A DNA stretch of 64,000 bases. Origin: Anaeromicrobium sp. (GTDB taxonomy: Bacteria; Bacillota; Clostridia; Peptostreptococcales; Thermotaleaceae). Position 1 is the first letter of the stretch; each line of letters opens with the position of its first letter. The stretch is from the NCBI RefSeq assembly GCF_025210435.1, contig NZ_JAOART010000045.1, positions 37,870 through 101,869 of the forward strand. Direction: 5' to 3'. Below, piece after piece: positions 1-64,000 of the stretch. The position numbers were made by a program, and so were the translations under genes. A model generated the notes under the pieces. It saw nothing but the letters and a program-made list of their open reading frames with translations. It was not told where the DNA came from and searched no databases.

Positions 1-3000
1 TATTTTATCTGCTATAAGTTTAGGTTCTTCATCTTCCTTATAATTTAGTCGTCCATCTATTATGACTATATTATCTTCATATATAAGTTCTTCGTACTTG
101 GAATAAACCTTTGGAAAAACTAATACTTCCATACTAGCAGTTAAATCTTCTAATGTTAAAAATGACATTATTTGATTATTTCTTGTTATCTTATTTTGTC
201 TTCCTTGTATTATACCAGCTAATCGGACTTTTTTCCCATCTAATTTTCCATATTCTATAGAATTATTTAGATTTAATATGTTAGAAGAGGTAACTTCCTT
301 TATTTTTTCTTCATAGGTAGACAAGGGATGTCCACTCACATAAAGGCCCACCATTTCCTTTTCCATAGACAACAATACCTTTTGTGGAAATTCAGCCAAG
401 TTAGGATAACTAAAGTTTATACTTTCTTTCATAACATCATCAAAACTTTGAAACATGGAAAACTGCCCTTGTATATTTCTCTTTCTATCCTGTTGGGCAG
501 ATTCTATAGCCTTTTCGTAAACAGCAAGGAGTTGGGCCCTATTAGCATCTAAATTATCAAAGGCACCAGCCCTTATTAAACTCTCAATTGCCCTTTTATT
601 AATTTGGGTTATGTCTATTTTATCACAAAAATCATTAAAGCTAATAAATTTTCCTTTTTCTTTTCTTGCATTTACTATTGCCTCTATTACATTTGATCCC
701 ACATTTTTCACTGCTAGTAATCCAAATCTTATCTTACCATCTTCCACAGTAAACTTTTCATAACTTTCATTTATGTGAGGTGGTAATATTTTTATATTTT
801 TCTTTCTACAATCTTGTATATATTCGCCTACCTTGTCTGAGTTACCCATTACACTAGTTATTAGGGCAGCCATAAATTCTACTGGATAATAGGTCTTTAA
901 ATACGCAGTCTCATAACCTAGTACTGCATAGGCTGCTGCATGGGATTTATTAAAGGCATACTTGGCAAATTCAACCATATCATCAAATATTTTGTTTGCA
1001 GCCACTTCTCCTACTCCATTAGCTACACAACCTGCTATTTCCACGTTTCCATCTTCATCTAATTTCCCATGGATAAAGTGCTTTCTTTCCTGTTCCATTA
1101 CATCCATTTTCTTTTTACCCATGGCACGACGTACTAAATCACTTCGACCATAGGAAAAACCAGCTAAATCCCTTACTACTTGCATAACCTGTTCTTGATA
1201 AACCAAACATCCATAGGTCACATCTAATATGGGTTCTAGTTTTTCATGGACATATTCTATTTTACTAGGATTTTTTTTATATTCTATATACTTTGGAATA
1301 GAATCCATGGGCCCAGGTCTATAAAGGGATATTCCCGCTATAATATCTTCAAAGCAATCGGGTTTTAAATCCTTCATAAATTGTCTCATACCAGAACTTT
1401 CTAGCTGAAATACGCCTAAAGTATCTCCCTTACTAATTAATTCATATACTTTAGAGTCATCATATTCCATACTAGAAAAATCGATTTTAACATTATATTT
1501 TTCTTCTATTAAAGTTTTTGCATCCCTAATTACCGTTAGATTCCTAAGTCCTAAAAAATCCATTTTAAGTAGACCTAATTCTTCTAGGGTAGTCATTGTA
1601 AACTGAGTTGACATGGCATCATTATGCATATAAAGGGGCACATATTCATCTATGGCCTCTTTGGATATAACCACACCCGCTGCATGGGTTGATGCATGAC
1701 GAGGCATTCCTTCTAAAGCCAAGGCCACATCTATTAAATATTTTGCTTCCGAATCAGAATCATATATTTCTTTAAATTTAGGATTTATTTTTATGGCCTT
1801 TTGTATAGTAATTCCCAGTTGCATAGGAATTTCCTTTGCTATGGAGTCCACCTTAGCATAGGGCACGTTAATTGCTCGTCCCACATCACGAAGGGCAGCC
1901 CTTGCTGCCATTGTTCCAAAGGTTATGATTTGAGCAACCTTTTCTTTTCCATATTTTCTTATAACATAATCTATAACTTCTTGCCTTCTCTCATAGCAAA
2001 AGTCAATATCTATATCGGGCATGGTTACCCTCTCTGGATTTAGAAAACGTTCAAATATGAGTCCATATTTTATAGGGTCAATATCTGTAATTCCTAAAGT
2101 ATATGCCACAATACTTCCAGCTGCTGAACCACGTCCTGGTCCTACCATTATATTATTATCCTTAGCATATCTTATAAAGTCCCACACAATGAGGAAATAT
2201 TCCACATATCCCATATTTTCTATTGTACTTACTTCATACTCTAATCTATCCTTTAACTGGTCATTAATATGTTTATACTTTTGTCTTAATCCATCTTCAC
2301 AAAGTTTTCTTAGGTATTCCTTTTTAGAATACTCCTCTGGTACTTCATAATTAGGTAAATGAATAGTATTAAAATCGAATTCCACATTACACATATTAGC
2401 AATTTTCAATGTATTTTCAATGGCCTCAGGATGATTTGGAAACAACCTTCTCATTTCTTCTTCCGATTTAAAATAAAATTCATCACTAGGAAACTTCATT
2501 CTTTCCTCTTCATCTACAGTTTTTCCCGTTTGGATACATATAAGCACATCATGAACATCTGCATCGCTCTTTTTTAAATAGTGCACATCATTAGTTGCTA
2601 CTAATGGAATATTAGTTTCGCCACTTAATTTAAATAAAAACTCATTAATCTTTTTTTGTTCCTCAATACCATGATCTTGAATTTCTAAATAGAAATTTCC
2701 CTTTCCAAATATATTTTCTAATTCTAGTGCTTCTTTCTTTGCACCTTCATAATCATCATTTAATAATTTTGTCTGTACACTTCCTGCAATGCATGCACTT
2801 AAACACACAAGACCTTCACTATGTTTTCTTAATATATCTATATCAATTCTAGGTTTATAATAAAATCCTTTAGTATATCCCCTTGATACTAATTTAATTA
2901 AATTTTTATATCCCTCATTATTTTTAGCCAGTAAAACTAGATGACCCATTTTTTTATCCTTAACCGGGTCCTTGTCATACATGGTTCTCTTTGCCGTATA

Positions 3001-3204
3001 TACTTCACATCCTATTACAGGATTAATTCCATGTTTTTTTGCCTCCTTATAAAAATCAATTACACCAAACATACTTCCATGGTCTGTAATGGCCACAGCC
3101 TTCATTCCCATTTCCTTGGCTTCTTTTATAAGGTCTTTTATTCTAGTTGCTCCATCAAGTAAACTGTACTCTGTATGCAAGTGCAAATGAACAAAATTTG
3201 ACAC
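1..3204 (-). CDS. dnaE: DNA polymerase III subunit alpha, DnaE type 1 (3' end beyond window)
   Basis: Replicative DNA polymerase subunit. 1068 codons are present from a GTG start at 3204; the family is usually about 1150 residues, so roughly the last 90 residues lie beyond position 1. The start is set by the AGGGGGG ribosome site just upstream. The protein opens with a PHP domain (SNFVHLHLHTEYSLLDGAT). The polymerase core carries PDIDIDF near residue 394, with two of the catalytic aspartates, and the GVFQLES and YRPGPMDSIPKY blocks typical of the family. The visible C-terminus is an OB-fold stretch (VRLAGIIQGRQNK). In Firmicutes this form works beside PolC, mainly on primer extension; that role is family knowledge. 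No frameshift was seen. Confidence 0.96.
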   Translation of the reverse strand, partial: MSNFVHLHLHTEYSLLDGATRIKDLIKEAKEMGMKAVAITDHGSMFGVIDFYKEAKKHGINPVIGCEVYTAKRTMYDKDPVKDKKMGHLVLLAKNNEGYKNLIKLVSRGYTKGFYYKPRIDIDILRKHSEGLVCLSACIAGSVQTKLLNDDYEGAKKEALELENIFGKGNFYLEIQDHGIEEQKKINEFLFKLSGETNIPLVATNDVHYLKKSDADVHDVLICIQTGKTVDEEERMKFPSDEFYFKSEEEMRRLFPNHPEAIENTLKIANMCNVEFDFNTIHLPNYEVPEEYSKKEYLRKLCEDGLRQKYKHINDQLKDRLEYEVSTIENMGYVEYFLIVWDFIRYAKDNNIMVGPGRGSAAGSIVAYTLGITDIDPIKYGLIFERFLNPERVTMPDIDIDFCYERRQEVIDYVIRKYGKEKVAQIITFGTMAARAALRDVGRAINVPYAKVDSIAKEIPMQLGITIQKAIKINPKFKEIYDSDSEAKYLIDVALALEGMPRHASTHAAGVVISKEAIDEYVPLYMHNDAMSTQFTMTTLEELGLLKMDFLGLRNLTVIRDAKTLIEEKYNVKIDFSSMEYDDSKVYELISKGDTLGVFQLESSGMRQFMKDLKPDCFEDIIAGISLYRPGPMDSIPKYIEYKKNPSKIEYVHEKLEPILDVTYGCLVYQEQVMQVVRDLAGFSYGRSDLVRRAMGKKKMDVMEQERKHFIHGKLDEDGNVEIAGCVANGVGEVAANKIFDDMVEFAKYAFNKSHAAAYAVLGYETAYLKTYYPVEFMAALITSVMGNSDKVGEYIQDCRKKNIKILPPHINESYEKFTVEDGKIRFGLLAVKNVGSNVIEAIVNARKEKGKFISFNDFCDKIDITQINKRAIESLIRAGAFDNLDANRAQLLAVYEKAIESAQQDRKRNIQGQFSMFQSFDDVMKESINFSYPNLAEFPQKVLLSMEKEMVGLYVSGHPLSTYEEKIKEVTSSNILNLNNSIEYGKLDGKKVRLAGIIQGRQNKITRNNQIMSFLTLEDLTASMEVLVFPKVYSKYEELIYEDNIVIIDGRLNYKEDEEPKLIADKI

Positions 3205-3286
3205 AAAATCCCCCCTTTACTTTTGTGAGCTTGTAAAACCAAAAATAGATATGAATAATTCATATCTATTATTATACCAAAAGATA

Positions 3287-4330
3287 TTACATTTTTTCTA
3301 ATACACCAACTATTTGTATTGAAGGATTATAAATTAGGTTAATTTTGTCCCCATTTGAAATATACTTTACAATAGGTCTATTTGGGTATTCCTTATCAAT
3401 TTCATAAACTACACCCATCTCATTGGTACTTAGCTTTAACAGAGTTCCTATAGGATAACAAGGTATATGGGTAATAAACTCTTTTACTAACTCATAATCA
3501 AATTGATGATATCCCATGGATATTAAATACTCTACTACCACATGGGGAAATTCCTTACTCTTATAGGCCCTATCGGAAGTTAAGGCATCATAAACATCAC
3601 ATATGGCCACTATCCTAGCATATTCCCTTATTTCATCTCCCTTTAGTTTAAAGGGATAACCTTCTCCGTCAAATCTCTCATGATGGGTTAATATTATTTT
3701 GGCGCTTGCTTCACTTATATTCTTATTATTCTTAACTATTTCATAACCAAGTTTACTGTGACTTTTTATGTACTCATACTCATCTTTAGTTAATTTACCT
3801 GGTTTATTCAGTACCTTAGGGTCTATGAGCATTTTTCCTATATCATGTAAGATTGCCCCCACTCCTAAGTCCATCAACTTCTCTTTTTTATATCCTATAC
3901 CTATACCAATTATCAAAGCATATATACATACATTTACCGAATGGGTAAAGGTATAATCATCTATGGACCTTACTAGGGATAAATTCACTATTATACTATC
4001 ACTACTTAAAAGATTTTCAATAATCTTATCCACAATTTTCCATATCTTCTTCATTCTAATATCTTCATTATAAGAAATTCTTTTCATAGTATCTCTTATT
4101 ATATTGTGAGCTTCTTTTCTATTTTCTTCCTTAATGACATCTGGTACTATTATATCTTCCGTACTAGGAATGTTTACATATACTTCACTTATACCTAACT
4201 CCAAAAGTTTATCTATATAAACTTGATTTAGGTGTATACCTTCACCTAGGAGTATTTCATCATTTTCAGTATATATATTATTGGCTAAAATCATATCTTC
4301 TTTTAAAAACCTGGTCTTTAGCTTTATCAT
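3287..4330 (-). CDS. HD-GYP domain protein, probable cyclic-di-GMP phosphodiesterase
   Basis: 347 residues. A longer reading with 14 extra residues is open, but the ATG at 4330 has TTGGAGG about six bases upstream, so that start is preferred. The N-terminal 110 residues resemble the DUF3391-like region often placed before HD-GYP. The catalytic domain has HDIGK near residue 158 and HHERFDGEGYP near residue 214, followed by AICDVYDALTSDRAYK, all hallmarks of HD-GYP hydrolases. The usual GTGYP is GEGYP here. No membrane segment or receiver domain is visible, so it is probably soluble. It stands alone, 82 bp upstream of dnaE on the same strand. Substrate is inferred from family. Confidence 0.9.
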   Translation of the reverse strand: MIKLKTRFLKEDMILANNIYTENDEILLGEGIHLNQVYIDKLLELGISEVYVNIPSTEDIIVPDVIKEENRKEAHNIIRDTMKRISYNEDIRMKKIWKIVDKIIENLLSSDSIIVNLSLVRSIDDYTFTHSVNVCIYALIIGIGIGYKKEKLMDLGVGAILHDIGKMLIDPKVLNKPGKLTKDEYEYIKSHSKLGYEIVKNNKNISEASAKIILTHHERFDGEGYPFKLKGDEIREYARIVAICDVYDALTSDRAYKSKEFPHVVVEYLISMGYHQFDYELVKEFITHIPCYPIGTLLKLSTNEMGVVYEIDKEYPNRPIVKYISNGDKINLIYNPSIQIVGVLEKM

Positions 4331-4374
4331 GTATACCTCCAAAACAAAAGTCTTTCCCTCGCTGCGCATCAACT

Positions 4375-4556
4375 AATAATTTGTCTAATCATAGTATTAA
4401 CTATTCTTCAAAACAGATTAAACTCCTCTATTTAGTGAAAATTTTAGTATATATGGATTATTTTTTTTGAAAAACATCCTATATTCTAAGGATTTATTTA
4501 TACTTGTTATGAGGCATATGAATGAGTCCTAAGTTTTCAAAGTGCTGATTTGCCAA
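4375..4556. other. Intergenic, no gene seen
   Basis: AT-rich stretch upstream of the HD-GYP gene and before the repeat block. It presumably holds that gene's promoter. I see no convincing -35/-10 pair, no open frame with a ribosome site and no strong stem-loop. Confidence 0.5.
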
Positions 4557-4645
4557 TATAGATTTATGAACCTAAATCTTTATTTATGCTGTAACTTTCC
4601 TGAAATAGGCTCATATAAAGCTGGTTTATGAATGGGAAATCTATA
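4557..4645 (-). repeat. Internal-deletion derivative of the 239-bp repeat (copy A')
   Basis: An 89-bp stretch beginning TATAGATTT and ending GAAATCTATA. Its outer parts match the two ends of the 239-bp family (the GCTGTAACTT side and the CCTGAAATAGGC side), but the whole middle is missing. Its right end overlaps the left end of full copy A by the four bases TATA at 4642-4645, so the two are directly joined. Confidence 0.75.
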
Positions 4646-4880
4646 GATTTCGTAACACTAAGCTTTCTCTATACAGTAACTTGCCTATAAGGAAAAATAT
4701 ATTGAAAATCTTTGGAACCCTGAAACGTCACAACATCCTATGCTCCTTGAACATGACACATGAACCTATCTACGAAGATTCTCACTTTCGCTTGTGACAA
4801 GGACTTGGGTAGAAAAGATTTTCAATATATTTTCCTGAAATAGGCCCACATAAAGCAAGTTTATACACCAGAAATCTATA
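4642..4880 (-). repeat. 239-bp dispersed inverted-repeat element, copy A
   Basis: A full-length member with TATAGATTTC at the left end and GAAATCTATA at the right. Relative to copies B, C and E it is inverted. Two long complementary arms around the AATATATTGAAAATC sequence flank a core of about 100 bp that is nearly identical to copy B (CCCAAGTCCTTGTCACAAGC is shared). It lies directly downstream of the DUF624 gene, at the end of the glycan locus, where no ordinary terminator is seen. Confidence 0.9.
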
Positions 4881-4908
4881 TATCTCATGTATGATGTGTA
4901 CAATTGCC

Positions 4909-5502
4909 TTATACATATTTATCTAAAATTCTATTTACAAGTTTCAAACTAACGGTACCATAAATTCCCATCATGAATAAACCACAGGGTGGAAAAAGAA
5001 CCACCATATAAATGATTCCTAAAAAAGTAATTGTACATAATATGGTTGTAGGAAAGTGTCTTATGGATAAAAAATAAGCTGTTTTAAAATACCTCAAGAT
5101 ATCCATCTCAAATCTGGTCATTAAAATAAATATATATAATGAAATCCATAACACCTGAAGATAAATAGCAAGAGAAATGATCTTGTTAATTTCTATTTCT
5201 AAAAAGATTAGATTTGTATTCATCCAGATAGCTGATAATATTAATCCAAATATTAAGAAGGCTTCAATAACTATACTTTGTTTTAGACTTTCTTTAAATG
5301 TCTTTATAAAGATTTTTATATACTCATGGCTTTCTTCATGGTCTATTCTTTTTAAAACCGTATAAACTGCAACACTAGCTGAACCTATTGTAATAATTGG
5401 TAGGCTCAATATAAGCCAAATCAGGTTGATTACAAACATATCTACAATCTTTTTCGAAATTTTTCCTAAGAATCCATTTTGCTTATATATGTCAATCATC
5501 AT
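4909..5502 (-). CDS. DUF624 (YesL-like) membrane protein
   Basis: 197 residues with four to five hydrophobic segments: about 22-45, 73-95, 105-128 and 150-182. The pattern and the N-terminal GKISKKIVDMFVINLIWLIL match the YesL/DUF624 family, whose biochemical role is unknown. Two ATG codons are adjacent; the second (5499) is slightly better spaced from the GAGGTG site. It is the last gene of a run transcribed with the GH127 gene (9-bp gap), two permeases and a sugar-binding lipoprotein. Family members sit in carbohydrate ABC operons in many Firmicutes, so a role in uptake of plant glycans is inferred from context only. Confidence 0.85.
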   Translation of the reverse strand: MMIDIYKQNGFLGKISKKIVDMFVINLIWLILSLPIITIGSASVAVYTVLKRIDHEESHEYIKIFIKTFKESLKQSIVIEAFLIFGLILSAIWMNTNLIFLEIEINKIISLAIYLQVLWISLYIFILMTRFEMDILRYFKTAYFLSIRHFPTTILCTITFLGIIYMVVLFPPCGLFMMGIYGTVSLKLVNRILDKYV

Positions 5503-5511
5503 ACCACCTCT

Positions 5512-7314
5512 TTACTTAGCTTCATCTACCCAAACCTTCATCTTGCCAGCCTTTCGGTTATCCCAAGCATAATATGGAACTGCCATGGCCTTAAATTCAT
5601 CCTTCTCATAAAGAGAAATCTTTACAATGCCTCCAACTAGCTCTTCATCAAATTCCAATTTAAATTCTTCACTACCACTGATAGTTAGCTTATCATAATC
5701 TATCTGATCTACTGATTCAAAACAATAAACTAAGGGTCCCCTCATTAAAGCTACTTTGCCTTTATTGTTTAAAACCCTAGGATGTGGTTTCACTATTTCA
5801 GTTTCCATATCCATGTTAAGAATTATCTGTGTGGACTTTTCCCAAATCCTATAAATTTTAATATATCCTTTTTCAACATAATAATCTTTAAAGGGCCTAC
5901 CATTTATCATGAGTTGAAAATCCTTACACCAACTAGGACATCGTAAATTAATATTAAATTCCTCTTCTATACTTTGTTCAATATTAATAAGAACCCTGCC
6001 ATCCCAAGGATAGTCTGTACTTTGAGTTATTCTTATATTGTCAGAAGCAAAGTTAAATCTACTATCACTTTTTATAAATAGATTTACATATATATTGTCT
6101 TCATCTACCGCATACATATACTGACCAATAGAAGGTACAAATCTTGTAATCTGAGTAGGACAACAGGATACATCAAACCAAGGCTCTCTATGATGGGTTC
6201 CATCCGATTCTAATGGATTTACGTAAAAATACACATCTCCCTGTTCTCCCATTCCAGATAAGGCTCCATTATATATGCTTCTCTCCATTATATCAGCATA
6301 TTTACTCTCACCAAAAATAAGATTCATTCTATGATTCCACATGACCATGCCAACGGATGCACAAGTTTCACAATAGGCTGTATCATTAGGAAGATCATAA
6401 TCTCTAGTGAAGCCTTCATTCTCCTTTGATGATCCTATTCCACCAGTTAAATACATATTTCTAAGTACAGTGCTATCCCATAGTTTTACAAGTGCATGAA
6501 GATAATCATAATTTCCATCAGTAATTAAAAGATCCGCCATTGCACAATACATATACATGGCTCTAACAGCATGACCAGATATATCTGTCATTTCTTTAAT
6601 AGGTTTTTCATCCTGTGCATATACAGCTCCCCATTTTTCTACACCCCAAAGATTTTCTCCAACTCCATGGCCGTGGCCTCTTTGTTCTAGTAGCCATTTT
6701 GAAAATTCTAAGTACTTTCTGTCTTTAGTTTCATCATAAAGCTTAATTAATGCCAGTTCAATTTCTTGGTGTCCTGGAACCCAGTTTCTACCACCTGTTA
6801 TCATCTCTGTGTAAAATTCATCCACTGCCCTTATAACAGCCTTAAGTAATCTATCCTTACCAGTAGCCTTATAGTATGAAATAGCAGCTTCAATTAAGTG
6901 TCCTATACAATAGTCCTCATGACGCTCCATATCTGTCCATTTTTCCTCGTTTTTTACTAGGGTAAAGTAGGTATTTAGATACCCATCCTTCTGCTGGGCA
7001 TCTACAATTGTATGAATTAGATCATCAGTATACTCCTCTAACTCTCTATCTTCTACCTGAGAAAGTACATAACCTACCCCTTCAATAATCTTATAGACAT
7101 CTGAATCATTAAAATATACCCCTTCAAATCCACCCTCTATCTTTTTCGCTGCCTTGTGAAAATTACTAATTCTGCCAGTCTCTTCACATCTCTTAAAGCA
7201 TCCTGGTATTGTTACATCTCTTATAGTCTCTATTCTCTTTTTCCACAATTTATCATTTATCTTAGTACAATTAAAATCAATAGCTTTTAAGTATTTATCT
7301 CCTTTATTATCCAT
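5512..7314 (-). CDS. Glycoside hydrolase family 127, probable beta-L-arabinofuranosidase
   Basis: 600 residues, normal for the family, with no signal peptide, so it acts in the cytoplasm on imported oligosaccharides. An N-terminal alpha/alpha-barrel is followed by beta-sandwich domains. CETC at 315-318 and SCCPTQ at 383-388 provide Glu316, Cys318, Cys384 and Cys385. These correspond to the glutamate and the three cysteines that bind zinc and form the catalytic thiol in the characterised Bifidobacterium enzyme. All are intact. It lies 15 bp downstream of a permease gene. Release of L-arabinose from beta-arabinofuranosyl oligosaccharides is family inference; some GH127 and related members have other activities. 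Confidence 0.92.
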   Translation of the reverse strand: MDNKGDKYLKAIDFNCTKINDKLWKKRIETIRDVTIPGCFKRCEETGRISNFHKAAKKIEGGFEGVYFNDSDVYKIIEGVGYVLSQVEDRELEEYTDDLIHTIVDAQQKDGYLNTYFTLVKNEEKWTDMERHEDYCIGHLIEAAISYYKATGKDRLLKAVIRAVDEFYTEMITGGRNWVPGHQEIELALIKLYDETKDRKYLEFSKWLLEQRGHGHGVGENLWGVEKWGAVYAQDEKPIKEMTDISGHAVRAMYMYCAMADLLITDGNYDYLHALVKLWDSTVLRNMYLTGGIGSSKENEGFTRDYDLPNDTAYCETCASVGMVMWNHRMNLIFGESKYADIMERSIYNGALSGMGEQGDVYFYVNPLESDGTHHREPWFDVSCCPTQITRFVPSIGQYMYAVDEDNIYVNLFIKSDSRFNFASDNIRITQSTDYPWDGRVLINIEQSIEEEFNINLRCPSWCKDFQLMINGRPFKDYYVEKGYIKIYRIWEKSTQIILNMDMETEIVKPHPRVLNNKGKVALMRGPLVYCFESVDQIDYDKLTISGSEEFKLEFDEELVGGIVKISLYEKDEFKAMAVPYYAWDNRKAGKMKVWVDEAK

Positions 7315-7329
7315 ATCTATTTCACCTCA

Positions 7330-8166
7330 TTATCCTTTTAATCCGCTCATTGATATTCCCTCTATAAAATGTTTCTGGGCAAAGAGGAAAATAATTAATG
7401 AAGGTATTACTATTATACTTGTGGCTGCCATCATATAATTCCATTGGGCTGAATAAGAACCAAGGAATAGGTTTAGTCCTAACATTAGGGTGTAATTTTC
7501 CTGTGAAGACAAATAAATCATAGGTGCTAAATAATCGTTCCAGCTCACTAGATAGGTTAACAATCCTACTACAATCAAGGCTTGCTTACTTAAGGGCATA
7601 ATGATTTGCCAGTAAATTCTAAAATAACTTGCACCGTCTACTCTTGCAGCTTCATCTAACTCCTTGGGAACCCCTAAGAAAAATTGTCTTAATAGGAAGA
7701 TATTAAAAACTCCCCCTCCAAACCATGCTGGAGCAATAAGAGGTATAAAGCTATCTATCTGCCCCAAAGCATTCCAACCCATAAATTGAGGAATCATGAC
7801 AACAAAGAATGGTAGCATTAATCCTGATAAGATCAAATAAAAAATTTGATCTCTCCATTTCCATTCTAATCGGGAAAAAGCAAAGGCACACATTGAACTT
7901 GTAATAACTGCTCCTAAAACTGTTAATCCTGTTATGATGCAGCTATTCCAAAAGAACTTGTGAAAAGGGTATTGACTTAAGGCCGTAACATAATTACTCA
8001 AATGAACCTTTGTAGGTAATATTTTAGGCGGCATTTGAAAAATATCTGCAAGTCCAATTAATGATGACTTAATCATCCAATAAAAGGGAAATAAACTGCA
8101 AAATGTGCCAAATATCAATAAAATATACACAAATACTTTTTTTATACTGAATCTACTTTTTATCAT
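7330..8166 (-). CDS. Carbohydrate ABC transporter permease (MalG type)
   Basis: 278 residues with six membrane segments. The transporter contact loop reads EAARVDGASYFRIYWQIIMPLSKQ, the EAA motif of CUT1 family permeases. It begins with an ATG that overlaps the stop of the preceding permease (ATGA), a sign of translational coupling. The C-terminal HFIEGISMSGLKG is the usual MalG-type ending. It should pair with the next permease upstream and the lipoprotein encoded at 9209-10600. No ATPase gene lies in the locus, so a shared MsmX-like ATPase elsewhere is inferred, as is usual for CUT1 systems in Firmicutes. Confidence 0.95.
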   Translation of the reverse strand: MIKSRFSIKKVFVYILLIFGTFCSLFPFYWMIKSSLIGLADIFQMPPKILPTKVHLSNYVTALSQYPFHKFFWNSCIITGLTVLGAVITSSMCAFAFSRLEWKWRDQIFYLILSGLMLPFFVVMIPQFMGWNALGQIDSFIPLIAPAWFGGGVFNIFLLRQFFLGVPKELDEAARVDGASYFRIYWQIIMPLSKQALIVVGLLTYLVSWNDYLAPMIYLSSQENYTLMLGLNLFLGSYSAQWNYMMAATSIIVIPSLIIFLFAQKHFIEGISMSGLKG

Positions 8167-9122
8167 TTACTTGTCTCCCCCTCATAATAAACATATCTTC
8201 TAGAAATTTTAAATAATATGAATGTTATTCCTAAAATTACAATAAATAGAAGTACAGCTTGAGCACTAGCATTACCAAAATTAGAAAACCTAAAAGCTTC
8301 TCTATAAAGATTTAAAACGTATAATAAACTGGCATTGTTGGGGGCTCCCATATTGATGCTTTGCCCCCCACTAGTCATTATATATGGCTGTACAAAGGTC
8401 TGAAATGCATTAATAAATGCCATTACTGTATTAAAAAAAATAATGGGAGAGGTCATTGGAATCGTTATATGAATCAGCTTATGCCAAGCATTTCCTCCAT
8501 CTACTTCAACTGCCTCATATAGCTGAGTTGGTACCTCTTGAAGTCCTGCAAGGAAAATAACAATTGTATTTCCTGATAGCCACAAACTAAATAAAACAAG
8601 AGTTGGAATTACAGTCTGTTCAGATGCTAGCCAGGGTGAAGGTGGTAAATGTAGAGTCTTTAAGAAATAATTAACTATCCCAAAATCTGGCTGCAATATC
8701 CATAACCAAACCATTGATGAAGCCGCCAGTGGAATAACTACGGGCAAATAGAAAACCCCTCTAAAAAAGCTTCTTCCCTTTATCTTTTGATTTAGTAATA
8801 ATGCTACAGCATAAGAAAATATAATTCCCAGTGGGACACTTAAAAATACATAATAAAAGGTCGCTTTTATTGATGGATAAAAAAATGGATCTTTCCCAGA
8901 TAACAAATATTCATAGTTCTTAAATCCAATAAATTCTGGTTTGCTTCCAATAACATATTTACTCATACTCAATAGGACTGTAACTAGAATTGGCCCTAAA
9001 ACAAAGACTAAAAACCCTAATATTACTGGCATAGCAAAAAACCACCCTGCAAATTCTTGATTTGACGATATTTCACTTAATCTTTTCCTGATTTTTTTTA
9101 TATTATCAAATATTCTATTCAT
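8163..9122 (-). CDS. Carbohydrate ABC transporter permease (MalF/UgpA type)
   Basis: 319 residues from the ATG at 9122, which has a GGGG tract nine bases upstream. A TTG five codons earlier is open but lacks a ribosome site. Six membrane segments are visible, with the EAA loop EAVEVDGGNAWHKLIHITIPMTSP near residue 210. The first partner of the two-permease CUT1 importer, it is coupled by a 4-bp overlap to the MalG-type gene. A strong stem-loop at 9149-9191 separates it from the binding-protein gene. Confidence 0.95.
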   Translation of the reverse strand: MNRIFDNIKKIRKRLSEISSNQEFAGWFFAMPVILGFLVFVLGPILVTVLLSMSKYVIGSKPEFIGFKNYEYLLSGKDPFFYPSIKATFYYVFLSVPLGIIFSYAVALLLNQKIKGRSFFRGVFYLPVVIPLAASSMVWLWILQPDFGIVNYFLKTLHLPPSPWLASEQTVIPTLVLFSLWLSGNTIVIFLAGLQEVPTQLYEAVEVDGGNAWHKLIHITIPMTSPIIFFNTVMAFINAFQTFVQPYIMTSGGQSINMGAPNNASLLYVLNLYREAFRFSNFGNASAQAVLLFIVILGITFILFKISRRYVYYEGETSK

Positions 9123-9148
9123 ACTTATTAGCCCCAATCTATTTTTTT

Positions 9149-9191
9149 AAGAAATAACCATGATTTAACTTAAATATCATGGTTATTTCTT
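9149..9191 (-). promoter_or_regulatory. Intercistronic stem-loop between binding protein and permease genes
   Basis: Perfect 16-nt arms (AAGAAATAACCATGAT and its complement) around an 11-nt loop. On the transcribed strand the stem is followed by A residues, not a U tract, so it is not a standard terminator in that direction. In sugar ABC operons such structures commonly protect the binding-protein mRNA and lower permease output; that role is inferred here. Confidence 0.8.
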
Positions 9192-9208
9192 ATTGATTAT
9201 ATTAACTT

Positions 9209-10600
9209 TTACTTATCATATCTTCCTTTGATTTCAGGCTGTATCTTAGTCTCTAATTCTTCCATTGCTTCCTTAGCAGTTTTTTCTCCCATCCATACAG
9301 GATCTAAGGCTGCACTAATCATAGCATCAATTTTAGATTGATTTTTAATCGTATATACCATTGCTGGTTTACTATGGTTCATTACCATGTCAAGCATGGC
9401 ATCTTTAAATCCTTCTGGATGTGCAGGGTTAGGTCCAACCCATTTCTTTAATAATTCTTGATCTGTATAATACTTTTTCATAGTTGGCATCCATAAACCA
9501 TTTTCATATAAACTTTCTACACCTTCACCGCACATAAATTTAGCCAATTCCCAAGTTTCTTCAAAGTGTTTTGTATCTTTAAAAATGGAGATAGCTCCAC
9601 TGATTTTCAAAGTACCTGATTCCTTATCCATTTTAGGAAGTACTCCGATTCCATAGTTAACATTATTTGCTCCTAAGTCAAGGTTAATCCATTGTCCGTG
9701 CATTGACATGGCAGCAAGCTTAGATTCTATAGCTGCAGCTTGACCTGGTATAGCCCTTGCTTGAATTGGAGATGGAGCAACATGGTGTACATTTATTAAA
9801 TCTGATAATCTTTGTATTGCTTCATATGCTTCTGGCTTTGAATATCCAAAGGTTTTCCCATCTTCTAAAACAAAATCTCCACCGTTGTTTATAACATGAA
9901 CAGACACTGGCCCAAACCAATTTTCAAAGGAAATACCATATTGTTTAATATTATTTGGATCAAATTTTGGACTATTTGCATTATTGCCATTTGTATCAAT
10001 TGTAAGGTTTTTAGCAACGTTTACAAACTCATCCCAAGTCCATGAATTTTCAAACTTACTTGGAGGATAATCAAGACCCGCTTCATTAAAGGCGTCCTTA
10101 TTATAGAACAATCCAAAGCATTCTACTGCTCCACTAATTGCCCAAGCATTATCCCGATTCAGTCTAAACCATATATCATCTACAAAATCTTCTTTACTTA
10201 TTTCAGGATCTTTTTCCATAAGCTCAAACCAGTTATAAAACTTACCTTCTTTAGCAAATTGCTCTCCTTGCTGACCATGTATGTATGCATAGTCTGGTGC
10301 TTGACCACTTGCCACCATAGCCGCTATTTTTGCATCATAATCTGACTCTGGTATATGGATTGCTTTAACGGTTACATTTGGAAATTTATCGGAAAATTTC
10401 TTAGCAGCTTCTTCTACTGCTTTCTTTTCCTGGGGACTTCCCCAGAAAGTCATAGTCAAGGTAACTGGTTCTTTCTCACTTACAGTAGGTTCTTCAGTTT
10501 TTTGGGATGTAGCATTCTCCTTTTCACATCCACTCATAAACATTGTTCCCACTAATATGAGTATAATTACAAATACCATTGATTTTGAAAACCTTTTCAT
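9209..10600 (-). CDS. ABC transporter sugar-binding lipoprotein (solute-binding family 1)
   Basis: 463 residues. A lipoprotein signal ends in the lipobox FMSGC, with Cys25 as the anchor, followed by an acidic serine/threonine linker. The mature part begins LTMTFWGSPQEKKAVEEAAKKF and contains QLGANN-type ligand-domain segments and the DINGNNAN-like insert (IDTNGNNANSPKFDP) common in family 1 carbohydrate-binding proteins. GAGGAGGAATTTCA precedes the ATG. It is the first transport gene after the two-component pair; the 105-bp gap before it may hold a promoter. Its ligand is probably an arabinofuranosyl oligosaccharide, judged only from the GH127 gene downstream. Confidence 0.93.
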   Translation of the reverse strand: MKRFSKSMVFVIILILVGTMFMSGCEKENATSQKTEEPTVSEKEPVTLTMTFWGSPQEKKAVEEAAKKFSDKFPNVTVKAIHIPESDYDAKIAAMVASGQAPDYAYIHGQQGEQFAKEGKFYNWFELMEKDPEISKEDFVDDIWFRLNRDNAWAISGAVECFGLFYNKDAFNEAGLDYPPSKFENSWTWDEFVNVAKNLTIDTNGNNANSPKFDPNNIKQYGISFENWFGPVSVHVINNGGDFVLEDGKTFGYSKPEAYEAIQRLSDLINVHHVAPSPIQARAIPGQAAAIESKLAAMSMHGQWINLDLGANNVNYGIGVLPKMDKESGTLKISGAISIFKDTKHFEETWELAKFMCGEGVESLYENGLWMPTMKKYYTDQELLKKWVGPNPAHPEGFKDAMLDMVMNHSKPAMVYTIKNQSKIDAMISAALDPVWMGEKTAKEAMEELETKIQPEIKGRYDK

Positions 10601-10705
10601 TGAAATTCCTCCTCACCATTATCTATTTATTTTATTTCTTACTTACACTTTAATTTTATAATTTAGTGAATCATTTTAAAATTCCATTCTTTTTAGATTA
10701 GTGGA

Positions 10706-12547
10706 TTATTTTTGTATATTAGGAATTTTTATTTCTATGCGGGTACCCTTTGGTTGTAAATTGTGGACAGTAACACTTGAATCGGCTCCAAATATCAAAT
10801 TTATTCTTTTTTGAATATTATTAATACCAATATGATCTTTTGAGTCATCTAGCATAATACTTCTTTTATCATCATTGAAGCCACACCCATTGTCTTCAAC
10901 AAAAAAGAAGATGTTGCCTTCATCTGTAATTCCATAGATCTTGATCATACCACCATCAATCATTTTATTAAATCCATGTATTATTGCATTCTCTACAAAG
11001 GGCTGCAAAAACATCTGTGGTACCCTGCAGTTTAAAATTTCATTGGAAAATTTATAAACTACATCAAATTTGTCTTCATACCTAACTTTCATTATATATA
11101 TGTAGCTTTTAAGCCACTCTAAATCCGATTCAAAATCAATCAATTCTCCTTTAGTTTTAATGGCATACTGGAACATATTGGATAAATTCACAATCATCTT
11201 GCTAATCTCACTTTCATTATGTTCAATAGCCATCCAATTAATGACATTTAAGGTGTTAGATAAAAAATGTGGATTCAGCTGATGTTTCAAAGAAATAATC
11301 TGGGCTTCCTTTTCTCGAAGTCTCGAAGCATAATTTTCTTCTATAAGTGTATGGATTTTTGCATTCATATCATTAAAGTTATGAATTAGCTCCCCAAATT
11401 CATCCTCCCTTTCTACATGAAGCTTAACATTAAGCTCTCCCCTCCCCATCCTTCTAATACCGTCCAATAATGTTTTTACTGGCTTTACAATGATTTTTGA
11501 TATAAAAAACGCAATAATGATGGACAAGATAGCCATAACAATAGCTTCAAGTACTATCATATAACGGCTCACATTTGGCAGTTCCATTAGTATTTCATTA
11601 GCTGGAACTAATATAATAGAATACCAACCACTAGCATGGATCATATCATAACATATGAGATATCTTTCATTATCTATATAAATAAATTTCACTCCGCTTT
11701 TATCCCTTTTAACATCCTTAAACCAACTAGGGTTTATTACTTTTCCAACCAATTGTGAATCTGTCTGACTAATAATATGACCATTTTCATCCATGACATA
11801 ATATTCATAGCCTGGTGTTTTTATTAGCCCATTAAACTTTTCATCTATAAGGTCTACCTTCATATTTACAACTAATACAGGTCTCTCAATTGATGGGTCT
11901 AAGGATGTCATCACCATGGAACCTTGATTATAAAAATTATCCCTTGTGATTTTTGTCAAGTTCAGCTTCTTAACTGCCGCAAATAGATTAGGATAATATA
12001 ACCCTAATGAACTTAATTCATTTAATTCATACTCATCACTCACATGGTAACTAGGTACCCAATTTGTTCTCCCATGAGCTTCAATGGCACGCTTATATAG
12101 TACAGTATCTTTAAAGGCATCCTTTTTTGCTACTGTTATATCATAGGTCCCAAACTGAAACCTATCTGTTACTAAAAATATTGAATAAATACTTTCATAC
12201 TGTGCTAAGTATTTATTCAATATCCTATTAATTTCTCTATCCACCTTTAAAAGCTTTAGTTTTTCCTCTGGAAGGGGTTTTGCAAAAATATCAAATAGCT
12301 CTTCATCTAAGATTAAACTCATTATGCTGTCTTGAATATGGTTAAATTTAATATCGATAATTTCATTGTTTTTTTTTAGAATCTGAAAGATATTCTCTTT
12401 AGCACCTTCTTGAATAATTTTAGAACTAGTATTATAATAAACCATCCCAATAACTAGAAGTGGCACTAATATTAATAATGCATAGGATAGTATTAGCTTT
12501 TCTCTGAATTTCAGATTTGCCAAATAGTTAAACAATTTTCTAAACAT
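10706..12547 (-). CDS. Sensor histidine kinase, YesM family
   Basis: 613 residues. The ATG at 12547 has AGAGGTG eight bases upstream; a longer frame would overlap the regulator gene and is not preferred. The order is: a membrane segment at about 22-42; an extracellular sensor region to about residue 325; a second segment (IVLEAIVMAILSIIIAFFIS); a HAMP linker; the His_kinase block with the phospho-acceptor in QLNPHFLSNTLN; and an ATPase domain with NAIIHGF and DNGCGF. It is paired with the AraC-type regulator just upstream, and together they probably sense the glycan or its bound form and induce the transport operon. Ligand unknown. Confidence 0.93.
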   Translation of the reverse strand: MFRKLFNYLANLKFREKLILSYALLILVPLLVIGMVYYNTSSKIIQEGAKENIFQILKKNNEIIDIKFNHIQDSIMSLILDEELFDIFAKPLPEEKLKLLKVDREINRILNKYLAQYESIYSIFLVTDRFQFGTYDITVAKKDAFKDTVLYKRAIEAHGRTNWVPSYHVSDEYELNELSSLGLYYPNLFAAVKKLNLTKITRDNFYNQGSMVMTSLDPSIERPVLVVNMKVDLIDEKFNGLIKTPGYEYYVMDENGHIISQTDSQLVGKVINPSWFKDVKRDKSGVKFIYIDNERYLICYDMIHASGWYSIILVPANEILMELPNVSRYMIVLEAIVMAILSIIIAFFISKIIVKPVKTLLDGIRRMGRGELNVKLHVEREDEFGELIHNFNDMNAKIHTLIEENYASRLREKEAQIISLKHQLNPHFLSNTLNVINWMAIEHNESEISKMIVNLSNMFQYAIKTKGELIDFESDLEWLKSYIYIMKVRYEDKFDVVYKFSNEILNCRVPQMFLQPFVENAIIHGFNKMIDGGMIKIYGITDEGNIFFFVEDNGCGFNDDKRSIMLDDSKDHIGINNIQKRINLIFGADSSVTVHNLQPKGTRIEIKIPNIQK

Positions 12548-12560
12548 ATGATTTTCACCT

Positions 12561-14168
12561 CTATTTGCCGATTTCGCATTGCCTTCTATATTCATCAGGG
12601 GTCATATTCATTTTCTTCTTAAAGATTCTATTGAAATATTTAGCATCTTTATACCCTATCATTTCAGCAATTTCATATATCCTATGATCTGTATTTTTCA
12701 AAAGTTCTTTGCTCTTTTCTATTCTTAAACCTATTAAAAATTTGGAAAATGTCGTTCCTGAAAAATTTTTAAACTGACTACTAAAATAACTTGGATTGTA
12801 ATAAAATTTTTCTGCTATACTTTCTAATGATAGGGGTTCATTATAATGGGTCATTATATAATCTATACATTTATGAAAAAGACTATTTTGAATTTTTTCC
12901 TTCTGATTCATCATAATATTAATGATTCTTTCAATAATATCATTTATCTGTACCTTCATCATTTTTAAACTTGCACATTGATTAATTAACACAGCTATTT
13001 CAGACTGGACTTCATCAAAAGCTTTTTCATTGATATTATTCCTTAGCTTTCTAATCTGCTCCATTAAAAGATTAATCATTATATCTTTTAGTTTCTGTGG
13101 CATAATAAGTCTCTCCCCTAACAAGGTTTTTAAAAACTTATCTATATATTCCATACTCTTTTTACAATCTAGTTGGGTTAAGACCTTTAGGAATTCTTCA
13201 TTGTATTTTTTATTTAAGTATATTTTTCCTTGATTATATTTAAAGATTGTATCATAATCAATGCTCTTATTAGGCAAATCATAAAAGCTATAGGTTAGAG
13301 CTTTTTTAGCCATCTCATATGCCTTTGATGCCTCTGTAGAAATATCATCAACAAGAGTACTGATTGCAACTACAACTTTTTCATTATATATTTTTTCAAT
13401 AGTCTGTTTTATTTCAATAATTATATAGTAAAAATCATGATTTTTCATAGCTATATTTTCATGGAGATACATAATAACAATTATCCTAAGTTTGTCCTCA
13501 TTAAGAATAATAGGAATTATACCAAAATCTCTATAGTCTGGTTTATTTATTAACTTTTGGAGATGCTCCCTAGTTGTATTAATATCTTTGCTCATCTTCT
13601 CTGAAGGTGTATCTATTTCAAATAAAAACACTTTTCCTTTATTTGAGCATATCTTATTCTTCTTAATTAATTCGTTTATTTCCATTTGCTTCAAATGATT
13701 ATTCAACCATTTATAAACTTGCAATTCATTATAAAAGGCTTCCTTCTTTTCTAATTGATCTATCATGTTTTGTTTTTCAATAATAGCATTTTGTTCTAAT
13801 TGTATTTCATATTCTATTTTATTTAATACATGGACGATTTGCGTTTCATTTACTGGTTTCAGAAGATAGTTGGAAACCCCATAGGCAATAGCTTTTTGAG
13901 CATATTCAAATTCACCATAGGCACTTAAAATTATAACCTTTATCTTTCCATGGCTCTCATAAATTTCTTTAGATAATTCAATTCCATTTAATATAGGCAT
14001 CATAATATCGGATATGACTATATCTATTTTATCTTTATGAATTATCTCAAGGGCAGCTTTTCCATTGGATGCAGTCATTATATTATAATGGGGCCTTAAT
14101 TTAACTATCATGTTTTTTAATCCCCTTAAATGTCTTGATTCATCATCAACCAGTAATATATTAAGCAT
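12561..14168 (-). CDS. AraC-type response regulator, YesN family
   Basis: 535 residues. The N-terminal receiver domain carries VDDES at 8-12 and the phospho-acceptor Asp54 in VISDIMMP, with K in LLKPVNE. A long middle region of about 270 residues has no recognisable domain beyond coiled-coil character. The C-terminus has two helix-turn-helix units of the AraC type (LSLESIAEKFYYNPSYFSSQF and IYEIAEMIGYKDAKYFNRIFKK). It is transcribed 14 bp ahead of the kinase gene. It probably activates the transport genes downstream and perhaps itself. Confidence 0.93.
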   Translation of the reverse strand: MLNILLVDDESRHLRGLKNMIVKLRPHYNIMTASNGKAALEIIHKDKIDIVISDIMMPILNGIELSKEIYESHGKIKVIILSAYGEFEYAQKAIAYGVSNYLLKPVNETQIVHVLNKIEYEIQLEQNAIIEKQNMIDQLEKKEAFYNELQVYKWLNNHLKQMEINELIKKNKICSNKGKVFLFEIDTPSEKMSKDINTTREHLQKLINKPDYRDFGIIPIILNEDKLRIIVIMYLHENIAMKNHDFYYIIIEIKQTIEKIYNEKVVVAISTLVDDISTEASKAYEMAKKALTYSFYDLPNKSIDYDTIFKYNQGKIYLNKKYNEEFLKVLTQLDCKKSMEYIDKFLKTLLGERLIMPQKLKDIMINLLMEQIRKLRNNINEKAFDEVQSEIAVLINQCASLKMMKVQINDIIERIINIMMNQKEKIQNSLFHKCIDYIMTHYNEPLSLESIAEKFYYNPSYFSSQFKNFSGTTFSKFLIGLRIEKSKELLKNTDHRIYEIAEMIGYKDAKYFNRIFKKKMNMTPDEYRRQCEIGK

Positions 14169-14372
14169 TTAACCATCTCCCTCATTTCTTATAATATGTA
14201 GAAATTATAAATTTTTCTAATATTCATAGCTTTAAAGATTTTATTTCATCCTTGTACAAACCCTTCTCATAGTAATCCATATTCTAATTCTATTATAGTG
14301 CTAATAAGATTAATTGAACATACACTAAATAATAAGGTTATATAGATCATATATGTCCTCATAAACATAAAA

Positions 14373-14399
14373 ATAAGGCTACTTTTATAGTAGCCTTAT
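14373..14399 (-). terminator. Intrinsic terminator after HPr gene
   Basis: Arms ATAAGGCTAC and GTAGCCTTAT around a 7-nt loop. On the minus strand the stem is followed by TTTTTATG. It overlaps the HPr stop codon and closes the whiA-HPr transcript. Confidence 0.85.
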
Positions 14400-14659
14400 C
14401 CCTTTATCTTGTTTAGTAAAAAATCTTCAATTTCAGCCATTGCTTCTTTTTCATCTACACCGGTCACTTTAACAGTTATAGTTTCACCATTTGATACGCC
14501 TAGAGCCATGATACCCATTATACTCTTTCCATTAATTATTTTGTTTTCTTTACCTACAATTATGTCTGATGAAAACTTATTTGTCAATTGAACAAATAAT
14601 GCTGCTGGTCTAGCATGTAATCCAAGCTTACTCTCTACTTTAAAGTCCTTTTGTATCAT
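14396..14659 (-). CDS. ptsH: HPr family phosphocarrier protein
   Basis: 87 residues, the standard HPr length. His15 in GLHARPAA is the PEP-dependent phosphorylation site and Ser46 in NGKSIMGI is the HPr-kinase site; both are present. In Bacillus subtilis the gene at this place after whiA is crh, which lacks the active histidine. Here the histidine is kept, so the protein could serve both sugar phosphotransfer and catabolite control. The ATG overlaps the whiA stop by four bases, so the two are translationally coupled. No enzyme I gene is nearby. Whether another ptsH exists in the genome cannot be seen. Confidence 0.92.
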   Translation of the reverse strand: MIQKDFKVESKLGLHARPAALFVQLTNKFSSDIIVGKENKIINGKSIMGIMALGVSNGETITVKVTGVDEKEAMAEIEDFLLNKIKG

Positions 14660-15618
14660 TTTGCTCCCCCTTTCCCATTTCTAATTCTCTCTGCTATTTT
14701 TTCTATCTTTCGTAATCTGTGATTGACTCCCGATTTTCCCACGGGAGGATCTAACATTTGACCAAGTTCCTTTAAACTTGCTTCTCTATAATTCAATCTA
14801 ACTTCAGCAATTTCCCTTAGATTATCAGGCAATATTTTAAAACCTTCAGTTTTTTGTATATATTCAATATTATTTATTTGACGAATGGACGCATTAACTA
14901 TTTTATTCAAATTGGCCGTTTCACAATTTACTATTCTATTTACGTTGTTTCTCATTTCCTTTACGATTCTTATATTTTCTAATTTTAGTAAGGCAGCATG
15001 GGCCCCCATTATATTTAGTAGATCTACTATACAGTCTCCCTCTTTTACATATACTATATGACTGTTTTTTCTAATGATAGTCTTAGCACTTAAATCATAT
15101 TGCCATAAAAGTTCCTTTAAATCTTCACTATGTTTTTCACTATTATTTACAAATTCTAAATGATATGTTTTTTCTGGGTCACTTACAGAACCAGCTCCTA
15201 AGAATGCTCCCCTCACATAGGATCGTTTACAACAATCCTTCCCGATTAAATTTTGAGGAATAGAATAATCTAAGGAAAACGTATTCTCTTTGCAACGGAG
15301 TATTCCCACATCTGTTAAAATTTCATTAGCTCCTGCTTCACTACTAATAATGATAACATAATGATTATTCTTTTTCAGTAGCTTATTTTTTCTCACCCTC
15401 AGTTCCGTATGTATGCCAAAACATTTTTTAATAAGGGTAAATATCTTTCTGGCTATGGCAGCATTTTCAGTTACTATTTTAATATTTACCTTTTGAAATC
15501 CAGCTAATTGAATAGTTCCACTCATTCTTATCAATGCAGATAATTCTCCTAATTGACAACATTTATTCTCTGGCATTTCTCTAGACAATTCATTTTTAGT
15601 TCTCATGGAAAATGACAT
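14656..15618 (-). CDS. whiA: DNA-binding protein WhiA
   Basis: 320 residues from the ATG at 15618, which follows GCAGGTG with good spacing; eleven further upstream codons are open but lack a ribosome site. The N-terminal part is the LAGLIDADG-like fold (GELSALIRMSGTI, SYVRGAFLGAGSVSDPEKTYHLEF). The C-terminal helix-turn-helix contains LREIAEVRLNYREASLKELG and ends in the family's SGVNHRLRKIEKIA. In Firmicutes it affects cell division and chromosome segregation; in actinobacteria it drives sporulation genes. The neighbours rapZ, glmR and HPr are the conserved set. Confidence 0.96.
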   Translation of the reverse strand: MSFSMRTKNELSREMPENKCCQLGELSALIRMSGTIQLAGFQKVNIKIVTENAAIARKIFTLIKKCFGIHTELRVRKNKLLKKNNHYVIIISSEAGANEILTDVGILRCKENTFSLDYSIPQNLIGKDCCKRSYVRGAFLGAGSVSDPEKTYHLEFVNNSEKHSEDLKELLWQYDLSAKTIIRKNSHIVYVKEGDCIVDLLNIMGAHAALLKLENIRIVKEMRNNVNRIVNCETANLNKIVNASIRQINNIEYIQKTEGFKILPDNLREIAEVRLNYREASLKELGQMLDPPVGKSGVNHRLRKIEKIAERIRNGKGGAK

Positions 15619-15783
15619 TATTAACACCTGCTTTATTCCTGTTAGAAACAAATAATCCGACTCTACACCATTATAGCATAAAAGTCAATTTTTTTCTGTT
15701 GAAAATTGTTCCTCTCAATCTATTTTTTTATTGTAATATATAATTTCTTATTATTAATACTATATTTAAAAGGAGGTTTTATT

Positions 15784-15948
15784 ATGCATCCACATAACAT
15801 GGTAGTAGAATGCCACGTTTCTAATTGTAAACACAATTATGATAATTATTGTCAAGCAGAAAAAATAGAAGTTATTACCCAAACTGGTAGAATAACTAAT
15901 TGTAGTGATGATACCTATTGTTCATCATTTATTCCAAAGAATTCATAA
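15784..15948 (+). CDS. Small cysteine-rich DUF1540 protein
   Basis: 54 residues. The ATG at 15784 follows AAAGGAGG, so the longer hydrophobic upstream reading is not used. Five cysteines lie at residues 10, 15, 23, 40 and 46 (C-x4-C-x7-C-x16-C-x5-C), the DUF1540 pattern, which suggests metal binding. It is on the plus strand, between whiA and the Nudix gene of an otherwise minus-strand block. Function unknown; such small proteins are frequent in spore-forming Clostridia. Confidence 0.85.
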   Translation: MHPHNMVVECHVSNCKHNYDNYCQAEKIEVITQTGRITNCSDDTYCSSFIPKNS

Positions 15949-15976
15949 GATTAATTGAAGAATTAAGGGGTAGATT

Positions 15977-16399
15977 TTATAATTTCCCCCTTGATTCTAA
16001 TATATCTAAAACCTTTTTAACTATAAGTCTTTCATCATCGTACTTGATCATACTTAAAGCCCTATTCATATGAACAAATCTAGCTTCTATAAAACCTTCT
16101 TCTTTAAGTGGTGCACAATTCATAGACTTAGTCTTCATCAAATACCAATGAACGGTCTTCTCTACTACTTCATGATTATTCCAACAATTTTTGAAGGAAT
16201 ATTTTATATTATCTATATAATCTATGATCTCACCTTTTACTCTTCCTTCTTCATATACTTCACGTAGGGCTGCTTGCCATTTATTTTCATCCTTTTTTAT
16301 TTTCCCCTTTGGTAATACCCAATCTCCATTATACTTTTTTAAAAGTAATATGGCATTTCCAAATAGGACTACTCCTCCAGAACTCACTTCCTCTCTCAC
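15977..16399 (-). CDS. Nudix hydrolase
   Basis: 140 residues. Two in-frame GTG codons compete. The one at 16399 is eight bases from AGGAGG, while the one at 16408 overlaps that site, so 16399 is chosen. The Nudix box GKIKKDENKWQAALREVYEE fits G-x5-E-x7-REUxEExGU with all key residues. The C-terminus (HMNRALSMIKYDDERLIVKKVLDIL) resembles diadenosine-polyphosphate or ADP-ribose hydrolases. The Bacillus subtilis yvcI gene, also Nudix, sits in the same conserved block. Confidence 0.9.
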   Translation of the reverse strand: MREEVSSGGVVLFGNAILLLKKYNGDWVLPKGKIKKDENKWQAALREVYEEGRVKGEIIDYIDNIKYSFKNCWNNHEVVEKTVHWYLMKTKSMNCAPLKEEGFIEARFVHMNRALSMIKYDDERLIVKKVLDILESRGKL

Positions 16400-16560
16400 T
16401 ATGCACACCTCCTATTAATATTCTTATAGGATGTTGAATAATTAGAGTTTTTTATTAATAGAAAAGTTTTAGACTTATCCAACAACCTGCCTATTATAAC
16501 TATTTATTCATGTATATAAATCTTGAATAGATTTTATACTTCATTAAATAAATAGATCCT

Positions 16561-17688
16561 TTAACTTTTCTCACTTTGAAAAATATGGATTAATTTTTCT
16601 GAAATCCTATGGGCATCATGTCTTATATAGTTTTTCTTTATATTTACAAACTTCCCTTCTATTACCTTTATATTATGATCTTTTAATCTTTCTTTTTCAC
16701 CTACTTCTAATAATAAGGGCTTAGCCCCATCCTTATGATATTTTTCTAGAACTTCTGTAGGTATATTTTCATCATTTGCAAATACATAATCTATATCTAT
16801 ACCCTTTAAGTACTTATTTATCTCATTCACATGATCCTCCACCGTATATCCACCCGTTTCTCCTGGTTGAGTCATGACATTACTGATGTATACAATACTA
16901 GCACTAGATCTTTTCATAGCTTTTATCATATCTTTCACTAAAAGATTTGGAATTATACTAGTATAGAGACTTCCTGGTCCTAAAAGGATAATATCCGCAT
17001 CATAAATTGACAAAATACATTCTTCTGCTGCTTTTGCGTTACTAGGTTTCATAAAAACTTCATCTATTCGAGATTCTAACTCCTTTACCTTAACTGGTAT
17101 TTGTGATTCACCCTTTATAACACTTCCGTTTTTTAGTTTTGCAAATAAAGTAACATCTTCTAGGGTAACGGGAAGTACTTGCCCTGTTACTGCAAATACC
17201 TTATTTATCTTTTTTATGGCCTCTTCAAAATTTTCTGATATGCCATTCATGGCAGCTATTAGTAAATTACCAAAGGACTGACCCTTTAACATGCCTTCTG
17301 TAAATCTATATTGTAATAGTTTTTCCATAGTAGGTTCCGTATCTGCTAAGGCTAATATACAGTTTCTTATATCTCCAGGTGGTAACATGCCCAAGTCTTC
17401 TCTCAATATACCTGAGCCTCCACCATCATCAGCCACAGTCACTATGGCCGTAATATTTGAAGTAAAATTCTTAAGACCACGAAGAAGTACAGAAAGACCC
17501 GTTCCTCCTCCAATAACTACTATTTTAGGAGCTTTTCCTAGATCCTTCTTGTTTTTTTTACTCTTTCTTATAATTTTTCTAATATATCTAATATAACCTA
17601 CTCCTAAAGATATGCCTAGGAATATTCCAATTGCTAAAGTAAGACCTAAAACCATAATTAATCTGAACTTATTCCCTATTCCAAACAT
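16561..17688 (-). CDS. glmR: GlmR (YvcK-type) gluconeogenesis factor with N-terminal membrane segment
   Basis: 375 residues. The CofD/YvcK fold starts near residue 55 with VVIGGGTGLSVLLRGLKN, then VTVADDGGGSGILRED and LPPGDIRNCILALAD. Family members bind UDP-GlcNAc and help direct carbon to cell-wall precursors through GlmS. Unlike the roughly 317-residue Bacillus protein, this one begins with a hydrophobic helix (residues 9-35) and a basic linker, so it is probably held at the membrane. It lies 12 bp downstream of rapZ and 161 bp upstream of the Nudix gene. Confidence 0.95.
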   Translation of the reverse strand: MFGIGNKFRLIMVLGLTLAIGIFLGISLGVGYIRYIRKIIRKSKKNKKDLGKAPKIVVIGGGTGLSVLLRGLKNFTSNITAIVTVADDGGGSGILREDLGMLPPGDIRNCILALADTEPTMEKLLQYRFTEGMLKGQSFGNLLIAAMNGISENFEEAIKKINKVFAVTGQVLPVTLEDVTLFAKLKNGSVIKGESQIPVKVKELESRIDEVFMKPSNAKAAEECILSIYDADIILLGPGSLYTSIIPNLLVKDMIKAMKRSSASIVYISNVMTQPGETGGYTVEDHVNEINKYLKGIDIDYVFANDENIPTEVLEKYHKDGAKPLLLEVGEKERLKDHNIKVIEGKFVNIKKNYIRHDAHRISEKLIHIFQSEKS

Positions 17689-17700
17689 GTATTTTCTCCC

Positions 17701-18558
17701 TTATAATGGTTTTATATCCCTATGATTTATAATAGTTCTATGACCCTTTTCCTTTAATGTCTCATAAAGTATATTAGCTACTGTTACAGATCTATGTTTT
17801 CCACCTGTACAGCCTATGGCTATTACTAGTTGATTTTTTCCTTCTTTTACATAATATGGAATCAAGAAATCTATCATATCATTTAATTTATTTACAAACT
17901 CAATACTCTCAGGCCATTTCATCACATATTCCCTAATGGATTTGTCATTTCCTGTAAACTCCCTTAATTCATCTATATAATGGGGGTTTGGTAAAAATCT
18001 CACATCAAATACCAAGTCTGCATCTAATAGTATTCCCTTTTTAAATCCAAAGGATTGAATAGATATGGTTATATTCTTACTTTCAATTCCCTTTACAAAT
18101 ATATCTTTAATCTCGTTTTTCAATTGTCCAGTAGTCAAATTAGATGTATTAATTATGTAGTTTGCCATTTCCTTTAAATAGGCTATTTTCTCCCTTTCTA
18201 GCTCAATTCCCTCTGTAATTGATCCTGTAGGGTTTAAAGGGTGGGTTCTTCTAGTTTCTTTAAATCTTTTAATCAACACTTCATTTGATGCGTCTAAAAA
18301 TAGTATTTCACACTCATATCCTTCATTTTTTAAATGTTCTATACTCTTTTTTAAATCATTAAAAAACATTCCTCCCCTAATGTCTATAACTAATGCAATT
18401 TTTTCTACTTCTCCTTGAGCATGAAAGCAAAGATCTGCAAATTTAGGAATTAAAGCAGACGGAAGATTATCTACACAATAAAATCCTAAATCCTCCATAC
18501 ACTTCATAGCTTGACTCTTTCCGGCACCTGATAGGCCTGTAATAATAACAAATTTCAT
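17701..18558 (-). CDS. rapZ: RapZ family nucleotide-binding protein
   Basis: 285 residues. The Walker A motif is GLSGAGKS near residues 8-15; DIRGGMFF and [22 protein letters not shown] follow. The C-terminal domain holds the conserved [11 protein letters not shown] motif. Enterobacterial RapZ guides decay of the GlmZ small RNA. In Firmicutes, which lack that RNA, the role is less clear, though it is linked with glmR and whiA, as here. The ATG follows AGGAG. Confidence 0.96.
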
Positions 18559-18577
18559 ACTTATCTCCTCCTATCCA

Positions 18578-19306
18578 TTACTCCATATTAACAATTCTGT
18601 CTATGGGAAGTTTTGCTTCTATAGCCCTTTTAATTCCACGTTCCACTACTCCCACATGTTCTGGTCTATGGGCATCACTATTTATGACAAACATGGCTCC
18701 TTCTTCCATTGCAATCTTTATATCTTCTACTCTCAAATAGGAATGACTACTATTTATTTCAAGTAAGGTATTAGTCTCAGCTGCTGCCTTTGCCACTTCC
18801 TTCATATATACACACCCCTTATCCCCTGGATGGGTAAGTATGTCTATATTATAATTATACATGGCTTTTATAACCGTGTCTGTATTTATAATTTTATTTT
18901 TCTTATCCATATGAGTTAGATATTTACCTAAAAAATTCCTCCCATGAATTATACTATCATGGATAAACTTATTAGATAGGGCACCAAAGTGATACCCTGC
19001 TAAGACTATATCTATATTATCTAATATTTCTCTTTCCACATCTAATCGTCCATCAAAACCTAATATATTACATTCTATTCCAAATTTTACTTTTATCTTA
19101 TCTTGTTTTTCATTTATATTTCTAATCTTTTCCTTCATTTCAGCTATACGACTTTTTTTTATTCCATATAGAAAATGACCATATCCATGATCTGTTATGG
19201 CAATTTCTTTAAGGCCTCTTCCTATGGCCACATTAACATTGTCCTCTATAGTTCCCTTTCCATGACTATATATGGTATGTGTATGATAATCACCTATAAG
19301 TTTCAT
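18578..19306 (-). CDS. PHP domain phosphoesterase (YcdX-like)
   Basis: 242 residues from the ATG at 19306, preceded by AAGAGGA; an open extension upstream runs through a palindrome and is rejected. The N-terminal GDYHTHTIYSHGKGT and the later THPGDKG and NSDAHRPEHVG hold the metal-binding histidines and aspartates of the PHP family. Substrate unknown. It lies 19 bp upstream of rapZ, a link common in Clostridia. Confidence 0.92.
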   Translation of the reverse strand: MKLIGDYHTHTIYSHGKGTIEDNVNVAIGRGLKEIAITDHGYGHFLYGIKKSRIAEMKEKIRNINEKQDKIKVKFGIECNILGFDGRLDVEREILDNIDIVLAGYHFGALSNKFIHDSIIHGRNFLGKYLTHMDKKNKIINTDTVIKAMYNYNIDILTHPGDKGCVYMKEVAKAAAETNTLLEINSSHSYLRVEDIKIAMEEGAMFVINSDAHRPEHVGVVERGIKRAIEAKLPIDRIVNME

Positions 19307-19336
19307 ATATATTCCTCTTTTCCTAGGTATTTTGAA

Positions 19337-19379
19337 GGGACAGTCAAAAACTGTCCCTGCCTTAGGCATATTCAAAAAA
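19337..19379 (-). repeat. Palindrome plus AGGCATATTCAAAAAA word
   Basis: A perfect stem-loop (GGGACAGTCAAAAACTGTCCC, arms of eight bases) at 19337-19357 lies upstream of the PHP gene, followed by AGGCATATTCAAAAAA at 19364-19379. The same 16 bases recur at 62248-62263 beside the IS element. The palindrome lacks a U tract on the minus strand, so it is not a clear terminator. Confidence 0.6.
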
Positions 19380-19520
19380 TAAATTAATCATTTTACTGGT
19401 TATTTGAATTATTTTCTTCATTATGGAATCGCTTACATATGTTTAATATGCTCGCTCACCATGCCTTGAAAACAATCCAAATTCCTCAGAAAATTGACTA
19501 GTTTATTTTTTTCATATGCC

Positions 19521-20438
19521 TTACTCTATTTCACCAATGATTTTCACTTCTGGATTTAAGCATACTCCAAATTTATCTTTTACAGTTTTTTGAACTAATC
19601 TTATTAAGTCTAATACATCCTTAGCAGTGGCATTATCCACATTAACAATAAACCCACTATGCAATTCTGACACTTGGGCTCCCCCTACTTTTACACCTTT
19701 TAATCCTGCGTCTTGGATTAGCTTACCAGCAAAATGATCAGGTGGTCTTTTAAAAGTACTTCCTGCACTAGGTAGACTTAAGGGTTGCTTTGTAGTTCTT
19801 TTTTTAGTCAATTCTTTTATTATATTTTTTATTTCTTCATAATTACCCTTTTCTAACTTTATATCCACCTCTAAGACTATATAACCTTCCCTTTGTACAT
19901 TACTGTTTCTATATTCAAATCCTAGTTCCTCATTATTTAAATAAACCACATTGCCAAACTTATCTATAACAGAAGCCCCTGTTACCACGTCCTTCATTTC
20001 ACCACCATAGGCCCCTGCATTCATAGTAACTGCACCACCTAATGTTCCTGGTATGCCGCTGGCAAATTCAAAGGTTTTAAGGGAATTTTTAAGGGCCAAA
20101 TTGGCAAGGTTAGATAAAAGTACTCCCGCCTGGGCAGTTATCTTTTCATCTTCCACATCTACCTTATTAAAATTACCTCCAATTTTTATGATAGCACCTC
20201 TTATGCCCTTATCTGCTACTAATAAATTACTACCATTTCCTATAATATAGTATTTCACTTCCTCTTCATTAAAAACTTTTAGAGCATGTTTTACTTCTCC
20301 TACAGATTTGGGTAAAATCATAAGATCTACAGGCCCACCTATTTTAAATGAAGTATGTTTTGACATAATTTCATTTTCTCTTATATTGTCCTTATCTATT
20401 CCTTCTATTAATCTATCATATATTCCTTTTATATGCAC
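19521..20438 (-). CDS. murB: UDP-N-acetylenolpyruvoylglucosamine reductase (MurB)
   Basis: 305 residues from a GTG start at 20438, preceded by AGGAG. This FAD enzyme makes UDP-MurNAc in peptidoglycan synthesis. The FAD domain carries KHTSFKIGGPVD, YIIGNGSNLLVAD and GIPGTLGGAVTMNAGAYGGEM. The catalytic serine is in LPSAGSTFKRP, and NPEVKIIGE ends the protein with the conserved glutamate. It is the most upstream gene of the murB to HPr block; a 214-bp gap separates it from the PHP gene, so it may not share one transcript with it. Confidence 0.96.
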   Translation of the reverse strand: MHIKGIYDRLIEGIDKDNIRENEIMSKHTSFKIGGPVDLMILPKSVGEVKHALKVFNEEEVKYYIIGNGSNLLVADKGIRGAIIKIGGNFNKVDVEDEKITAQAGVLLSNLANLALKNSLKTFEFASGIPGTLGGAVTMNAGAYGGEMKDVVTGASVIDKFGNVVYLNNEELGFEYRNSNVQREGYIVLEVDIKLEKGNYEEIKNIIKELTKKRTTKQPLSLPSAGSTFKRPPDHFAGKLIQDAGLKGVKVGGAQVSELHSGFIVNVDNATAKDVLDLIRLVQKTVKDKFGVCLNPEVKIIGEIE

Positions 20439-20505
20439 TAAATCTCAACTCCTAAACCTTCACTATTCTAAATAAAGTATAACATTAAAAGGTATTAAAT
20501 GAAAA

Positions 20506-21855
20506 TCATTCTTTCTTAATGGTTTTATAAGTATTTATTTTATTTTTAGCATGATCTAATCCTTTTTTTATGTTCTTATTCTTAATAAGCATCTGCCTTA
20601 ATTGACTATAAAAATACTCTTGAGTCATATTCCAATTTGGATTAGATATATTTTTAGTATATTTCAAATTTTTTTCTACAAAATCCATTTTATCATTTCC
20701 CATATATATTTCCTCTATATTTTTCTTCACTGGAAATACTCCCACTTCATTTAAGGCCCTTTGGTATTCATCCCTAGATAAAAATTTTAAAAATTTCACA
20801 CACATCTTCAATTTTTCCTCATCCTCTTGCTTAAAAATCCCATAGGCTGAAGTTACCTTAGCTGCTGATATGGGATTTTGCCTCTTACCTATAGGATAAT
20901 TTCCAACTTGAAATTCAAATCCTTCTCCCGATTCATAGGCTTTATTTAAAGTATTTATGGCCCAGGTTCCAGCAGGATATACTCCAATTTTTTTGTCCTT
21001 ATAAAAACTTTTCCAAGCTTGTATTTCTGAACTTTCCCCAAAATCACCTGGTACTACCTTGTGTTTATTTTTTAGATCTACTATTTTTTTTACCCCACTT
21101 ATGGCTTTACTATCATTAAATACATATTCTCCCTTACTATTAAAAACTTCTCCTCCATCTGATAAAAGTATTCCCCAAAGACTATAATCATTTACACCCA
21201 TATAAGCATTAAACCCATAATAATCCATTTTCCCATCACCATCTTCATCCACTGTGAGTTTTTTAAGAGTTTCTATAAATTCATCATAGGTCCAATTTCC
21301 TTCCTTAGGAATTTCAATTCCCCGTTCATTAAACATTTCCACATTCAACAAAAGATTATAAGTACTCATAGTATAAGGAAATCCCCAAATTTTCCCCTTA
21401 TATTTTACTGCCCTTAGGGCATCTGTTTTATACATTCCGATCTCATCTTTGGTCATAAATTCATCTATATTTTGGAGTAACCCCTTAGATATGATTCTCA
21501 CATCTGTAGCCACAGGCCCTATATCTGGATAAGTTTTCGTATCAACAGCCGTATCTAACAACATATGGCCCGTCTTTCTTGATAAGGGTTTAAATTCTAT
21601 ATATACGCCAGGATTTTCTTTCTCAAATCTCTTTATCTTATTCAATATCCAACCATAGTTACTTCCCGTTTGAATATTAGTTTTAGGATAATCCCAAAAG
21701 CTTATTACTCCTTTAAATAAATACTCTTCCTTCTTTATAGTATTATTTTTTATTTCTTCTTTCACATATATAAAATAAAAGGGGCCAATTATTATGAATA
21801 ATATAAGTATGAAAATTAAAAGGGATACAAAATTGCTCCTACCTTTACTACTCAC
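20506..21855 (-). CDS. Orphan membrane-anchored solute-binding protein (family 1 type)
   Basis: 449 residues from a GTG at 21855, eight bases after AGGAGG; another GTG three codons upstream overlaps that site. A single hydrophobic stretch at about 11-32 has no lipobox cysteine or obvious signal-peptidase site, so it is probably an uncleaved anchor. The rest follows the solute-binding family 1 plan (KRFEKENPGVYIEFKPLS, DIGPVATD, NWTYDEFIETLKKLTVDEDGDGKMDYYGF). No permease or ATPase is adjacent. It might supply a transporter encoded elsewhere, or act in a spore-related role near spoIIR; neither can be shown here. Confidence 0.8.
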   Translation of the reverse strand: MSSKGRSNFVSLLIFILILFIIIGPFYFIYVKEEIKNNTIKKEEYLFKGVISFWDYPKTNIQTGSNYGWILNKIKRFEKENPGVYIEFKPLSRKTGHMLLDTAVDTKTYPDIGPVATDVRIISKGLLQNIDEFMTKDEIGMYKTDALRAVKYKGKIWGFPYTMSTYNLLLNVEMFNERGIEIPKEGNWTYDEFIETLKKLTVDEDGDGKMDYYGFNAYMGVNDYSLWGILLSDGGEVFNSKGEYVFNDSKAISGVKKIVDLKNKHKVVPGDFGESSEIQAWKSFYKDKKIGVYPAGTWAINTLNKAYESGEGFEFQVGNYPIGKRQNPISAAKVTSAYGIFKQEDEEKLKMCVKFLKFLSRDEYQRALNEVGVFPVKKNIEEIYMGNDKMDFVEKNLKYTKNISNPNWNMTQEYFYSQLRQMLIKNKNIKKGLDHAKNKINTYKTIKKE

Positions 21856-21957
21856 GCCTACCACCTCCTACTTATATCTATTAAAAAGTTCTTATGCATA
21901 TTCTCTTAATTTCTAAGTTAGTATATTTATAAAAAAACTATTGCAAACATATGCCTG

Positions 21958-22196
21958 TATAGATTTCTGGTGTATAAACTTGCTTTATGCGGGCCTATTT
22001 CAGGAAAATATATTGAAAATCTTTTCCACCCAAGTCCTTGTCACAAGCGAAAGTTTGAATCTTCGTATATAGGTTCATGTGTCATGTTGGAGTAGCATAG
22101 GATGTTGTGACGTTCCAGGGTTCCAAAGATTTTCAATATATTTTCCCTTATAGGCAAGTTATTGTATAGAGAAAGCTTAGTGTTACGAAATCTATA
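21958..22196 (+). repeat. 239-bp dispersed inverted-repeat element, copy B
   Basis: Ends are TATAGATTTC and GAAATCTATA. Two perfect 22-nt complementary arms lie at 22003-22024 and 22125-22146 and flank a 100-nt core that includes TTGTCACAAGCG and TTGTGACGTTCC, which can also pair. Sequence is very close to copies A and E. It fills most of the gap between the orphan binding protein and spoIIR. Confidence 0.92.
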
Positions 22197-22285
22197 GAGA
22201 TAGGTCTGAGTTGAGGAAGCTATATACCTGGGAATTGAGAATGGACAAAAATAACAAGGAAAAAAATATATAATATAGTTTAAAA

Positions 22286-22337
22286 ATCCCCCAACTTGCT
22301 AATACTGAAAATAAGAAAAAATATTAGTAATGGGGGA
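22286..22337 (+). promoter_or_regulatory. Hairpin that would cover the spoIIR ribosome site
   Basis: TCCCCCA (22287-22293) and CTAATA (22299-22304) are complementary to TATTAG (22322-22327) and TGGGGGA (22331-22337). The last of these is the GGGGGA ribosome site nine bases before the spoIIR ATG. An RNA starting upstream of 22286 would therefore fold with the ribosome site paired. Confidence 0.6.
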
Positions 22338-22346
22338 ATTATTATT

Positions 22347-23003
22347 ATGAATAAAAAATTTATGGGTATCATTTTATTTTGTGGAATAATATTATTTACT
22401 ACGTTCATGTCTCTAGGTAAAGTTTACGAAAATCAAAGGGCTTATAAAAATGAATTAATAAGATTTCATGTTATAGCCAATAGTGATTCACCAAAGGATC
22501 AAGCTTTAAAATTAAAAGTAAGGGATGAAGTTATAAAAAAATTAAATCCTAAATTTGAAAAATCAAAGAGTCTAGATGAAAGCAGAGATATAATAAAGAA
22601 AAATATAGATATTATAGAAGAAGTAGCAGGAGAGGTAATCGCATCAAATGGATATAATTATGAGGTTAAGGCTAGTTTAGGAGAAGTTAATTTTCCAACT
22701 AAAAACTATGGAAGCATTACCCTACCAGCTGGAGAGTATGAAGCCCTAAGAGTAGTTATAGGAGATGGAGATGGGGCCAATTGGTGGTGTGTATTGTTCC
22801 CGCCCCTATGTTTCATAGATATGGAAAATGGACTTACAGATGAAAGAACTAAAGAAGAAATGAAAAGTGTTTTAACTAAGGAAGAGTTTAATATGATATA
22901 CACTAAGAAAAATCAGGAACTTCCCCTTAAATTAAAATTTAAGATAGTGGAAGTAATAGAGAGTGCTAAGGAAAAAATAAATAATAAATTAGTAATGAAG
23001 TAA
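22347..23003 (+). CDS. spoIIR: Stage II sporulation protein R
   Basis: 218 residues from the ATG at 22347. Family role: made in the forespore and exported, it triggers SpoIIGA to cleave pro-sigma-E in the mother cell. An N-terminal signal or anchor (FMGIILFCGIILFTTFMSLG) is followed by the conserved IRFHVIANSDSPKDQALKLKVRDEV and the C-terminal ANWWCVLFPPLCFID. Forespore expression by sigma-F is expected, but I could not assign a convincing sigma-F promoter in the 150 bp before it. It is flanked on both sides by 239-bp repeats and followed by its own terminator. Confidence 0.95.
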   Translation: MNKKFMGIILFCGIILFTTFMSLGKVYENQRAYKNELIRFHVIANSDSPKDQALKLKVRDEVIKKLNPKFEKSKSLDESRDIIKKNIDIIEEVAGEVIASNGYNYEVKASLGEVNFPTKNYGSITLPAGEYEALRVVIGDGDGANWWCVLFPPLCFIDMENGLTDERTKEEMKSVLTKEEFNMIYTKKNQELPLKLKFKIVEVIESAKEKINNKLVMK

Positions 23004-23029
23004 AGTCAATCATATGGATTGGCTTTTTT
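23003..23029 (+). terminator. Intrinsic terminator after spoIIR
   Basis: AAGTCAATC pairs with GATTGGCTT (one G-U) over a short ATATG loop, followed by TTTTTT. It overlaps the stop codon region. Confidence 0.8.
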
Positions 23030-23049
23030 CTTTTAATAAAAAAATCATA

Positions 23050-23288
23050 TATAGATTTCTTGATTTTAAACTTGCTTTATGTGGGCCTATTTCAGAAAAA
23101 TATATTGAAAATTTTTTCCACCCAAGTTCTTGTCACAAGCGAAAGTATGAATCTTCGTAGATAGGTTCACGTCTCATGTTGGAGCAGCATAGGATGCTGT
23201 GACGTTCCTCAATTCCAAAAATTTTCAATATATTTTCCTTTATAGGCAAGTTACTATATAAAGAAATTTTAGTGTTACGAAATCTATA
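23050..23288 (+). repeat. 239-bp dispersed inverted-repeat element, copy C
   Basis: Same ends and length as copies A and B. In both internal arms the base after GAAAAT is changed from C to T relative to copy B, so the stem still pairs. It lies between the spoIIR terminator and the sleB promoter region. Confidence 0.92.
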
Positions 23289-23290
23289 GT

Positions 23291-23320
23291 GAATAATTAA
23301 ATACAACCTGTTTAAAACTA
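23291..23320 (+). promoter_or_regulatory. Possible sigma-G promoter of sleB-ypeB
   Basis: GAATA fits the -35 pattern GHATR; 18 bases later AAAACTA matches five of seven positions of CATNMTA. SleB and YpeB are made in the forespore under sigma-G in Bacillus. It begins three bases after the end of repeat copy C. Tentative. Confidence 0.4.
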
Positions 23321-23353
23321 ATAATGTGAATATGTAGAAAGGGAGAGTTTTGT

Positions 23354-24067
23354 ATGAATAAAAAATATGGCAGAATTCTATTATTAATTATAGTTATGGG
23401 AATTATAATAGGCATACTGAATATGACCATGGCAGAGACCTTATATTGGGGGGCCAGGGGGGAAACGGTAAGGAGTTTGCAGGATAAATTAAAAAGATGG
23501 GGTTATTTAGAGGGAAATGTGGATGGTGTATATGGAGCTCAAACCTATCGTGCTGTTGTAAAATTTCAAAAGAAACATGGACTAGTGGCCGATGGAGTGG
23601 TGGGAAGTAAGACTGCACAAAAGTTAGGATTAACTTTAAAAAGTAGCAAAACCACACCTAAGGGGGGAGCTAAAACCACAAGTAGTCAGAAAAATAGTAA
23701 GAGTATGGGATATAGGGATAATGAAGTACAACTTTTAGCTAAAGCAATAAATGGAGAAGCCAGGGGAGAACCTTATACGGGGCAGGTTGCCGTGGGGGCA
23801 GTTATTTTAAATAGGGTAAAGCATGCTTCTTTCCCAAATACCATAGCAGGGGTAATATATCAACCAGGAGCTTTTGAAGCCGTTGCTAATGGACAAGTAA
23901 ATGCCAAATTAGTAGAAAGTTCTGTGAAGGCAGCAAGGGATGCATTAAATGGTTGGGACCCTACAGGTGGTTGCAGATATTATTGGAACCCAGCTACGGC
24001 AACTAGCAAATGGATATGGAGTAGGAAGGTGGAAAAGAAAATAGGAAAGCACTGGTTTGGAAATTAA
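23354..24067 (+). CDS. sleB: Spore cortex-lytic enzyme SleB
   Basis: 237 residues. A signal peptide (about 1-27) precedes a peptidoglycan-binding domain at about 30-92 (GETVRSLQDKLKRWGYLEGN, GVYGAQTYRAVVKFQKKHGL) and a low-complexity linker. The Hydrolase_2 catalytic domain has INGEARGEPYTGQVAVGAVILNR, whose first glutamate is the likely acid of this lytic transglycosylase. It degrades muramic-lactam cortex on germination. The next gene is its partner ypeB, 13 bp on, the usual arrangement. Confidence 0.96.
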   Translation: MNKKYGRILLLIIVMGIIIGILNMTMAETLYWGARGETVRSLQDKLKRWGYLEGNVDGVYGAQTYRAVVKFQKKHGLVADGVVGSKTAQKLGLTLKSSKTTPKGGAKTTSSQKNSKSMGYRDNEVQLLAKAINGEARGEPYTGQVAVGAVILNRVKHASFPNTIAGVIYQPGAFEAVANGQVNAKLVESSVKAARDALNGWDPTGGCRYYWNPATATSKWIWSRKVEKKIGKHWFGN

Positions 24068-24080
24068 GGAGAGGATAAGG

Positions 24081-25409
24081 ATGAATAAAAAAAACATATT
24101 ACCCATAGTTTTAGGACTAGCATTAATAATAACTGCCTATTGGGGGTATGATCAGTATAGGGAAAAAAGGAGGTATCATACCCATCTAGTAAATGACTTT
24201 CAAAGAAGGTATTATGACTTATTAGGTAGTGTTCAAACTATAAATACAGATTTATCAAAGCTGTTGGTTTCAACTGGATCTAAGGAAAATATGATCCTTT
24301 ATTCTAACATATGGAGAAATGCTTATAATGCACAGGAGGAAATTTCACAATTTCCAATAAAGCATGGAGAATTACAAAAGACAGAAAAGTTTTTAAGTCA
24401 ATTAGGGGATTATACCTTTGCCATGGCACAAAAGAGTATAGACGATGAGGATTTAAGTAAAAAGGATAGGGAAAATCTAGAAAAACTTCGTGGGTATGCA
24501 TCCACTTTGTCAGTTAGTTTAAATGAATTAAGGGATCAAACATTTTCTGGAAAAGTAATTAAGTTACGATTAAAGGATAAACCTATAGAAAAAAAGGAAA
24601 ACCCCATGCAAAATAAGTTTATCCAATTTGAAGAAAGAATGGTAGAATATCCAGAATTAATTTATGATGGACCCTTCTCAGATCACGTGGCTGCTGGAAT
24701 TAGTCCTAGATTAGAAGGAAAAAAAATATCCTTTGAAGATGCTAAGGAAGTGGCAAAAAAATATTTTGGAAATGTGAATATAAAAGGAGACTCAAAGGAA
24801 CCTGGTGGAAAATTAAATACCTATAGTATCACAGCGTATAAAAATGAAAAAAATCCTATTTACATAGATATTACACAAACTAAAGGATACTTTTCCACCA
24901 TACTAAATAATAGAACCGTAGGAAAACCCACCTTATCGAAAAAACAGGGTATAAAAAAGGCAAATGAGTTCTTAGAAAAAATAGGATTTAAAAATATGAT
25001 TTCCACATATACTTTAACTTATAATAATGCCCTTTTAATAAACTATGTTTATAAAGAGGGGGATGTGGTCATGTACCCTGATTTAGTAAAGGTAAAGGTG
25101 GCCTTAGATAATGGAGAAGTGGTTGGGTTAGATGCTACAAAACATTTGACATCTAATTATAAAAGGCAATTAAAAGCACCAATTATAAGCCTTCAAGAGG
25201 CAAAGGAAAGGATGGGAAATAGGGGAGAATTAGAAGGGGAAGGAAGGCTATGTGTAATTCCTACTAAAAGTTTAAAGGAAATCTTTTGTTATGAATTTAA
25301 GGTTACATATAAGGATGAAACATTTTTAATATATATAAATGCCCATACGGGAAGAGAAGAGAGAATATTAAAATTGATTAAACAAGAGAATGGAACTTTA
25401 ACAATGTAG
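24081..25409 (+). CDS. ypeB: Germination protein YpeB
   Basis: 442 residues from the ATG at 24081 after AAGGAGAGGATAAGG; a TTG eight codons upstream overlaps the end of sleB and is rejected. One N-terminal membrane helix (PIVLGLALIITAYWGYDQY) is followed by a helical region and PepSY-like repeats in the C-terminal half (KISFEDAKEVAKKYFG; TLSKKQGIKKANEFLEKIGF). YpeB is needed to place and stabilise SleB in the spore. A perfect terminator hairpin follows. Confidence 0.95.
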   Translation: MNKKNILPIVLGLALIITAYWGYDQYREKRRYHTHLVNDFQRRYYDLLGSVQTINTDLSKLLVSTGSKENMILYSNIWRNAYNAQEEISQFPIKHGELQKTEKFLSQLGDYTFAMAQKSIDDEDLSKKDRENLEKLRGYASTLSVSLNELRDQTFSGKVIKLRLKDKPIEKKENPMQNKFIQFEERMVEYPELIYDGPFSDHVAAGISPRLEGKKISFEDAKEVAKKYFGNVNIKGDSKEPGGKLNTYSITAYKNEKNPIYIDITQTKGYFSTILNNRTVGKPTLSKKQGIKKANEFLEKIGFKNMISTYTLTYNNALLINYVYKEGDVVMYPDLVKVKVALDNGEVVGLDATKHLTSNYKRQLKAPIISLQEAKERMGNRGELEGEGRLCVIPTKSLKEIFCYEFKVTYKDETFLIYINAHTGREERILKLIKQENGTLTM

Positions 25410-25416
25410 TATATTT

Positions 25417-25448
25417 AATGACATGGAAATTTCCATGTCATTATTTTT
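25417..25448 (+). terminator. Intrinsic terminator after ypeB
   Basis: A 26-base perfect palindrome centred on GGAAATTTCC (arms read AATGACATGGAAA) followed by ATTTTTC. It ends the sleB-ypeB transcript just before repeat copy D. Confidence 0.85.
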
Positions 25449-25452
25449 CATT

Positions 25453-25690
25453 TATAGATTTATCAACACTAAGCTTTATTTATACAGTAACTTGCCTACG
25501 AAGGTAAATATATTTGAATTTTTAGGAATCCGGAGCGTCACTATATCTTAAGCATAGTAAACATGATACGTGAACCTAGTTTTAAAATTTACATTTTAGC
25601 ATGTGACAGGCGACTTGGATGGATAAAAATTCAAATATATTTTCCTGAAGTAGGCTCATATAAAGCAAGTTTATAAATAAGAAATCTATA
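25453..25690 (-). repeat. 238-bp dispersed inverted-repeat element, copy D (divergent)
   Basis: Inverted relative to B. Ends are TATAGATTTATC and GAAATCTATA. It is the most diverged copy, yet both internal arms carry the same changed sequence AAATATATTTGAATTTTTA, so they stay complementary. Core words TGTCACA, AGGTTCACGT and GTGACGCTCC are kept. Confidence 0.85.
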
Positions 25691-25726
25691 ATATATGATA
25701 AAATTAGAAGAAGACTTATTAGATTA

Positions 25727-25755
25727 TTGATTAATAAAATACTTAAGTATAGAAT
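25727..25755 (+). promoter_or_regulatory. Possible sigma-A promoter of ddl
   Basis: TTGATT, a 17-bp spacer and TAGAAT lie 56-84 bp before the ddl start codon, just after repeat copy D. Confidence 0.5.
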
Positions 25756-25810
25756 ATTATTAAATTAAATACAGGTTTGTAGATATACAAACTATTTTGG
25801 GAGGCAAATC

Positions 25811-26896
25811 ATGAGTAAAATTAAATTAGGTGTAATATTTGGGGGAGAGTCTGGAGAGCATGAGGTATCCTTAATGTCAGCCACTTCAGTTATAAATGCT
25901 ATAGATAAAGAAAAGTATGAAGTAATTTCTATTGGAATAACTAAAAAGGGAAAATGGATGATATATGATGGTCCTGTGGACAAAATAGAAACGGGAGAAT
26001 GGGAAAATATAGCTATAGATAGGATAAAATCAGATGGGGAGAAATATGCTTTTAGCATAATTCCAGTGGGAGGAAATAATACTAAAAAATTAAAAGACCT
26101 AGTAGATGTGATTTTTCCAGTACTACATGGACCCTTTGGAGAAGATGGAACTATACAAGGTCTATTTGAAATGGCAAACATTCCTTATGTGGGGGCAGGG
26201 GTATTAGCCTCTTGTGTAGGTATGGACAAAATATATACAAAAAAGGTACTAGAAAGGGATGGATTACCTGTAGGACCATACATGGTAGTAATGAGACGAG
26301 AGTTAGAGAACATGGATAATACTGTATTATCTATAGAAAAAGGATTAGACTATCCCATATTTATAAAGCCAGCTAACTTAGGATCTAGTGTGGGAATTAC
26401 AAAGGCCCATAATAAGGAAGAATTAATTGCTGGATTGAAAGAAGCGGCAAAATATGATAGAAAATTATTATTAGAAAAGCATATAGATGGAAAGGAAATA
26501 GAATGTGCCGTATACGGAAATCATAATCCAAAGGCATCTATAGTTGGCCATATAGTTCCATCCCACGAATTTTACGATTATGAAGCTAAATATTTTGACC
26601 ATGGAAAATCTAAAATGATAATACCAGCACCAATAGAAGAGAAATATAGTGAAAAAATTAGGGAACTGGCAATAGAAGCTTACAAGGCAATTGATGCTAG
26701 TGGCATATCAAGGGTAGATTGTTTCTTAAATGAAGAAACGGGAGAAATATATATAAATGAATTAAATACTATGCCTGGATTTACAAAATATAGTATGTAT
26801 CCACTTTTATGGGAAAATACAGGGGTGAAATATTCTGATTTAATAGATAAACTAATAGACTTTGCATTTAATAGATATAAGGAAAAAAATAGATAA
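25811..26896 (+). CDS. ddl: D-alanine--D-alanine ligase
   Basis: 361 residues. An ATP-grasp enzyme that makes the D-Ala-D-Ala end of peptidoglycan precursors. GGESGEHEVSLMSA at the N-terminus, IKPANLGSSVGI in the ATP-grasp core, and INELNTMPGFTKYSMYP near the C-terminus are family signatures. The omega-loop reads EFYDYEAKY, with the tyrosine typical of D-Ala:D-Ala ligases rather than the VanA or VanC forms. GGGAGG precedes the ATG. The DUF1934 gene follows by 32 bp. Confidence 0.96.
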   Translation: MSKIKLGVIFGGESGEHEVSLMSATSVINAIDKEKYEVISIGITKKGKWMIYDGPVDKIETGEWENIAIDRIKSDGEKYAFSIIPVGGNNTKKLKDLVDVIFPVLHGPFGEDGTIQGLFEMANIPYVGAGVLASCVGMDKIYTKKVLERDGLPVGPYMVVMRRELENMDNTVLSIEKGLDYPIFIKPANLGSSVGITKAHNKEELIAGLKEAAKYDRKLLLEKHIDGKEIECAVYGNHNPKASIVGHIVPSHEFYDYEAKYFDHGKSKMIIPAPIEEKYSEKIRELAIEAYKAIDASGISRVDCFLNEETGEIYINELNTMPGFTKYSMYPLLWENTGVKYSDLIDKLIDFAFNRYKEKNR

Positions 26897-26928
26897 TAGA
26901 TATAGATATATAGAGGAGAGGAAAACAA

Positions 26929-27345
26929 ATGAAGAATGTTATGGTAAGGATAGAAGCAAGTCAACGAGGTGTAGATGGAGAAGAGAATACAATGGAGTTT
27001 ATAACAGAAGGAAAACAATATATGAGAAATGGAGCCATGTATCTTGTATATAAGGAAAGTGAAATATCAGGCATGGAAGGATCTACTACTACTTTAAAAC
27101 TAGAAGAAGATCAGGTGAAGATGAAGAGATTTGGAAGTACTTCATCGGATATGATTTTTAAATTAAAAGAAAGATATACTACTAAGTATAATACTCCCTA
27201 CGGAAATTTTAAAATGGAGATATATACTAAAAAAATAGAGCAAGAAATAGGTGAAGATCAAAAGGCAAAAATATATGTGGAATATATGATGAGTATACAG
27301 GGACTTGTGGAAAGCACTAACAAATTAAATATTTCCATAATGTAG
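26929..27345 (+). CDS. DUF1934 (YwiB-like) protein
   Basis: 138 residues with no signal peptide. The pattern (GEENTMEFITEGKQYMRNGAMYLVYKESEISGMEGSTTTLKL and later TPYGNFKMEIYTKKIE) is that of DUF1934, a small calycin-like beta-barrel found widely in Firmicutes. Biochemical role unknown. It probably shares a transcript with ddl (32-bp gap, ribosome site GAGGAGAGG). A heptad-repeat hairpin begins nine bases after its stop. Confidence 0.85.
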   Translation: MKNVMVRIEASQRGVDGEENTMEFITEGKQYMRNGAMYLVYKESEISGMEGSTTTLKLEEDQVKMKRFGSTSSDMIFKLKERYTTKYNTPYGNFKMEIYTKKIEQEIGEDQKAKIYVEYMMSIQGLVESTNKLNISIM

Positions 27346-27353
27346 TTTATTTT

Positions 27354-27438
27354 GGTTAGACGTTGTTCGTTAATCGTTAGTGGTTATTTGCAAAAACATT
27401 GACCTTAACCATCAACGACAAACGACAAACCTCTAACC
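27354..27438. repeat. Heptad-repeat hairpin 1
   Basis: The left arm is five 7-mers (GGTTAGA, CGTTGTT, CGTTAAT, CGTTAGT, GGTTATT); the right arm, read as its complement, is GGTTAGA, GGTTTGT, CGTTTGT, CGTTGAT, GGTTAAG. The arms are complementary with mismatches, and all fit S-GTT-NNN. It lies between the DUF1934 gene and the sigma-54 activator. Confidence 0.8.
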
Positions 27439-27451
27439 TATCTAATATAGG

Positions 27452-27487
27452 TGACGAAAATTAGGCATTGCTGACAAAAAATCGGCA
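27452..27487 (+). promoter_or_regulatory. Pair of operator-like sites before the sigma-54 activator gene
   Basis: TGACGAAAATTAGGCA (27452-27467) and TGACAAAAAATCGGCA (27472-27487) start 20 bp apart, close to two helical turns. They match the palindrome after the gene at 28923. They end 15 bp before the start codon, which suggests binding by the activator itself. Confidence 0.65.
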
Positions 27488-27502
27488 TTAGAAGGTGGAT
27501 GT

Positions 27503-28918
27503 ATGAACAACATTTTTTCAAAAGAAAATATTGAAATAATATTAGATTATGTGGATGAAGGAATACAAATAATTGATTCTAAGGGATATATAAAATATTA
27601 TAATAAGGCTGCTTCAGAGCTAGATCATATTAATAAGTATGATATGATAGGGAAACATGTTTTAGAAGTGTATCCCTCCTTATCTCCTCAGACTAGTACA
27701 TTACTAAGGTCTATAGAAAGGGGAGTAGCCATATTTGATACTCAACAATCCTTTAAGAATTATAAGGGAAAGGAAATAACTACTATAAACTCATCCTTTC
27801 CCATAAAATCAAAGCAAAAGGTTATTGGAGCTATTGAAATTTCTCGGGATATTACGGCTGTAAAGGCCCTGTCAGAGAAGGTGATAGACTTACAAGAGCA
27901 GCTATATGATAAGAAACAGAAAGTTAAAAAGAATATAAATGAAGCAAAGTATAACTTATATGACATAATAGGTGAGAGTGAAGAGATGCTAAAGGCAAAG
28001 ACATTAGCTGTAAAGGCATCTAAATCATCATCTCCCATACTCATATATGGGGAAACGGGAACGGGAAAGGAATTATTTGTTCAATCTATTCATAATAAAA
28101 GTTGTAGACGTAACAAGCCATTTATAGTTCAAAATTGTGGTGCACTTCCCAGTGCCCTTTTAGAAAGCATACTATTTGGAACGGTAAAAGGTGGATTTAC
28201 AGGGGCTAGTGATAGACCTGGATTGTTCGAACTTGCCAATGGGGGAACCCTATTTTTAGATGAAATAAATTCTATGCCCCTAGAGCTTCAGGTAAAGTTA
28301 TTAAGAGTAATACAAGATGGTAATATAAGGCGGGTTGGAGATGTTAAAACTAGACATGTGGATGTGAGGATAATAGCTGCTAGTAACGAAGACCCCCTAA
28401 CTGTAGTTGAAAGTAAAAGAATGAGACAAGATTTATACTATAGATTAAATGTGATTGGATTAAAGCTACCTCCTTTAAAGGAAAGAAAGGGAGATATGGG
28501 CCTCTTAGTAAATTTTTTCATAAAAAAATATAATGATAAATTAAAAAAGACTTTTACGGGAGTAGAGCCTAAGATCTTTGATCTATTTGAAAAGCACAAT
28601 TGGCCAGGAAATGTAAGGGAACTTGAAAATGTTATAGAGGGCATAATGAACTTAGAAGATGGCCCCCTTATAAAGATAGATTCACTACCCTATATATTTG
28701 AAAAATATAAGGATATTAAAGGGGAAGTGGATAAGATAAAAGTAGAACCTATCCTTGTGGGAAATCTAAAAGAGTCCTTACAAAACTTTGAAAAGACCCT
28801 AATTAAGCAGGCTTTAAAGAAGTATGATAATAACATAAGTCATGCAGCTAAGGAGTTAAAAATACCAAGGCAAACCCTTCAATATAAAATAAAAAAATGT
28901 CTGGGAGATGATTATTAA
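27503..28918 (+). CDS. Sigma-54-dependent transcriptional activator (RocR-like) of lysine fermentation
   Basis: 471 residues. An N-terminal PAS domain (about 5-120) is followed by a coiled linker, the AAA+ domain (Walker A GETGTGKE near 182; Walker B GGTLFLDEI) and a C-terminal Fis-type helix-turn-helix (ISHAAKELKIPRQTLQYKIKK). The sigma-54 contact loop reads GGFTGA where GAFTGA is usual; related RocR proteins also vary at this place. It stands directly before kdd, which has a consensus sigma-54 promoter, so it very probably switches on the kdd-kam operon when lysine or a product is sensed by the PAS domain. The ligand is inferred. Start ATG follows AGAAGGTGG. Confidence 0.93.
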   Translation: MNNIFSKENIEIILDYVDEGIQIIDSKGYIKYYNKAASELDHINKYDMIGKHVLEVYPSLSPQTSTLLRSIERGVAIFDTQQSFKNYKGKEITTINSSFPIKSKQKVIGAIEISRDITAVKALSEKVIDLQEQLYDKKQKVKKNINEAKYNLYDIIGESEEMLKAKTLAVKASKSSSPILIYGETGTGKELFVQSIHNKSCRRNKPFIVQNCGALPSALLESILFGTVKGGFTGASDRPGLFELANGGTLFLDEINSMPLELQVKLLRVIQDGNIRRVGDVKTRHVDVRIIAASNEDPLTVVESKRMRQDLYYRLNVIGLKLPPLKERKGDMGLLVNFFIKKYNDKLKKTFTGVEPKIFDLFEKHNWPGNVRELENVIEGIMNLEDGPLIKIDSLPYIFEKYKDIKGEVDKIKVEPILVGNLKESLQNFEKTLIKQALKKYDNNISHAAKELKIPRQTLQYKIKKCLGDDY

Positions 28919-28922
28919 GTGG

Positions 28923-28938
28923 TGCCTAAAATTAGGCA
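28923..28938. promoter_or_regulatory. Palindromic upstream activator site for the kdd promoter
   Basis: TGCCTAAAATTAGGCA is a perfect palindrome with 7-bp arms. It lies 166-181 bp upstream of the -24 element, a normal enhancer distance. It matches the two sites before the activator gene (shared TG-C-AAAA-T-GGCA). It also follows the activator stop codon with a T-rich tail, so a weak terminator role is possible. Confidence 0.7.
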
Positions 28939-29103
28939 TCATTTTCTTTGGCAATGGATGGTTCATAATACCAAAAATAAAATTTTAGGAAAGGGATTTC
29001 CCTGTTTATAGATAAATCCAACTATGAAAAAATATTTTAAAATGTTGAAAAATGGGGAAAAACCAAGAAAAAAATAAAAAAATAGGGGGAAGAATTTCTG
29101 AGT

Positions 29104-29120
29104 TGGCACGTATGTTGCAT
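29104..29120 (+). promoter_or_regulatory. kdd: Sigma-54 promoter of the kdd-kam operon
   Basis: TGGCACGTATGTTGCAT matches the -24/-12 consensus TGGCAC-N5-TTGCW at every fixed position. About 135 bp separate it from the kdd start, giving a leader of roughly 125 nt. The rest of the 337-bp gap is AT-rich and holds the enhancer palindrome at 28923; no other gene is seen. Confidence 0.93.
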
Positions 29121-29255
29121 TAAAAATCCCCGAAGAATGACATGTCAAAAAATAAATTTACTTATGAAACAATAGCATAGAGCATTGTTAAAGTATAAAC
29201 AAAATTCTACTTTAAAAAAATATTAAAGTGTATATAGTCAAGGAGGAATTATAAA

Positions 29256-30293
29256 ATGAAAAAAGGATGTCCATACGGAACGCACAGAGTTATTGAGCCA
29301 AAGGGAGCGTTACCACAACCAGCAAAGAAAATTGACAACACTATGGAAATTTATGACAATGAAATCTTAATTGATGTTCAAACATTAAACATCGATTCTG
29401 CAAGTTTCACTCAAATAAAAGAAGAAGCAGGTGGAGATGTAGAAAAGATTAAAGAAATAATGAAGGGTATAGTAGCTGAAAGAGGAAAGCATCAAAACCC
29501 AGTAACTGGTTCTGGTGGAATGTTAATCGGAACAGTTGCAAAAATAGGACCTGCATTAGAAGGAAAGACAGACTTAAAAGTTGGAGATAAGTTAGCTACA
29601 TTAGTATCATTATCATTAACTCCACTTGTTATAGAAGAAATAACAGAAGTAAGAAAGAACATAGACCAAGTAGACATTAAAGGTCAAGCTATATTATTTG
29701 AAACTGGAATCTACGCTGTACTTCCAAGTGATATTCCAGAAAACCTTGCTTTATCTGCACTTGACGTGGCAGGAGCACCAGCTCAAACTGCTAAGTTAGT
29801 TAAGCCTGGAGATACTGTATTAGTAATCGGTGGAGCAGGAAAATCAGGAATGTTATGCTGCTACGAAGCTAAGAGAAGAGCGGGAGTTACAGGAAAAGTA
29901 ATTTGCTTAGGACACAGCGAAAAGAGCTTAGAAGTTGCTAAGAGAGGAAACATTGCAGACTACTATGTTGCAGCAGATGCTACTAAGCCAGTTGAAATGA
30001 TGGAAAAAATAAGAGAAATAACTAACGGACAAATGGCAGACGTAACAATTAATAACGTAAACGTGCCAAACACAGAAATGTCAAGTATATTAGCTACTAA
30101 GACTGATGGAACTATTTACTTCTTCAGTATGGCAACAAGCTTCACTAAAGCAGCATTAGGAGCTGAAGGTGTAGGATCAGATGTTAACATGATCATGGGT
30201 AATGGATATACTAAGGGACATGCAGAAGTTACTCTTCAAATATTAAGAGACAGCAAGGTAATAAGAGATATTTACGAAGAATTATACGCATAA
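29256..30293 (+). CDS. kdd: L-erythro-3,5-diaminohexanoate dehydrogenase
   Basis: 345 residues. It oxidatively deaminates L-erythro-3,5-diaminohexanoate to 3-keto-5-aminohexanoate with NAD, the third step of lysine fermentation to acetate and butyrate. The N-terminal KKGCPYGTHRVIEPKGALPQ is typical of the family. The nucleotide-binding motif VLVIGGAGKSGML lies near residue 188. AAGGAGG precedes the ATG. Codons end in C more often than in most of the window (AAC, TAC, TTC, GAC), a sign of high expression. First gene after the sigma-54 promoter; kamA follows by 42 bp. Confidence 0.95.
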   Translation: MKKGCPYGTHRVIEPKGALPQPAKKIDNTMEIYDNEILIDVQTLNIDSASFTQIKEEAGGDVEKIKEIMKGIVAERGKHQNPVTGSGGMLIGTVAKIGPALEGKTDLKVGDKLATLVSLSLTPLVIEEITEVRKNIDQVDIKGQAILFETGIYAVLPSDIPENLALSALDVAGAPAQTAKLVKPGDTVLVIGGAGKSGMLCCYEAKRRAGVTGKVICLGHSEKSLEVAKRGNIADYYVAADATKPVEMMEKIREITNGQMADVTINNVNVPNTEMSSILATKTDGTIYFFSMATSFTKAALGAEGVGSDVNMIMGNGYTKGHAEVTLQILRDSKVIRDIYEELYA

Positions 30294-30335
30294 TTTAAAT
30301 AGACAGAATAGATATTTTTAGGAGGTTTTTACAGG

Positions 30336-31586
30336 ATGAGAAGTTACAAAGAGATCGAAATGTGGAAAGATGTTACAGATGAGCAGTGGAATGACTGGAG
30401 ATGGCAAATTAAAAATAGAATTACTACTTTAGAAGACTTAAAGAAAGTAATTAACTTAACAGAAGAAGAAGAAGCTGGAATCAAAAAGTCATTAGAAATC
30501 TTAAGAATGGGTATTACACCTTACTATGCATCTTTAATGGATAAGGATGATCCAAGCTGCCCAGTAAGACTACAAGCAGTTCCAAACATGGTAGAAACTC
30601 ATAAGACTGATGCTGATATGGACGATCCACTTCACGAAGATGGAGATTCTCCAGTACCAGGACTTACTCACAGATATCCAGATAGAGTATTATTACTTAT
30701 CACAGACATGTGTTCAATGTACTGCCGTCACTGTACAAGAAGAAGATTTGCAGGACAAAATGACGATGCTATGCCATTAGCAAAAATCGACAAGGCGATC
30801 GAATACATTAGAAATACTCCACAAGTTAGAGACGTATTATTATCAGGTGGAGACGCTCTATGTGTAAGTGATGAAACATTAGAGTACATCATCAAGAAGT
30901 TAAGAGATATTGAGCATGTACAAATCGTAAGAATCGGATCTAGAACTCCTGTTGTATTACCTCAAAGAATTACACCAGAGTTAGTAAACATGCTTAAGAA
31001 GTATCACCCAGTATGGTTAAACACTCACTTTAACCACTCAAAAGAAATTACTCCAGAAGCTAAGAAAGCAGCTACATTAATGGCTGATGCTGGAATTCCT
31101 TTAGGAAACCAATCAGTATTATTAAGAGGAGTAAATGACTGTGTACATATTATGAGAGAATTAGTACACAACTTAGTAGCTATGAGAATTAGACCATACT
31201 ACATTTACCAATGTGACTTATCTACTGGTATTGAGCACTTCAGAACACCAGTATCTAAGGGTATTGAAATCATTGAAGGATTAAGAGGACATACTTCTGG
31301 ATATGCAGTTCCGACATTTGTTGTTGACGCACCAGGTGGTGGTGGTAAGACTCCAGTAATGCCACAATATGTAGTTTCTCAATCTCCAAAGAGAGTAGTT
31401 CTTAGAAACTTTGAAGGTGTTATAACTACTTATACAGAGCCAGTAACATACAAAGATGACTGTCAATGTCCAGTATGTAAGGGAGAAAAAGAAAAGAAAA
31501 TAACAGGTGTAGGTGGATTATTACAAGGAAACCAAGTAGCACTTGAGCCAGTTGACTTAGATAGAAAGAAAAGAAACCAAAAGTAA
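30336..31586 (+). CDS. kamA: L-lysine 2,3-aminomutase
   Basis: 416 residues. This radical SAM, PLP-dependent enzyme converts L-lysine to L-beta-lysine, the first step of the pathway. Cys126, Cys130 and Cys133 in CSMYCRHC form the iron-sulfur motif, one residue off the Clostridium subterminale numbering. LLSGGDAL binds SAM, and PGGGGK near residue 338 carries the PLP lysine. The C-terminal CQCPVCKG adds the zinc-site cysteines. AGGAGG precedes the ATG. High-expression codon choice matches kdd. A heptad-repeat hairpin separates it from kamB. Confidence 0.97.
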   Translation: MRSYKEIEMWKDVTDEQWNDWRWQIKNRITTLEDLKKVINLTEEEEAGIKKSLEILRMGITPYYASLMDKDDPSCPVRLQAVPNMVETHKTDADMDDPLHEDGDSPVPGLTHRYPDRVLLLITDMCSMYCRHCTRRRFAGQNDDAMPLAKIDKAIEYIRNTPQVRDVLLSGGDALCVSDETLEYIIKKLRDIEHVQIVRIGSRTPVVLPQRITPELVNMLKKYHPVWLNTHFNHSKEITPEAKKAATLMADAGIPLGNQSVLLRGVNDCVHIMRELVHNLVAMRIRPYYIYQCDLSTGIEHFRTPVSKGIEIIEGLRGHTSGYAVPTFVVDAPGGGGKTPVMPQYVVSQSPKRVVLRNFEGVITTYTEPVTYKDDCQCPVCKGEKEKKITGVGGLLQGNQVALEPVDLDRKKRNQK

Positions 31587-31593
31587 AAAGTTT

Positions 31594-31672
31594 TTATAGT
31601 TAAAGGTTAAGGGAAAGGTGTTTAGAGTTAAAGGGGTTTTTCTTTAAACCCTAAACCTTACCTAAGACTATA
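31594..31672. repeat. Heptad-repeat hairpin 2, between kamA and kamB
   Basis: The left arm reads TATAGTT AAAGGTT AAGGGAA AGGTGTT TAGAGTT AAAGG. The right-arm complement begins TATAGTC TTAGGTA AGG and continues TTTAGGGTTTAAAG. Arms pair imperfectly with a CTTT-rich loop. It starts about eight bases after the kamA stop. Confidence 0.7.
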
Positions 31673-31721
31673 ATCTACACACTTATGATTTATTCATATT
31701 TTAAGGAGGCAATTAATTATA

Positions 31722-32756
31722 ATGAACTTACTTGAGCTTATTCATGGTAAATACAAAGTCATATCCGTAGTGGGCATGTCAAAAAATTCAGGAAAAACTG
31801 TAACTTTAAATCAACTCATCGACGAATGCATGGAAAAAAGAGTTAGAGTTGGTATTACCTCTACAGGCCGAGATGGAGAGAGAGAAGATTTAGTTACTTC
31901 CACTGAAAAACCCATGATATATGTGGATACAGATACCATATTAGCCACTTCAGAAGCCACTTTGAAATTGTGTGAAGCTAAGCTTGAGATATTAGAAGTT
32001 ACTAATATAAACACATCCATGGGAAAGATAGTAATGGTTAAAACTAAAAGCCCTGGATATGTGCAGGTTGCCGGACCTAGTACGAATTTTCATATTAAAG
32101 AAGTGTGTAATAAGCTTTTAGCCAATGGAGCAGAACTTGTTATAGTGGATGGGGCTATTGATAGAAAATCATCTGCCTCTCCTTCTATTACAGAAGCTAC
32201 CATATTGGCTACTGGTGCAGTATTGAGTAGAGACATGAATAAGGTTATTGAAAAGACCATGCACCAGGTACAATTGTTTTCTTTAGAAAAAGTACAGGAT
32301 AACATTATTTATGATATAGCAAAAAATGCCATTGATGAGAAAAAGTACATTATTATTGATGAAAATTATGATGAGTATATATTAGATATAAAAACTGCAT
32401 TAAATAGTGGAAATGTAATAGGGGACCATTTAGATGATAGATCTAGATATGTAATAATGGCAGGATCCCTAGTAACAAACACTTTAAAGCAGATAATGAG
32501 AACTTCAACTAATTACAAAAATGTCACCTTTGTAGTTAGTGATCCAACAAAAATATTTATAGATTCAAAAGATTATATGTATTTTAAAAAGATGGGAATT
32601 GAAATTAAGACATTAGATTCAATAGTACCATTAGCAGTAACAATAAATCCATATGCACCACAGGGATATTATTTTGACCCTAAAGACTTTCTTGAGAACA
32701 TGAAACGGTTTTTAAATCCTGTTCCTGTTGTTGATGTAGTATTAGGCGGTGAGTAA
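31722..32756 (+). CDS. kamB: KamB, P-loop accessory protein of the lysine pathway
   Basis: 344 residues. The N-terminal P-loop GMSKNSGKT lies near 18-26. The protein is always found with a MutS-like gene in lysine and ornithine aminomutase clusters, and both are proposed to serve as reactivating chaperones for the B12-dependent aminomutase; that is family knowledge, not visible here. Codon use is ordinary for the window, unlike kdd, kamA and kamD. AAGGAGG precedes the ATG by 11 bases. Its end overlaps the upstream alternative start of kamC. Confidence 0.88.
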   Translation: MNLLELIHGKYKVISVVGMSKNSGKTVTLNQLIDECMEKRVRVGITSTGRDGEREDLVTSTEKPMIYVDTDTILATSEATLKLCEAKLEILEVTNINTSMGKIVMVKTKSPGYVQVAGPSTNFHIKEVCNKLLANGAELVIVDGAIDRKSSASPSITEATILATGAVLSRDMNKVIEKTMHQVQLFSLEKVQDNIIYDIAKNAIDEKKYIIIDENYDEYILDIKTALNSGNVIGDHLDDRSRYVIMAGSLVTNTLKQIMRTSTNYKNVTFVVSDPTKIFIDSKDYMYFKKMGIEIKTLDSIVPLAVTINPYAPQGYYFDPKDFLENMKRFLNPVPVVDVVLGGE

Positions 32757-32757
32757 C

Positions 32758-34383
32758 ATGTTTATGACAAGTAAGATTTATGACAATTTAGAAATGTCCT
32801 ATATATTTGACAGGCTAAATGTATATACACCCTATGGGACTGAATGTAAAAAAAATATGAAATCTTTTTTAAGGGAAGAAGCCCAAAAACTCCTTAATGA
32901 GTACGAATTAATAGAAAAGGCAGTAAATCTTATTAAAAAAAATAGATATGCCTTTGTAGACATGAGAAACATGTTTAAACACATAAAAGATTTAAGAGGT
33001 TCCTTTAAAAGAATCAGTGATAATCAGGTCTTAAGCACGGTAGAACTTTATGAGATTAAATCCTTTGTATTTTTTTTAAAAGATATATCAACACTACTTG
33101 AAAAAATAAAATGGAATATGCCCAAAGAATTAGTCATAACATCAATGCCCCAAATTGAAAAACTATTAGATCCACAAAATAGTGGAGTTAATACGTTTTA
33201 TGTATATGATTCTTATTCCAAGAGTCTAGCCAAAGTACGTGATGAAATAAAGTCTATAGAATCGGAAATATATAGACAAAATAAAATCATAAGAGAAGAA
33301 GTTCAAAAGGATTTAGGTATAAAGATAAGACCAAATGGTGAGGTATCCATAAATAAAAATGATATGGACCTATTAGGAAAGGTAGATAGATGCCCCAATC
33401 TAACCTACAGTTCTGAAACCTATATGAATATTACTTATAAGGTAAAAATAGATTCTGATAAAGAACAGGACCTGAAAAAAATCAATGACCTTAAACTCCT
33501 AGAAGAAGAAGAAGAATTTAACGTACGAAAAAGATTGAGTATGGAAATTAAAAAATATCTAGATATTTTTTATGATAACATATCAGCCATAGGAAAAATT
33601 GATTTGCTAATTGCTAAAGGATATTTAGCCATAGGTACAAATTCTGTAAAGCCGGAAATTGCCCCAGATGAAAGGCTTTATATAAAAAATGGTAGACATA
33701 TTAAAGTTGCCGATACACTTAGAAAACAGGAAAAGGAGTTTACACCCATAAGTGTAGATTTAAAAAGAGGAGTAACCTGCATAACTGGAGCGAACATGGG
33801 AGGAAAGACTATCTCACTAAAATTAGTGGGGGTACTTTGTGCCATGGCCCAGTACGGACTATTTGTTCCTGCAGATACAATGATTTTTTCCATGAAGGAC
33901 TACATATTCTTTTCATTAGGTGATTTACAATCTACTGATAAGGGACTTAGTACCTTTGGAGCAGAAATACTAGAAGTAAAGAATATAATTGATAGGTCTA
34001 ATGAAAATGGTCTCCTTTTAATAGACGAATTGGCTAGAGGAACTAATCCTCAAGAGGGTTTTGCCATATCAAAGGCCCTTATAGATTATATGAAGGATAA
34101 GGAAAGTATAACTATTATAACCTCTCACTTTGACGGACTAACAAAGGATTCGGATGTATACCATCTACAAGTTAAAGGTCTTGTAGGGGTAGATATGAAG
34201 AAGTTAAAAACAGAGATAGAAAATTCCACTAATGTGGGAATAGAAATAGTTCATAAATACATGGACTATAGGCTAATAGAAGTGAATAATGAAGAAAAGG
34301 TACCAAGGGATGCTATTAATATAGCTCGTCTTATGGGTCTTCAAGAGCACTTAATAAAGGAAGCCGAAAAGTATTTAACATAA
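32758..34383 (+). CDS. kamC: KamC, MutS-like ATPase of the lysine pathway
   Basis: 541 residues from the ATG at 32758, four bases after GGTGAG. A GTG at 32749 is open but poorly spaced. Walker A in TCITGANMGGKT lies near residue 341, and the MutS signature STFGAEILEVKNII with LLLIDELARGTNPQEG follows. The mismatch-binding N-terminal domain of MutS is absent, so it is not a repair protein. It sits directly after kamB and before kamD, the standard order. Probably works with KamB on the aminomutase. A heptad-repeat hairpin lies between it and kamD. Confidence 0.88.
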   Translation: MFMTSKIYDNLEMSYIFDRLNVYTPYGTECKKNMKSFLREEAQKLLNEYELIEKAVNLIKKNRYAFVDMRNMFKHIKDLRGSFKRISDNQVLSTVELYEIKSFVFFLKDISTLLEKIKWNMPKELVITSMPQIEKLLDPQNSGVNTFYVYDSYSKSLAKVRDEIKSIESEIYRQNKIIREEVQKDLGIKIRPNGEVSINKNDMDLLGKVDRCPNLTYSSETYMNITYKVKIDSDKEQDLKKINDLKLLEEEEEFNVRKRLSMEIKKYLDIFYDNISAIGKIDLLIAKGYLAIGTNSVKPEIAPDERLYIKNGRHIKVADTLRKQEKEFTPISVDLKRGVTCITGANMGGKTISLKLVGVLCAMAQYGLFVPADTMIFSMKDYIFFSLGDLQSTDKGLSTFGAEILEVKNIIDRSNENGLLLIDELARGTNPQEGFAISKALIDYMKDKESITIITSHFDGLTKDSDVYHLQVKGLVGVDMKKLKTEIENSTNVGIEIVHKYMDYRLIEVNNEEKVPRDAINIARLMGLQEHLIKEAEKYLT

Positions 34384-34390
34384 GGAATAA

Positions 34391-34512
34391 TTGGTGATAA
34401 GTTACTGATACAGGTGACAGGTAACCGGGGTTAGGAATTAAAATCTCTTTAGATTTTAATTTTTTTCCTGTAACCCGTAACCTGCAATCTGTAACCAAGA
34501 ACTTGTCACCAA
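34391..34512. repeat. Heptad-repeat hairpin 3, between kamC and kamD
   Basis: Arms of about 55 bp. The left reads TTGGTGATAAGTTACTG ATACAGG TGACAGG TAACC; the right contains CCTGTAA CCCGTAA CCTGCAA TCTGTAA and ends TTGTCACCAA. The inner stem ATTAAAATCT pairs perfectly. It ends 46 bp before the kamD start. Confidence 0.82.
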
Positions 34513-34558
34513 TTTTCAAGTTTAAAATAATTCATTTATATATAGAGGAGGAACAAGG

Positions 34559-36115
34559 ATGCAGAGCAAATTAAATCTAGACCAAAACTTAATTGCTAAA
34601 GCAAGAAATTCTGCAAAGAACATTGCAGCAGATACTCAAAAATTTATAGATAAGCATACCACTGTGGCTGTTGAAAGAACAGTAGCTAGATTATTAGGAA
34701 TAGATGGTATTGATGAAATAGAAACTCCCCTACCAAATATAGTAGTTGACAATATTAAAGATGGTGGTGGACTAGGTTTAGGAGCTGCTTACTGGGTAGG
34801 AAATGCAATGATCCACACAGGTAAAGAGCCACAAGAAATCGCTGAAATGGTATCAAAGGGAGAATTAGATTTAACTAAGGTACCAGTGGCTGATGATAGT
34901 AAAATACAAGAAGTTATAAAAGTACTAGCAGAAAAAATGGTACAAAGAATTGCTAGTAATAAAAATGATAGAGATGAGTTTATTAAAAACTTAGGAGAAG
35001 GTCCAAAGCCTTACTTATACGTAATCGTTGCAACTGGTAATATTTACGAAGACGTACTTCAAGCACAAGCAGCAGCAAGACAAGGTGCAGATATTATTGC
35101 TGTTATCAGAACTACAGGACAAAGTTTACTTGACTATGTACCATATGGAGCTACTACAGAAGGTTTTGGTGGAACATATGCTACACAAGAAAACTTCAGA
35201 ATTATGAGAAAGGCACTAGACGAAGTTGGAGAAGAAGTAGGAAAATACATTAGATTATGTAACTACTGTTCTGGACTTTGTATGCCTGAAATAGCTGCTA
35301 TGGGAGCTATGGAAAGATTAGACGTAATGCTTAACGATGCATTATATGGAATCTTATTTAGAGATATAAATATTCAAAGAACTTTAGTTGACCAATATTT
35401 CTCAAGAATCATTAACGGATTCGCGGGAGTTATCATAAATACTGGAGAAGATAACTACTTAACTACTGCAGATGCAGTTGAAGAAGCACATACGGTACTT
35501 GCTTCTCAATTTATCAATGAGCAGTTTGCGTTAGTAGCTGGTCTTCCAGAAGAACAAATGGGACTAGGTCATGCCTTTGAAATTACTCCAGACCTAGAAA
35601 ATGGATTCTTATTTGAACTTTCACAAGCTCAAATGGCAAGGGAAATATTCCCTAATGCTCCACTTAAATACATGCCGCCTACAAAGTTCATGACAGGAGA
35701 TATATACAAAGGTCATGTTCAAGATGCATTATTTAATATGGTAGCTATAATGACTAATCAAAGTTTACAATTATTAGGTATGCTTACAGAAGCTATCCAT
35801 ACACCACTTCTACAAGATAGAGCATTATCTATAGCTAATGCTAAATATGTCTTTAACAATGCTAGAGATATTTCTTCAGAAATTGAGTTCAAAAACGGTG
35901 GAATTATCCAAAGTAGAGCTCAAGAAGTTCTTCAAAATGCAGCTGACATGTTAAATGAGATAGAAACAGAAGGAATATTCTCTACTATAGAAGAAGGAAA
36001 ATTTGCAGGAGTTAAGAGAAAAATGGATGGAGGAAAAGGACTAGAAGGCGTTACTAAGAAGCATGACAAGTACTTTAATCCATTTGTGGAGTTAATGCTA
36101 GGAGGTGCAAGATAA
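34559..36115 (+). CDS. kamD: Beta-lysine 5,6-aminomutase alpha subunit
   Basis: 518 residues, the usual length. With KamE and adenosylcobalamin plus PLP it converts L-beta-lysine to 3,5-diaminohexanoate (also D-lysine to 2,5-diaminohexanoate). The TIM-barrel region includes VIRTTGQSLLDYVPYGATTEGFGGTYATQENFR, conserved in the family. GAGGAGG precedes the ATG. The stop TAA shares one base with the kamE ATG, indicating coupling. Many C-ending codons, as in kdd and kamA. Confidence 0.96.
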   Translation: MQSKLNLDQNLIAKARNSAKNIAADTQKFIDKHTTVAVERTVARLLGIDGIDEIETPLPNIVVDNIKDGGGLGLGAAYWVGNAMIHTGKEPQEIAEMVSKGELDLTKVPVADDSKIQEVIKVLAEKMVQRIASNKNDRDEFIKNLGEGPKPYLYVIVATGNIYEDVLQAQAAARQGADIIAVIRTTGQSLLDYVPYGATTEGFGGTYATQENFRIMRKALDEVGEEVGKYIRLCNYCSGLCMPEIAAMGAMERLDVMLNDALYGILFRDINIQRTLVDQYFSRIINGFAGVIINTGEDNYLTTADAVEEAHTVLASQFINEQFALVAGLPEEQMGLGHAFEITPDLENGFLFELSQAQMAREIFPNAPLKYMPPTKFMTGDIYKGHVQDALFNMVAIMTNQSLQLLGMLTEAIHTPLLQDRALSIANAKYVFNNARDISSEIEFKNGGIIQSRAQEVLQNAADMLNEIETEGIFSTIEEGKFAGVKRKMDGGKGLEGVTKKHDKYFNPFVELMLGGAR

Positions 36116-36873
36116 TGAGTGCTAATACAGGATTAGATTTAACTAAAATCAAACCATATGGAGATACTATGAACGATGGAATGGTTCAATTATGTTTCAC
36201 ATTACCAGTTCCATGTGGAGAAGAAGCTAAGGAAGCCGCAAGACGTCTTGCATCAAAGATGGGTATGGAAGAACCAGCTGTAACACATGCAGAAGACTTA
36301 GGTGTAGGTTATACTATGTTTGTAATGTATGGAAAGTGTACTCATACAGTAGATTACACATCTATAGAAGTTCCTAAGGTAGATGTGGATATAATGGATA
36401 AATATGGAGTAGAAGCTTTTATTAAAGAAAATATTAAAAGAGATATAACTATATTAGGAGCTTGTACAGGAACTGATGCCCATACAGTAGGTATAGACGC
36501 TATTATGAATATGAAGGGTTATGCAGGACACTATGGTCTTGAAAGATACAAGGGTGTTGAAGCTATCAACTTAGGAAGTCAGGTTCCTAACGAAGAATTC
36601 GTAGCTAAGGCTATAGAATTAAAGGCTGACGTATTATTAGTATCTCAAGTAGTTACTCAAAAGGATGTTCACATAGCTAACTTAACTAATTTAGTTGAAA
36701 TATTAGAAGCAGAGGGAATAAGAGACAAGGTAGTATTAATTTGTGGTGGACCTAGAATAAGCCATGAACTAGCTAAAGAGCTAGGATACGACGCTGGATT
36801 TGGTTCTGGTTCTTTTGCTGAAGATGTGGCGTCATTTGCAGTAAATGAAATAGTAGATAGAAATTTAATATAG
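36115..36873 (+). CDS. kamE: Beta-lysine 5,6-aminomutase beta subunit (B12-binding)
   Basis: 252 residues. The cobalamin motif DAHTVG supplies His123 as cobalt ligand, and Lys134 in MNMKGY corresponds to the PLP lysine (His133 and Lys144 in the Acetoanaerobium enzyme, a constant offset of ten). GGP at LICGGPRIS completes the Rossmann B12 domain. Translation is coupled to kamD. Last gene of the operon, followed by a strong terminator. The later pathway genes kce and kal are not in this window. Confidence 0.96.
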   Translation: MSANTGLDLTKIKPYGDTMNDGMVQLCFTLPVPCGEEAKEAARRLASKMGMEEPAVTHAEDLGVGYTMFVMYGKCTHTVDYTSIEVPKVDVDIMDKYGVEAFIKENIKRDITILGACTGTDAHTVGIDAIMNMKGYAGHYGLERYKGVEAINLGSQVPNEEFVAKAIELKADVLLVSQVVTQKDVHIANLTNLVEILEAEGIRDKVVLICGGPRISHELAKELGYDAGFGSGSFAEDVASFAVNEIVDRNLI

Positions 36874-36879
36874 ATAAAA

Positions 36880-36925
36880 TAAAAACAAAAGGACAATAGA
36901 TATCTATTGTCCTTTTGTTTTTATT
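36880..36925 (+). terminator. Intrinsic terminator after kamE
   Basis: Near-perfect palindrome with arms AAAACAAAAGGACAATAGA and its complement around a TATC centre, followed by TTTTTAT. It closes the kdd-kam operon. Confidence 0.9.
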
Positions 36926-37031
36926 CTATGAATCCAATGAAATAGGTCTTCATCCTAAATATTTAGTAAGCCTTTAGATGCCCAGAATTTTGAAGAACTT
37001 CTTAAGAGTAAGTAGTTTTATGACGATATAA

Positions 37032-37097
37032 TTGGTGACAGGTGACGGACATTAAAATTTTTTAATGCTGTTCCTGTAACCTGTGATCTGTCACCAA
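37032..37097. repeat. Heptad-repeat hairpin 4, after the kam operon
   Basis: The left arm TTGGTGACAGGTGACGGACA has the 7-mer TGACAGG; the right arm reads CCTGTAA CCTGTGA TCTGTCA CCAAG. CATTAAAA pairs with TTTTAATG inside. It shares the closing TTGGTGA base with hairpin 3, 2.5 kb away. Confidence 0.78.
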
Positions 37098-37126
37098 GTT
37101 CACGCATAATACATGGAGGGATGAAA

Positions 37127-38206
37127 TTGAAAAAAATAGGAATATTAGTGATTTTAATAAGTTTGATCTTAACAAATACTACTTTTGCCATGGATAAATA
37201 CACGGGAATTAAGGAATACGAAGGACTTTATAATAATTTGAACTTTTCTGACATAAAAAATAGCCCTTATAAAAAATCTATCTATAAGCTAGCTAGCTTA
37301 TCTGTAATTAGGAAAAAGAGTTCAAATAAGTTTTATCCAAGTAAGAACATAAGCAAAGAAGAAGTCATAACTATGCTAGTGAGAATTGCAGGAAAAGAAG
37401 AAGAAGTTCAAGGAATAATAGGAAAGAAAAAATTAAATGGTAATGATGAGTTAGAAGCTTATTTAGATGTGGCAAAGAAAATAAATTTAATAACTAAAGA
37501 TGAGGCTAAAGATATATTATATGTATCTGATGAAGAAAAATATAAAATAGAGGATAAAATTAATGAAGAAGTAAAGAAAAACCCTAATTATACAGAAGAT
37601 GAAATAGTGGATTTAGAAGAAAAGATAAGACGTGACATGGAACACAAATATACATGGGGCAAACTGACCAATAGGGAAGAAGTGGCCATATGGATAGGTA
37701 GAATCATGGGCCTTAATAAAATAAATGGTTCTAATAGACAATATGTATACAATTTAAAGGACCATTCTAAAATAAAGGCAGAAAATATATCCCTAATTGA
37801 GAGAGTTTTACAGCTAAAAATAATAGAACCAATAGATGGATATTTTAAGCCTAGCAGTCCCATTAGAAGGGATGAAATGGCAGTAATATTAGACAAAATA
37901 AGCAAAAAAATATTTGAATTAAGGGGTTACGTTGTAAAAGAAGGAGTAATAGATAGTAAGGAAGAATTTGTAGTACCTGTAGAAAACCTTATAACAGGAG
38001 AGATAAGGGGAGAGAACAATTATGTATATACTACAAGGGATGAAAAGGGAGAGTATAATAAAATATCTACAGTAGGAGATAGTGGGTATATTGTATATGA
38101 CAAATACAATGGTATTATAGGACTGGCACCTAATTTAGAAGAATATGATTATATAGAGTATTGGATAAATGATAAAAAAAATGTAGTATATGTGGAAGTA
38201 AAATAA
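37127..38206 (+). CDS. Secreted SLH-type cell-wall protein
   Basis: 359 residues from a TTG at 37127, chosen because GGAGGG ends directly against the ATG at 37121, leaving no spacing for that codon; the two starts differ by two residues. A signal peptide (ILVILISLILTNTTFA) is followed by three weak S-layer homology units, at about 40-92 (NFSDIKNSPYKKSIYKLASL), 180-200 and 230-265 (YFKPSSPIRRDEMAVILDKI). A basic-acidic helical insert lies between. The C-terminal 80 residues have no known domain. It is monocistronic and convergent with the next gene. Confidence 0.8.
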   Translation: MKKIGILVILISLILTNTTFAMDKYTGIKEYEGLYNNLNFSDIKNSPYKKSIYKLASLSVIRKKSSNKFYPSKNISKEEVITMLVRIAGKEEEVQGIIGKKKLNGNDELEAYLDVAKKINLITKDEAKDILYVSDEEKYKIEDKINEEVKKNPNYTEDEIVDLEEKIRRDMEHKYTWGKLTNREEVAIWIGRIMGLNKINGSNRQYVYNLKDHSKIKAENISLIERVLQLKIIEPIDGYFKPSSPIRRDEMAVILDKISKKIFELRGYVVKEGVIDSKEEFVVPVENLITGEIRGENNYVYTTRDEKGEYNKISTVGDSGYIVYDKYNGIIGLAPNLEEYDYIEYWINDKKNVVYVEVK

Positions 38207-38247
38207 ATAAGGGACGGTTATGTAGTTCATAGCCGTCCCTTATTTTT
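38206..38247. terminator. Bidirectional terminator between convergent genes
   Basis: AATAAGGGACGG and CCGTCCCTTATT pair around a 15-nt loop, with T tracts beyond the stem on the plus strand and A tracts before it. It serves the SLH gene and probably the convergent gene at 38258. Confidence 0.85.
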
Positions 38248-38257
38248 ATGTGTTTTT

Positions 38258-39331
38258 TTAGTATTCATAAATTTTATCTAAATCATTATCATCTTCGTCA
38301 TATTCGTATTCGGCCATTTTATCATTGTCTTCATCATATACTAATACGTCCACATCTTCATCAACTTCATCAGTAATATCATCACAAACTTTATCAACGA
38401 AATCTCTGAAATCTTCCTCATCTCTATTCTTCCAATAATCAGATGTTCTATCGAACTTGGCATAAATCTTACATTCTATATGATCATCAGACTTTTGTTT
38501 TAAAGAGAATTTGGTAAACTCTAAGGTCTCACTTCCCACTTTATAATCATCATAATCATCTTCTAAGTCATTTTCCACAGAATTTAATTTATCATCAATG
38601 TCATCATCATCATCTTCTTCGTATAATCTTTCATCATTATAATCATAAGTATATTTGTCTATTTGATCATTGTCATCATCGTAAACCTTAACAACTACAT
38701 CTTTCTTTATGTGTTTTATAACCTCTTCACATAGATCTTCGATGAAATCGTCAAAGTCATCGTCATCCCTATCTTCCCATTTAGTATAACTTTTGTCAAA
38801 GTCTCCATACATTTTTACTAGTATTTCATTAGAATACTTACTTACTTTAAAATCCTTAAATCTTAAAGTATTTCCATCATTTTCATGGGAATCAAAATCC
38901 TCTTCTAACATTCTTCTTACATCGTCAAGTGATCCATTAGAAGTGCTACTAGGATTATTTGAAATGGATTTGTATAGATTTTGTTGACTTAGCTGAAATT
39001 TAAGATTAGTTATTTCCATATTTTTTCTATCAAGCTCTGCCTGGAGGGCTGTTATATCAGTAGAACTTGTGGGTGCATATATGTTCATAGTCTTAGAATC
39101 ATTATGCCACCTATAGGAATAGCCCATTCCATTAGCTAAGTCGTTTACGGGTACGTAAACATAACCGTTATATATGAATGGAGCAGAATTAAATGCTATA
39201 TTTTTCCCATTATAATTTACTTTAATATTATAAAACCAAGCATTTATCTTTTTAGTATATGTGGCAGATACTCCTACTACTGTGCTCAGTATAAGACAGA
39301 TTATAAGAGTTATTGTTAATTTTTTCTTCAT
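38258..39331 (-). CDS. Secreted acidic protein with copper-amine-oxidase-like N-domain and duplicated module
   Basis: 357 residues. A signal peptide (LTITLIICLILSTVVGVSA) is followed by a copper amine oxidase N-domain-like unit (FIYNGYVYVPVNDLANGMGYSYRWHNDSKTMNIYA), a cell-surface fold despite the name. A coiled stretch at about 98-118 comes next, then two copies of one module of roughly 100 residues (about 137-240 and 248-350). Both contain a FDK/FDR..W..RD..DF.DF.....E pattern and end in V.VYD.DND. Very rich in Asp and Glu, which suggests calcium binding. No catalytic motif seen. AGGAGG-type site precedes the ATG. It is divergent from the surface operon. Confidence 0.75.
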   Translation of the reverse strand: MKKKLTITLIICLILSTVVGVSATYTKKINAWFYNIKVNYNGKNIAFNSAPFIYNGYVYVPVNDLANGMGYSYRWHNDSKTMNIYAPTSSTDITALQAELDRKNMEITNLKFQLSQQNLYKSISNNPSSTSNGSLDDVRRMLEEDFDSHENDGNTLRFKDFKVSKYSNEILVKMYGDFDKSYTKWEDRDDDDFDDFIEDLCEEVIKHIKKDVVVKVYDDDNDQIDKYTYDYNDERLYEEDDDDDIDDKLNSVENDLEDDYDDYKVGSETLEFTKFSLKQKSDDHIECKIYAKFDRTSDYWKNRDEEDFRDFVDKVCDDITDEVDEDVDVLVYDEDNDKMAEYEYDEDDNDLDKIYEY

Positions 39332-39496
39332 ATGTTACCTCCTTAGAATAGATGTTTCCTACATTTTACCATAAATATAAAGTAGGTAATAGTTCTCTAT
39401 TATAAATTATTGATATATGATACTTTTTACCTGTATATTTTTTAAAAACTATTTCATATTGGTTATATATGGTACAATTGAAAATGGGGAAAAAGG

Positions 39497-39524
39497 TAAA
39501 AAAAACTTGAATTTTAGTCGATAT
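39497..39524 (+). promoter_or_regulatory. Possible sigma-D (FliA)-type promoter of the surface operon
   Basis: TAAA, 16 bases, then GTCGATAT, close to TAAA-N15-GCCGATAT. It lies 34-61 bp before the ATG at 39558. Tentative; poly-A context makes the -35 element easy to find by chance. Confidence 0.3.
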
Positions 39525-39557
39525 AAAAGTAAGTAGACTTTAGAAGGGGAGGTAATT

Positions 39558-42494
39558 ATGAATAAAAAAATAATGAGTATGGTCTTGAGTATGGTGATTT
39601 TATTTTCTATTCCAATTTACTCATACGGAGAAACAATAGACCCTAACAATATAGTATTAAGCACAAGCCCACAAAATAGTGAGATTAATGTAAGTTTAGA
39701 TCCATTATTAAAAGTAGCATTTACCCATAAAATAGAATTTTTAGATAGTGATAAAATTGATTATATAAAATTAGAATCCAATGAAGGGGTCTATGTACTA
39801 GATAATAGTGGTATACAAATAGGTGGAAATGGAAATAAGGAACTACTTATAGACATAATGGATGAAAGGGATAATGCATATGCTCTTAAGAAAGATACTC
39901 AATATACATTAACTATTAGTCCTAATCTAGTTAAATTAGTGGGAGTAACGGATTCTCATGGACAGGAGGTTAAGAATAAGGAAATAAAATTAACCTTCGC
40001 AACTACGGGAGAGGGAAGTATTCCTAATGTTGTAAAACATTCATCTAATGAAAGTTTTACAGATAATATAATAAATGTGAATGAAACGGGTCTTGTGAAG
40101 GATGGATATATATATATTAAATTCGATAGGAATATAAACAAAGATATGGATGTTTTAGGAACCCCATTAAATAATATGGTAAAAATGAATAAAAAATTAA
40201 AGTCTTTCAATGAAAGTAATGTTACAAAGGGTGCTTCAAATACTGACTTTAATTTTATAAATAGTAATGATAACTATGGATACACAAGTAAAGTTGAGTA
40301 TTTGAATATTGAAAGTATGGAATCTATAAATAATTATTTAAAAATAAAACCAAAAGAAGTATTAAAAGAAAATAGTGCCTATAGGCTTTTCATAGATAAG
40401 AAATACATAGAAGATACTCATGGAATAAACATAAGTAATCATATAGATTCAGTTTTTTATGTAAAGGCATCTAGTGATAATTCTAGTATTAAGTATTCGT
40501 TAAGTAATGGAGAGACAAACTTTGACAAAATATATTATACACAACCTATTTACAAGGCTACAAAGCCTATAGAAATATGCTTAGATAGGGAAGTGGTACC
40601 CCTTTTATCCAGTGAAAGATACAATACGGTAACTGATTCCGTTTATGAAGATAGCTTAAAAAATATAAGCATATTTGAAAATTACAATAAAGATATTAAA
40701 ATACCCATAAAGGAAATAAAGTTAGACTATTATTTAGATGGTTCAAATAGAAAGAGTAAATTATACATATACCCAAATGAAACTTTAAAAAGTGGAGCTC
40801 ACTATAAACTTTCCATACCAGAGGGAACTTTTGAAACAATAGGAGCCATTAAAAGTAATAATTTAATATATTCCTTCGTTACTGCATCTAGTGAAAGTAA
40901 TAAGAAGGGCATATACCAGTTAGAGGATAAGGAAATAAAAGTTACTGATCTTAAAAATGGTGAAAAGACCTTTAGTATAATAGGATATAACTTTAATGAA
41001 AAAATCAGTAAAGTGGTGCTAAATCCATTTAGTGGAAATGCTCCTACTTCTATAGATATAGATAGTTCTTATGTGGAATTTTATAATAGTAATAAATTAA
41101 AAGTACACATAAAAGATTCCATTAGGGATCAATTATCAAAGGATACGAGTACGGGTAAGTATAGGGTGAAGATAGTATTTCAAAATGGACATGAAATAAG
41201 TTCTACTGATAATGAATTACTATATATTGTTCCTAAGGATAAACCCACAGTAACAAAAGTATATCCTACTAAGGAGGGAATATACGATGAAAATCAATTG
41301 AAACACGATATAATAGATGACATTACGAGGGATAAATTCTTTGTTAAAGTTACCTTTAATGATGTGGATAATACCTTGAAATTAAATAAGGATAATTTGA
41401 ATGGAATAAATGTACATTCCTTAAATGGTTCAGAGAATTTACTAGATAAAGTTTTAATGAACTCTATAATATCAGATAAAGAAAAAACTAATAAATATAT
41501 ATATGTGAAAAATCAATCTAATAAGGAAGTGACCATATACATACCTATTTTAAAACTTAATTCAAATAATAGTTATGTGTTAGATATACCATCTAATCTA
41601 GTGTACTATGGTGCAGCAGATAATATTATAGGAAATGAAGCCGTATCCTTTAACTTTAAAACAAAGGACATTCCTAACGTAGATAAAATATCTATAGGAA
41701 GTATACCAGAAGATTATGATGATTATGATATATATATTTATGGGAAATATTTTAGTAGTGATGTGGAAGTTTATTTTAATGAAGAAGAGGCTAAAGATGT
41801 AAATAGAGTAGACGATAAGACCTTGAGGGTAGAGCTTCCCTCTAATTTAGATGTGGGCACATATGATGTGATTATAAAAAATGGAGAAAATCACAAGGCA
41901 ACCATGTATGGATCCATATCCATAATACAAGAAGGGGATTATGTTCCAAACGAAAAATATAAGATAAAAGATAAAACTTCCTATGGAGATATTAAAAGTG
42001 ATATAAGGATAAATAAGGATACCCTAGAAGTGATAGGAACCTATGATGAGTTAGAGATAAATTTAGACAAACTAATGGGTTATAATACTTATTTAAAGGA
42101 AATTGAGTATTATGGAGACTATTTAGGTCTATTAGAAACCCATTCAATTAGTGGAGATATAAATATATTTAATCTAAGAAGAATAAATGCAGACAAAAGG
42201 ATAAGTTTATATGTGGGTAAAGTAAATCCTCATAAGCTTACTAATATTAAAAGGAAATTAAGAGGAAAAACTATTTTATCAGACTTTATGGGGGTTTATG
42301 GAGAAAACTTTAATCTAGGTAGTGTTGTAGTTAAGATGCCATATAAGAAGTGTGATCTGAAGAAAGTGAAAGTCCTAAGATATGATGAAGACCTTAGAAA
42401 TTTTTATGAAGAAAAGTTTAGTATAAATTTAATAGATAAAAGGATAGAGATAATAGGTAAGGACAAAGGTATATTTGTAATAGTTAATAAATAG
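39558..42494 (+). CDS. Large secreted surface protein with Ig-like domains
   Basis: 978 residues. A signal peptide (about 1-25, ending YGE) is followed by a SbsA/Big_5-type Ig-like domain (LSTSPQNSEINVSLDPLLKVAFTHKI and TYTLTISPNLVKLVG). Two further regions of the same plan follow, with AYRLFIDKKYIED and HYKLSIPEGTFET. An IPT/TIG-like unit lies at about 715-800 (YDIYIYGKYFSSDVEVYFNEEEA). No LPXTG or SLH anchor is present. First of four genes on the same strand with gaps of 2-18 bp: an operon whose last product carries SLH domains. Function unrecognised beyond surface assembly. Confidence 0.8.
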   Translation: MNKKIMSMVLSMVILFSIPIYSYGETIDPNNIVLSTSPQNSEINVSLDPLLKVAFTHKIEFLDSDKIDYIKLESNEGVYVLDNSGIQIGGNGNKELLIDIMDERDNAYALKKDTQYTLTISPNLVKLVGVTDSHGQEVKNKEIKLTFATTGEGSIPNVVKHSSNESFTDNIINVNETGLVKDGYIYIKFDRNINKDMDVLGTPLNNMVKMNKKLKSFNESNVTKGASNTDFNFINSNDNYGYTSKVEYLNIESMESINNYLKIKPKEVLKENSAYRLFIDKKYIEDTHGINISNHIDSVFYVKASSDNSSIKYSLSNGETNFDKIYYTQPIYKATKPIEICLDREVVPLLSSERYNTVTDSVYEDSLKNISIFENYNKDIKIPIKEIKLDYYLDGSNRKSKLYIYPNETLKSGAHYKLSIPEGTFETIGAIKSNNLIYSFVTASSESNKKGIYQLEDKEIKVTDLKNGEKTFSIIGYNFNEKISKVVLNPFSGNAPTSIDIDSSYVEFYNSNKLKVHIKDSIRDQLSKDTSTGKYRVKIVFQNGHEISSTDNELLYIVPKDKPTVTKVYPTKEGIYDENQLKHDIIDDITRDKFFVKVTFNDVDNTLKLNKDNLNGINVHSLNGSENLLDKVLMNSIISDKEKTNKYIYVKNQSNKEVTIYIPILKLNSNNSYVLDIPSNLVYYGAADNIIGNEAVSFNFKTKDIPNVDKISIGSIPEDYDDYDIYIYGKYFSSDVEVYFNEEEAKDVNRVDDKTLRVELPSNLDVGTYDVIIKNGENHKATMYGSISIIQEGDYVPNEKYKIKDKTSYGDIKSDIRINKDTLEVIGTYDELEINLDKLMGYNTYLKEIEYYGDYLGLLETHSISGDINIFNLRRINADKRISLYVGKVNPHKLTNIKRKLRGKTILSDFMGVYGENFNLGSVVVKMPYKKCDLKKVKVLRYDEDLRNFYEEKFSINLIDKRIEIIGKDKGIFVIVNK

Positions 42495-42509
42495 GATGGT
42501 GAATAGAAG

Positions 42510-45500
42510 GTGAATGAAATTATAAAAAGAGTTATAGGATTGAGTATGGCCCTAGTAGTATTTTGCCTAAGTGGACCCTTTAGTATCTATAAGGTATGGG
42601 CAGCAGATCCATATTTTGTAGATGAAATAACCATAAGTAAAATATATGAGGATGGATCCTACTCTGTAAGTAAAACTAAGCTTACAATCCATGGTTCTAA
42701 TTTAACGGGAATAGCTGTAGGTACTATGACATCTACTGGTTACAAGTTACTTACTAACCCTACTGTAAATGCTCCTACCGTATTAGAATTTTTAGTAGAT
42801 GGAGATAAGATAGGGTCTAGTGTAGATGTGGGAGGAACTTCTATAGAAATAGAGAAAAATGCCCTACCAACACTGCTCAGTTTAAATAAAAGAATAATAA
42901 AACTTAATAAAAATGAAGAAAAACTAATATTAAATGGTTCTAATTTAAGTAAGATAAAAGATGATCCAAACGATTCAGGTGGTGAGAGTAGTGAATATAG
43001 GGCTTACTATGAAAACACATCTGGAGCTGGTGGAGAAATAGAACTTGATGAAAATAATTTTACAAATGACTCTCAAATCCAGATACCTAATAGTGAAATT
43101 AAAGGTGTATCAGGTATGCAAGACATAATTTTTACAAAGAAAAAGACTAAGAAATTTAATTTCCCTAGTGTGGGAGATAAAAACGTGAAAATATTAATAC
43201 AAAATACCTACTTGAAACAATTTACACTAGTAGAAGAGATAAATGTGAGTAATTTAGTAATGAATCCTAATAGGGGATTGCCTGGTGATCAGATAGAGTT
43301 CATAGCCACTGATGGACTTAACAAGTATGATGTGTTTTTCCTAAAAAAACTTACGGATAAATATGAGAATAAATATAAAGGTACAGATACTAAATATTCT
43401 CCTAATATAGATGGAAGACAAGTTCTTACTACAAAGGTTCCAAAGGGTATTGAGGCAGGACAATACTATGTAATATTTACAAATCCAATACCAGATGGAA
43501 AAGATCCTGATGAATCCATAACAAAACAGTTAATAATAGGAACATCACCTAGTTATGAAAAATTCACAGTGATAGATGCCCAACAAAAAATAAGAATATT
43601 ATCCGTAAACCCTAATAAGGGAGCTGATATAGGTGCTGAAACGGAAATATCGGGAATCTATTTTGGTTCGTTAAATATTCCTAGTTTAAATTTAGATGAT
43701 GACATGATTACAGTTACAGGGGATATATATGGGACTAATAGTAATATAACTATAGAATATGGAGATAAGAATAAGGACATAAAAGGAAATTACGAAGGTA
43801 CTCCTGTGGAAAAGGTCACAAGAACAGTTGAAGTAATAATAGGATCTGTGGCCAAATTCCCAAAAAAATCCAGTGGTGATTATGAATATTCTTTTTCTAA
43901 AGCCTTGGATAAAATAAAGGTTAATACTCAACCTATTACGGATGCAGACTCAGACCCTATAAAGGATGTGGTGGTAGAAACGGAAACCATAATTAAGCTA
44001 AAAGGATATCCTAATAATATTGTTTTAAAGGACAAGGCCATAATGGAAAATGGTTTCACATTCATTCCTAGTAAGATTGAGCCAGATATTCAACAGGTGG
44101 TTCCACAAAAAATACAAGTGGTAAAGGATGGAGATAAGTATAAAATTTCTAATGATGAGGATAGATTTATAGCCATATACGGGAAAAACTTTTTTATACA
44201 TAGGTATACGAAAGACAGTAAAGAAAAGATTAGATATCCTATTATAGAATTGGGAAATTCCATAAGATTGGATAAGAATACTCACCCTAATATTGATATT
44301 AAAATTTTTGATAAGCAGGGAAATGAGCTAGATGGAAGTGAAGGAAATGAATTAGGAAGTAAAATATTAATAAAAGTACCTAAGGATTCTACTATTACTA
44401 ATATTGGAAAAACCTGGACCAAAATTATAAATCCTGTAAGAAATTCTGACGAAGAAGGCTTATATGAGCAGGAAGTTGATAGTATAGAATTTGTTCTAGT
44501 GTCAGATAATGATACCCCCATAATAGAAGAAGTAAATCCTAATATAGTGTCCATAGAAGGTGGAATGGACATAGAAGTTATAGGTAATCAATTTAAGGAT
44601 GGTGCTAAAGTAATAATCGGTGGAAATGTGGTTGAGAGCATAAAAGTTCAAGGTGATGGAAAGAAAATAACATTTAAAGCCCCAAAGGGTGAATTTGAAG
44701 GAGAGACTCAACTTCAAGTAGTAAACCCAAAGGGTGGAATAGATACATATCCTTTTATTTATGTTAAAACATATACGGTGCCTAAAATAACAGATTTTTC
44801 TCCTAAGATGGGGAGTTCTAAGACCTTAGTAGTTTTAAATGGAGAAAACCTATTAAAGCCAGATCCAACAGGGTCTGCAGACAATATGTATAAGTTTATA
44901 GGAACTAGAGTTTTACTAGAGGGAGTAGATATTAATGAATATAATATGGACTCTAGTAACAATAGGGTACAACTTGAACCTTACAAGGCGAAAAATGGAA
45001 ATAAACTATTAGACACAAAGGACCAAAATTTGATAAAAGAGTACTACAACAGTGTTATATTAAAAAATAATAATACTAACAAATATTATGTTATAGATCA
45101 AACGGAAGATAAAAAGATAATTTTATCTAATGGTAGTAATGAAAAATATGAAATTAAAAGAAATGGAAATAATATAGAGGCCCATAGTAGAGATGGGCAT
45201 GTTTTTCAAGTTACAATGGAAGAAGAAGGAAACCAGGATGTAATAAAGTTAAAAGATTCTTCAAATACAATAAAACTATATATGTATACACCATATAAAG
45301 TAATAGATCAGGTCATAGTAGGAAATAGGGTTAAAGTTTTATCCATAGGGAAATTATATTTTACAATTCCTACTAATTTAACTAGGCCAGGATATTATGA
45401 TGTTACTATTAAAAATCCAGATACGAAGACAGATAGTAAAATAAATGAACAAGGATTTAATTATTATCCTCAACCTTATAATAATCCCAATATATCATCT

Positions 45501-48500
45501 ATAGAACCAAATGAAGGTTCCGTTGACGGAGGATACTATATAACTATTAATGGTAGTTCAAATTCAGATGGAAAGAAGTGTTTTGAAGATAGTGCCATAG
45601 TAAGTATAAATGGAGTACAAGTGCCAAGAGTAGATACAATAGTATCTAGTGATAGCCTTAGTATAAGGGTTAAAGTACCCAAATTAGTACAAAGTATAGA
45701 GGGCAATAGAATAACAGTTCCTGTAGTTGTGGTAAATCCATCAGATGGGTCTAGTGCCAGTTTGGAAGATGGATTCACCTATATATTACCCTATTCTAAT
45801 CCAGTAATTAAATCCATATTTAGAGATAAGGGAAAGGCTTCAGGTGGATATTATGTGGAGATCACAGGTCAAGATTTTAGATATGAAGAACCCTATACGG
45901 ATAAGAATAAAAATGGCCATTGGGATAGTGGAGAACCATATATAGATTTAAATGGTTGGCATGTAAATACTAATAGTCCTGATGATGGAAGTAAAGGTCC
46001 TGATTCCTTTGCAGGAGATAAGGTTAATGATCTTAAAAATAAATATGGTGAAGATTATAAAAAAATTTATAAAAAAGATTATTATGATATAGTAATACCC
46101 GTATTACCTGAAATATACTTTGGAGATAAACAAGCAGAGATTACAGACTTTGAACATGGATATATTAAGGTAATGGTTCCAGAAGGTAAAGATGGCCAAG
46201 TAGACGTATATTTAGTCAATGGTGATAAGGGTACTTCTAATAAAGTAAAGTTTACTTACGAATCTTCAAACCCTACTATTACTAGCATCATACCTAATAG
46301 TGGTAATAAAAAGGGTGGAGAAAAGATTGAAATAAAAGGAACAGAACTATTTCTAAGTAAAGATAGAAATATAATGTATAAGGAAGGAAATACAATAAAA
46401 ACTAAAAAAATAAATATGTGCCTAGTTAGATTTGGAGATATGACAAATAGGAATATTTCTAAGGGAGAAGAGAACTCAGGAGCTATAGACAATGGTAAGA
46501 CAACTGTTTCATTAGATGGAAATCTCAAGGTTGATTATGATGGTGTTAAGCATAAAGTTATATTACAAATAACGTCAGGGGATAAGACCTATAAGGCAGA
46601 AGTGGATTATAATGATGAAAAAGTATTTGTTCCTATAAGTTTTCTATCACATACGGATAAAGATGGGAATGTGGAAAAGTATGCCAGTGATGATCCTAAT
46701 AGTGACAAAAGATATGATGAACTAATTTTGCTAAATGTGGAAAATAAAAGGCTTATGGTTGAAAGGGGATATTCTTCTAAATTTGAATATATAAATGATA
46801 AACAGGTGGTAGTATATACGCCATCCTATCATACGGTGGGACAAGTAAGTTTGAACTACATAAATTCAGATGGCGGAATTGCCACAGGTACATTTGACTA
46901 TAAGAACCCTACTAGTAAACCTGAAATAATAAACATAACAAAGGATGGTCAGGATCCAATAGAAAAGGTTTCTGATGGAAAACTCATAAAATTAATAAGG
47001 GTTAACTATAAGGGTGGCAATACCATATCCATAATAGGACAAGGATTTGTAGAAAATGCAACTATACAAATAGGCGATATGGCAACTATAGACTCAAAGG
47101 ATATTAAGTACCAAATACCAGATAGATTAACTTTCACCATGCCTAAAACTGATGAAAGTAATGTGGGAAAGAATTTTAGAGTGGTAATTAGTAACCCAGA
47201 TGGAGGAAATACATCATCAGATGAACTATCTCCACCTATATATATACAAATTATCAAAGGAGAAACGGCACCACAAATAGAATCTATAGATCCTAAGTTT
47301 GGACCATCAAAGGGTGGTACAGAAGTAACTATAAAGGGGAAGGATTTTAGAGATAATTTAAAAGTAATAATAGGAGAGAAGGTACTAGAAAATAAATATA
47401 TAAAATCCATATCTTCTACTAAAATAGTAATAACAATGCCACCCCATTCTCCTGGACAAGTGGATATTAAAGTTGAGAACGAAGATGGAGAATTGGCCAT
47501 ATCACCAGAAAAGTTCACTTACGTAAGTGAACCTAAGATAGCAGAGGTTACTGATCAGAAGGATAACTATATAAACAAAATATCTATTGAAGGTGGTAAT
47601 ACGATAAGAATTAAAGGAGCAGGTTTTATAGATGGTGCTAAGGTTATATTTGCTCCAGCAATAAAAGAAGCTGATAGTGAAAGTGGAGATACAATATATA
47701 TATCAGGAAAAAAATATATAGTAGAATCAGGAAATGAAACCACTAGCCAATTCGTATCAGAAAGTGAATTACTAGTTACTGTTCCTGCAGGAAAGCTAGG
47801 TGAAAAGGGAGTCATGGTTGTTAATCCTGATAAGGGTGCCACTGAAATCTATGAAAACCTAAAATATGGATTACCAGAAACACCAGCACCTACTAATGTA
47901 TGGGCTCAGCTTTACTATGATCAACATATTAAAGTTAATTGGGACAAGGTAAAGGATGCTAGCCAATACGAAATATATGTCCTAGAGGATAACAACAAGA
48001 GATATATAGGAAATACAGAATTAAATTCCTTTGTATACGATGACCTAAAGAGAAGAACTAAATACAAATTTGTAATAACTGCCCTAGGAAAGTATGGTTC
48101 ATCCATATATTCCATGGAAAGTAATGAGGTTAAAACAGGAAGTAAAGTTGGAAAAGATGAAGATGGAGAACTAGGTGAAGATACGGTTGTGGAAAAAAGT
48201 GGGCCAAATGCAACAATAACTATAGGGATAGATGATTACAATAAATATACCACATTAGATTTAACAGAAGGACAATTGGCAGGAAGTAAAAACATAACAA
48301 TAAATATACCAGCAAAGGTAATTGGAAAATTAGATGTACAAAATATGACTGTTATAGGTAATGATTATGTGGTGAAATTTAATCCAAATACTTTCTACAA
48401 CTATAAAACTAAAGATAATATGGAAAATGCAGGTGTTAAATTTAATATTACAAATAAACCTAGTGAGTATATACCTAAAAGGGGAGAAACCATAATATCA

Positions 48501-48749
48501 AATCAATTATCCTTAAGGGCCTATGATTATGTAAAAGATAATGTGGATGAATTAGACTATACAGGATCCCTCATATTTGTAAGTTTAGATTTAGATGCTC
48601 AGAAAGCTAAATTAAGAAGAATTAAAAAACTTAAATTAGTAAGACTTGATGATGAAAATGTAGTTTTAGGAAAGGGTAATAATGAAGGGTATAACATATC
48701 AGGAGTTACAGATAGGCTAGGACACTTCGTTATTCTAGGAGGTAGATAA
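42510..48749 (+). CDS. Giant secreted IPT/TIG-repeat protein with fibronectin III domain
   Basis: 2079 residues from a GTG at 42510. After a signal peptide (about 1-30) come at least nine IPT/TIG units, marked by NPN-G or P-x-G-GG-x-I-x-G-F cores near residues 366, 675, 764, 997, 1100, 1259, 1500, 1592 and 1692. A calcium-loop-like DKNKNGHWDSGEPYIDLNG lies near 1130. A fibronectin III domain spans about 1788-1876 (PAPTNVWAQLYYDQHIKVNW). The last 200 residues are not recognised. No wall anchor is seen, so it may be held by the SLH partner encoded at 50438. Adhesion or S-layer-associated scaffold is inferred. Confidence 0.82.
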   Translation: MNEIIKRVIGLSMALVVFCLSGPFSIYKVWAADPYFVDEITISKIYEDGSYSVSKTKLTIHGSNLTGIAVGTMTSTGYKLLTNPTVNAPTVLEFLVDGDKIGSSVDVGGTSIEIEKNALPTLLSLNKRIIKLNKNEEKLILNGSNLSKIKDDPNDSGGESSEYRAYYENTSGAGGEIELDENNFTNDSQIQIPNSEIKGVSGMQDIIFTKKKTKKFNFPSVGDKNVKILIQNTYLKQFTLVEEINVSNLVMNPNRGLPGDQIEFIATDGLNKYDVFFLKKLTDKYENKYKGTDTKYSPNIDGRQVLTTKVPKGIEAGQYYVIFTNPIPDGKDPDESITKQLIIGTSPSYEKFTVIDAQQKIRILSVNPNKGADIGAETEISGIYFGSLNIPSLNLDDDMITVTGDIYGTNSNITIEYGDKNKDIKGNYEGTPVEKVTRTVEVIIGSVAKFPKKSSGDYEYSFSKALDKIKVNTQPITDADSDPIKDVVVETETIIKLKGYPNNIVLKDKAIMENGFTFIPSKIEPDIQQVVPQKIQVVKDGDKYKISNDEDRFIAIYGKNFFIHRYTKDSKEKIRYPIIELGNSIRLDKNTHPNIDIKIFDKQGNELDGSEGNELGSKILIKVPKDSTITNIGKTWTKIINPVRNSDEEGLYEQEVDSIEFVLVSDNDTPIIEEVNPNIVSIEGGMDIEVIGNQFKDGAKVIIGGNVVESIKVQGDGKKITFKAPKGEFEGETQLQVVNPKGGIDTYPFIYVKTYTVPKITDFSPKMGSSKTLVVLNGENLLKPDPTGSADNMYKFIGTRVLLEGVDINEYNMDSSNNRVQLEPYKAKNGNKLLDTKDQNLIKEYYNSVILKNNNTNKYYVIDQTEDKKIILSNGSNEKYEIKRNGNNIEAHSRDGHVFQVTMEEEGNQDVIKLKDSSNTIKLYMYTPYKVIDQVIVGNRVKVLSIGKLYFTIPTNLTRPGYYDVTIKNPDTKTDSKINEQGFNYYPQPYNNPNISSIEPNEGSVDGGYYITINGSSNSDGKKCFEDSAIVSINGVQVPRVDTIVSSDSLSIRVKVPKLVQSIEGNRITVPVVVVNPSDGSSASLEDGFTYILPYSNPVIKSIFRDKGKASGGYYVEITGQDFRYEEPYTDKNKNGHWDSGEPYIDLNGWHVNTNSPDDGSKGPDSFAGDKVNDLKNKYGEDYKKIYKKDYYDIVIPVLPEIYFGDKQAEITDFEHGYIKVMVPEGKDGQVDVYLVNGDKGTSNKVKFTYESSNPTITSIIPNSGNKKGGEKIEIKGTELFLSKDRNIMYKEGNTIKTKKINMCLVRFGDMTNRNISKGEENSGAIDNGKTTVSLDGNLKVDYDGVKHKVILQITSGDKTYKAEVDYNDEKVFVPISFLSHTDKDGNVEKYASDDPNSDKRYDELILLNVENKRLMVERGYSSKFEYINDKQVVVYTPSYHTVGQVSLNYINSDGGIATGTFDYKNPTSKPEIINITKDGQDPIEKVSDGKLIKLIRVNYKGGNTISIIGQGFVENATIQIGDMATIDSKDIKYQIPDRLTFTMPKTDESNVGKNFRVVISNPDGGNTSSDELSPPIYIQIIKGETAPQIESIDPKFGPSKGGTEVTIKGKDFRDNLKVIIGEKVLENKYIKSISSTKIVITMPPHSPGQVDIKVENEDGELAISPEKFTYVSEPKIAEVTDQKDNYINKISIEGGNTIRIKGAGFIDGAKVIFAPAIKEADSESGDTIYISGKKYIVESGNETTSQFVSESELLVTVPAGKLGEKGVMVVNPDKGATEIYENLKYGLPETPAPTNVWAQLYYDQHIKVNWDKVKDASQYEIYVLEDNNKRYIGNTELNSFVYDDLKRRTKYKFVITALGKYGSSIYSMESNEVKTGSKVGKDEDGELGEDTVVEKSGPNATITIGIDDYNKYTTLDLTEGQLAGSKNITINIPAKVIGKLDVQNMTVIGNDYVVKFNPNTFYNYKTKDNMENAGVKFNITNKPSEYIPKRGETIISNQLSLRAYDYVKDNVDELDYTGSLIFVSLDLDAQKAKLRRIKKLKLVRLDDENVVLGKGNNEGYNISGVTDRLGHFVILGGR

Positions 48750-48751
48750 AC

Positions 48752-50419
48752 TTGAAAAAAACTATAAGTATAATAATGATTCTATTGATTTTAGGAGTAA
48801 CTATCTCCTATGGAGGAGTAAATGATCCCTATAGAAATGGTTATATTGAAGGTTATTTAAAAAAAATATATGACAATAAGGTAAAAATAGAAGAATATGA
48901 CGGAACTATTCACGAAATAGAGTTAGCTAGAAATGTAGTATTAAAGATAGATGATATATTAGTTAAACCAAAGGCCTTAAGGGAAGGCATGGAAGTTTAT
49001 GGAGATATAAAGGGTAAAAGGCTAATATCTCTTGAAGCTTATTCTACGGAAAAGTTAGGATATATTTCTCCCCAGTCTAAGACTCTAAGGGGGGTAGTTA
49101 AAAAGGTTGATAGGGATACACTTAGTATAAAATTAATAACGGGAGAAGAGAAGATTTTCTTCACTTCTCCAATTATCATAGTAAATAAAAATGGAGAAAA
49201 TGTTAGTTTAGATACTTTGTATATTGGGGATGAGGTGAAACTATACTTTGATGAGTATGATACTAACATAATAAGCAGAATGGAAATCAGGAACAATTCC
49301 GTAAAAGTAAAGGATATATATAAGGCAAAATTAGTTAGAGTAGATGAGATAGAAAATAAAATCACACTTGAAAACATATATAACTTTACAGATGGAAAAT
49401 GGAATGAACTAAAGGCTATGGCCACCATAGAATATGATTATGATACACCAATTTATTTAAAGGCACAGAGTATAGGTAAGGATAAATTAAAATATTTTGT
49501 GGGCAAAACTGCATATTTGGCAGTAGAGGATTTCTTTGGCCAAGATAAGGTGAAAAAATTAGTATTACAAGAGAAATACGGTAGAGTATATTCGGATAAG
49601 ATTAGGAAGATAAATTATTTCTCAGATTCATTAGAACTTAGAAATAACAAAAATTTATTTTTAAGTGAAGGAACCATAATATTAAAGGATGGTAGATTAG
49701 TGGAAAAATCCATTATAGATGATGAAAATGATGCCCTAATAATTGCAGATGGATATAAAAATAGTCTACATGCTAGTATTATAAACATATATAACACATC
49801 AATAAATAATTCTAATATAGGTCAAAAGCACATCTATGCAGGTAGGATGAATAGAATATTTGATGATAGTGTTTATTTAAATGATTTTTATATATTAAAA
49901 AATAATGAATGGTATTCCTTTAGAACTAAGGATGAAGATGATGAAAAAAGATTATATTATGATGAGGACACTAAAATATATAATCTAGAGAAAAAAGAAA
50001 TAATATCTCCTAAAGAGTTTTTCCAAGGAAACTTCTCTGTAGATGAAGATGATGATGAGATAGATAAAAAGAAATTAAAAGATTGGTATTCTTATTTTTA
50101 CACGGATGGAGATAGGATTTCTGTAGCCTATATTATGAAGGACCTAGATTCATTAGGAAAAGAAAGGATAACTACAGGACAGGTTGGGAAGGTAGAGGAT
50201 AGTTCTTCCACAGGATGGACTTTAACCCTTATGAATAGTAAGGATTGGAGTGATCATAAGGAAAAATGGATAATGAAAAATTCCACTATAAACATGAATT
50301 TAGAAAAGGCCATGATAGTTAAAAATGATGAAATAATAACTCCAGATGAATTAATAGTAAATGATAGTTTATATATAATAAGAGACGATTATGATGGGAA
50401 AATAGTAATAGTTAAGTAG
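48752..50419 (+). CDS. Secreted protein of unknown function with repeated beta-rich units
   Basis: 555 residues from a TTG start at 48752; the AGGAGG for it lies inside the end of the preceding gene. A signal peptide (ISIIMILLILGVTISYGG) is followed by several short units of the form G.V..V....I.L..(G/D)....(F/Y), such as LRGVVKKVDRDTLSIKLITGEEKIFF and YKAKLVRVDEIENKITLENIYN. They look like small beta-barrels, but I cannot assign a family. Third gene of the surface operon, two bases after the giant gene. Confidence 0.7.
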   Translation: MKKTISIIMILLILGVTISYGGVNDPYRNGYIEGYLKKIYDNKVKIEEYDGTIHEIELARNVVLKIDDILVKPKALREGMEVYGDIKGKRLISLEAYSTEKLGYISPQSKTLRGVVKKVDRDTLSIKLITGEEKIFFTSPIIIVNKNGENVSLDTLYIGDEVKLYFDEYDTNIISRMEIRNNSVKVKDIYKAKLVRVDEIENKITLENIYNFTDGKWNELKAMATIEYDYDTPIYLKAQSIGKDKLKYFVGKTAYLAVEDFFGQDKVKKLVLQEKYGRVYSDKIRKINYFSDSLELRNNKNLFLSEGTIILKDGRLVEKSIIDDENDALIIADGYKNSLHASIINIYNTSINNSNIGQKHIYAGRMNRIFDDSVYLNDFYILKNNEWYSFRTKDEDDEKRLYYDEDTKIYNLEKKEIISPKEFFQGNFSVDEDDDEIDKKKLKDWYSYFYTDGDRISVAYIMKDLDSLGKERITTGQVGKVEDSSSTGWTLTLMNSKDWSDHKEKWIMKNSTINMNLEKAMIVKNDEIITPDELIVNDSLYIIRDDYDGKIVIVK

Positions 50420-50437
50420 AAAAAGAGGGGGCAAACG

Positions 50438-51937
50438 ATGAGAAAAATAATTTCTATTATCCTAGGACTGGTTATAATCCTTATGCCTATTTCGTCCTGG
50501 GCTACACCACCTATTTTTTCCGGTGGAGTTAACAATGAATATAAATATGAAGAGATTGTATTCATATCAGGTAAGCCAATAAAATTTGTGGGAGAGATAA
50601 AGGAAAAGGAAAAAATCAAGGATAATGAAAAAACCATAACATATACACTAAGGCTTACTCCAGAAGATAAGAATATAGATGCCAAATTGGATAGAACCAT
50701 AACTTTACTTACCACATATGATAAAAACAAGGAAAAGGGTCAGACTATAGGTAAAACCATAGTAGATAAGTATAGGGAGTCTATAAATGTTGACAAGGAC
50801 AAATATGATTTAGAGGATTATCAACTTTCTAAATCGGATGTGACAGATAATAGACCTGCTTCTGATTTTTATTCAGGTAATTTAACAGGAAGAAAATATT
50901 ATACTATAAATAGGGATGAAGGAGAAGTAATAGTAACCATAAGTGGATCTAATACGGGATATAATAATTTTTGGGGAAGTACAGAGACTGTTCTTATAAA
51001 CAAGGATATAGAATCCATAAAGTATACTAAAGATAAGGATGGAGATTTGGATAAGGAATCTTGGAATGGGAACATAGAAATACAAGTAAGTGATAGTACA
51101 ACTAAAACCTTGAGATATAATGATAACAAGGCAGAATTATCTAGTATAGATGGGGGCCATATGAGAGTTACTGAAAGTGGAATGGTTTCTAGGATTAAAT
51201 ACAATATGCCCTATGAAGATGATGATGAAATAAATAACAGAAAAAGAGTAAGAAGGGTCATACAACTTAGTAATAAAAAGGTACCTAAAATAGAAAGATT
51301 AATAGTGCCTAAATTTAGGGATATAGAAGGCCATTGGGCTGTAAATCATATTAAGAAGCTATATTCACTAGATGTATTTAATGAAACATCGGAATTTTTT
51401 GTACCAGATGTACCTATAAAGAGGGAAGAATTCACTAAAGCCATAATAAGGGCTTGTGATATAAGACCTAATAATGAAGAAGAAGAAAATAAAAGAAGTC
51501 GTAGTAGAAATAAGGAACCTGAAGTGTCACCCTTTAAAGATGTTCCTGTGGAAAGTCCCAATTATAAATATATAAAAAATGCTTTAGAGAAAAATATCAT
51601 ATCAGGTATATCAAAAGACTTATTTGCTCCAGAAAAATCCTTAACGAGAGCAGAGGCCATAACCATATTGATAAGGGCATTAGGTTTTCAAATGAAAGCT
51701 CCCACACCAGGATTTTATACTTCCTTTAATGATGATAGTGAAATTCCTGGATGGTCTAAGGATAGCATATATGTGGCAAAGGAAATTGGAATAATAAATG
51801 GAGATTTGAAGGGCAATATTTATCCTAATAAAATACTAACTAGGGCAGAAGCTTCAGCCATGTTAGTTTCCCTTTTAGGTTTCCTAGAAAGGGATCTACA
51901 AAGGGACTATAGAGAAAATATTATAAATTACAATTAA
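50438..51937 (+). CDS. S-layer homology (SLH) domain protein
   Basis: 499 residues. A signal peptide (ISIILGLVIILMPISSWA) and an N-terminal region of about 260 residues of unknown fold precede three SLH domains: KFRDIEGHWAVNHIKKLYSL near 288, PFKDVPVESPNYKYIKNALE near 365 and SFNDDSEIPGWSKDSIYVAK near 430. SLH triplets bind pyruvylated secondary wall polymer, so this is the wall anchor of the operon. The ATG follows GAGGGGG. Ends 16 bp before the pyrG promoter. Confidence 0.9.
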   Translation: MRKIISIILGLVIILMPISSWATPPIFSGGVNNEYKYEEIVFISGKPIKFVGEIKEKEKIKDNEKTITYTLRLTPEDKNIDAKLDRTITLLTTYDKNKEKGQTIGKTIVDKYRESINVDKDKYDLEDYQLSKSDVTDNRPASDFYSGNLTGRKYYTINRDEGEVIVTISGSNTGYNNFWGSTETVLINKDIESIKYTKDKDGDLDKESWNGNIEIQVSDSTTKTLRYNDNKAELSSIDGGHMRVTESGMVSRIKYNMPYEDDDEINNRKRVRRVIQLSNKKVPKIERLIVPKFRDIEGHWAVNHIKKLYSLDVFNETSEFFVPDVPIKREEFTKAIIRACDIRPNNEEEENKRSRSRNKEPEVSPFKDVPVESPNYKYIKNALEKNIISGISKDLFAPEKSLTRAEAITILIRALGFQMKAPTPGFYTSFNDDSEIPGWSKDSIYVAKEIGIINGDLKGNIYPNKILTRAEASAMLVSLLGFLERDLQRDYRENIINYN

Positions 51938-51952
51938 AAAATCATAAATAAA

Positions 51953-51981
51953 TTGACTATTAATAGTTAATAATATATAAT
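51953..51981 (+). promoter_or_regulatory. pyrG: Sigma-A promoter of pyrG
   Basis: TTGACT, a 17-bp spacer and TATAAT. The start point should fall near 51987-51988, giving a leader of about 133 nt before the pyrG ATG. Confidence 0.85.
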
Positions 51982-52007
51982 AAAACAGTTATTTTAAATA
52001 CTAGCGA

Positions 52008-53719
<1,712 letters not shown>

Positions 53720-53911
53720 GGTTAAGTGTTAAGGGTTAAGAGCTATGGATTAAATTTATACTCTTAACCCTTAGTGTCCTGCATGGGGTTAGCAGTGGGC
53801 AGTTAGCAGTCAATGGAAAAAAAGTTGACAACTCATAATTAAAAGACCACAATCCTAACAGCTAACAGCTAACAGCTAACAGCTAACAGCTAACCAACAA
53901 CGAACAACGGG
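53720..53911. repeat. Heptad-repeat region 5, two hairpins
   Basis: First hairpin: GGTTAAG TGTTAAG GGTTAAG AG against CTCTTAACCCTTAGTGTCC (53720-53780). Second: GGTTAGCAGTGGGCAGTTAGCAGTC near 53787 against five exact tandem CTAACAG copies plus CTAACC at 53855-53895. ACAACGA ACAACGG follows with the same period. It lies between pyrG and the glycosyltransferase gene. Confidence 0.82.
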
Positions 53912-53919
53912 GGATAAAT

Positions 53920-55245
53920 ATGAAGAAACATATAGAAAGATTGTACTTTCTCTTTATTTTAATTATAAGTTCCATAATGAAATTTAAATACATAAATAAT
54001 ATTAAAACAAAACAACTTTATGATTTTGAAACTTATCATGAAATAGCTTCTAATATATATAACCATTTAGGACATACATTAGATGGATGGCCAATTGCCT
54101 TTCAGGGAATGGGGTATCCTACTACTTTAGGATTTGTATATAAAGTAGTTGGAAATGACAGTATGGAAGTGGCTAAAAATTTTAATGTGATATTATCCAT
54201 ATTAACTTTAATAATAATATACTTTATAACGGTTAAACTTTCAGATGATAAATTCATAATATATGGAACTTATACTATGGTGGCATTCCTGCCAAATTAT
54301 ATAGCCTATAATAATGTGGTAGGAACAGAGGTGTATTTTACCTTTTTATTTAGTCTATTAATACTTTCTTATGTATTAGAGTATAGTTTCAAATTTAAAT
54401 TAGTAATAGTTGGTTTTTTAGTAGGTATATTAACTTTAACTAAACCATTTTTCATGGTATATCCTATAGTCTTAGGTTTTATAGATTATTTAAAGGATAA
54501 GGATATGAAAAAATCAATAATATATGTAACGAGCGGATTAATTATTATGGCCATGATTGTATGTCCTTGGACCTATAGAAATTACAAAAAGTTTGGTAGA
54601 ATTATTCCCGTGTCCTACAATTCTGGATATGTAATGTATATAAATAATAATGACTATAATACTAAAGGTGCTTGGATGCCCCTACTAGATGTGCCAAATA
54701 CAAGGGAAAATAAAGAAAAGATAGAAGATATATTATCTAAGAAAAATGTAAAAATAGCACCAGAAATAGAACCTACAATTAAAAAAACTGCTAAAAATTG
54801 GATTGTAAATAACAAGATAGAGTTTTTAAAGCTAGGAACCCTAAGGTTAAACTCCATATTTTATACTGGTAGTTGGGATATAGATGCTTGGACTAAAAAT
54901 GAAGAAAAGGTTAAGGATTTTGAAGAATTCACTAAGGAAGAACAATCTTATATGATAAGAAATAATAATTTTCATAGAAGTTTTAGGGATATAATAATAT
55001 ATATTCTAAGTAGTATGGGGATAATATATGCCTTATTTTCTATAAAATTAATACTACAGGGATTAATAAATAAGAAATATAGGGTAAGTAGTATAATATT
55101 AATACCATCTTTAAATACTTTATTTTTTATGAGTGTATACTTTGTATATGAAGGACAATGTAGATATAACTTTCCTTTACTTTTTCTATTTGTAATAGGT
55201 TTTATGAATATATTAAGTAGTTTGAATATGAAGGAAGGTCTGTAG
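53920..55245 (+). CDS. Integral membrane glycosyltransferase (GT39/ArnT-like)
   Basis: 441 residues with about nine to ten hydrophobic segments. The first extracytoplasmic loop holds YDFETYHEIASNIYNHLGHTLDG, in the place where GT-C enzymes carry their catalytic acidic residues. Such enzymes move sugars from polyprenyl-phosphate donors to proteins or wall polymers outside the cell. The ATG follows GGGGGATAAAT. Single gene; its stop is followed three bases later by repeat copy E. Donor and acceptor are not known. Confidence 0.75.
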   Translation: MKKHIERLYFLFILIISSIMKFKYINNIKTKQLYDFETYHEIASNIYNHLGHTLDGWPIAFQGMGYPTTLGFVYKVVGNDSMEVAKNFNVILSILTLIIIYFITVKLSDDKFIIYGTYTMVAFLPNYIAYNNVVGTEVYFTFLFSLLILSYVLEYSFKFKLVIVGFLVGILTLTKPFFMVYPIVLGFIDYLKDKDMKKSIIYVTSGLIIMAMIVCPWTYRNYKKFGRIIPVSYNSGYVMYINNNDYNTKGAWMPLLDVPNTRENKEKIEDILSKKNVKIAPEIEPTIKKTAKNWIVNNKIEFLKLGTLRLNSIFYTGSWDIDAWTKNEEKVKDFEEFTKEEQSYMIRNNNFHRSFRDIIIYILSSMGIIYALFSIKLILQGLINKKYRVSSIILIPSLNTLFFMSVYFVYEGQCRYNFPLLFLFVIGFMNILSSLNMKEGL

Positions 55246-55248
55246 AGT

Positions 55249-55460
55249 TATAGATTTCTGGTGTATAAACTTGCTTTATGTGGGCCTATTTCAGGAAAAT
55301 ATATTGAAAATTTTTTCCACCCAAGTCCTTGTCACAAGCGAAAGTGTGAATCTTCGTATATAGGTTCATGTGTCATGTTGGAGTAGCATAGGATGTTGTG
55401 ACGTTCCAGGGCTCCAAAGATTTTCAATATATTTTCCCTTATAGGCAAGTTACTGTATAA
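55249..55460 (+). repeat. 239-bp dispersed repeat, copy E, right end missing
   Basis: Starts TATAGATTTCTGG and follows copies A and B closely up to GTTACTGTATA; the last 25 or so bases, including GAAATCTATA, are absent. The left arm has one C-to-T change that still allows G-U pairing. The remaining 140 bp up to the NRDE gene show no further feature beyond a GAAGG ribosome site. Confidence 0.88.
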
Positions 55461-55603
55461 AACAAATTTAAAACCAATAAAGCTATATTTGTAAAAAGTT
55501 GATTTAATTCTATTTTTAGTTACAATATTAAGAGGGAGTTATGAAAAAAATTTCAGTTGAGTTGTTATAGGAAAATAAATAGAGAAGGTAGGAATTAAAT
55601 CAT

Positions 55604-56365
55604 ATGTGTACAATAGTCTTAGCGTATAAGAAGCATCCAGAGTACAAACTAATATTGGCAGCTAATAGAGATGAATTTTATAGTCGTCCAACCAGGGAAG
55701 TACACTTTTGGGAAGATCATGAGAATGTTTTAGCAGGAAGAGACTTAGAAAAAATGGGGACTTGGCTTGGCATAACTAAGGAAGGAAAGTTTTCTGGAGT
55801 TACTAATTATAGGGATAATTCATTGAATGTAGAAAATTCTAAGAGTAGGGGAAATTTAGTAAAGGATTATTTAATAGGTGAAGAATCACCAATTGAGTAT
55901 ATGAATAAAGTTAAGAGAGAAAATAAACTATATGATTCATATAACTTATTAGTAGGAAATCTAAATTCCATATACTATTACTCAAATGTATCAGATGAGA
56001 TGAAAGAGTTAGAACCAGGTGTTTATGGACTTAGCAATCATCTTTTAGATACGGATTGGTTTAAGGTAAGAAAGGCTAAGGAGAAGCTTATAGGTTTAAT
56101 AGAAAATAAGGAAAAAATATATGAAGAAGATTTACTAAGTATTTTATATAATAAGACTGTTCCACATGATGATAATCTTCCAGACACGGGAGTTGGTATT
56201 GAGTGGGAGAGGATTTTGGCTCCTGTATTTGTAGAAAGCTCAGAATACGGGACCAGAGCGTGCACTATTATTTTAGTAGATAAAAAGGACAGGGTCACTG
56301 TAGTAGAAAAGAGTTTTAACAATTACACTTGGAGATTGAAAAAATTAGAATTTAACATAAAGTAA
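55604..56365 (+). CDS. NRDE family (TANGO2-like) protein
   Basis: 253 residues. The family-defining Asn-Arg-Asp-Glu lies in LAANRDEFYSRPTREVHFW, with the N-terminal MCTIVLAYKKHPEYKLILAANR. Related in fold to N-terminal nucleophile hydrolases, with the conserved Cys2 exposed after Met removal; eukaryotic homologues affect Golgi and haem handling. Bacterial role is unknown. Single gene with its own terminator. Confidence 0.88.
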   Translation: MCTIVLAYKKHPEYKLILAANRDEFYSRPTREVHFWEDHENVLAGRDLEKMGTWLGITKEGKFSGVTNYRDNSLNVENSKSRGNLVKDYLIGEESPIEYMNKVKRENKLYDSYNLLVGNLNSIYYYSNVSDEMKELEPGVYGLSNHLLDTDWFKVRKAKEKLIGLIENKEKIYEEDLLSILYNKTVPHDDNLPDTGVGIEWERILAPVFVESSEYGTRACTIILVDKKDRVTVVEKSFNNYTWRLKKLEFNIK

Positions 56366-56369
56366 AAGA

Positions 56370-56404
56370 AAAAATCTAGTAATTATTACTAGATTTTTTT
56401 TTTT
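56370..56404 (+). terminator. Intrinsic terminator after NRDE gene
   Basis: AATCTAGTAAT and ATTACTAGATT with a T centre, followed by eleven or more T. Confidence 0.9.
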
Positions 56405-56449
56405 AGGGAAAACTATTCTAGAGAAAAAATTAAATTAGGAGGATGTCAT

Positions 56450-58099
56450 ATGGATAATGCCATGTTTTGTTATCAGTGTGAGCAAACGGCAGGAAGCAAG
56501 GGTTGTACTAAGGTAGGCGTATGTAGTAAATCCCCTGACGTAGCTAATCTGCAAGATGTGCTCATATTCTTAATGAAAGGTATAGGTTTTTATGCCACTA
56601 AGAATATAGAAAAAGGCAGTAAAATACCTAGGGAAATTGGAGAATTTTTTACAGAATGTGTATTTGCCACTTTAACTAATGTGAATTTTGATGAAGGTAG
56701 ATTTGTGAAATATATAATTAAGGCTAATGAAGTTAAAAAGCAGTTCAAAGAAAGTGCAGGAGATGTGGGACCAGTGCCAGAAGGTGCTGATTTTATAGCT
56801 CCAGAAACTAAGGGAGAAATGCTAAATATTCCTAAAATGCCTAACTTAGGAGTTATGGATGATGAAAATCTAGATATGGATATTCGTGCCTTAAGGGAAT
56901 TTTTAATTTATGGAATAAAGGGAATGGGTGCTTATCATCATCACGCCTATATATTAGGTAAATATGATGAAGAAGTGGCACATTTCATGTTTAAAGCCAT
57001 GGGTGCAACTCTAGATAAAAATTTGACCCTACAAGATTACTTTGATTTGAACATGGAATTGGGAAAGGTAAATTTAAAGTGTATGGGTCTATTAGATGGA
57101 GCTAACACAGATGCATTTGGTCATCCAGAGATAACAGAAGTATTGATAACTAAGAAAAAGGGACCTTTTATAGTTGTATCAGGCCACGACCTACGAGATT
57201 TAGGGGACCTACTAGAGCAATCAGAAGGAAAGGGCGTAAATATATATACCCATGGAGAAATGTTGCCATGTAATGCTTATCCAGGACTTAAAAAATATAA
57301 GCATTTAATTGGAAACTTTGGTGGAGCATGGCAAGATCAACAGAAGGAATTTGATAGTTTACCAGGAGCAGTTTTAATGACTAGTAACTGTATTATGAAA
57401 CCAAGGGAAAGTTATAAGGATAGAATATTCACATCTAGTATAGTTGGCTTTGAAGGTGTAGAACATATTGAAACGGTTGATGGGAAAAAGGATTTTACAC
57501 CAGTAATAGAGAAGGCATTAGAATTAGGAGGGTTCTCTCAAGATGAAGAAGAAAAGAGAATTCCTATTGGATTTGCAAGAAATACAGTACTTAGCCATGC
57601 AGGAACTATAGTGGATGCAGTTAAATCTGGACAAATAAGACACTTTTTCTTAATTGGCGGTTGTGATGGAGCTAGACCAGGTAGAAATTACTTTACTGAA
57701 TTTGCTGAAAAAACTCCACCAGATACAATCATACTAACATTGGCCTGTGGAAAGTATAGATTTAACAAGTTAGATTTAGGAAGTATAGGACCATTCCCTA
57801 GGATTCTTGATTGTGGACAATGTAATGATGCCTATTCAGCCATAGAAATAGCCCTTGCTTTAGCTAAGGCCTTTGATTGTGATGTGAATGAACTACCCAT
57901 TTCATATATAATTTCTTGGTATGAGCAAAAGGCAGTGGCAGTACTCCTAACCATGTTATACTTGGGTCTTAAAAATATTTACTTAGGACCTACATTGCCA
58001 GCATTTGTTACACCAAATGTATTACAAGTTCTAGTAGATAAATTTAACATTCAAAGTATAAGTACACCAGATGAAGATTTAAAAACCATATTAGGATAA
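56450..58099 (+). CDS. hcp: Hybrid-cluster protein (hydroxylamine reductase)
   Basis: 549 residues. Cys7, Cys10, Cys19 and Cys25 follow Cx2Cx8Cx5C, the spacing of strict-anaerobe class I proteins that hold a [4Fe-4S] cluster, not the [2Fe-2S] form of enterobacteria. Hybrid-cluster ligands lie in VSGHDLRDLGDL, THGEMLPCNAYPGLKKY, LIGGCDGARPGRNYF, TLACGKYRFNKLD and ILDCGQCNDAYSA. Family activities are NO and hydroxylamine reduction and protein nitrosation control. AGGAGG precedes the ATG. No reductase partner hcr is adjacent. Confidence 0.96.
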   Translation: MDNAMFCYQCEQTAGSKGCTKVGVCSKSPDVANLQDVLIFLMKGIGFYATKNIEKGSKIPREIGEFFTECVFATLTNVNFDEGRFVKYIIKANEVKKQFKESAGDVGPVPEGADFIAPETKGEMLNIPKMPNLGVMDDENLDMDIRALREFLIYGIKGMGAYHHHAYILGKYDEEVAHFMFKAMGATLDKNLTLQDYFDLNMELGKVNLKCMGLLDGANTDAFGHPEITEVLITKKKGPFIVVSGHDLRDLGDLLEQSEGKGVNIYTHGEMLPCNAYPGLKKYKHLIGNFGGAWQDQQKEFDSLPGAVLMTSNCIMKPRESYKDRIFTSSIVGFEGVEHIETVDGKKDFTPVIEKALELGGFSQDEEEKRIPIGFARNTVLSHAGTIVDAVKSGQIRHFFLIGGCDGARPGRNYFTEFAEKTPPDTIILTLACGKYRFNKLDLGSIGPFPRILDCGQCNDAYSAIEIALALAKAFDCDVNELPISYIISWYEQKAVAVLLTMLYLGLKNIYLGPTLPAFVTPNVLQVLVDKFNIQSISTPDEDLKTILG

Positions 58100-58102
58100 A
58101 AA

Positions 58103-58146
58103 ATAGGATGTGATTAAAGATATTATGGTCTTTTATCACATCCTAT
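58103..58146. terminator. Bidirectional terminator between hcp and the chemotaxis gene
   Basis: Arms ATAGGATGTGATTAAAGA and TCTTTTATCACATCCTAT with one mismatch around an 8-nt loop. A run on the left and AAAA on the right suit convergent genes. Confidence 0.85.
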
Positions 58147-58161
58147 AAAAATGTACTTATG

Positions 58162-60234
58162 TTACATTTTAAATTTAGTTAGAACATCTTCTAATTCTTG
58201 GGCTAATTGAGATAATCCTGCAGATGAATATGCCATTTCTTCAATGGATGCATTTTGTTCTTCCGTTGATGCAGATGCTTCCTCAGTTGCAGCAGCATTA
58301 TCTTCTGCTATTTCTACTAATTTTTCCATTATATTTAATATCTTATTTTTACCATCTTCTAAGGTCTTTCCAGATTTATTTAATTTTTCAATTATATCCT
58401 TTGAAATTTCTATATCAGAGGCAATTTTATTATATTTCTCTTCTATATTAGAAACGCTTAAGGATTGATCTTTGATTATTTTGTATACAACTGAAACTGA
58501 TTCTAGAGATTTTTCAGAATTAATCATTAACTCTTTTATAATAGCATCTATTTCCTTAGTAGATGAGGTAGATTCTTCTGCTAATTTTCTAATTTCTTCT
58601 GCTACCACTGCAAAGCCTTTACCATGTTCTCCAGCACGGGCAGCTTCTATGGCAGCATTTAATGCTAGTAAATTAGTTTGTTCTGCTATTTGGGCAATGA
58701 CTGCACTGGCGGCACCTATTTTGTTTGAACTACTATTAGCCTCTGTACTTACCCTATAAATTTCTTCTGCCGATTCCCTTGTCATTTTAGTTTTTTCAAC
58801 TAAATCATGTACGACCTGTAATCCTTCTTGCACATTTTTATCCATATTATCAGAACTATTGTTTAATTCATTTAAATATTCTTCATTTGTATTTATAATA
58901 TCTCCCAATACAGATGCATTTTCTGTACCTACCTGAGTATCCTGAGCTTGATTAGTAGCCCCAGATGCAATTTCTTCTATGGTCTTTCCAATTTCATGGG
59001 ATACAGATGTAACTTGTTGGGCTGTAGCAGATAATTGTTCAGATGATATGGCCACTTGAGATGAAGTTTCACCCACTTGCTTCAAGAATGCCCTTAGATT
59101 TTCAATTATAGACTGTATTCCATTAGAGATTGTCCCTATCTCATCCTTCCTATTTAATAATTTTTTATTTGTATCCTCCCTAATATCTAGGGTTGCTACC
59201 CTATTTGTTATTTTAGATAATTCTATTATAGGGTCTTGTATGTATTTAGAGATAAATAGGATTAGAATAAAACCTATTATTATGGATAGGGGAATTATTA
59301 TAATCATAACCCTTTCCATTTCTTTTAAGGGTAAAAAGGATTCTGATTCATCAACTTCTATTATTAATCCCATAGGGAAATCTCCTAATTCAATAACACT
59401 AATATTTCCAAATACATGATTGCCTAAATAATCTTCATATCGATCCATATGAGAATACTCAAAGTTTTTATTTTTGATTTCCTGAGATAATAGGCTTGTA
59501 GCTTGGGTGGATATAGTTTCCTTTAAGGATGAGTCCTTTGTATATGACCCCAATATAGTTTCTGTATGTAGTAATCCATTTTCATCTACTAGATAGGAAT
59601 CACCAGTTTTTCCTATCTTTTCTATACCCTTATGAACTATTTTATTTAATTTATCTTGATTTATTATTATATTTATTGTACCTAATATATTATATTTATC
59701 CTTATCATATATGGTTGTGGAAAGGGTCATAATATTTTCAGATGTTACATCAGAAAAAAACAATGGAGACCAATTTTGTTTTCCACTTAATGATTGTTTG
59801 ATATAATCTCTACTAGATAATTGAGCTCCCTTTATATTCTTACTATTTACAGAAAATATTCCCTGGCCCTTGTTATCTGTAATAAATATATCCGTATAAT
59901 TATATTCTTCCACTGCCACACCTAATAATTCCTTAAGCTGGTTTTCATGTATTGAAAAATTTTCCGATTCTATGCCATTTTCATAATAAGTTTGTAAAAA
60001 ACTATCTACCTCTTTAGATTTTGCAAAAAATTTTCCATCGCCCTTTCTCTCTGAAAAATAACTATTTAATTGTTCTTTAATTAATTCTGAGAACAGGTTA
60101 TTTTTAGAGTAGATTTCATCTGTTATGTTTTGTCTAACATTATAATAAAAAATTCCTGATAAGAGTAACAGTGGTATTAATCCCGTTACAATAAACATTA
60201 CTATTAACTTGTACTTCATTTTTAGATTACTCAT
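58162..60234 (-). CDS. Methyl-accepting chemotaxis protein
   Basis: 690 residues from the ATG at 60234, preceded by AAGGAGTGATACA; eleven upstream codons are open but lack a site. A membrane helix ([23 protein letters not shown]) precedes a double-Cache-type sensor ([35 protein letters not shown]), then a second helix near 310, HAMP and the signalling domain. The hairpin tip reads [47 protein letters not shown], shown here in parts: [15 protein letters not shown] and [18 protein letters not shown]. Ligand unknown; no che genes nearby. Confidence 0.94.
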
Positions 60235-60320
60235 TGTATCACTCCTTATGAAAAAAAGTACATACATTTTGTCCTATTTTTCTATCATCTCACTAAAAGT
60301 TTTCCATCAGCACTACCTCC

Positions 60321-60350
60321 ATAATACCATGATTCTCCAATCATATGCAA
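60321..60350 (-). promoter_or_regulatory. Possible sigma-A promoter of the chemotaxis gene
   Basis: On the minus strand TTGCAT, an 18-bp spacer and TATTAT lie 87-116 bp before the start codon. A FliA-type promoter was looked for and not found. Confidence 0.45.
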
Positions 60351-60452
60351 ATAAATGTAAAAAATTACAAAATTTTCACATTGTTAGGTGGAAGACTTAT
60401 GAATAAAGTGTTAGTTTTTGTGAAAAATTCCTATAGATTTATCACATCATAT

Positions 60453-62141
60453 TTAAAAACGACCCGTTTTAAATATTGAGAATATTAACCATAAATACAT
60501 GAGTAAGGCTGCAACCAATCCAAATTTTAAAAGGGATAAGCTAAAGAGGTACTCTTGTGTGCCAACACGGGCAGCCATTCCAAAGCCTACTATGAGGCCT
60601 GCTATAATTATGCTTAGGGATAATAGGGCAATACTAAAAGAAATTTTATTAGTTATCTTATCAAAATGTTTTAGTATACCCCCTGTTCCTATAAACTTTA
60701 AGTTAAGATTATAATCTTCATCTTCTAATTTCCTAAAAAAGTTAAGAATAAAATCTGGAAAATTATGTATAAGACTAGCGTAGTCGAATATATTCTCTGC
60801 CAGGTTATTTTTAATAGCCTTTGGTGAGAATATATTTAACATGAGCTTCTTGGCCATAGGTTCGGCCACTTCTAATATATTTAACTCAGGATCTAGCTTT
60901 TCAACAACTCCTTCCATAGTACCCAAAGTTTTTACTAACATAGTAAACTCATTTGGGATAGTAAGGTTGTATTTAAAGGCTAGATTGAAGATTTCATTGA
61001 AAAATTCTCCTAGTTTTATGTCATTTAAGGGTAACTCAATATATTTATCCCTTAAATTATCTATTTCATATTGAAGCTTTTTTATGTCTGAACGTTTATT
61101 TATTATGTTTAGACCTGTTATGGCTTCCACTATGAGCTTACTATTTCTAAAGGTGATTCCTAACAGTATTTTTAAAAATTGTTTTTTTCTTTCTTCTCTC
61201 AATTTTCCGATCATACCAAAGTCTAAAAATGCAATATTATTATTGGGTAGGATCATAATGTTTCCTGGATGTGGGTCCCCATGATAAATACCATCTCTTA
61301 ATATTTGTTCAAATATGGATTTTGAAATTTTTCTAGCAATAAATTTAAAATCTACATTGGCTTCTTTTAAGGATTGAAAATCATTTAAACCAATACCATT
61401 TATATGCTCTAAGGTTAATATTCTTCTAGTTGTATAATCCCAATGAACTGTTGGTATAATAATTTTTTTGTCCTTTGACAAATTTTCTTTAAAGATTTCT
61501 GCATTTTCTCCTTCAACGATGAAATCCAATTCGTTTCTTAAAATATTTTGAAATTCACCAATCATAGTACTAAATTCATATAGTTTACCATATTTAGTAT
61601 GATTATCAATAAACCAGGCTAAATCTTTTAAAATCATTATATCTTCTTCAATTTTCTTTTCTATTCTAGGTCTTTGTATTTTTACTACAACCTGTTCACC
61701 AGTTTTTAACTTTCCCAAATGTACTTGAGCTATGGAAGCTGCTCCTAAAGGGTTTTTATTGAAATGGGTGAAAATATCTTCTAATTTTTCACCTAGTTCA
61801 TATTCTATAGAAGATTTGACCTCTTGAAAGGAAAAGGTTGGAGCATCATCATGAAGTTTTTCCAATTCATTTATAATATTTTCAGGAAGTAAATCTGGTC
61901 TTGTACTCATTATTTGACCAAGCTTTATAAAGGTTGGCCCAAGTTCTTCTAATGCCAACCGAAGTCTTTCCCCAATAGATAATTGTCTTTCATTTCCTTC
62001 TTTTTTTATTATTTTATTTTTTATATCCAAGTAATTTAAAATACCCAACTGATCTAAGGCTAGACCAAATCCATATTTCATAAATACCCTAATTATTTCT
62101 TTATATCGTTTTATATGCTTATATCTACTAATTGGTATCAA
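60453..62141 (-). CDS. UbiB/ABC1 family atypical kinase
   Basis: 562 residues from a TTG at 62141 with only a weak site (AGGTTGTG). KxGQ appears as FIKLGQIMSTRPDLLP, the alanine-rich loop as GAASIAQVHLGKL, then VVKIQRPRIEKKIEEDI. YHGDPHPGNIMI and AFLDFGMIGKL supply the catalytic and metal residues. Two C-terminal membrane helices (about 505-530 and 537-558) are normal for the family. In aerobes it aids ubiquinone synthesis; in an anaerobe without that quinone the role is unclear, and isoprenoid lipid handling is inferred. Confidence 0.92.
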   Translation of the reverse strand: MIPISRYKHIKRYKEIIRVFMKYGFGLALDQLGILNYLDIKNKIIKKEGNERQLSIGERLRLALEELGPTFIKLGQIMSTRPDLLPENIINELEKLHDDAPTFSFQEVKSSIEYELGEKLEDIFTHFNKNPLGAASIAQVHLGKLKTGEQVVVKIQRPRIEKKIEEDIMILKDLAWFIDNHTKYGKLYEFSTMIGEFQNILRNELDFIVEGENAEIFKENLSKDKKIIIPTVHWDYTTRRILTLEHINGIGLNDFQSLKEANVDFKFIARKISKSIFEQILRDGIYHGDPHPGNIMILPNNNIAFLDFGMIGKLREERKKQFLKILLGITFRNSKLIVEAITGLNIINKRSDIKKLQYEIDNLRDKYIELPLNDIKLGEFFNEIFNLAFKYNLTIPNEFTMLVKTLGTMEGVVEKLDPELNILEVAEPMAKKLMLNIFSPKAIKNNLAENIFDYASLIHNFPDFILNFFRKLEDEDYNLNLKFIGTGGILKHFDKITNKISFSIALLSLSIIIAGLIVGFGMAARVGTQEYLFSLSLLKFGLVAALLMYLWLIFSIFKTGRF

Positions 62142-62386
62142 TTAATATCACAACCTATTTAAAGTCTTATTTTTTTCAAAAACCTTTATAATATATTTTG
62201 ATAAATAAGTTTATATTTTATCCTATTATATGATTTTTCTTAATATAAGGCATATTCAAAAAACCATCTTTAACCTTACGTGCGAAATTCTCCCACTTCT
62301 AAAGTGGGAGATGGATAGCACTTGCCGATAGGCACAAACTTTGATACACTATAATCAGTTGTAAAGTTTGAAAGGTAGTGTTATGA

Positions 62387-62785
62387 ATGAAATTAGATAG
62401 TAATAATCATTCAGTGTTCCTGTTGAATTATCATCTAGTATTAGTTATAAAATATAGACGTAAAGTTATAAATAATAAAATATCAGATAGATTAAAAGAG
62501 ATATTTGAGTATATTAGTCCTAAATATAACATCATTTTAGAAGAGTGGAATCACGATTTAGACCATGTACATATGCTTTTTAGAAGTGCTCCAAATACTA
62601 ATATATCTAAATTTCTCAATGCTTATAAAAGTGCTAGTAGCAGATTAATAAAAAAAGAATATCCCATAATAAAAAAACAGCTATGGAAAGAATATTTTTG
62701 GAGTAGGAGTTATTGTCTTATAACAACTGGAGGTGCTCCCATAGATGTAGTCAAAAAATATATAGAAAATCAAGGCATTAAGTGA
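62387..62785 (+). CDS. tnpA: IS200/IS605 transposase TnpA (Y1, HUH)
   Basis: 132 residues, typical of the family. The HUH motif is in LDHVHMLFRSAP and the catalytic tyrosine in VVKKYIENQ near the C-terminus. Conserved WKEYFWSRSYCLITTGGAP precedes it. A rather short left end of about 105 bp with a stem-loop lies in front. Single-strand cutting and joining at subterminal hairpins is family knowledge. Confidence 0.93.
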   Translation: MKLDSNNHSVFLLNYHLVLVIKYRRKVINNKISDRLKEIFEYISPKYNIILEEWNHDLDHVHMLFRSAPNTNISKFLNAYKSASSRLIKKEYPIIKKQLWKEYFWSRSYCLITTGGAPIDVVKKYIENQGIK

Positions 62786-62795
62786 GGTGAGATGA

Positions 62796-63884
62796 TTGAA
62801 AAAAGCTTACAAATATAGAATATATCCTAATGAAGAACAAAAATTATATTTTGCTAAAACTTTTGGATGTACTAGATTTGTATATAATCAAATGTTAGCT
62901 GATAGAATTAAGTCCTATGAAGAAAATAAAGATTTAGATATAAAAAATATAAAATATCCAACTCCTGCTCAATATAAAAAAGAATATGAATGGCTAAAAG
63001 AAGTTGATAGTTTAGCTTTAGCTAATGCTCAACTAAATTTAGACAAGGCATATAAAAATTTTTTCAGAGATAAATCTGTAGGATTTCCAAAATTCAAAAG
63101 TAAGAAAAGTAACTATCATAGCTACACTACTAATAACCAAAAAGGTACTGTATATATTGAAAATGGCTATATAAAGTTACCTAAACTTAAATCTATGGTT
63201 AAAATAAAGAAACATAGAGAATTTGTTGGAATTATAAAAAGTTGCGCCATATCTAAGACACCTAGTAACAAATATTATATTTCTATTTTGGTTGATAGTG
63301 AGAATATTCAGTTGCCTAAAGTAGAAAATAAAGTAGGTGTAGATGTTGGAATAAAAGAATTTGCAATTTGTTCTAATGGTGATAGGTTTGACAATCCTAA
63401 GTGGTTGAGAAAATCAGAGAAAAGACTTGCTAAACTCCAAAAGGATTTGTCAAGAAAGAAAAAAGGCAGTAGTAACAGATATAAAGCAAGGCTAAAGGTA
63501 GCTAAATTATATGAAAAAATAACTTATCAAAGAAATGATTTTCTAAACAAGTTATCTATAAAACTAATTAGAGAAAACCAATCAATAGTAATAGAAGACT
63601 TGAGAGTAAAGAATATGATGAAAAATCATAAGTTGGCAAAAGCAATAGGTGAAGTGTCATGGGCTGAATTCAGAAGAATGTTAGAATACAAGTCAAAATG
63701 GTATGGCAGAGAGATAGTCATAGCACCATCTAATTATGCAAGTAGTCAATTGTGTTCTGAATGTGGATATAAAAATACTGATGTAAAAAATCTAAAACTA
63801 AGAAAATGGATATGCCCAGAGTGCAATACTCACCATGATAGAGATATAAATGCTAGTAAAAATCTACTGAAATTAGCTATATAA
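62796..63884 (+). CDS. tnpB: TnpB, RNA-guided nuclease of IS605 type
   Basis: 362 residues from a TTG at 62796 after GAGGTGAG; the ATG four bases upstream is out of frame. RuvC residues are complete: Asp in [11 protein letters not shown] near 186, Glu in [11 protein letters not shown] near 267 and Asp in HDRDINAS near 349. The zinc finger CSECG...CPECN lies between the last two. The N-terminal helix-turn-helix ([19 protein letters not shown]) is normal. It is the ancestor family of Cas12 and would use the RNA from the right end to cut the empty donor site. 10 bp after tnpA. Confidence 0.95.
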
Positions 63885-64000
63885 TTTTGGTACTTATGTG
63901 AGGTCGGTGCGACCTTGTTAGCTTGGGTAAACTTGGCACGTTGGTGCTATTGACCAAGAAGCTCCCACTTCAACCGTTAGGTAAGTGGAGAGTAGTTCAC
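63885..64000 (+). ncRNA. Putative omega RNA (right end of the IS element)
   Basis: Non-coding stretch after tnpB with stems GGTCGGTGCGACC (near 63903-63915) and CCAAG/CTTGG pairing around 63936-63961, followed by the right-end hairpin. In ISDra2 and relatives the guide RNA spans the tnpB 3' end and this region, and its guide is the flanking host DNA, which lies outside this window. Boundaries are estimates. Confidence 0.65.

Follow-up and report, generated by a model that had tools for sequence, protein, structure and literature searches.

On its sequence characters, the 239-bp intergenic repeat described here is a non-autonomous, RUP-like MITE of the IS630 type. Its unusual features are an approximately 170-nt multi-helix module (P1-P5), which is located between the ends and kept between species, and an orientation bias relative to the neighbouring genes. 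We consider it probable that the whole pattern is explained by an IS630-type MITE which is mobilised in trans, the fold of which is tied to its spread, and the orientation of which results from selection or insertion polarity. In this scenario an IS630 transposase would move the element in trans, duplicating TA, and the internal fold would be required for its spread or checked at that step. The copies, once inserted, would decay nearly neutrally at their sites, and antisense copies would be removed since their transcript is harmful, or insertion polarity would be tied to transcription (or replication).

Copies, ends and putative IS630 partner

The window, i.e. the whole analysed stretch of 64,000 nucleotides, contains the five copies (A to E) located by a first-pass annotation, with A and D on the minus strand relative to B. 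Copy A (4642..4880, minus strand, full element of 239 bp) is flanked by two minus-strand ORFs and is therefore sense-oriented; it adjoins a 50-bp piece belonging to a further copy (4596..4645, minus strand) detected as a profile match to model positions 1-50. Copy B (21958..22196, plus strand, full element of 239 bp) lies between divergent ORFs and carries the left and right terminal inverted repeats TATAGATTTC (21958..21967, plus strand) and GAAATCTATA (22187..22196, plus strand). The full elements C (23050..23288, plus strand) and E (55249..55487, plus strand) are each found in sense orientation between two plus-strand ORFs. Copy E had been described as lacking its right end, which is incorrect: the profile match spans all 239 positions, and the right end is present in the mutated form AATAAAGCTATA. 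Copy D (25453..25690, minus strand) is antisense to its plus-strand neighbours and represents a divergent subfamily common to the sister species (G001), where two copies show 90% and 87% identity to it. A single segmental duplication as the origin of the five copies was ruled out because their 30-bp flanks differ.

In the source genome (G000; 3.96 Mb in 148 contigs), which belongs to a spore-forming bacterium, the exact ends TATAGATTTC/GAAATCTATA, spaced to span 215-245 in all, were found at 58 places as the terminal inverted repeats expected of a MITE, while the reversed control pattern gave 0. A 21-base core word was found with up to two mismatches at 244 places in the source genome and at 52 places in the sister species (control 0). 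The number of distinct full-length copies gathered from the stretches read in the source genome rose from 90 to 107, 108 and finally 122; according to a recount the 108 copies differ in their contexts and the 122 copies in their inner sequences. The 90 full copies measure 232-240 bp, lie within the 100-400 bp range of MITEs and contain no transposase gene. Three core-less forms were detected as well. The family comprises subfamilies, and end types have been recombined among the copies; subfamilies with TATAGATTT and TATAGATAAAC ends have a related core in common. For the sister species only the commonest end form is given, since the permissive script used for the end search returned many rows with doubtful ends: among 54 copies TATAGATAAAC was the commonest left end (7/54).

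A DNA search of 41 genomes detected the family in the source genome, the sister species and G015, with a single 41-bp match in each of G009 and G010. In the covariance-model search of the relatives proposed in the first-pass annotation, considering the best 69 candidates per genome under stricter filters, the family was recovered only in G000, G001 and G015, with at least 69 candidates in the source genome and four matches in G015, one of which is the palindrome shadow of another.

The copies are bordered by TATA at the left end in 96 and at the right end in 97 of 107 cases, and several are nested in the terminal TA of another copy, with the TATA in common. Orthologous sites in the sister species were compared for copies B, C and D. 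The site orthologous to copy C lacks the element, and the surrounding segments are 85-92% identical (...TTATAGTGTGAATAATT... in the sister species and ...TCATA[element]GTGAATAATT... in the source genome); it is the single clean case, and a few junction bases align imperfectly. Copy B is located at a synteny break, and at the site of copy D the sister species lacks D and has another repeat close by. A junction-spanning BLAST search within the source genome (107 queries, 269 matches) gave no clean empty site among the matches listed, which were mostly other copies' arms or the query copy's own flank. TATA at most junctions, nested copies with a common TATA and one consistent empty site are compatible with a putative TA target duplication.

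Matches to DDE_3 (PF13358) were found at three places in the source genome. One family among them, the partner gene, is assigned to IS630 by NCBIfam NF033545, although below the cut-off for a fragment (E 5.7e-25; 88.4 bits with a cut-off of 100; 152-aa fragment). All five locations of this family are contig ends, as would fit a multi-copy insertion sequence that breaks the assembly, and at two contig ends the IS end adjoins copies of the element. Part of the assembly fragmentation is probably due to such repeats together with their IS630 partner located at contig ends.

The search for a transposon with matching ends was successful in that the right end of one IS630 copy (contig C42) resembles the MITE ends over approximately 34 bp, with 27/34 positions identical to the left and 23/34 to the right consensus. 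Past the first 10 bases the mean identity is 13.3/24 compared with 7.7 (sd 1.5) after shuffling, with 2/5000 shuffles as high. The comparison refers to the right end of one IS copy, the left end of the IS not having been found, and a search of the source assembly for the 5' part of the gene, in which the N-terminal half of the IS630 transposase of a relative served as query, gave nothing above chance (best E 0.33). As neither this 5' part nor the left IS end could be compared, we infer that the IS630 transposase may mobilise the element in trans. In the relative G009 three 1.27-kb IS630 copies terminate in TATAGATAAAC or a close variant of it, adjacent to TA. A search for PF13358 in the sister species gave no match, so that its copies are at present without a visible partner. 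The earlier proposal of a mobile element moved by a transposase encoded elsewhere is supported by the TATA junctions, the nested copies, the empty site and the IS630 copy with a matching end.

Pairing belongs to variants common to many copies

In copy B (plus strand) the alignment fold and the two-species covariation define the helices P1 (21993..21998 with 22150..22155), P2 (22003..22024 with 22125..22146), P3 (ACCC, 22028..22031, with GGGT, 22118..22121) and P4 (GTCACA, 22040..22045, with TGTGAC, 22106..22111), and the alignment fold additionally places the hairpin P5 inside the core (22057..22076). The two arms of P2 correspond to the 22-nt arms described previously, and we could reproduce both the same C-to-T change in the two arms of copy C and the differing, yet pairing arms of copy D. 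However, copy E breaks the covariation quoted for copy C, since it carries the C-to-T change in the left arm and not in the right one.

The predicted folding energy of copy B is -75.6 kcal/mol (z -6.5) for the plus strand and -68.9 kcal/mol (z -7.2) for the minus strand, each better than all 200 dinucleotide shuffles. RNAalifold predicted 37 pairs from 90 copies of the source genome, and 11 of these show a two-sided change in one or more copies. For 79 variable columns, mutual information was calculated with average-product correction, giving 2516 column pairs separated by at least 25 positions. The eight highest-ranking ones comprise five paired column pairs (42-195, 73-165, 74-164, 75-163 and 65-173) and three combinations within helix P3, and the ninth (65-195) is unpaired. 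Discordant copies do occur, the pair 65-173 being C/A in 23/90.

The sister species holds related elements, the arms of which differ from those of the source genome and still pair. A two-species set of 42 sequences was assembled from 25 sequences of the source genome, picked for diversity from 103 trimmed copies, and 17 of the sister species, namely those of 22 profile matches that were accepted by the trimming pattern; the structure was taken from one copy of the source genome. In this set 91.3% of the cells pair and 27 of the 38 pairs are changed on both sides, and for P2 and P3 the percentage is lowered rather than raised by the partly misaligned b-type arms of the sister species. The covariation score amounts to 0.322 compared with 0.122 (sd 0.008) after shuffling (0/500 as high) and falls to 0.060-0.072 when the partner is slid. 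Helix P3 occurs as ACCC/GGGT, ATTG/CAAT and AGTG/CACT, and P4 as GTCACA/TGTGAC, ATCACA/TGTGAT, ATCAGA/TCTGAT and ATGAC/GTCAT. Two-sided changes were also found in 32/44 pairs of a covariance-model alignment of 74 rows, which itself leans to the structure and includes 6 rows that are palindrome shadows or truncated.

Covariation of this kind could merely reflect the common ancestry of subfamilies, and the recombination of end types among the copies of existing subfamilies would be in line with such an origin. We regard this explanation as very improbable, since the top eight distant column pairs remain paired or within one helix after average-product correction, and since sliding the partner by one column, which leaves the relatedness unchanged, cuts the score from 0.322 to 0.064-0.072. 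While the internal fold of a MITE might be no more than a side effect of how it arose, the covariation observed here is strong, pair-specific and found between species.

The frequency of variants separates what spreading lineages keep from what single copies lose. It was examined in the main subfamily, using 95 of the 108 copies, namely those scoring over 225 against the profile. Stem variants present in one copy are paired in 9/32 cells, those in 2-3 copies in 9/29, those in 4-9 copies in 10/17 and those in at least 10 copies in 245/339, the neutral expectation from the unpaired mutation spectrum being 0.23. Pairing is thus a property of the variants common to many copies and not of the mutations private to single copies. 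Since private variants pair at an approximately neutral rate and those in at least 10 copies mostly pair, our reading is that spreading lineages keep the fold and that single copies can do without it, upkeep at each site not being demonstrable. The density of private variants is, however, slightly lower in P1-P4 (32 in 76 columns) than in the unpaired part (76 in 133 columns), which leaves room for a weak constraint at single sites. The first-pass conclusion that the fold is maintained therefore holds for the pair-specific covariation within the genome and between species, but not for private stem mutations; the counter-evidence named there, arm changes disrupting pairing no less often than preserving it, is seen among the rare variants and not among the common ones.

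The likeness of the arms might also arise by quasipalindrome correction, i.e. replication slippage in the hairpin that copies one arm, in which case pairing would not be selected. Copy L082 carries a matching two-arm change that is shared by none of the 94 remaining main-subfamily copies, but it provides just one matching pair (two variants) among the 32 private stem variants. Furthermore, arm copying should homogenise the loop between P1 and P2, whereas none of its three opposed positions is able to pair in 38/42 sequences; the loop between P2 and P3 is likewise non-pairing in 27/42, the remainder being largely misaligned b-type arms of the sister species. Taking into account that the older, common variants had more time for arm-to-arm copying, this mechanism is made less probable by the loops and retains a small share of likelihood.

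Orientation relative to genes and strand chemistry

The genomic setting was scored for 100 copies of the source genome that are flanked on either side by 400 bp or more, genes being represented by ORFs and not by curated annotation. Four of the 100 copies overlap an ORF of at least 100 aa, and the remaining ones are found in 73 tandem, 14 divergent, 6 convergent and 3 unresolved contexts. In the tandem contexts the element points in the direction of the genes in 65/73 cases (two-sided binomial, 3e-12). Similarly, the 59 copies of the sister species (2 overlapping an ORF, 48 tandem, 4 divergent, 1 convergent, 4 unresolved) are sense-oriented in 44/48 tandem contexts (1.5e-9). The age trend expected from a selective removal of antisense copies was not seen among the tandem copies of the source genome, the median profile score being 254.65 for the 8 antisense and 255.9 for the 65 sense copies. 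The bias provides a testable link between the folding of a MITE, its transcripts and the survival of its insertions.

Replication direction has to be considered as another cause of the bias, with the genes merely co-oriented with replication, because most of the contigs examined have a regionally homogeneous gene direction. Measured against an expectation of 80% instead of 50%, the 65/73 copies are only modestly in excess (p 0.03). However, among 37 tandem copies in 19 contig stretches, 5 are located at genes opposing the regional majority, and of these 4 follow the genes and 1 follows the region, which is a small number. An effect of replication is conceivable, though less likely than not.

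The orientation bias favours an effect at the transcript level; the G.U and A.C counts of the main stem do not. In the main subfamily P1-P4 contain 37 G.U and 66 A.C cells, with A.C exceeding G.U in P1-P2 (46 vs 26) and counts of 11 G.U and 20 A.C in P3-P4. The two-species set of 68 rows (the 74 rows minus the 6 shadow or truncated ones) shows 11 G.U and 73 A.C cells in P1-P2 and 15 G.U and 0 A.C in P3-P4, and the 42-row set gives 14 G.U and 12 A.C in P3-P4. Hairpin P5 favours the plus strand with G.U/A.C ratios of 99/3 in the main subfamily and 70/13 in the 68-row set, largely owing to one nearly fixed U.G pair. The chemistry of the main stem hence gives no sign of a plus-strand single-stranded RNA, while parts of the core fit one.

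A search of the window against Rfam gave 0 matches at or above the gathering score, and in four loci with copies, searched with E up to 5, six matches were obtained, all below the gathering score and none on the element; a known RNA family was ruled out on this basis. Two further candidates, a promoter and a terminator as cargo, were rejected for the 1.45-kb stretch with copies B and C, where 9 promoter-like sites compare with 7.7 (sd 3.0) after shuffling and the single terminator-like site lies outside the elements.

The first-pass annotation had suggested a structured RNA, and a sense-strand RNA role is possible. A module that benefits the host at its sites as a functional sense-strand RNA, for instance as a shield for the 3' end of the transcript upstream, would agree with the sense orientation in the tandem contexts of both species (65/73 and 44/48) and with the position of the tandem copies, the median distances of which are 42 bp from the preceding stop and 116 bp to the following start. 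It would also agree with the U.G pairs kept in P5, which are possible on the plus strand only, the absence of A.C beside 15 G.U in P3 and P4 of the 68-row set, and the covariation of the core helix P4 between species. However, mutations found in one copy alone disrupt pairing at the neutral rate (9/32 kept, 0.23 expected), A.C exceeds G.U in P1-P2 of both the 68-row set and the main subfamily, the counts in P3-P4 vary between the sets, and Rfam returned no match in the window or in the four loci with copies. A benefit to the host therefore seems unlikely. Slightly more credible, though still rather unlikely, is that P1-P5 represent a new structured RNA on a transposon, a sense-strand element which would make insertions behind a gene tolerable or useful. 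In this reading the module would have outlived exchanges of the terminal repeats and would be a selfish RNA module riding different IS630 ends.

Relation to known intergenic repeats

A literature search combining related terms with Clostridia or Thermotaleaceae found no paper, which is weak evidence of absence as subscription journals are thinly covered.

The likeness to the Correia repeats noted in the first-pass annotation holds in kind only, Correia/NEMIS of Neisseria being, like the present element, a TA-flanked MITE with terminal inverted repeats and over 100 copies (PMC10969869, PMC2229807). RUP is nearer because it has a proposed IS630 partner. Correia/NEMIS differ in host and length, and the present element has no excess of promoters over shuffles in the one stretch with B and C. 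The end sequences presumably differ as well. ERIC/IRU of enterobacteria are also TA-flanked, intergenic repeats that fold, with an orientation reported to be crucial for their effect on mRNA stability (PMC2229807), and differ from the present element in their length of 127 bp. QMITE2 of Coxiella burnetii is a palindromic MITE that exists in full size and in shorter versions, comparable to the three core-less forms found here, whereas direct repeats of 7-9 bp are reported for QMITE2 (PMC5896051).

The nearest known relative in kind is RUP of Streptococcus pneumoniae with its partner IS630-Spn1, a short intergenic repeat of about 110 copies with a TA target, IS630-like ends and a proposed mobilisation in trans, which folds if transcribed and whose published consensus fold shows the pairs coloured by conservation (PMC3049150, PMC2229807). 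The present element resembles RUP in its intergenic location, its position at TA, IS630-type ends, proposed trans-mobilisation and ability to fold. Identity with RUP was rejected, RUP measuring 107 bp and the present element 239 bp in another lineage; the D-alanine ligase of the host, the sole lineage marker, is nearest to those of Marinisporobacter, Thermotalea, Geosporobacter and Anaerosolibacter (60-66% identity), a placement that would correspond to the family Thermotaleaceae. For RUP, 60.9% of the copies are reported on the leading strand (PMC3049150), while 89-92% of the present copies are oriented with tandem genes, which are different measures. The present element is further distinguished from RUP by its module of approximately 170 nt, the covarying helices of which are common to two species.

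Core-less short forms and element ends

Short forms of the element were detected in which both arms are fused and the core of about 100 nt is absent. Three of these were found in the stretches read from the Anaeromicrobium sp. genome itself (L089:15185-15302, L013:2476-2572 and L023:1388-1503), where they measure about 97-118 bp, and one in the sister species G001 (L240:973-1066).

In the alignment of the element copies of the Anaeromicrobium sp. genome, the outer 30 or so columns on each side appear mosaic, with a few types of left and right ends occurring in many pairings among the copies (judged by eye, uncounted). It looks as if copies had swapped ends, or as if the ends derived from diverging IS ends.

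Other features of the window

Near copy B (21958-22196, + strand) the GC and AT skews flip sign at the change of gene direction (20000-24000), and no origin or terminus gene is present among the annotated neighbours of this switch. At 39558-48749 two large proteins, one of 978 aa and the other of 2079 aa, are encoded side by side. Choice-of-anchor Z repeat domains (NCBIfam NF058597) occur in both, the match of the 978-aa protein falling below the cut-off.

Related and unrelated repeats in other genomes

Near the site that holds copy D in the window (25453-25690, - strand), G001 carries a different insert of about 240 bp (L230, contig C36, ~8840-9083), which has an inverted repeat of TTAAGAGATTAGGGTTAAGGG type and TATAGATA-like ends. 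Thus, unrelated repeats lie close together across the two species.

G015, which belongs to another genus of the same family, contains three element copies (L031, L035 and L037 on contigs C5, C22 and C41), all close to contig ends, including a half-copy with 99% identity to copy B along 140 bp. They may reflect either recent transfer or contamination.

The relative G009 harbours IS630 copies of 1.27 kb (L183, L187 and L180), two of them identical across 1270 bp. Their transposase is split over two frames, an arrangement like that of programmed frameshifting.
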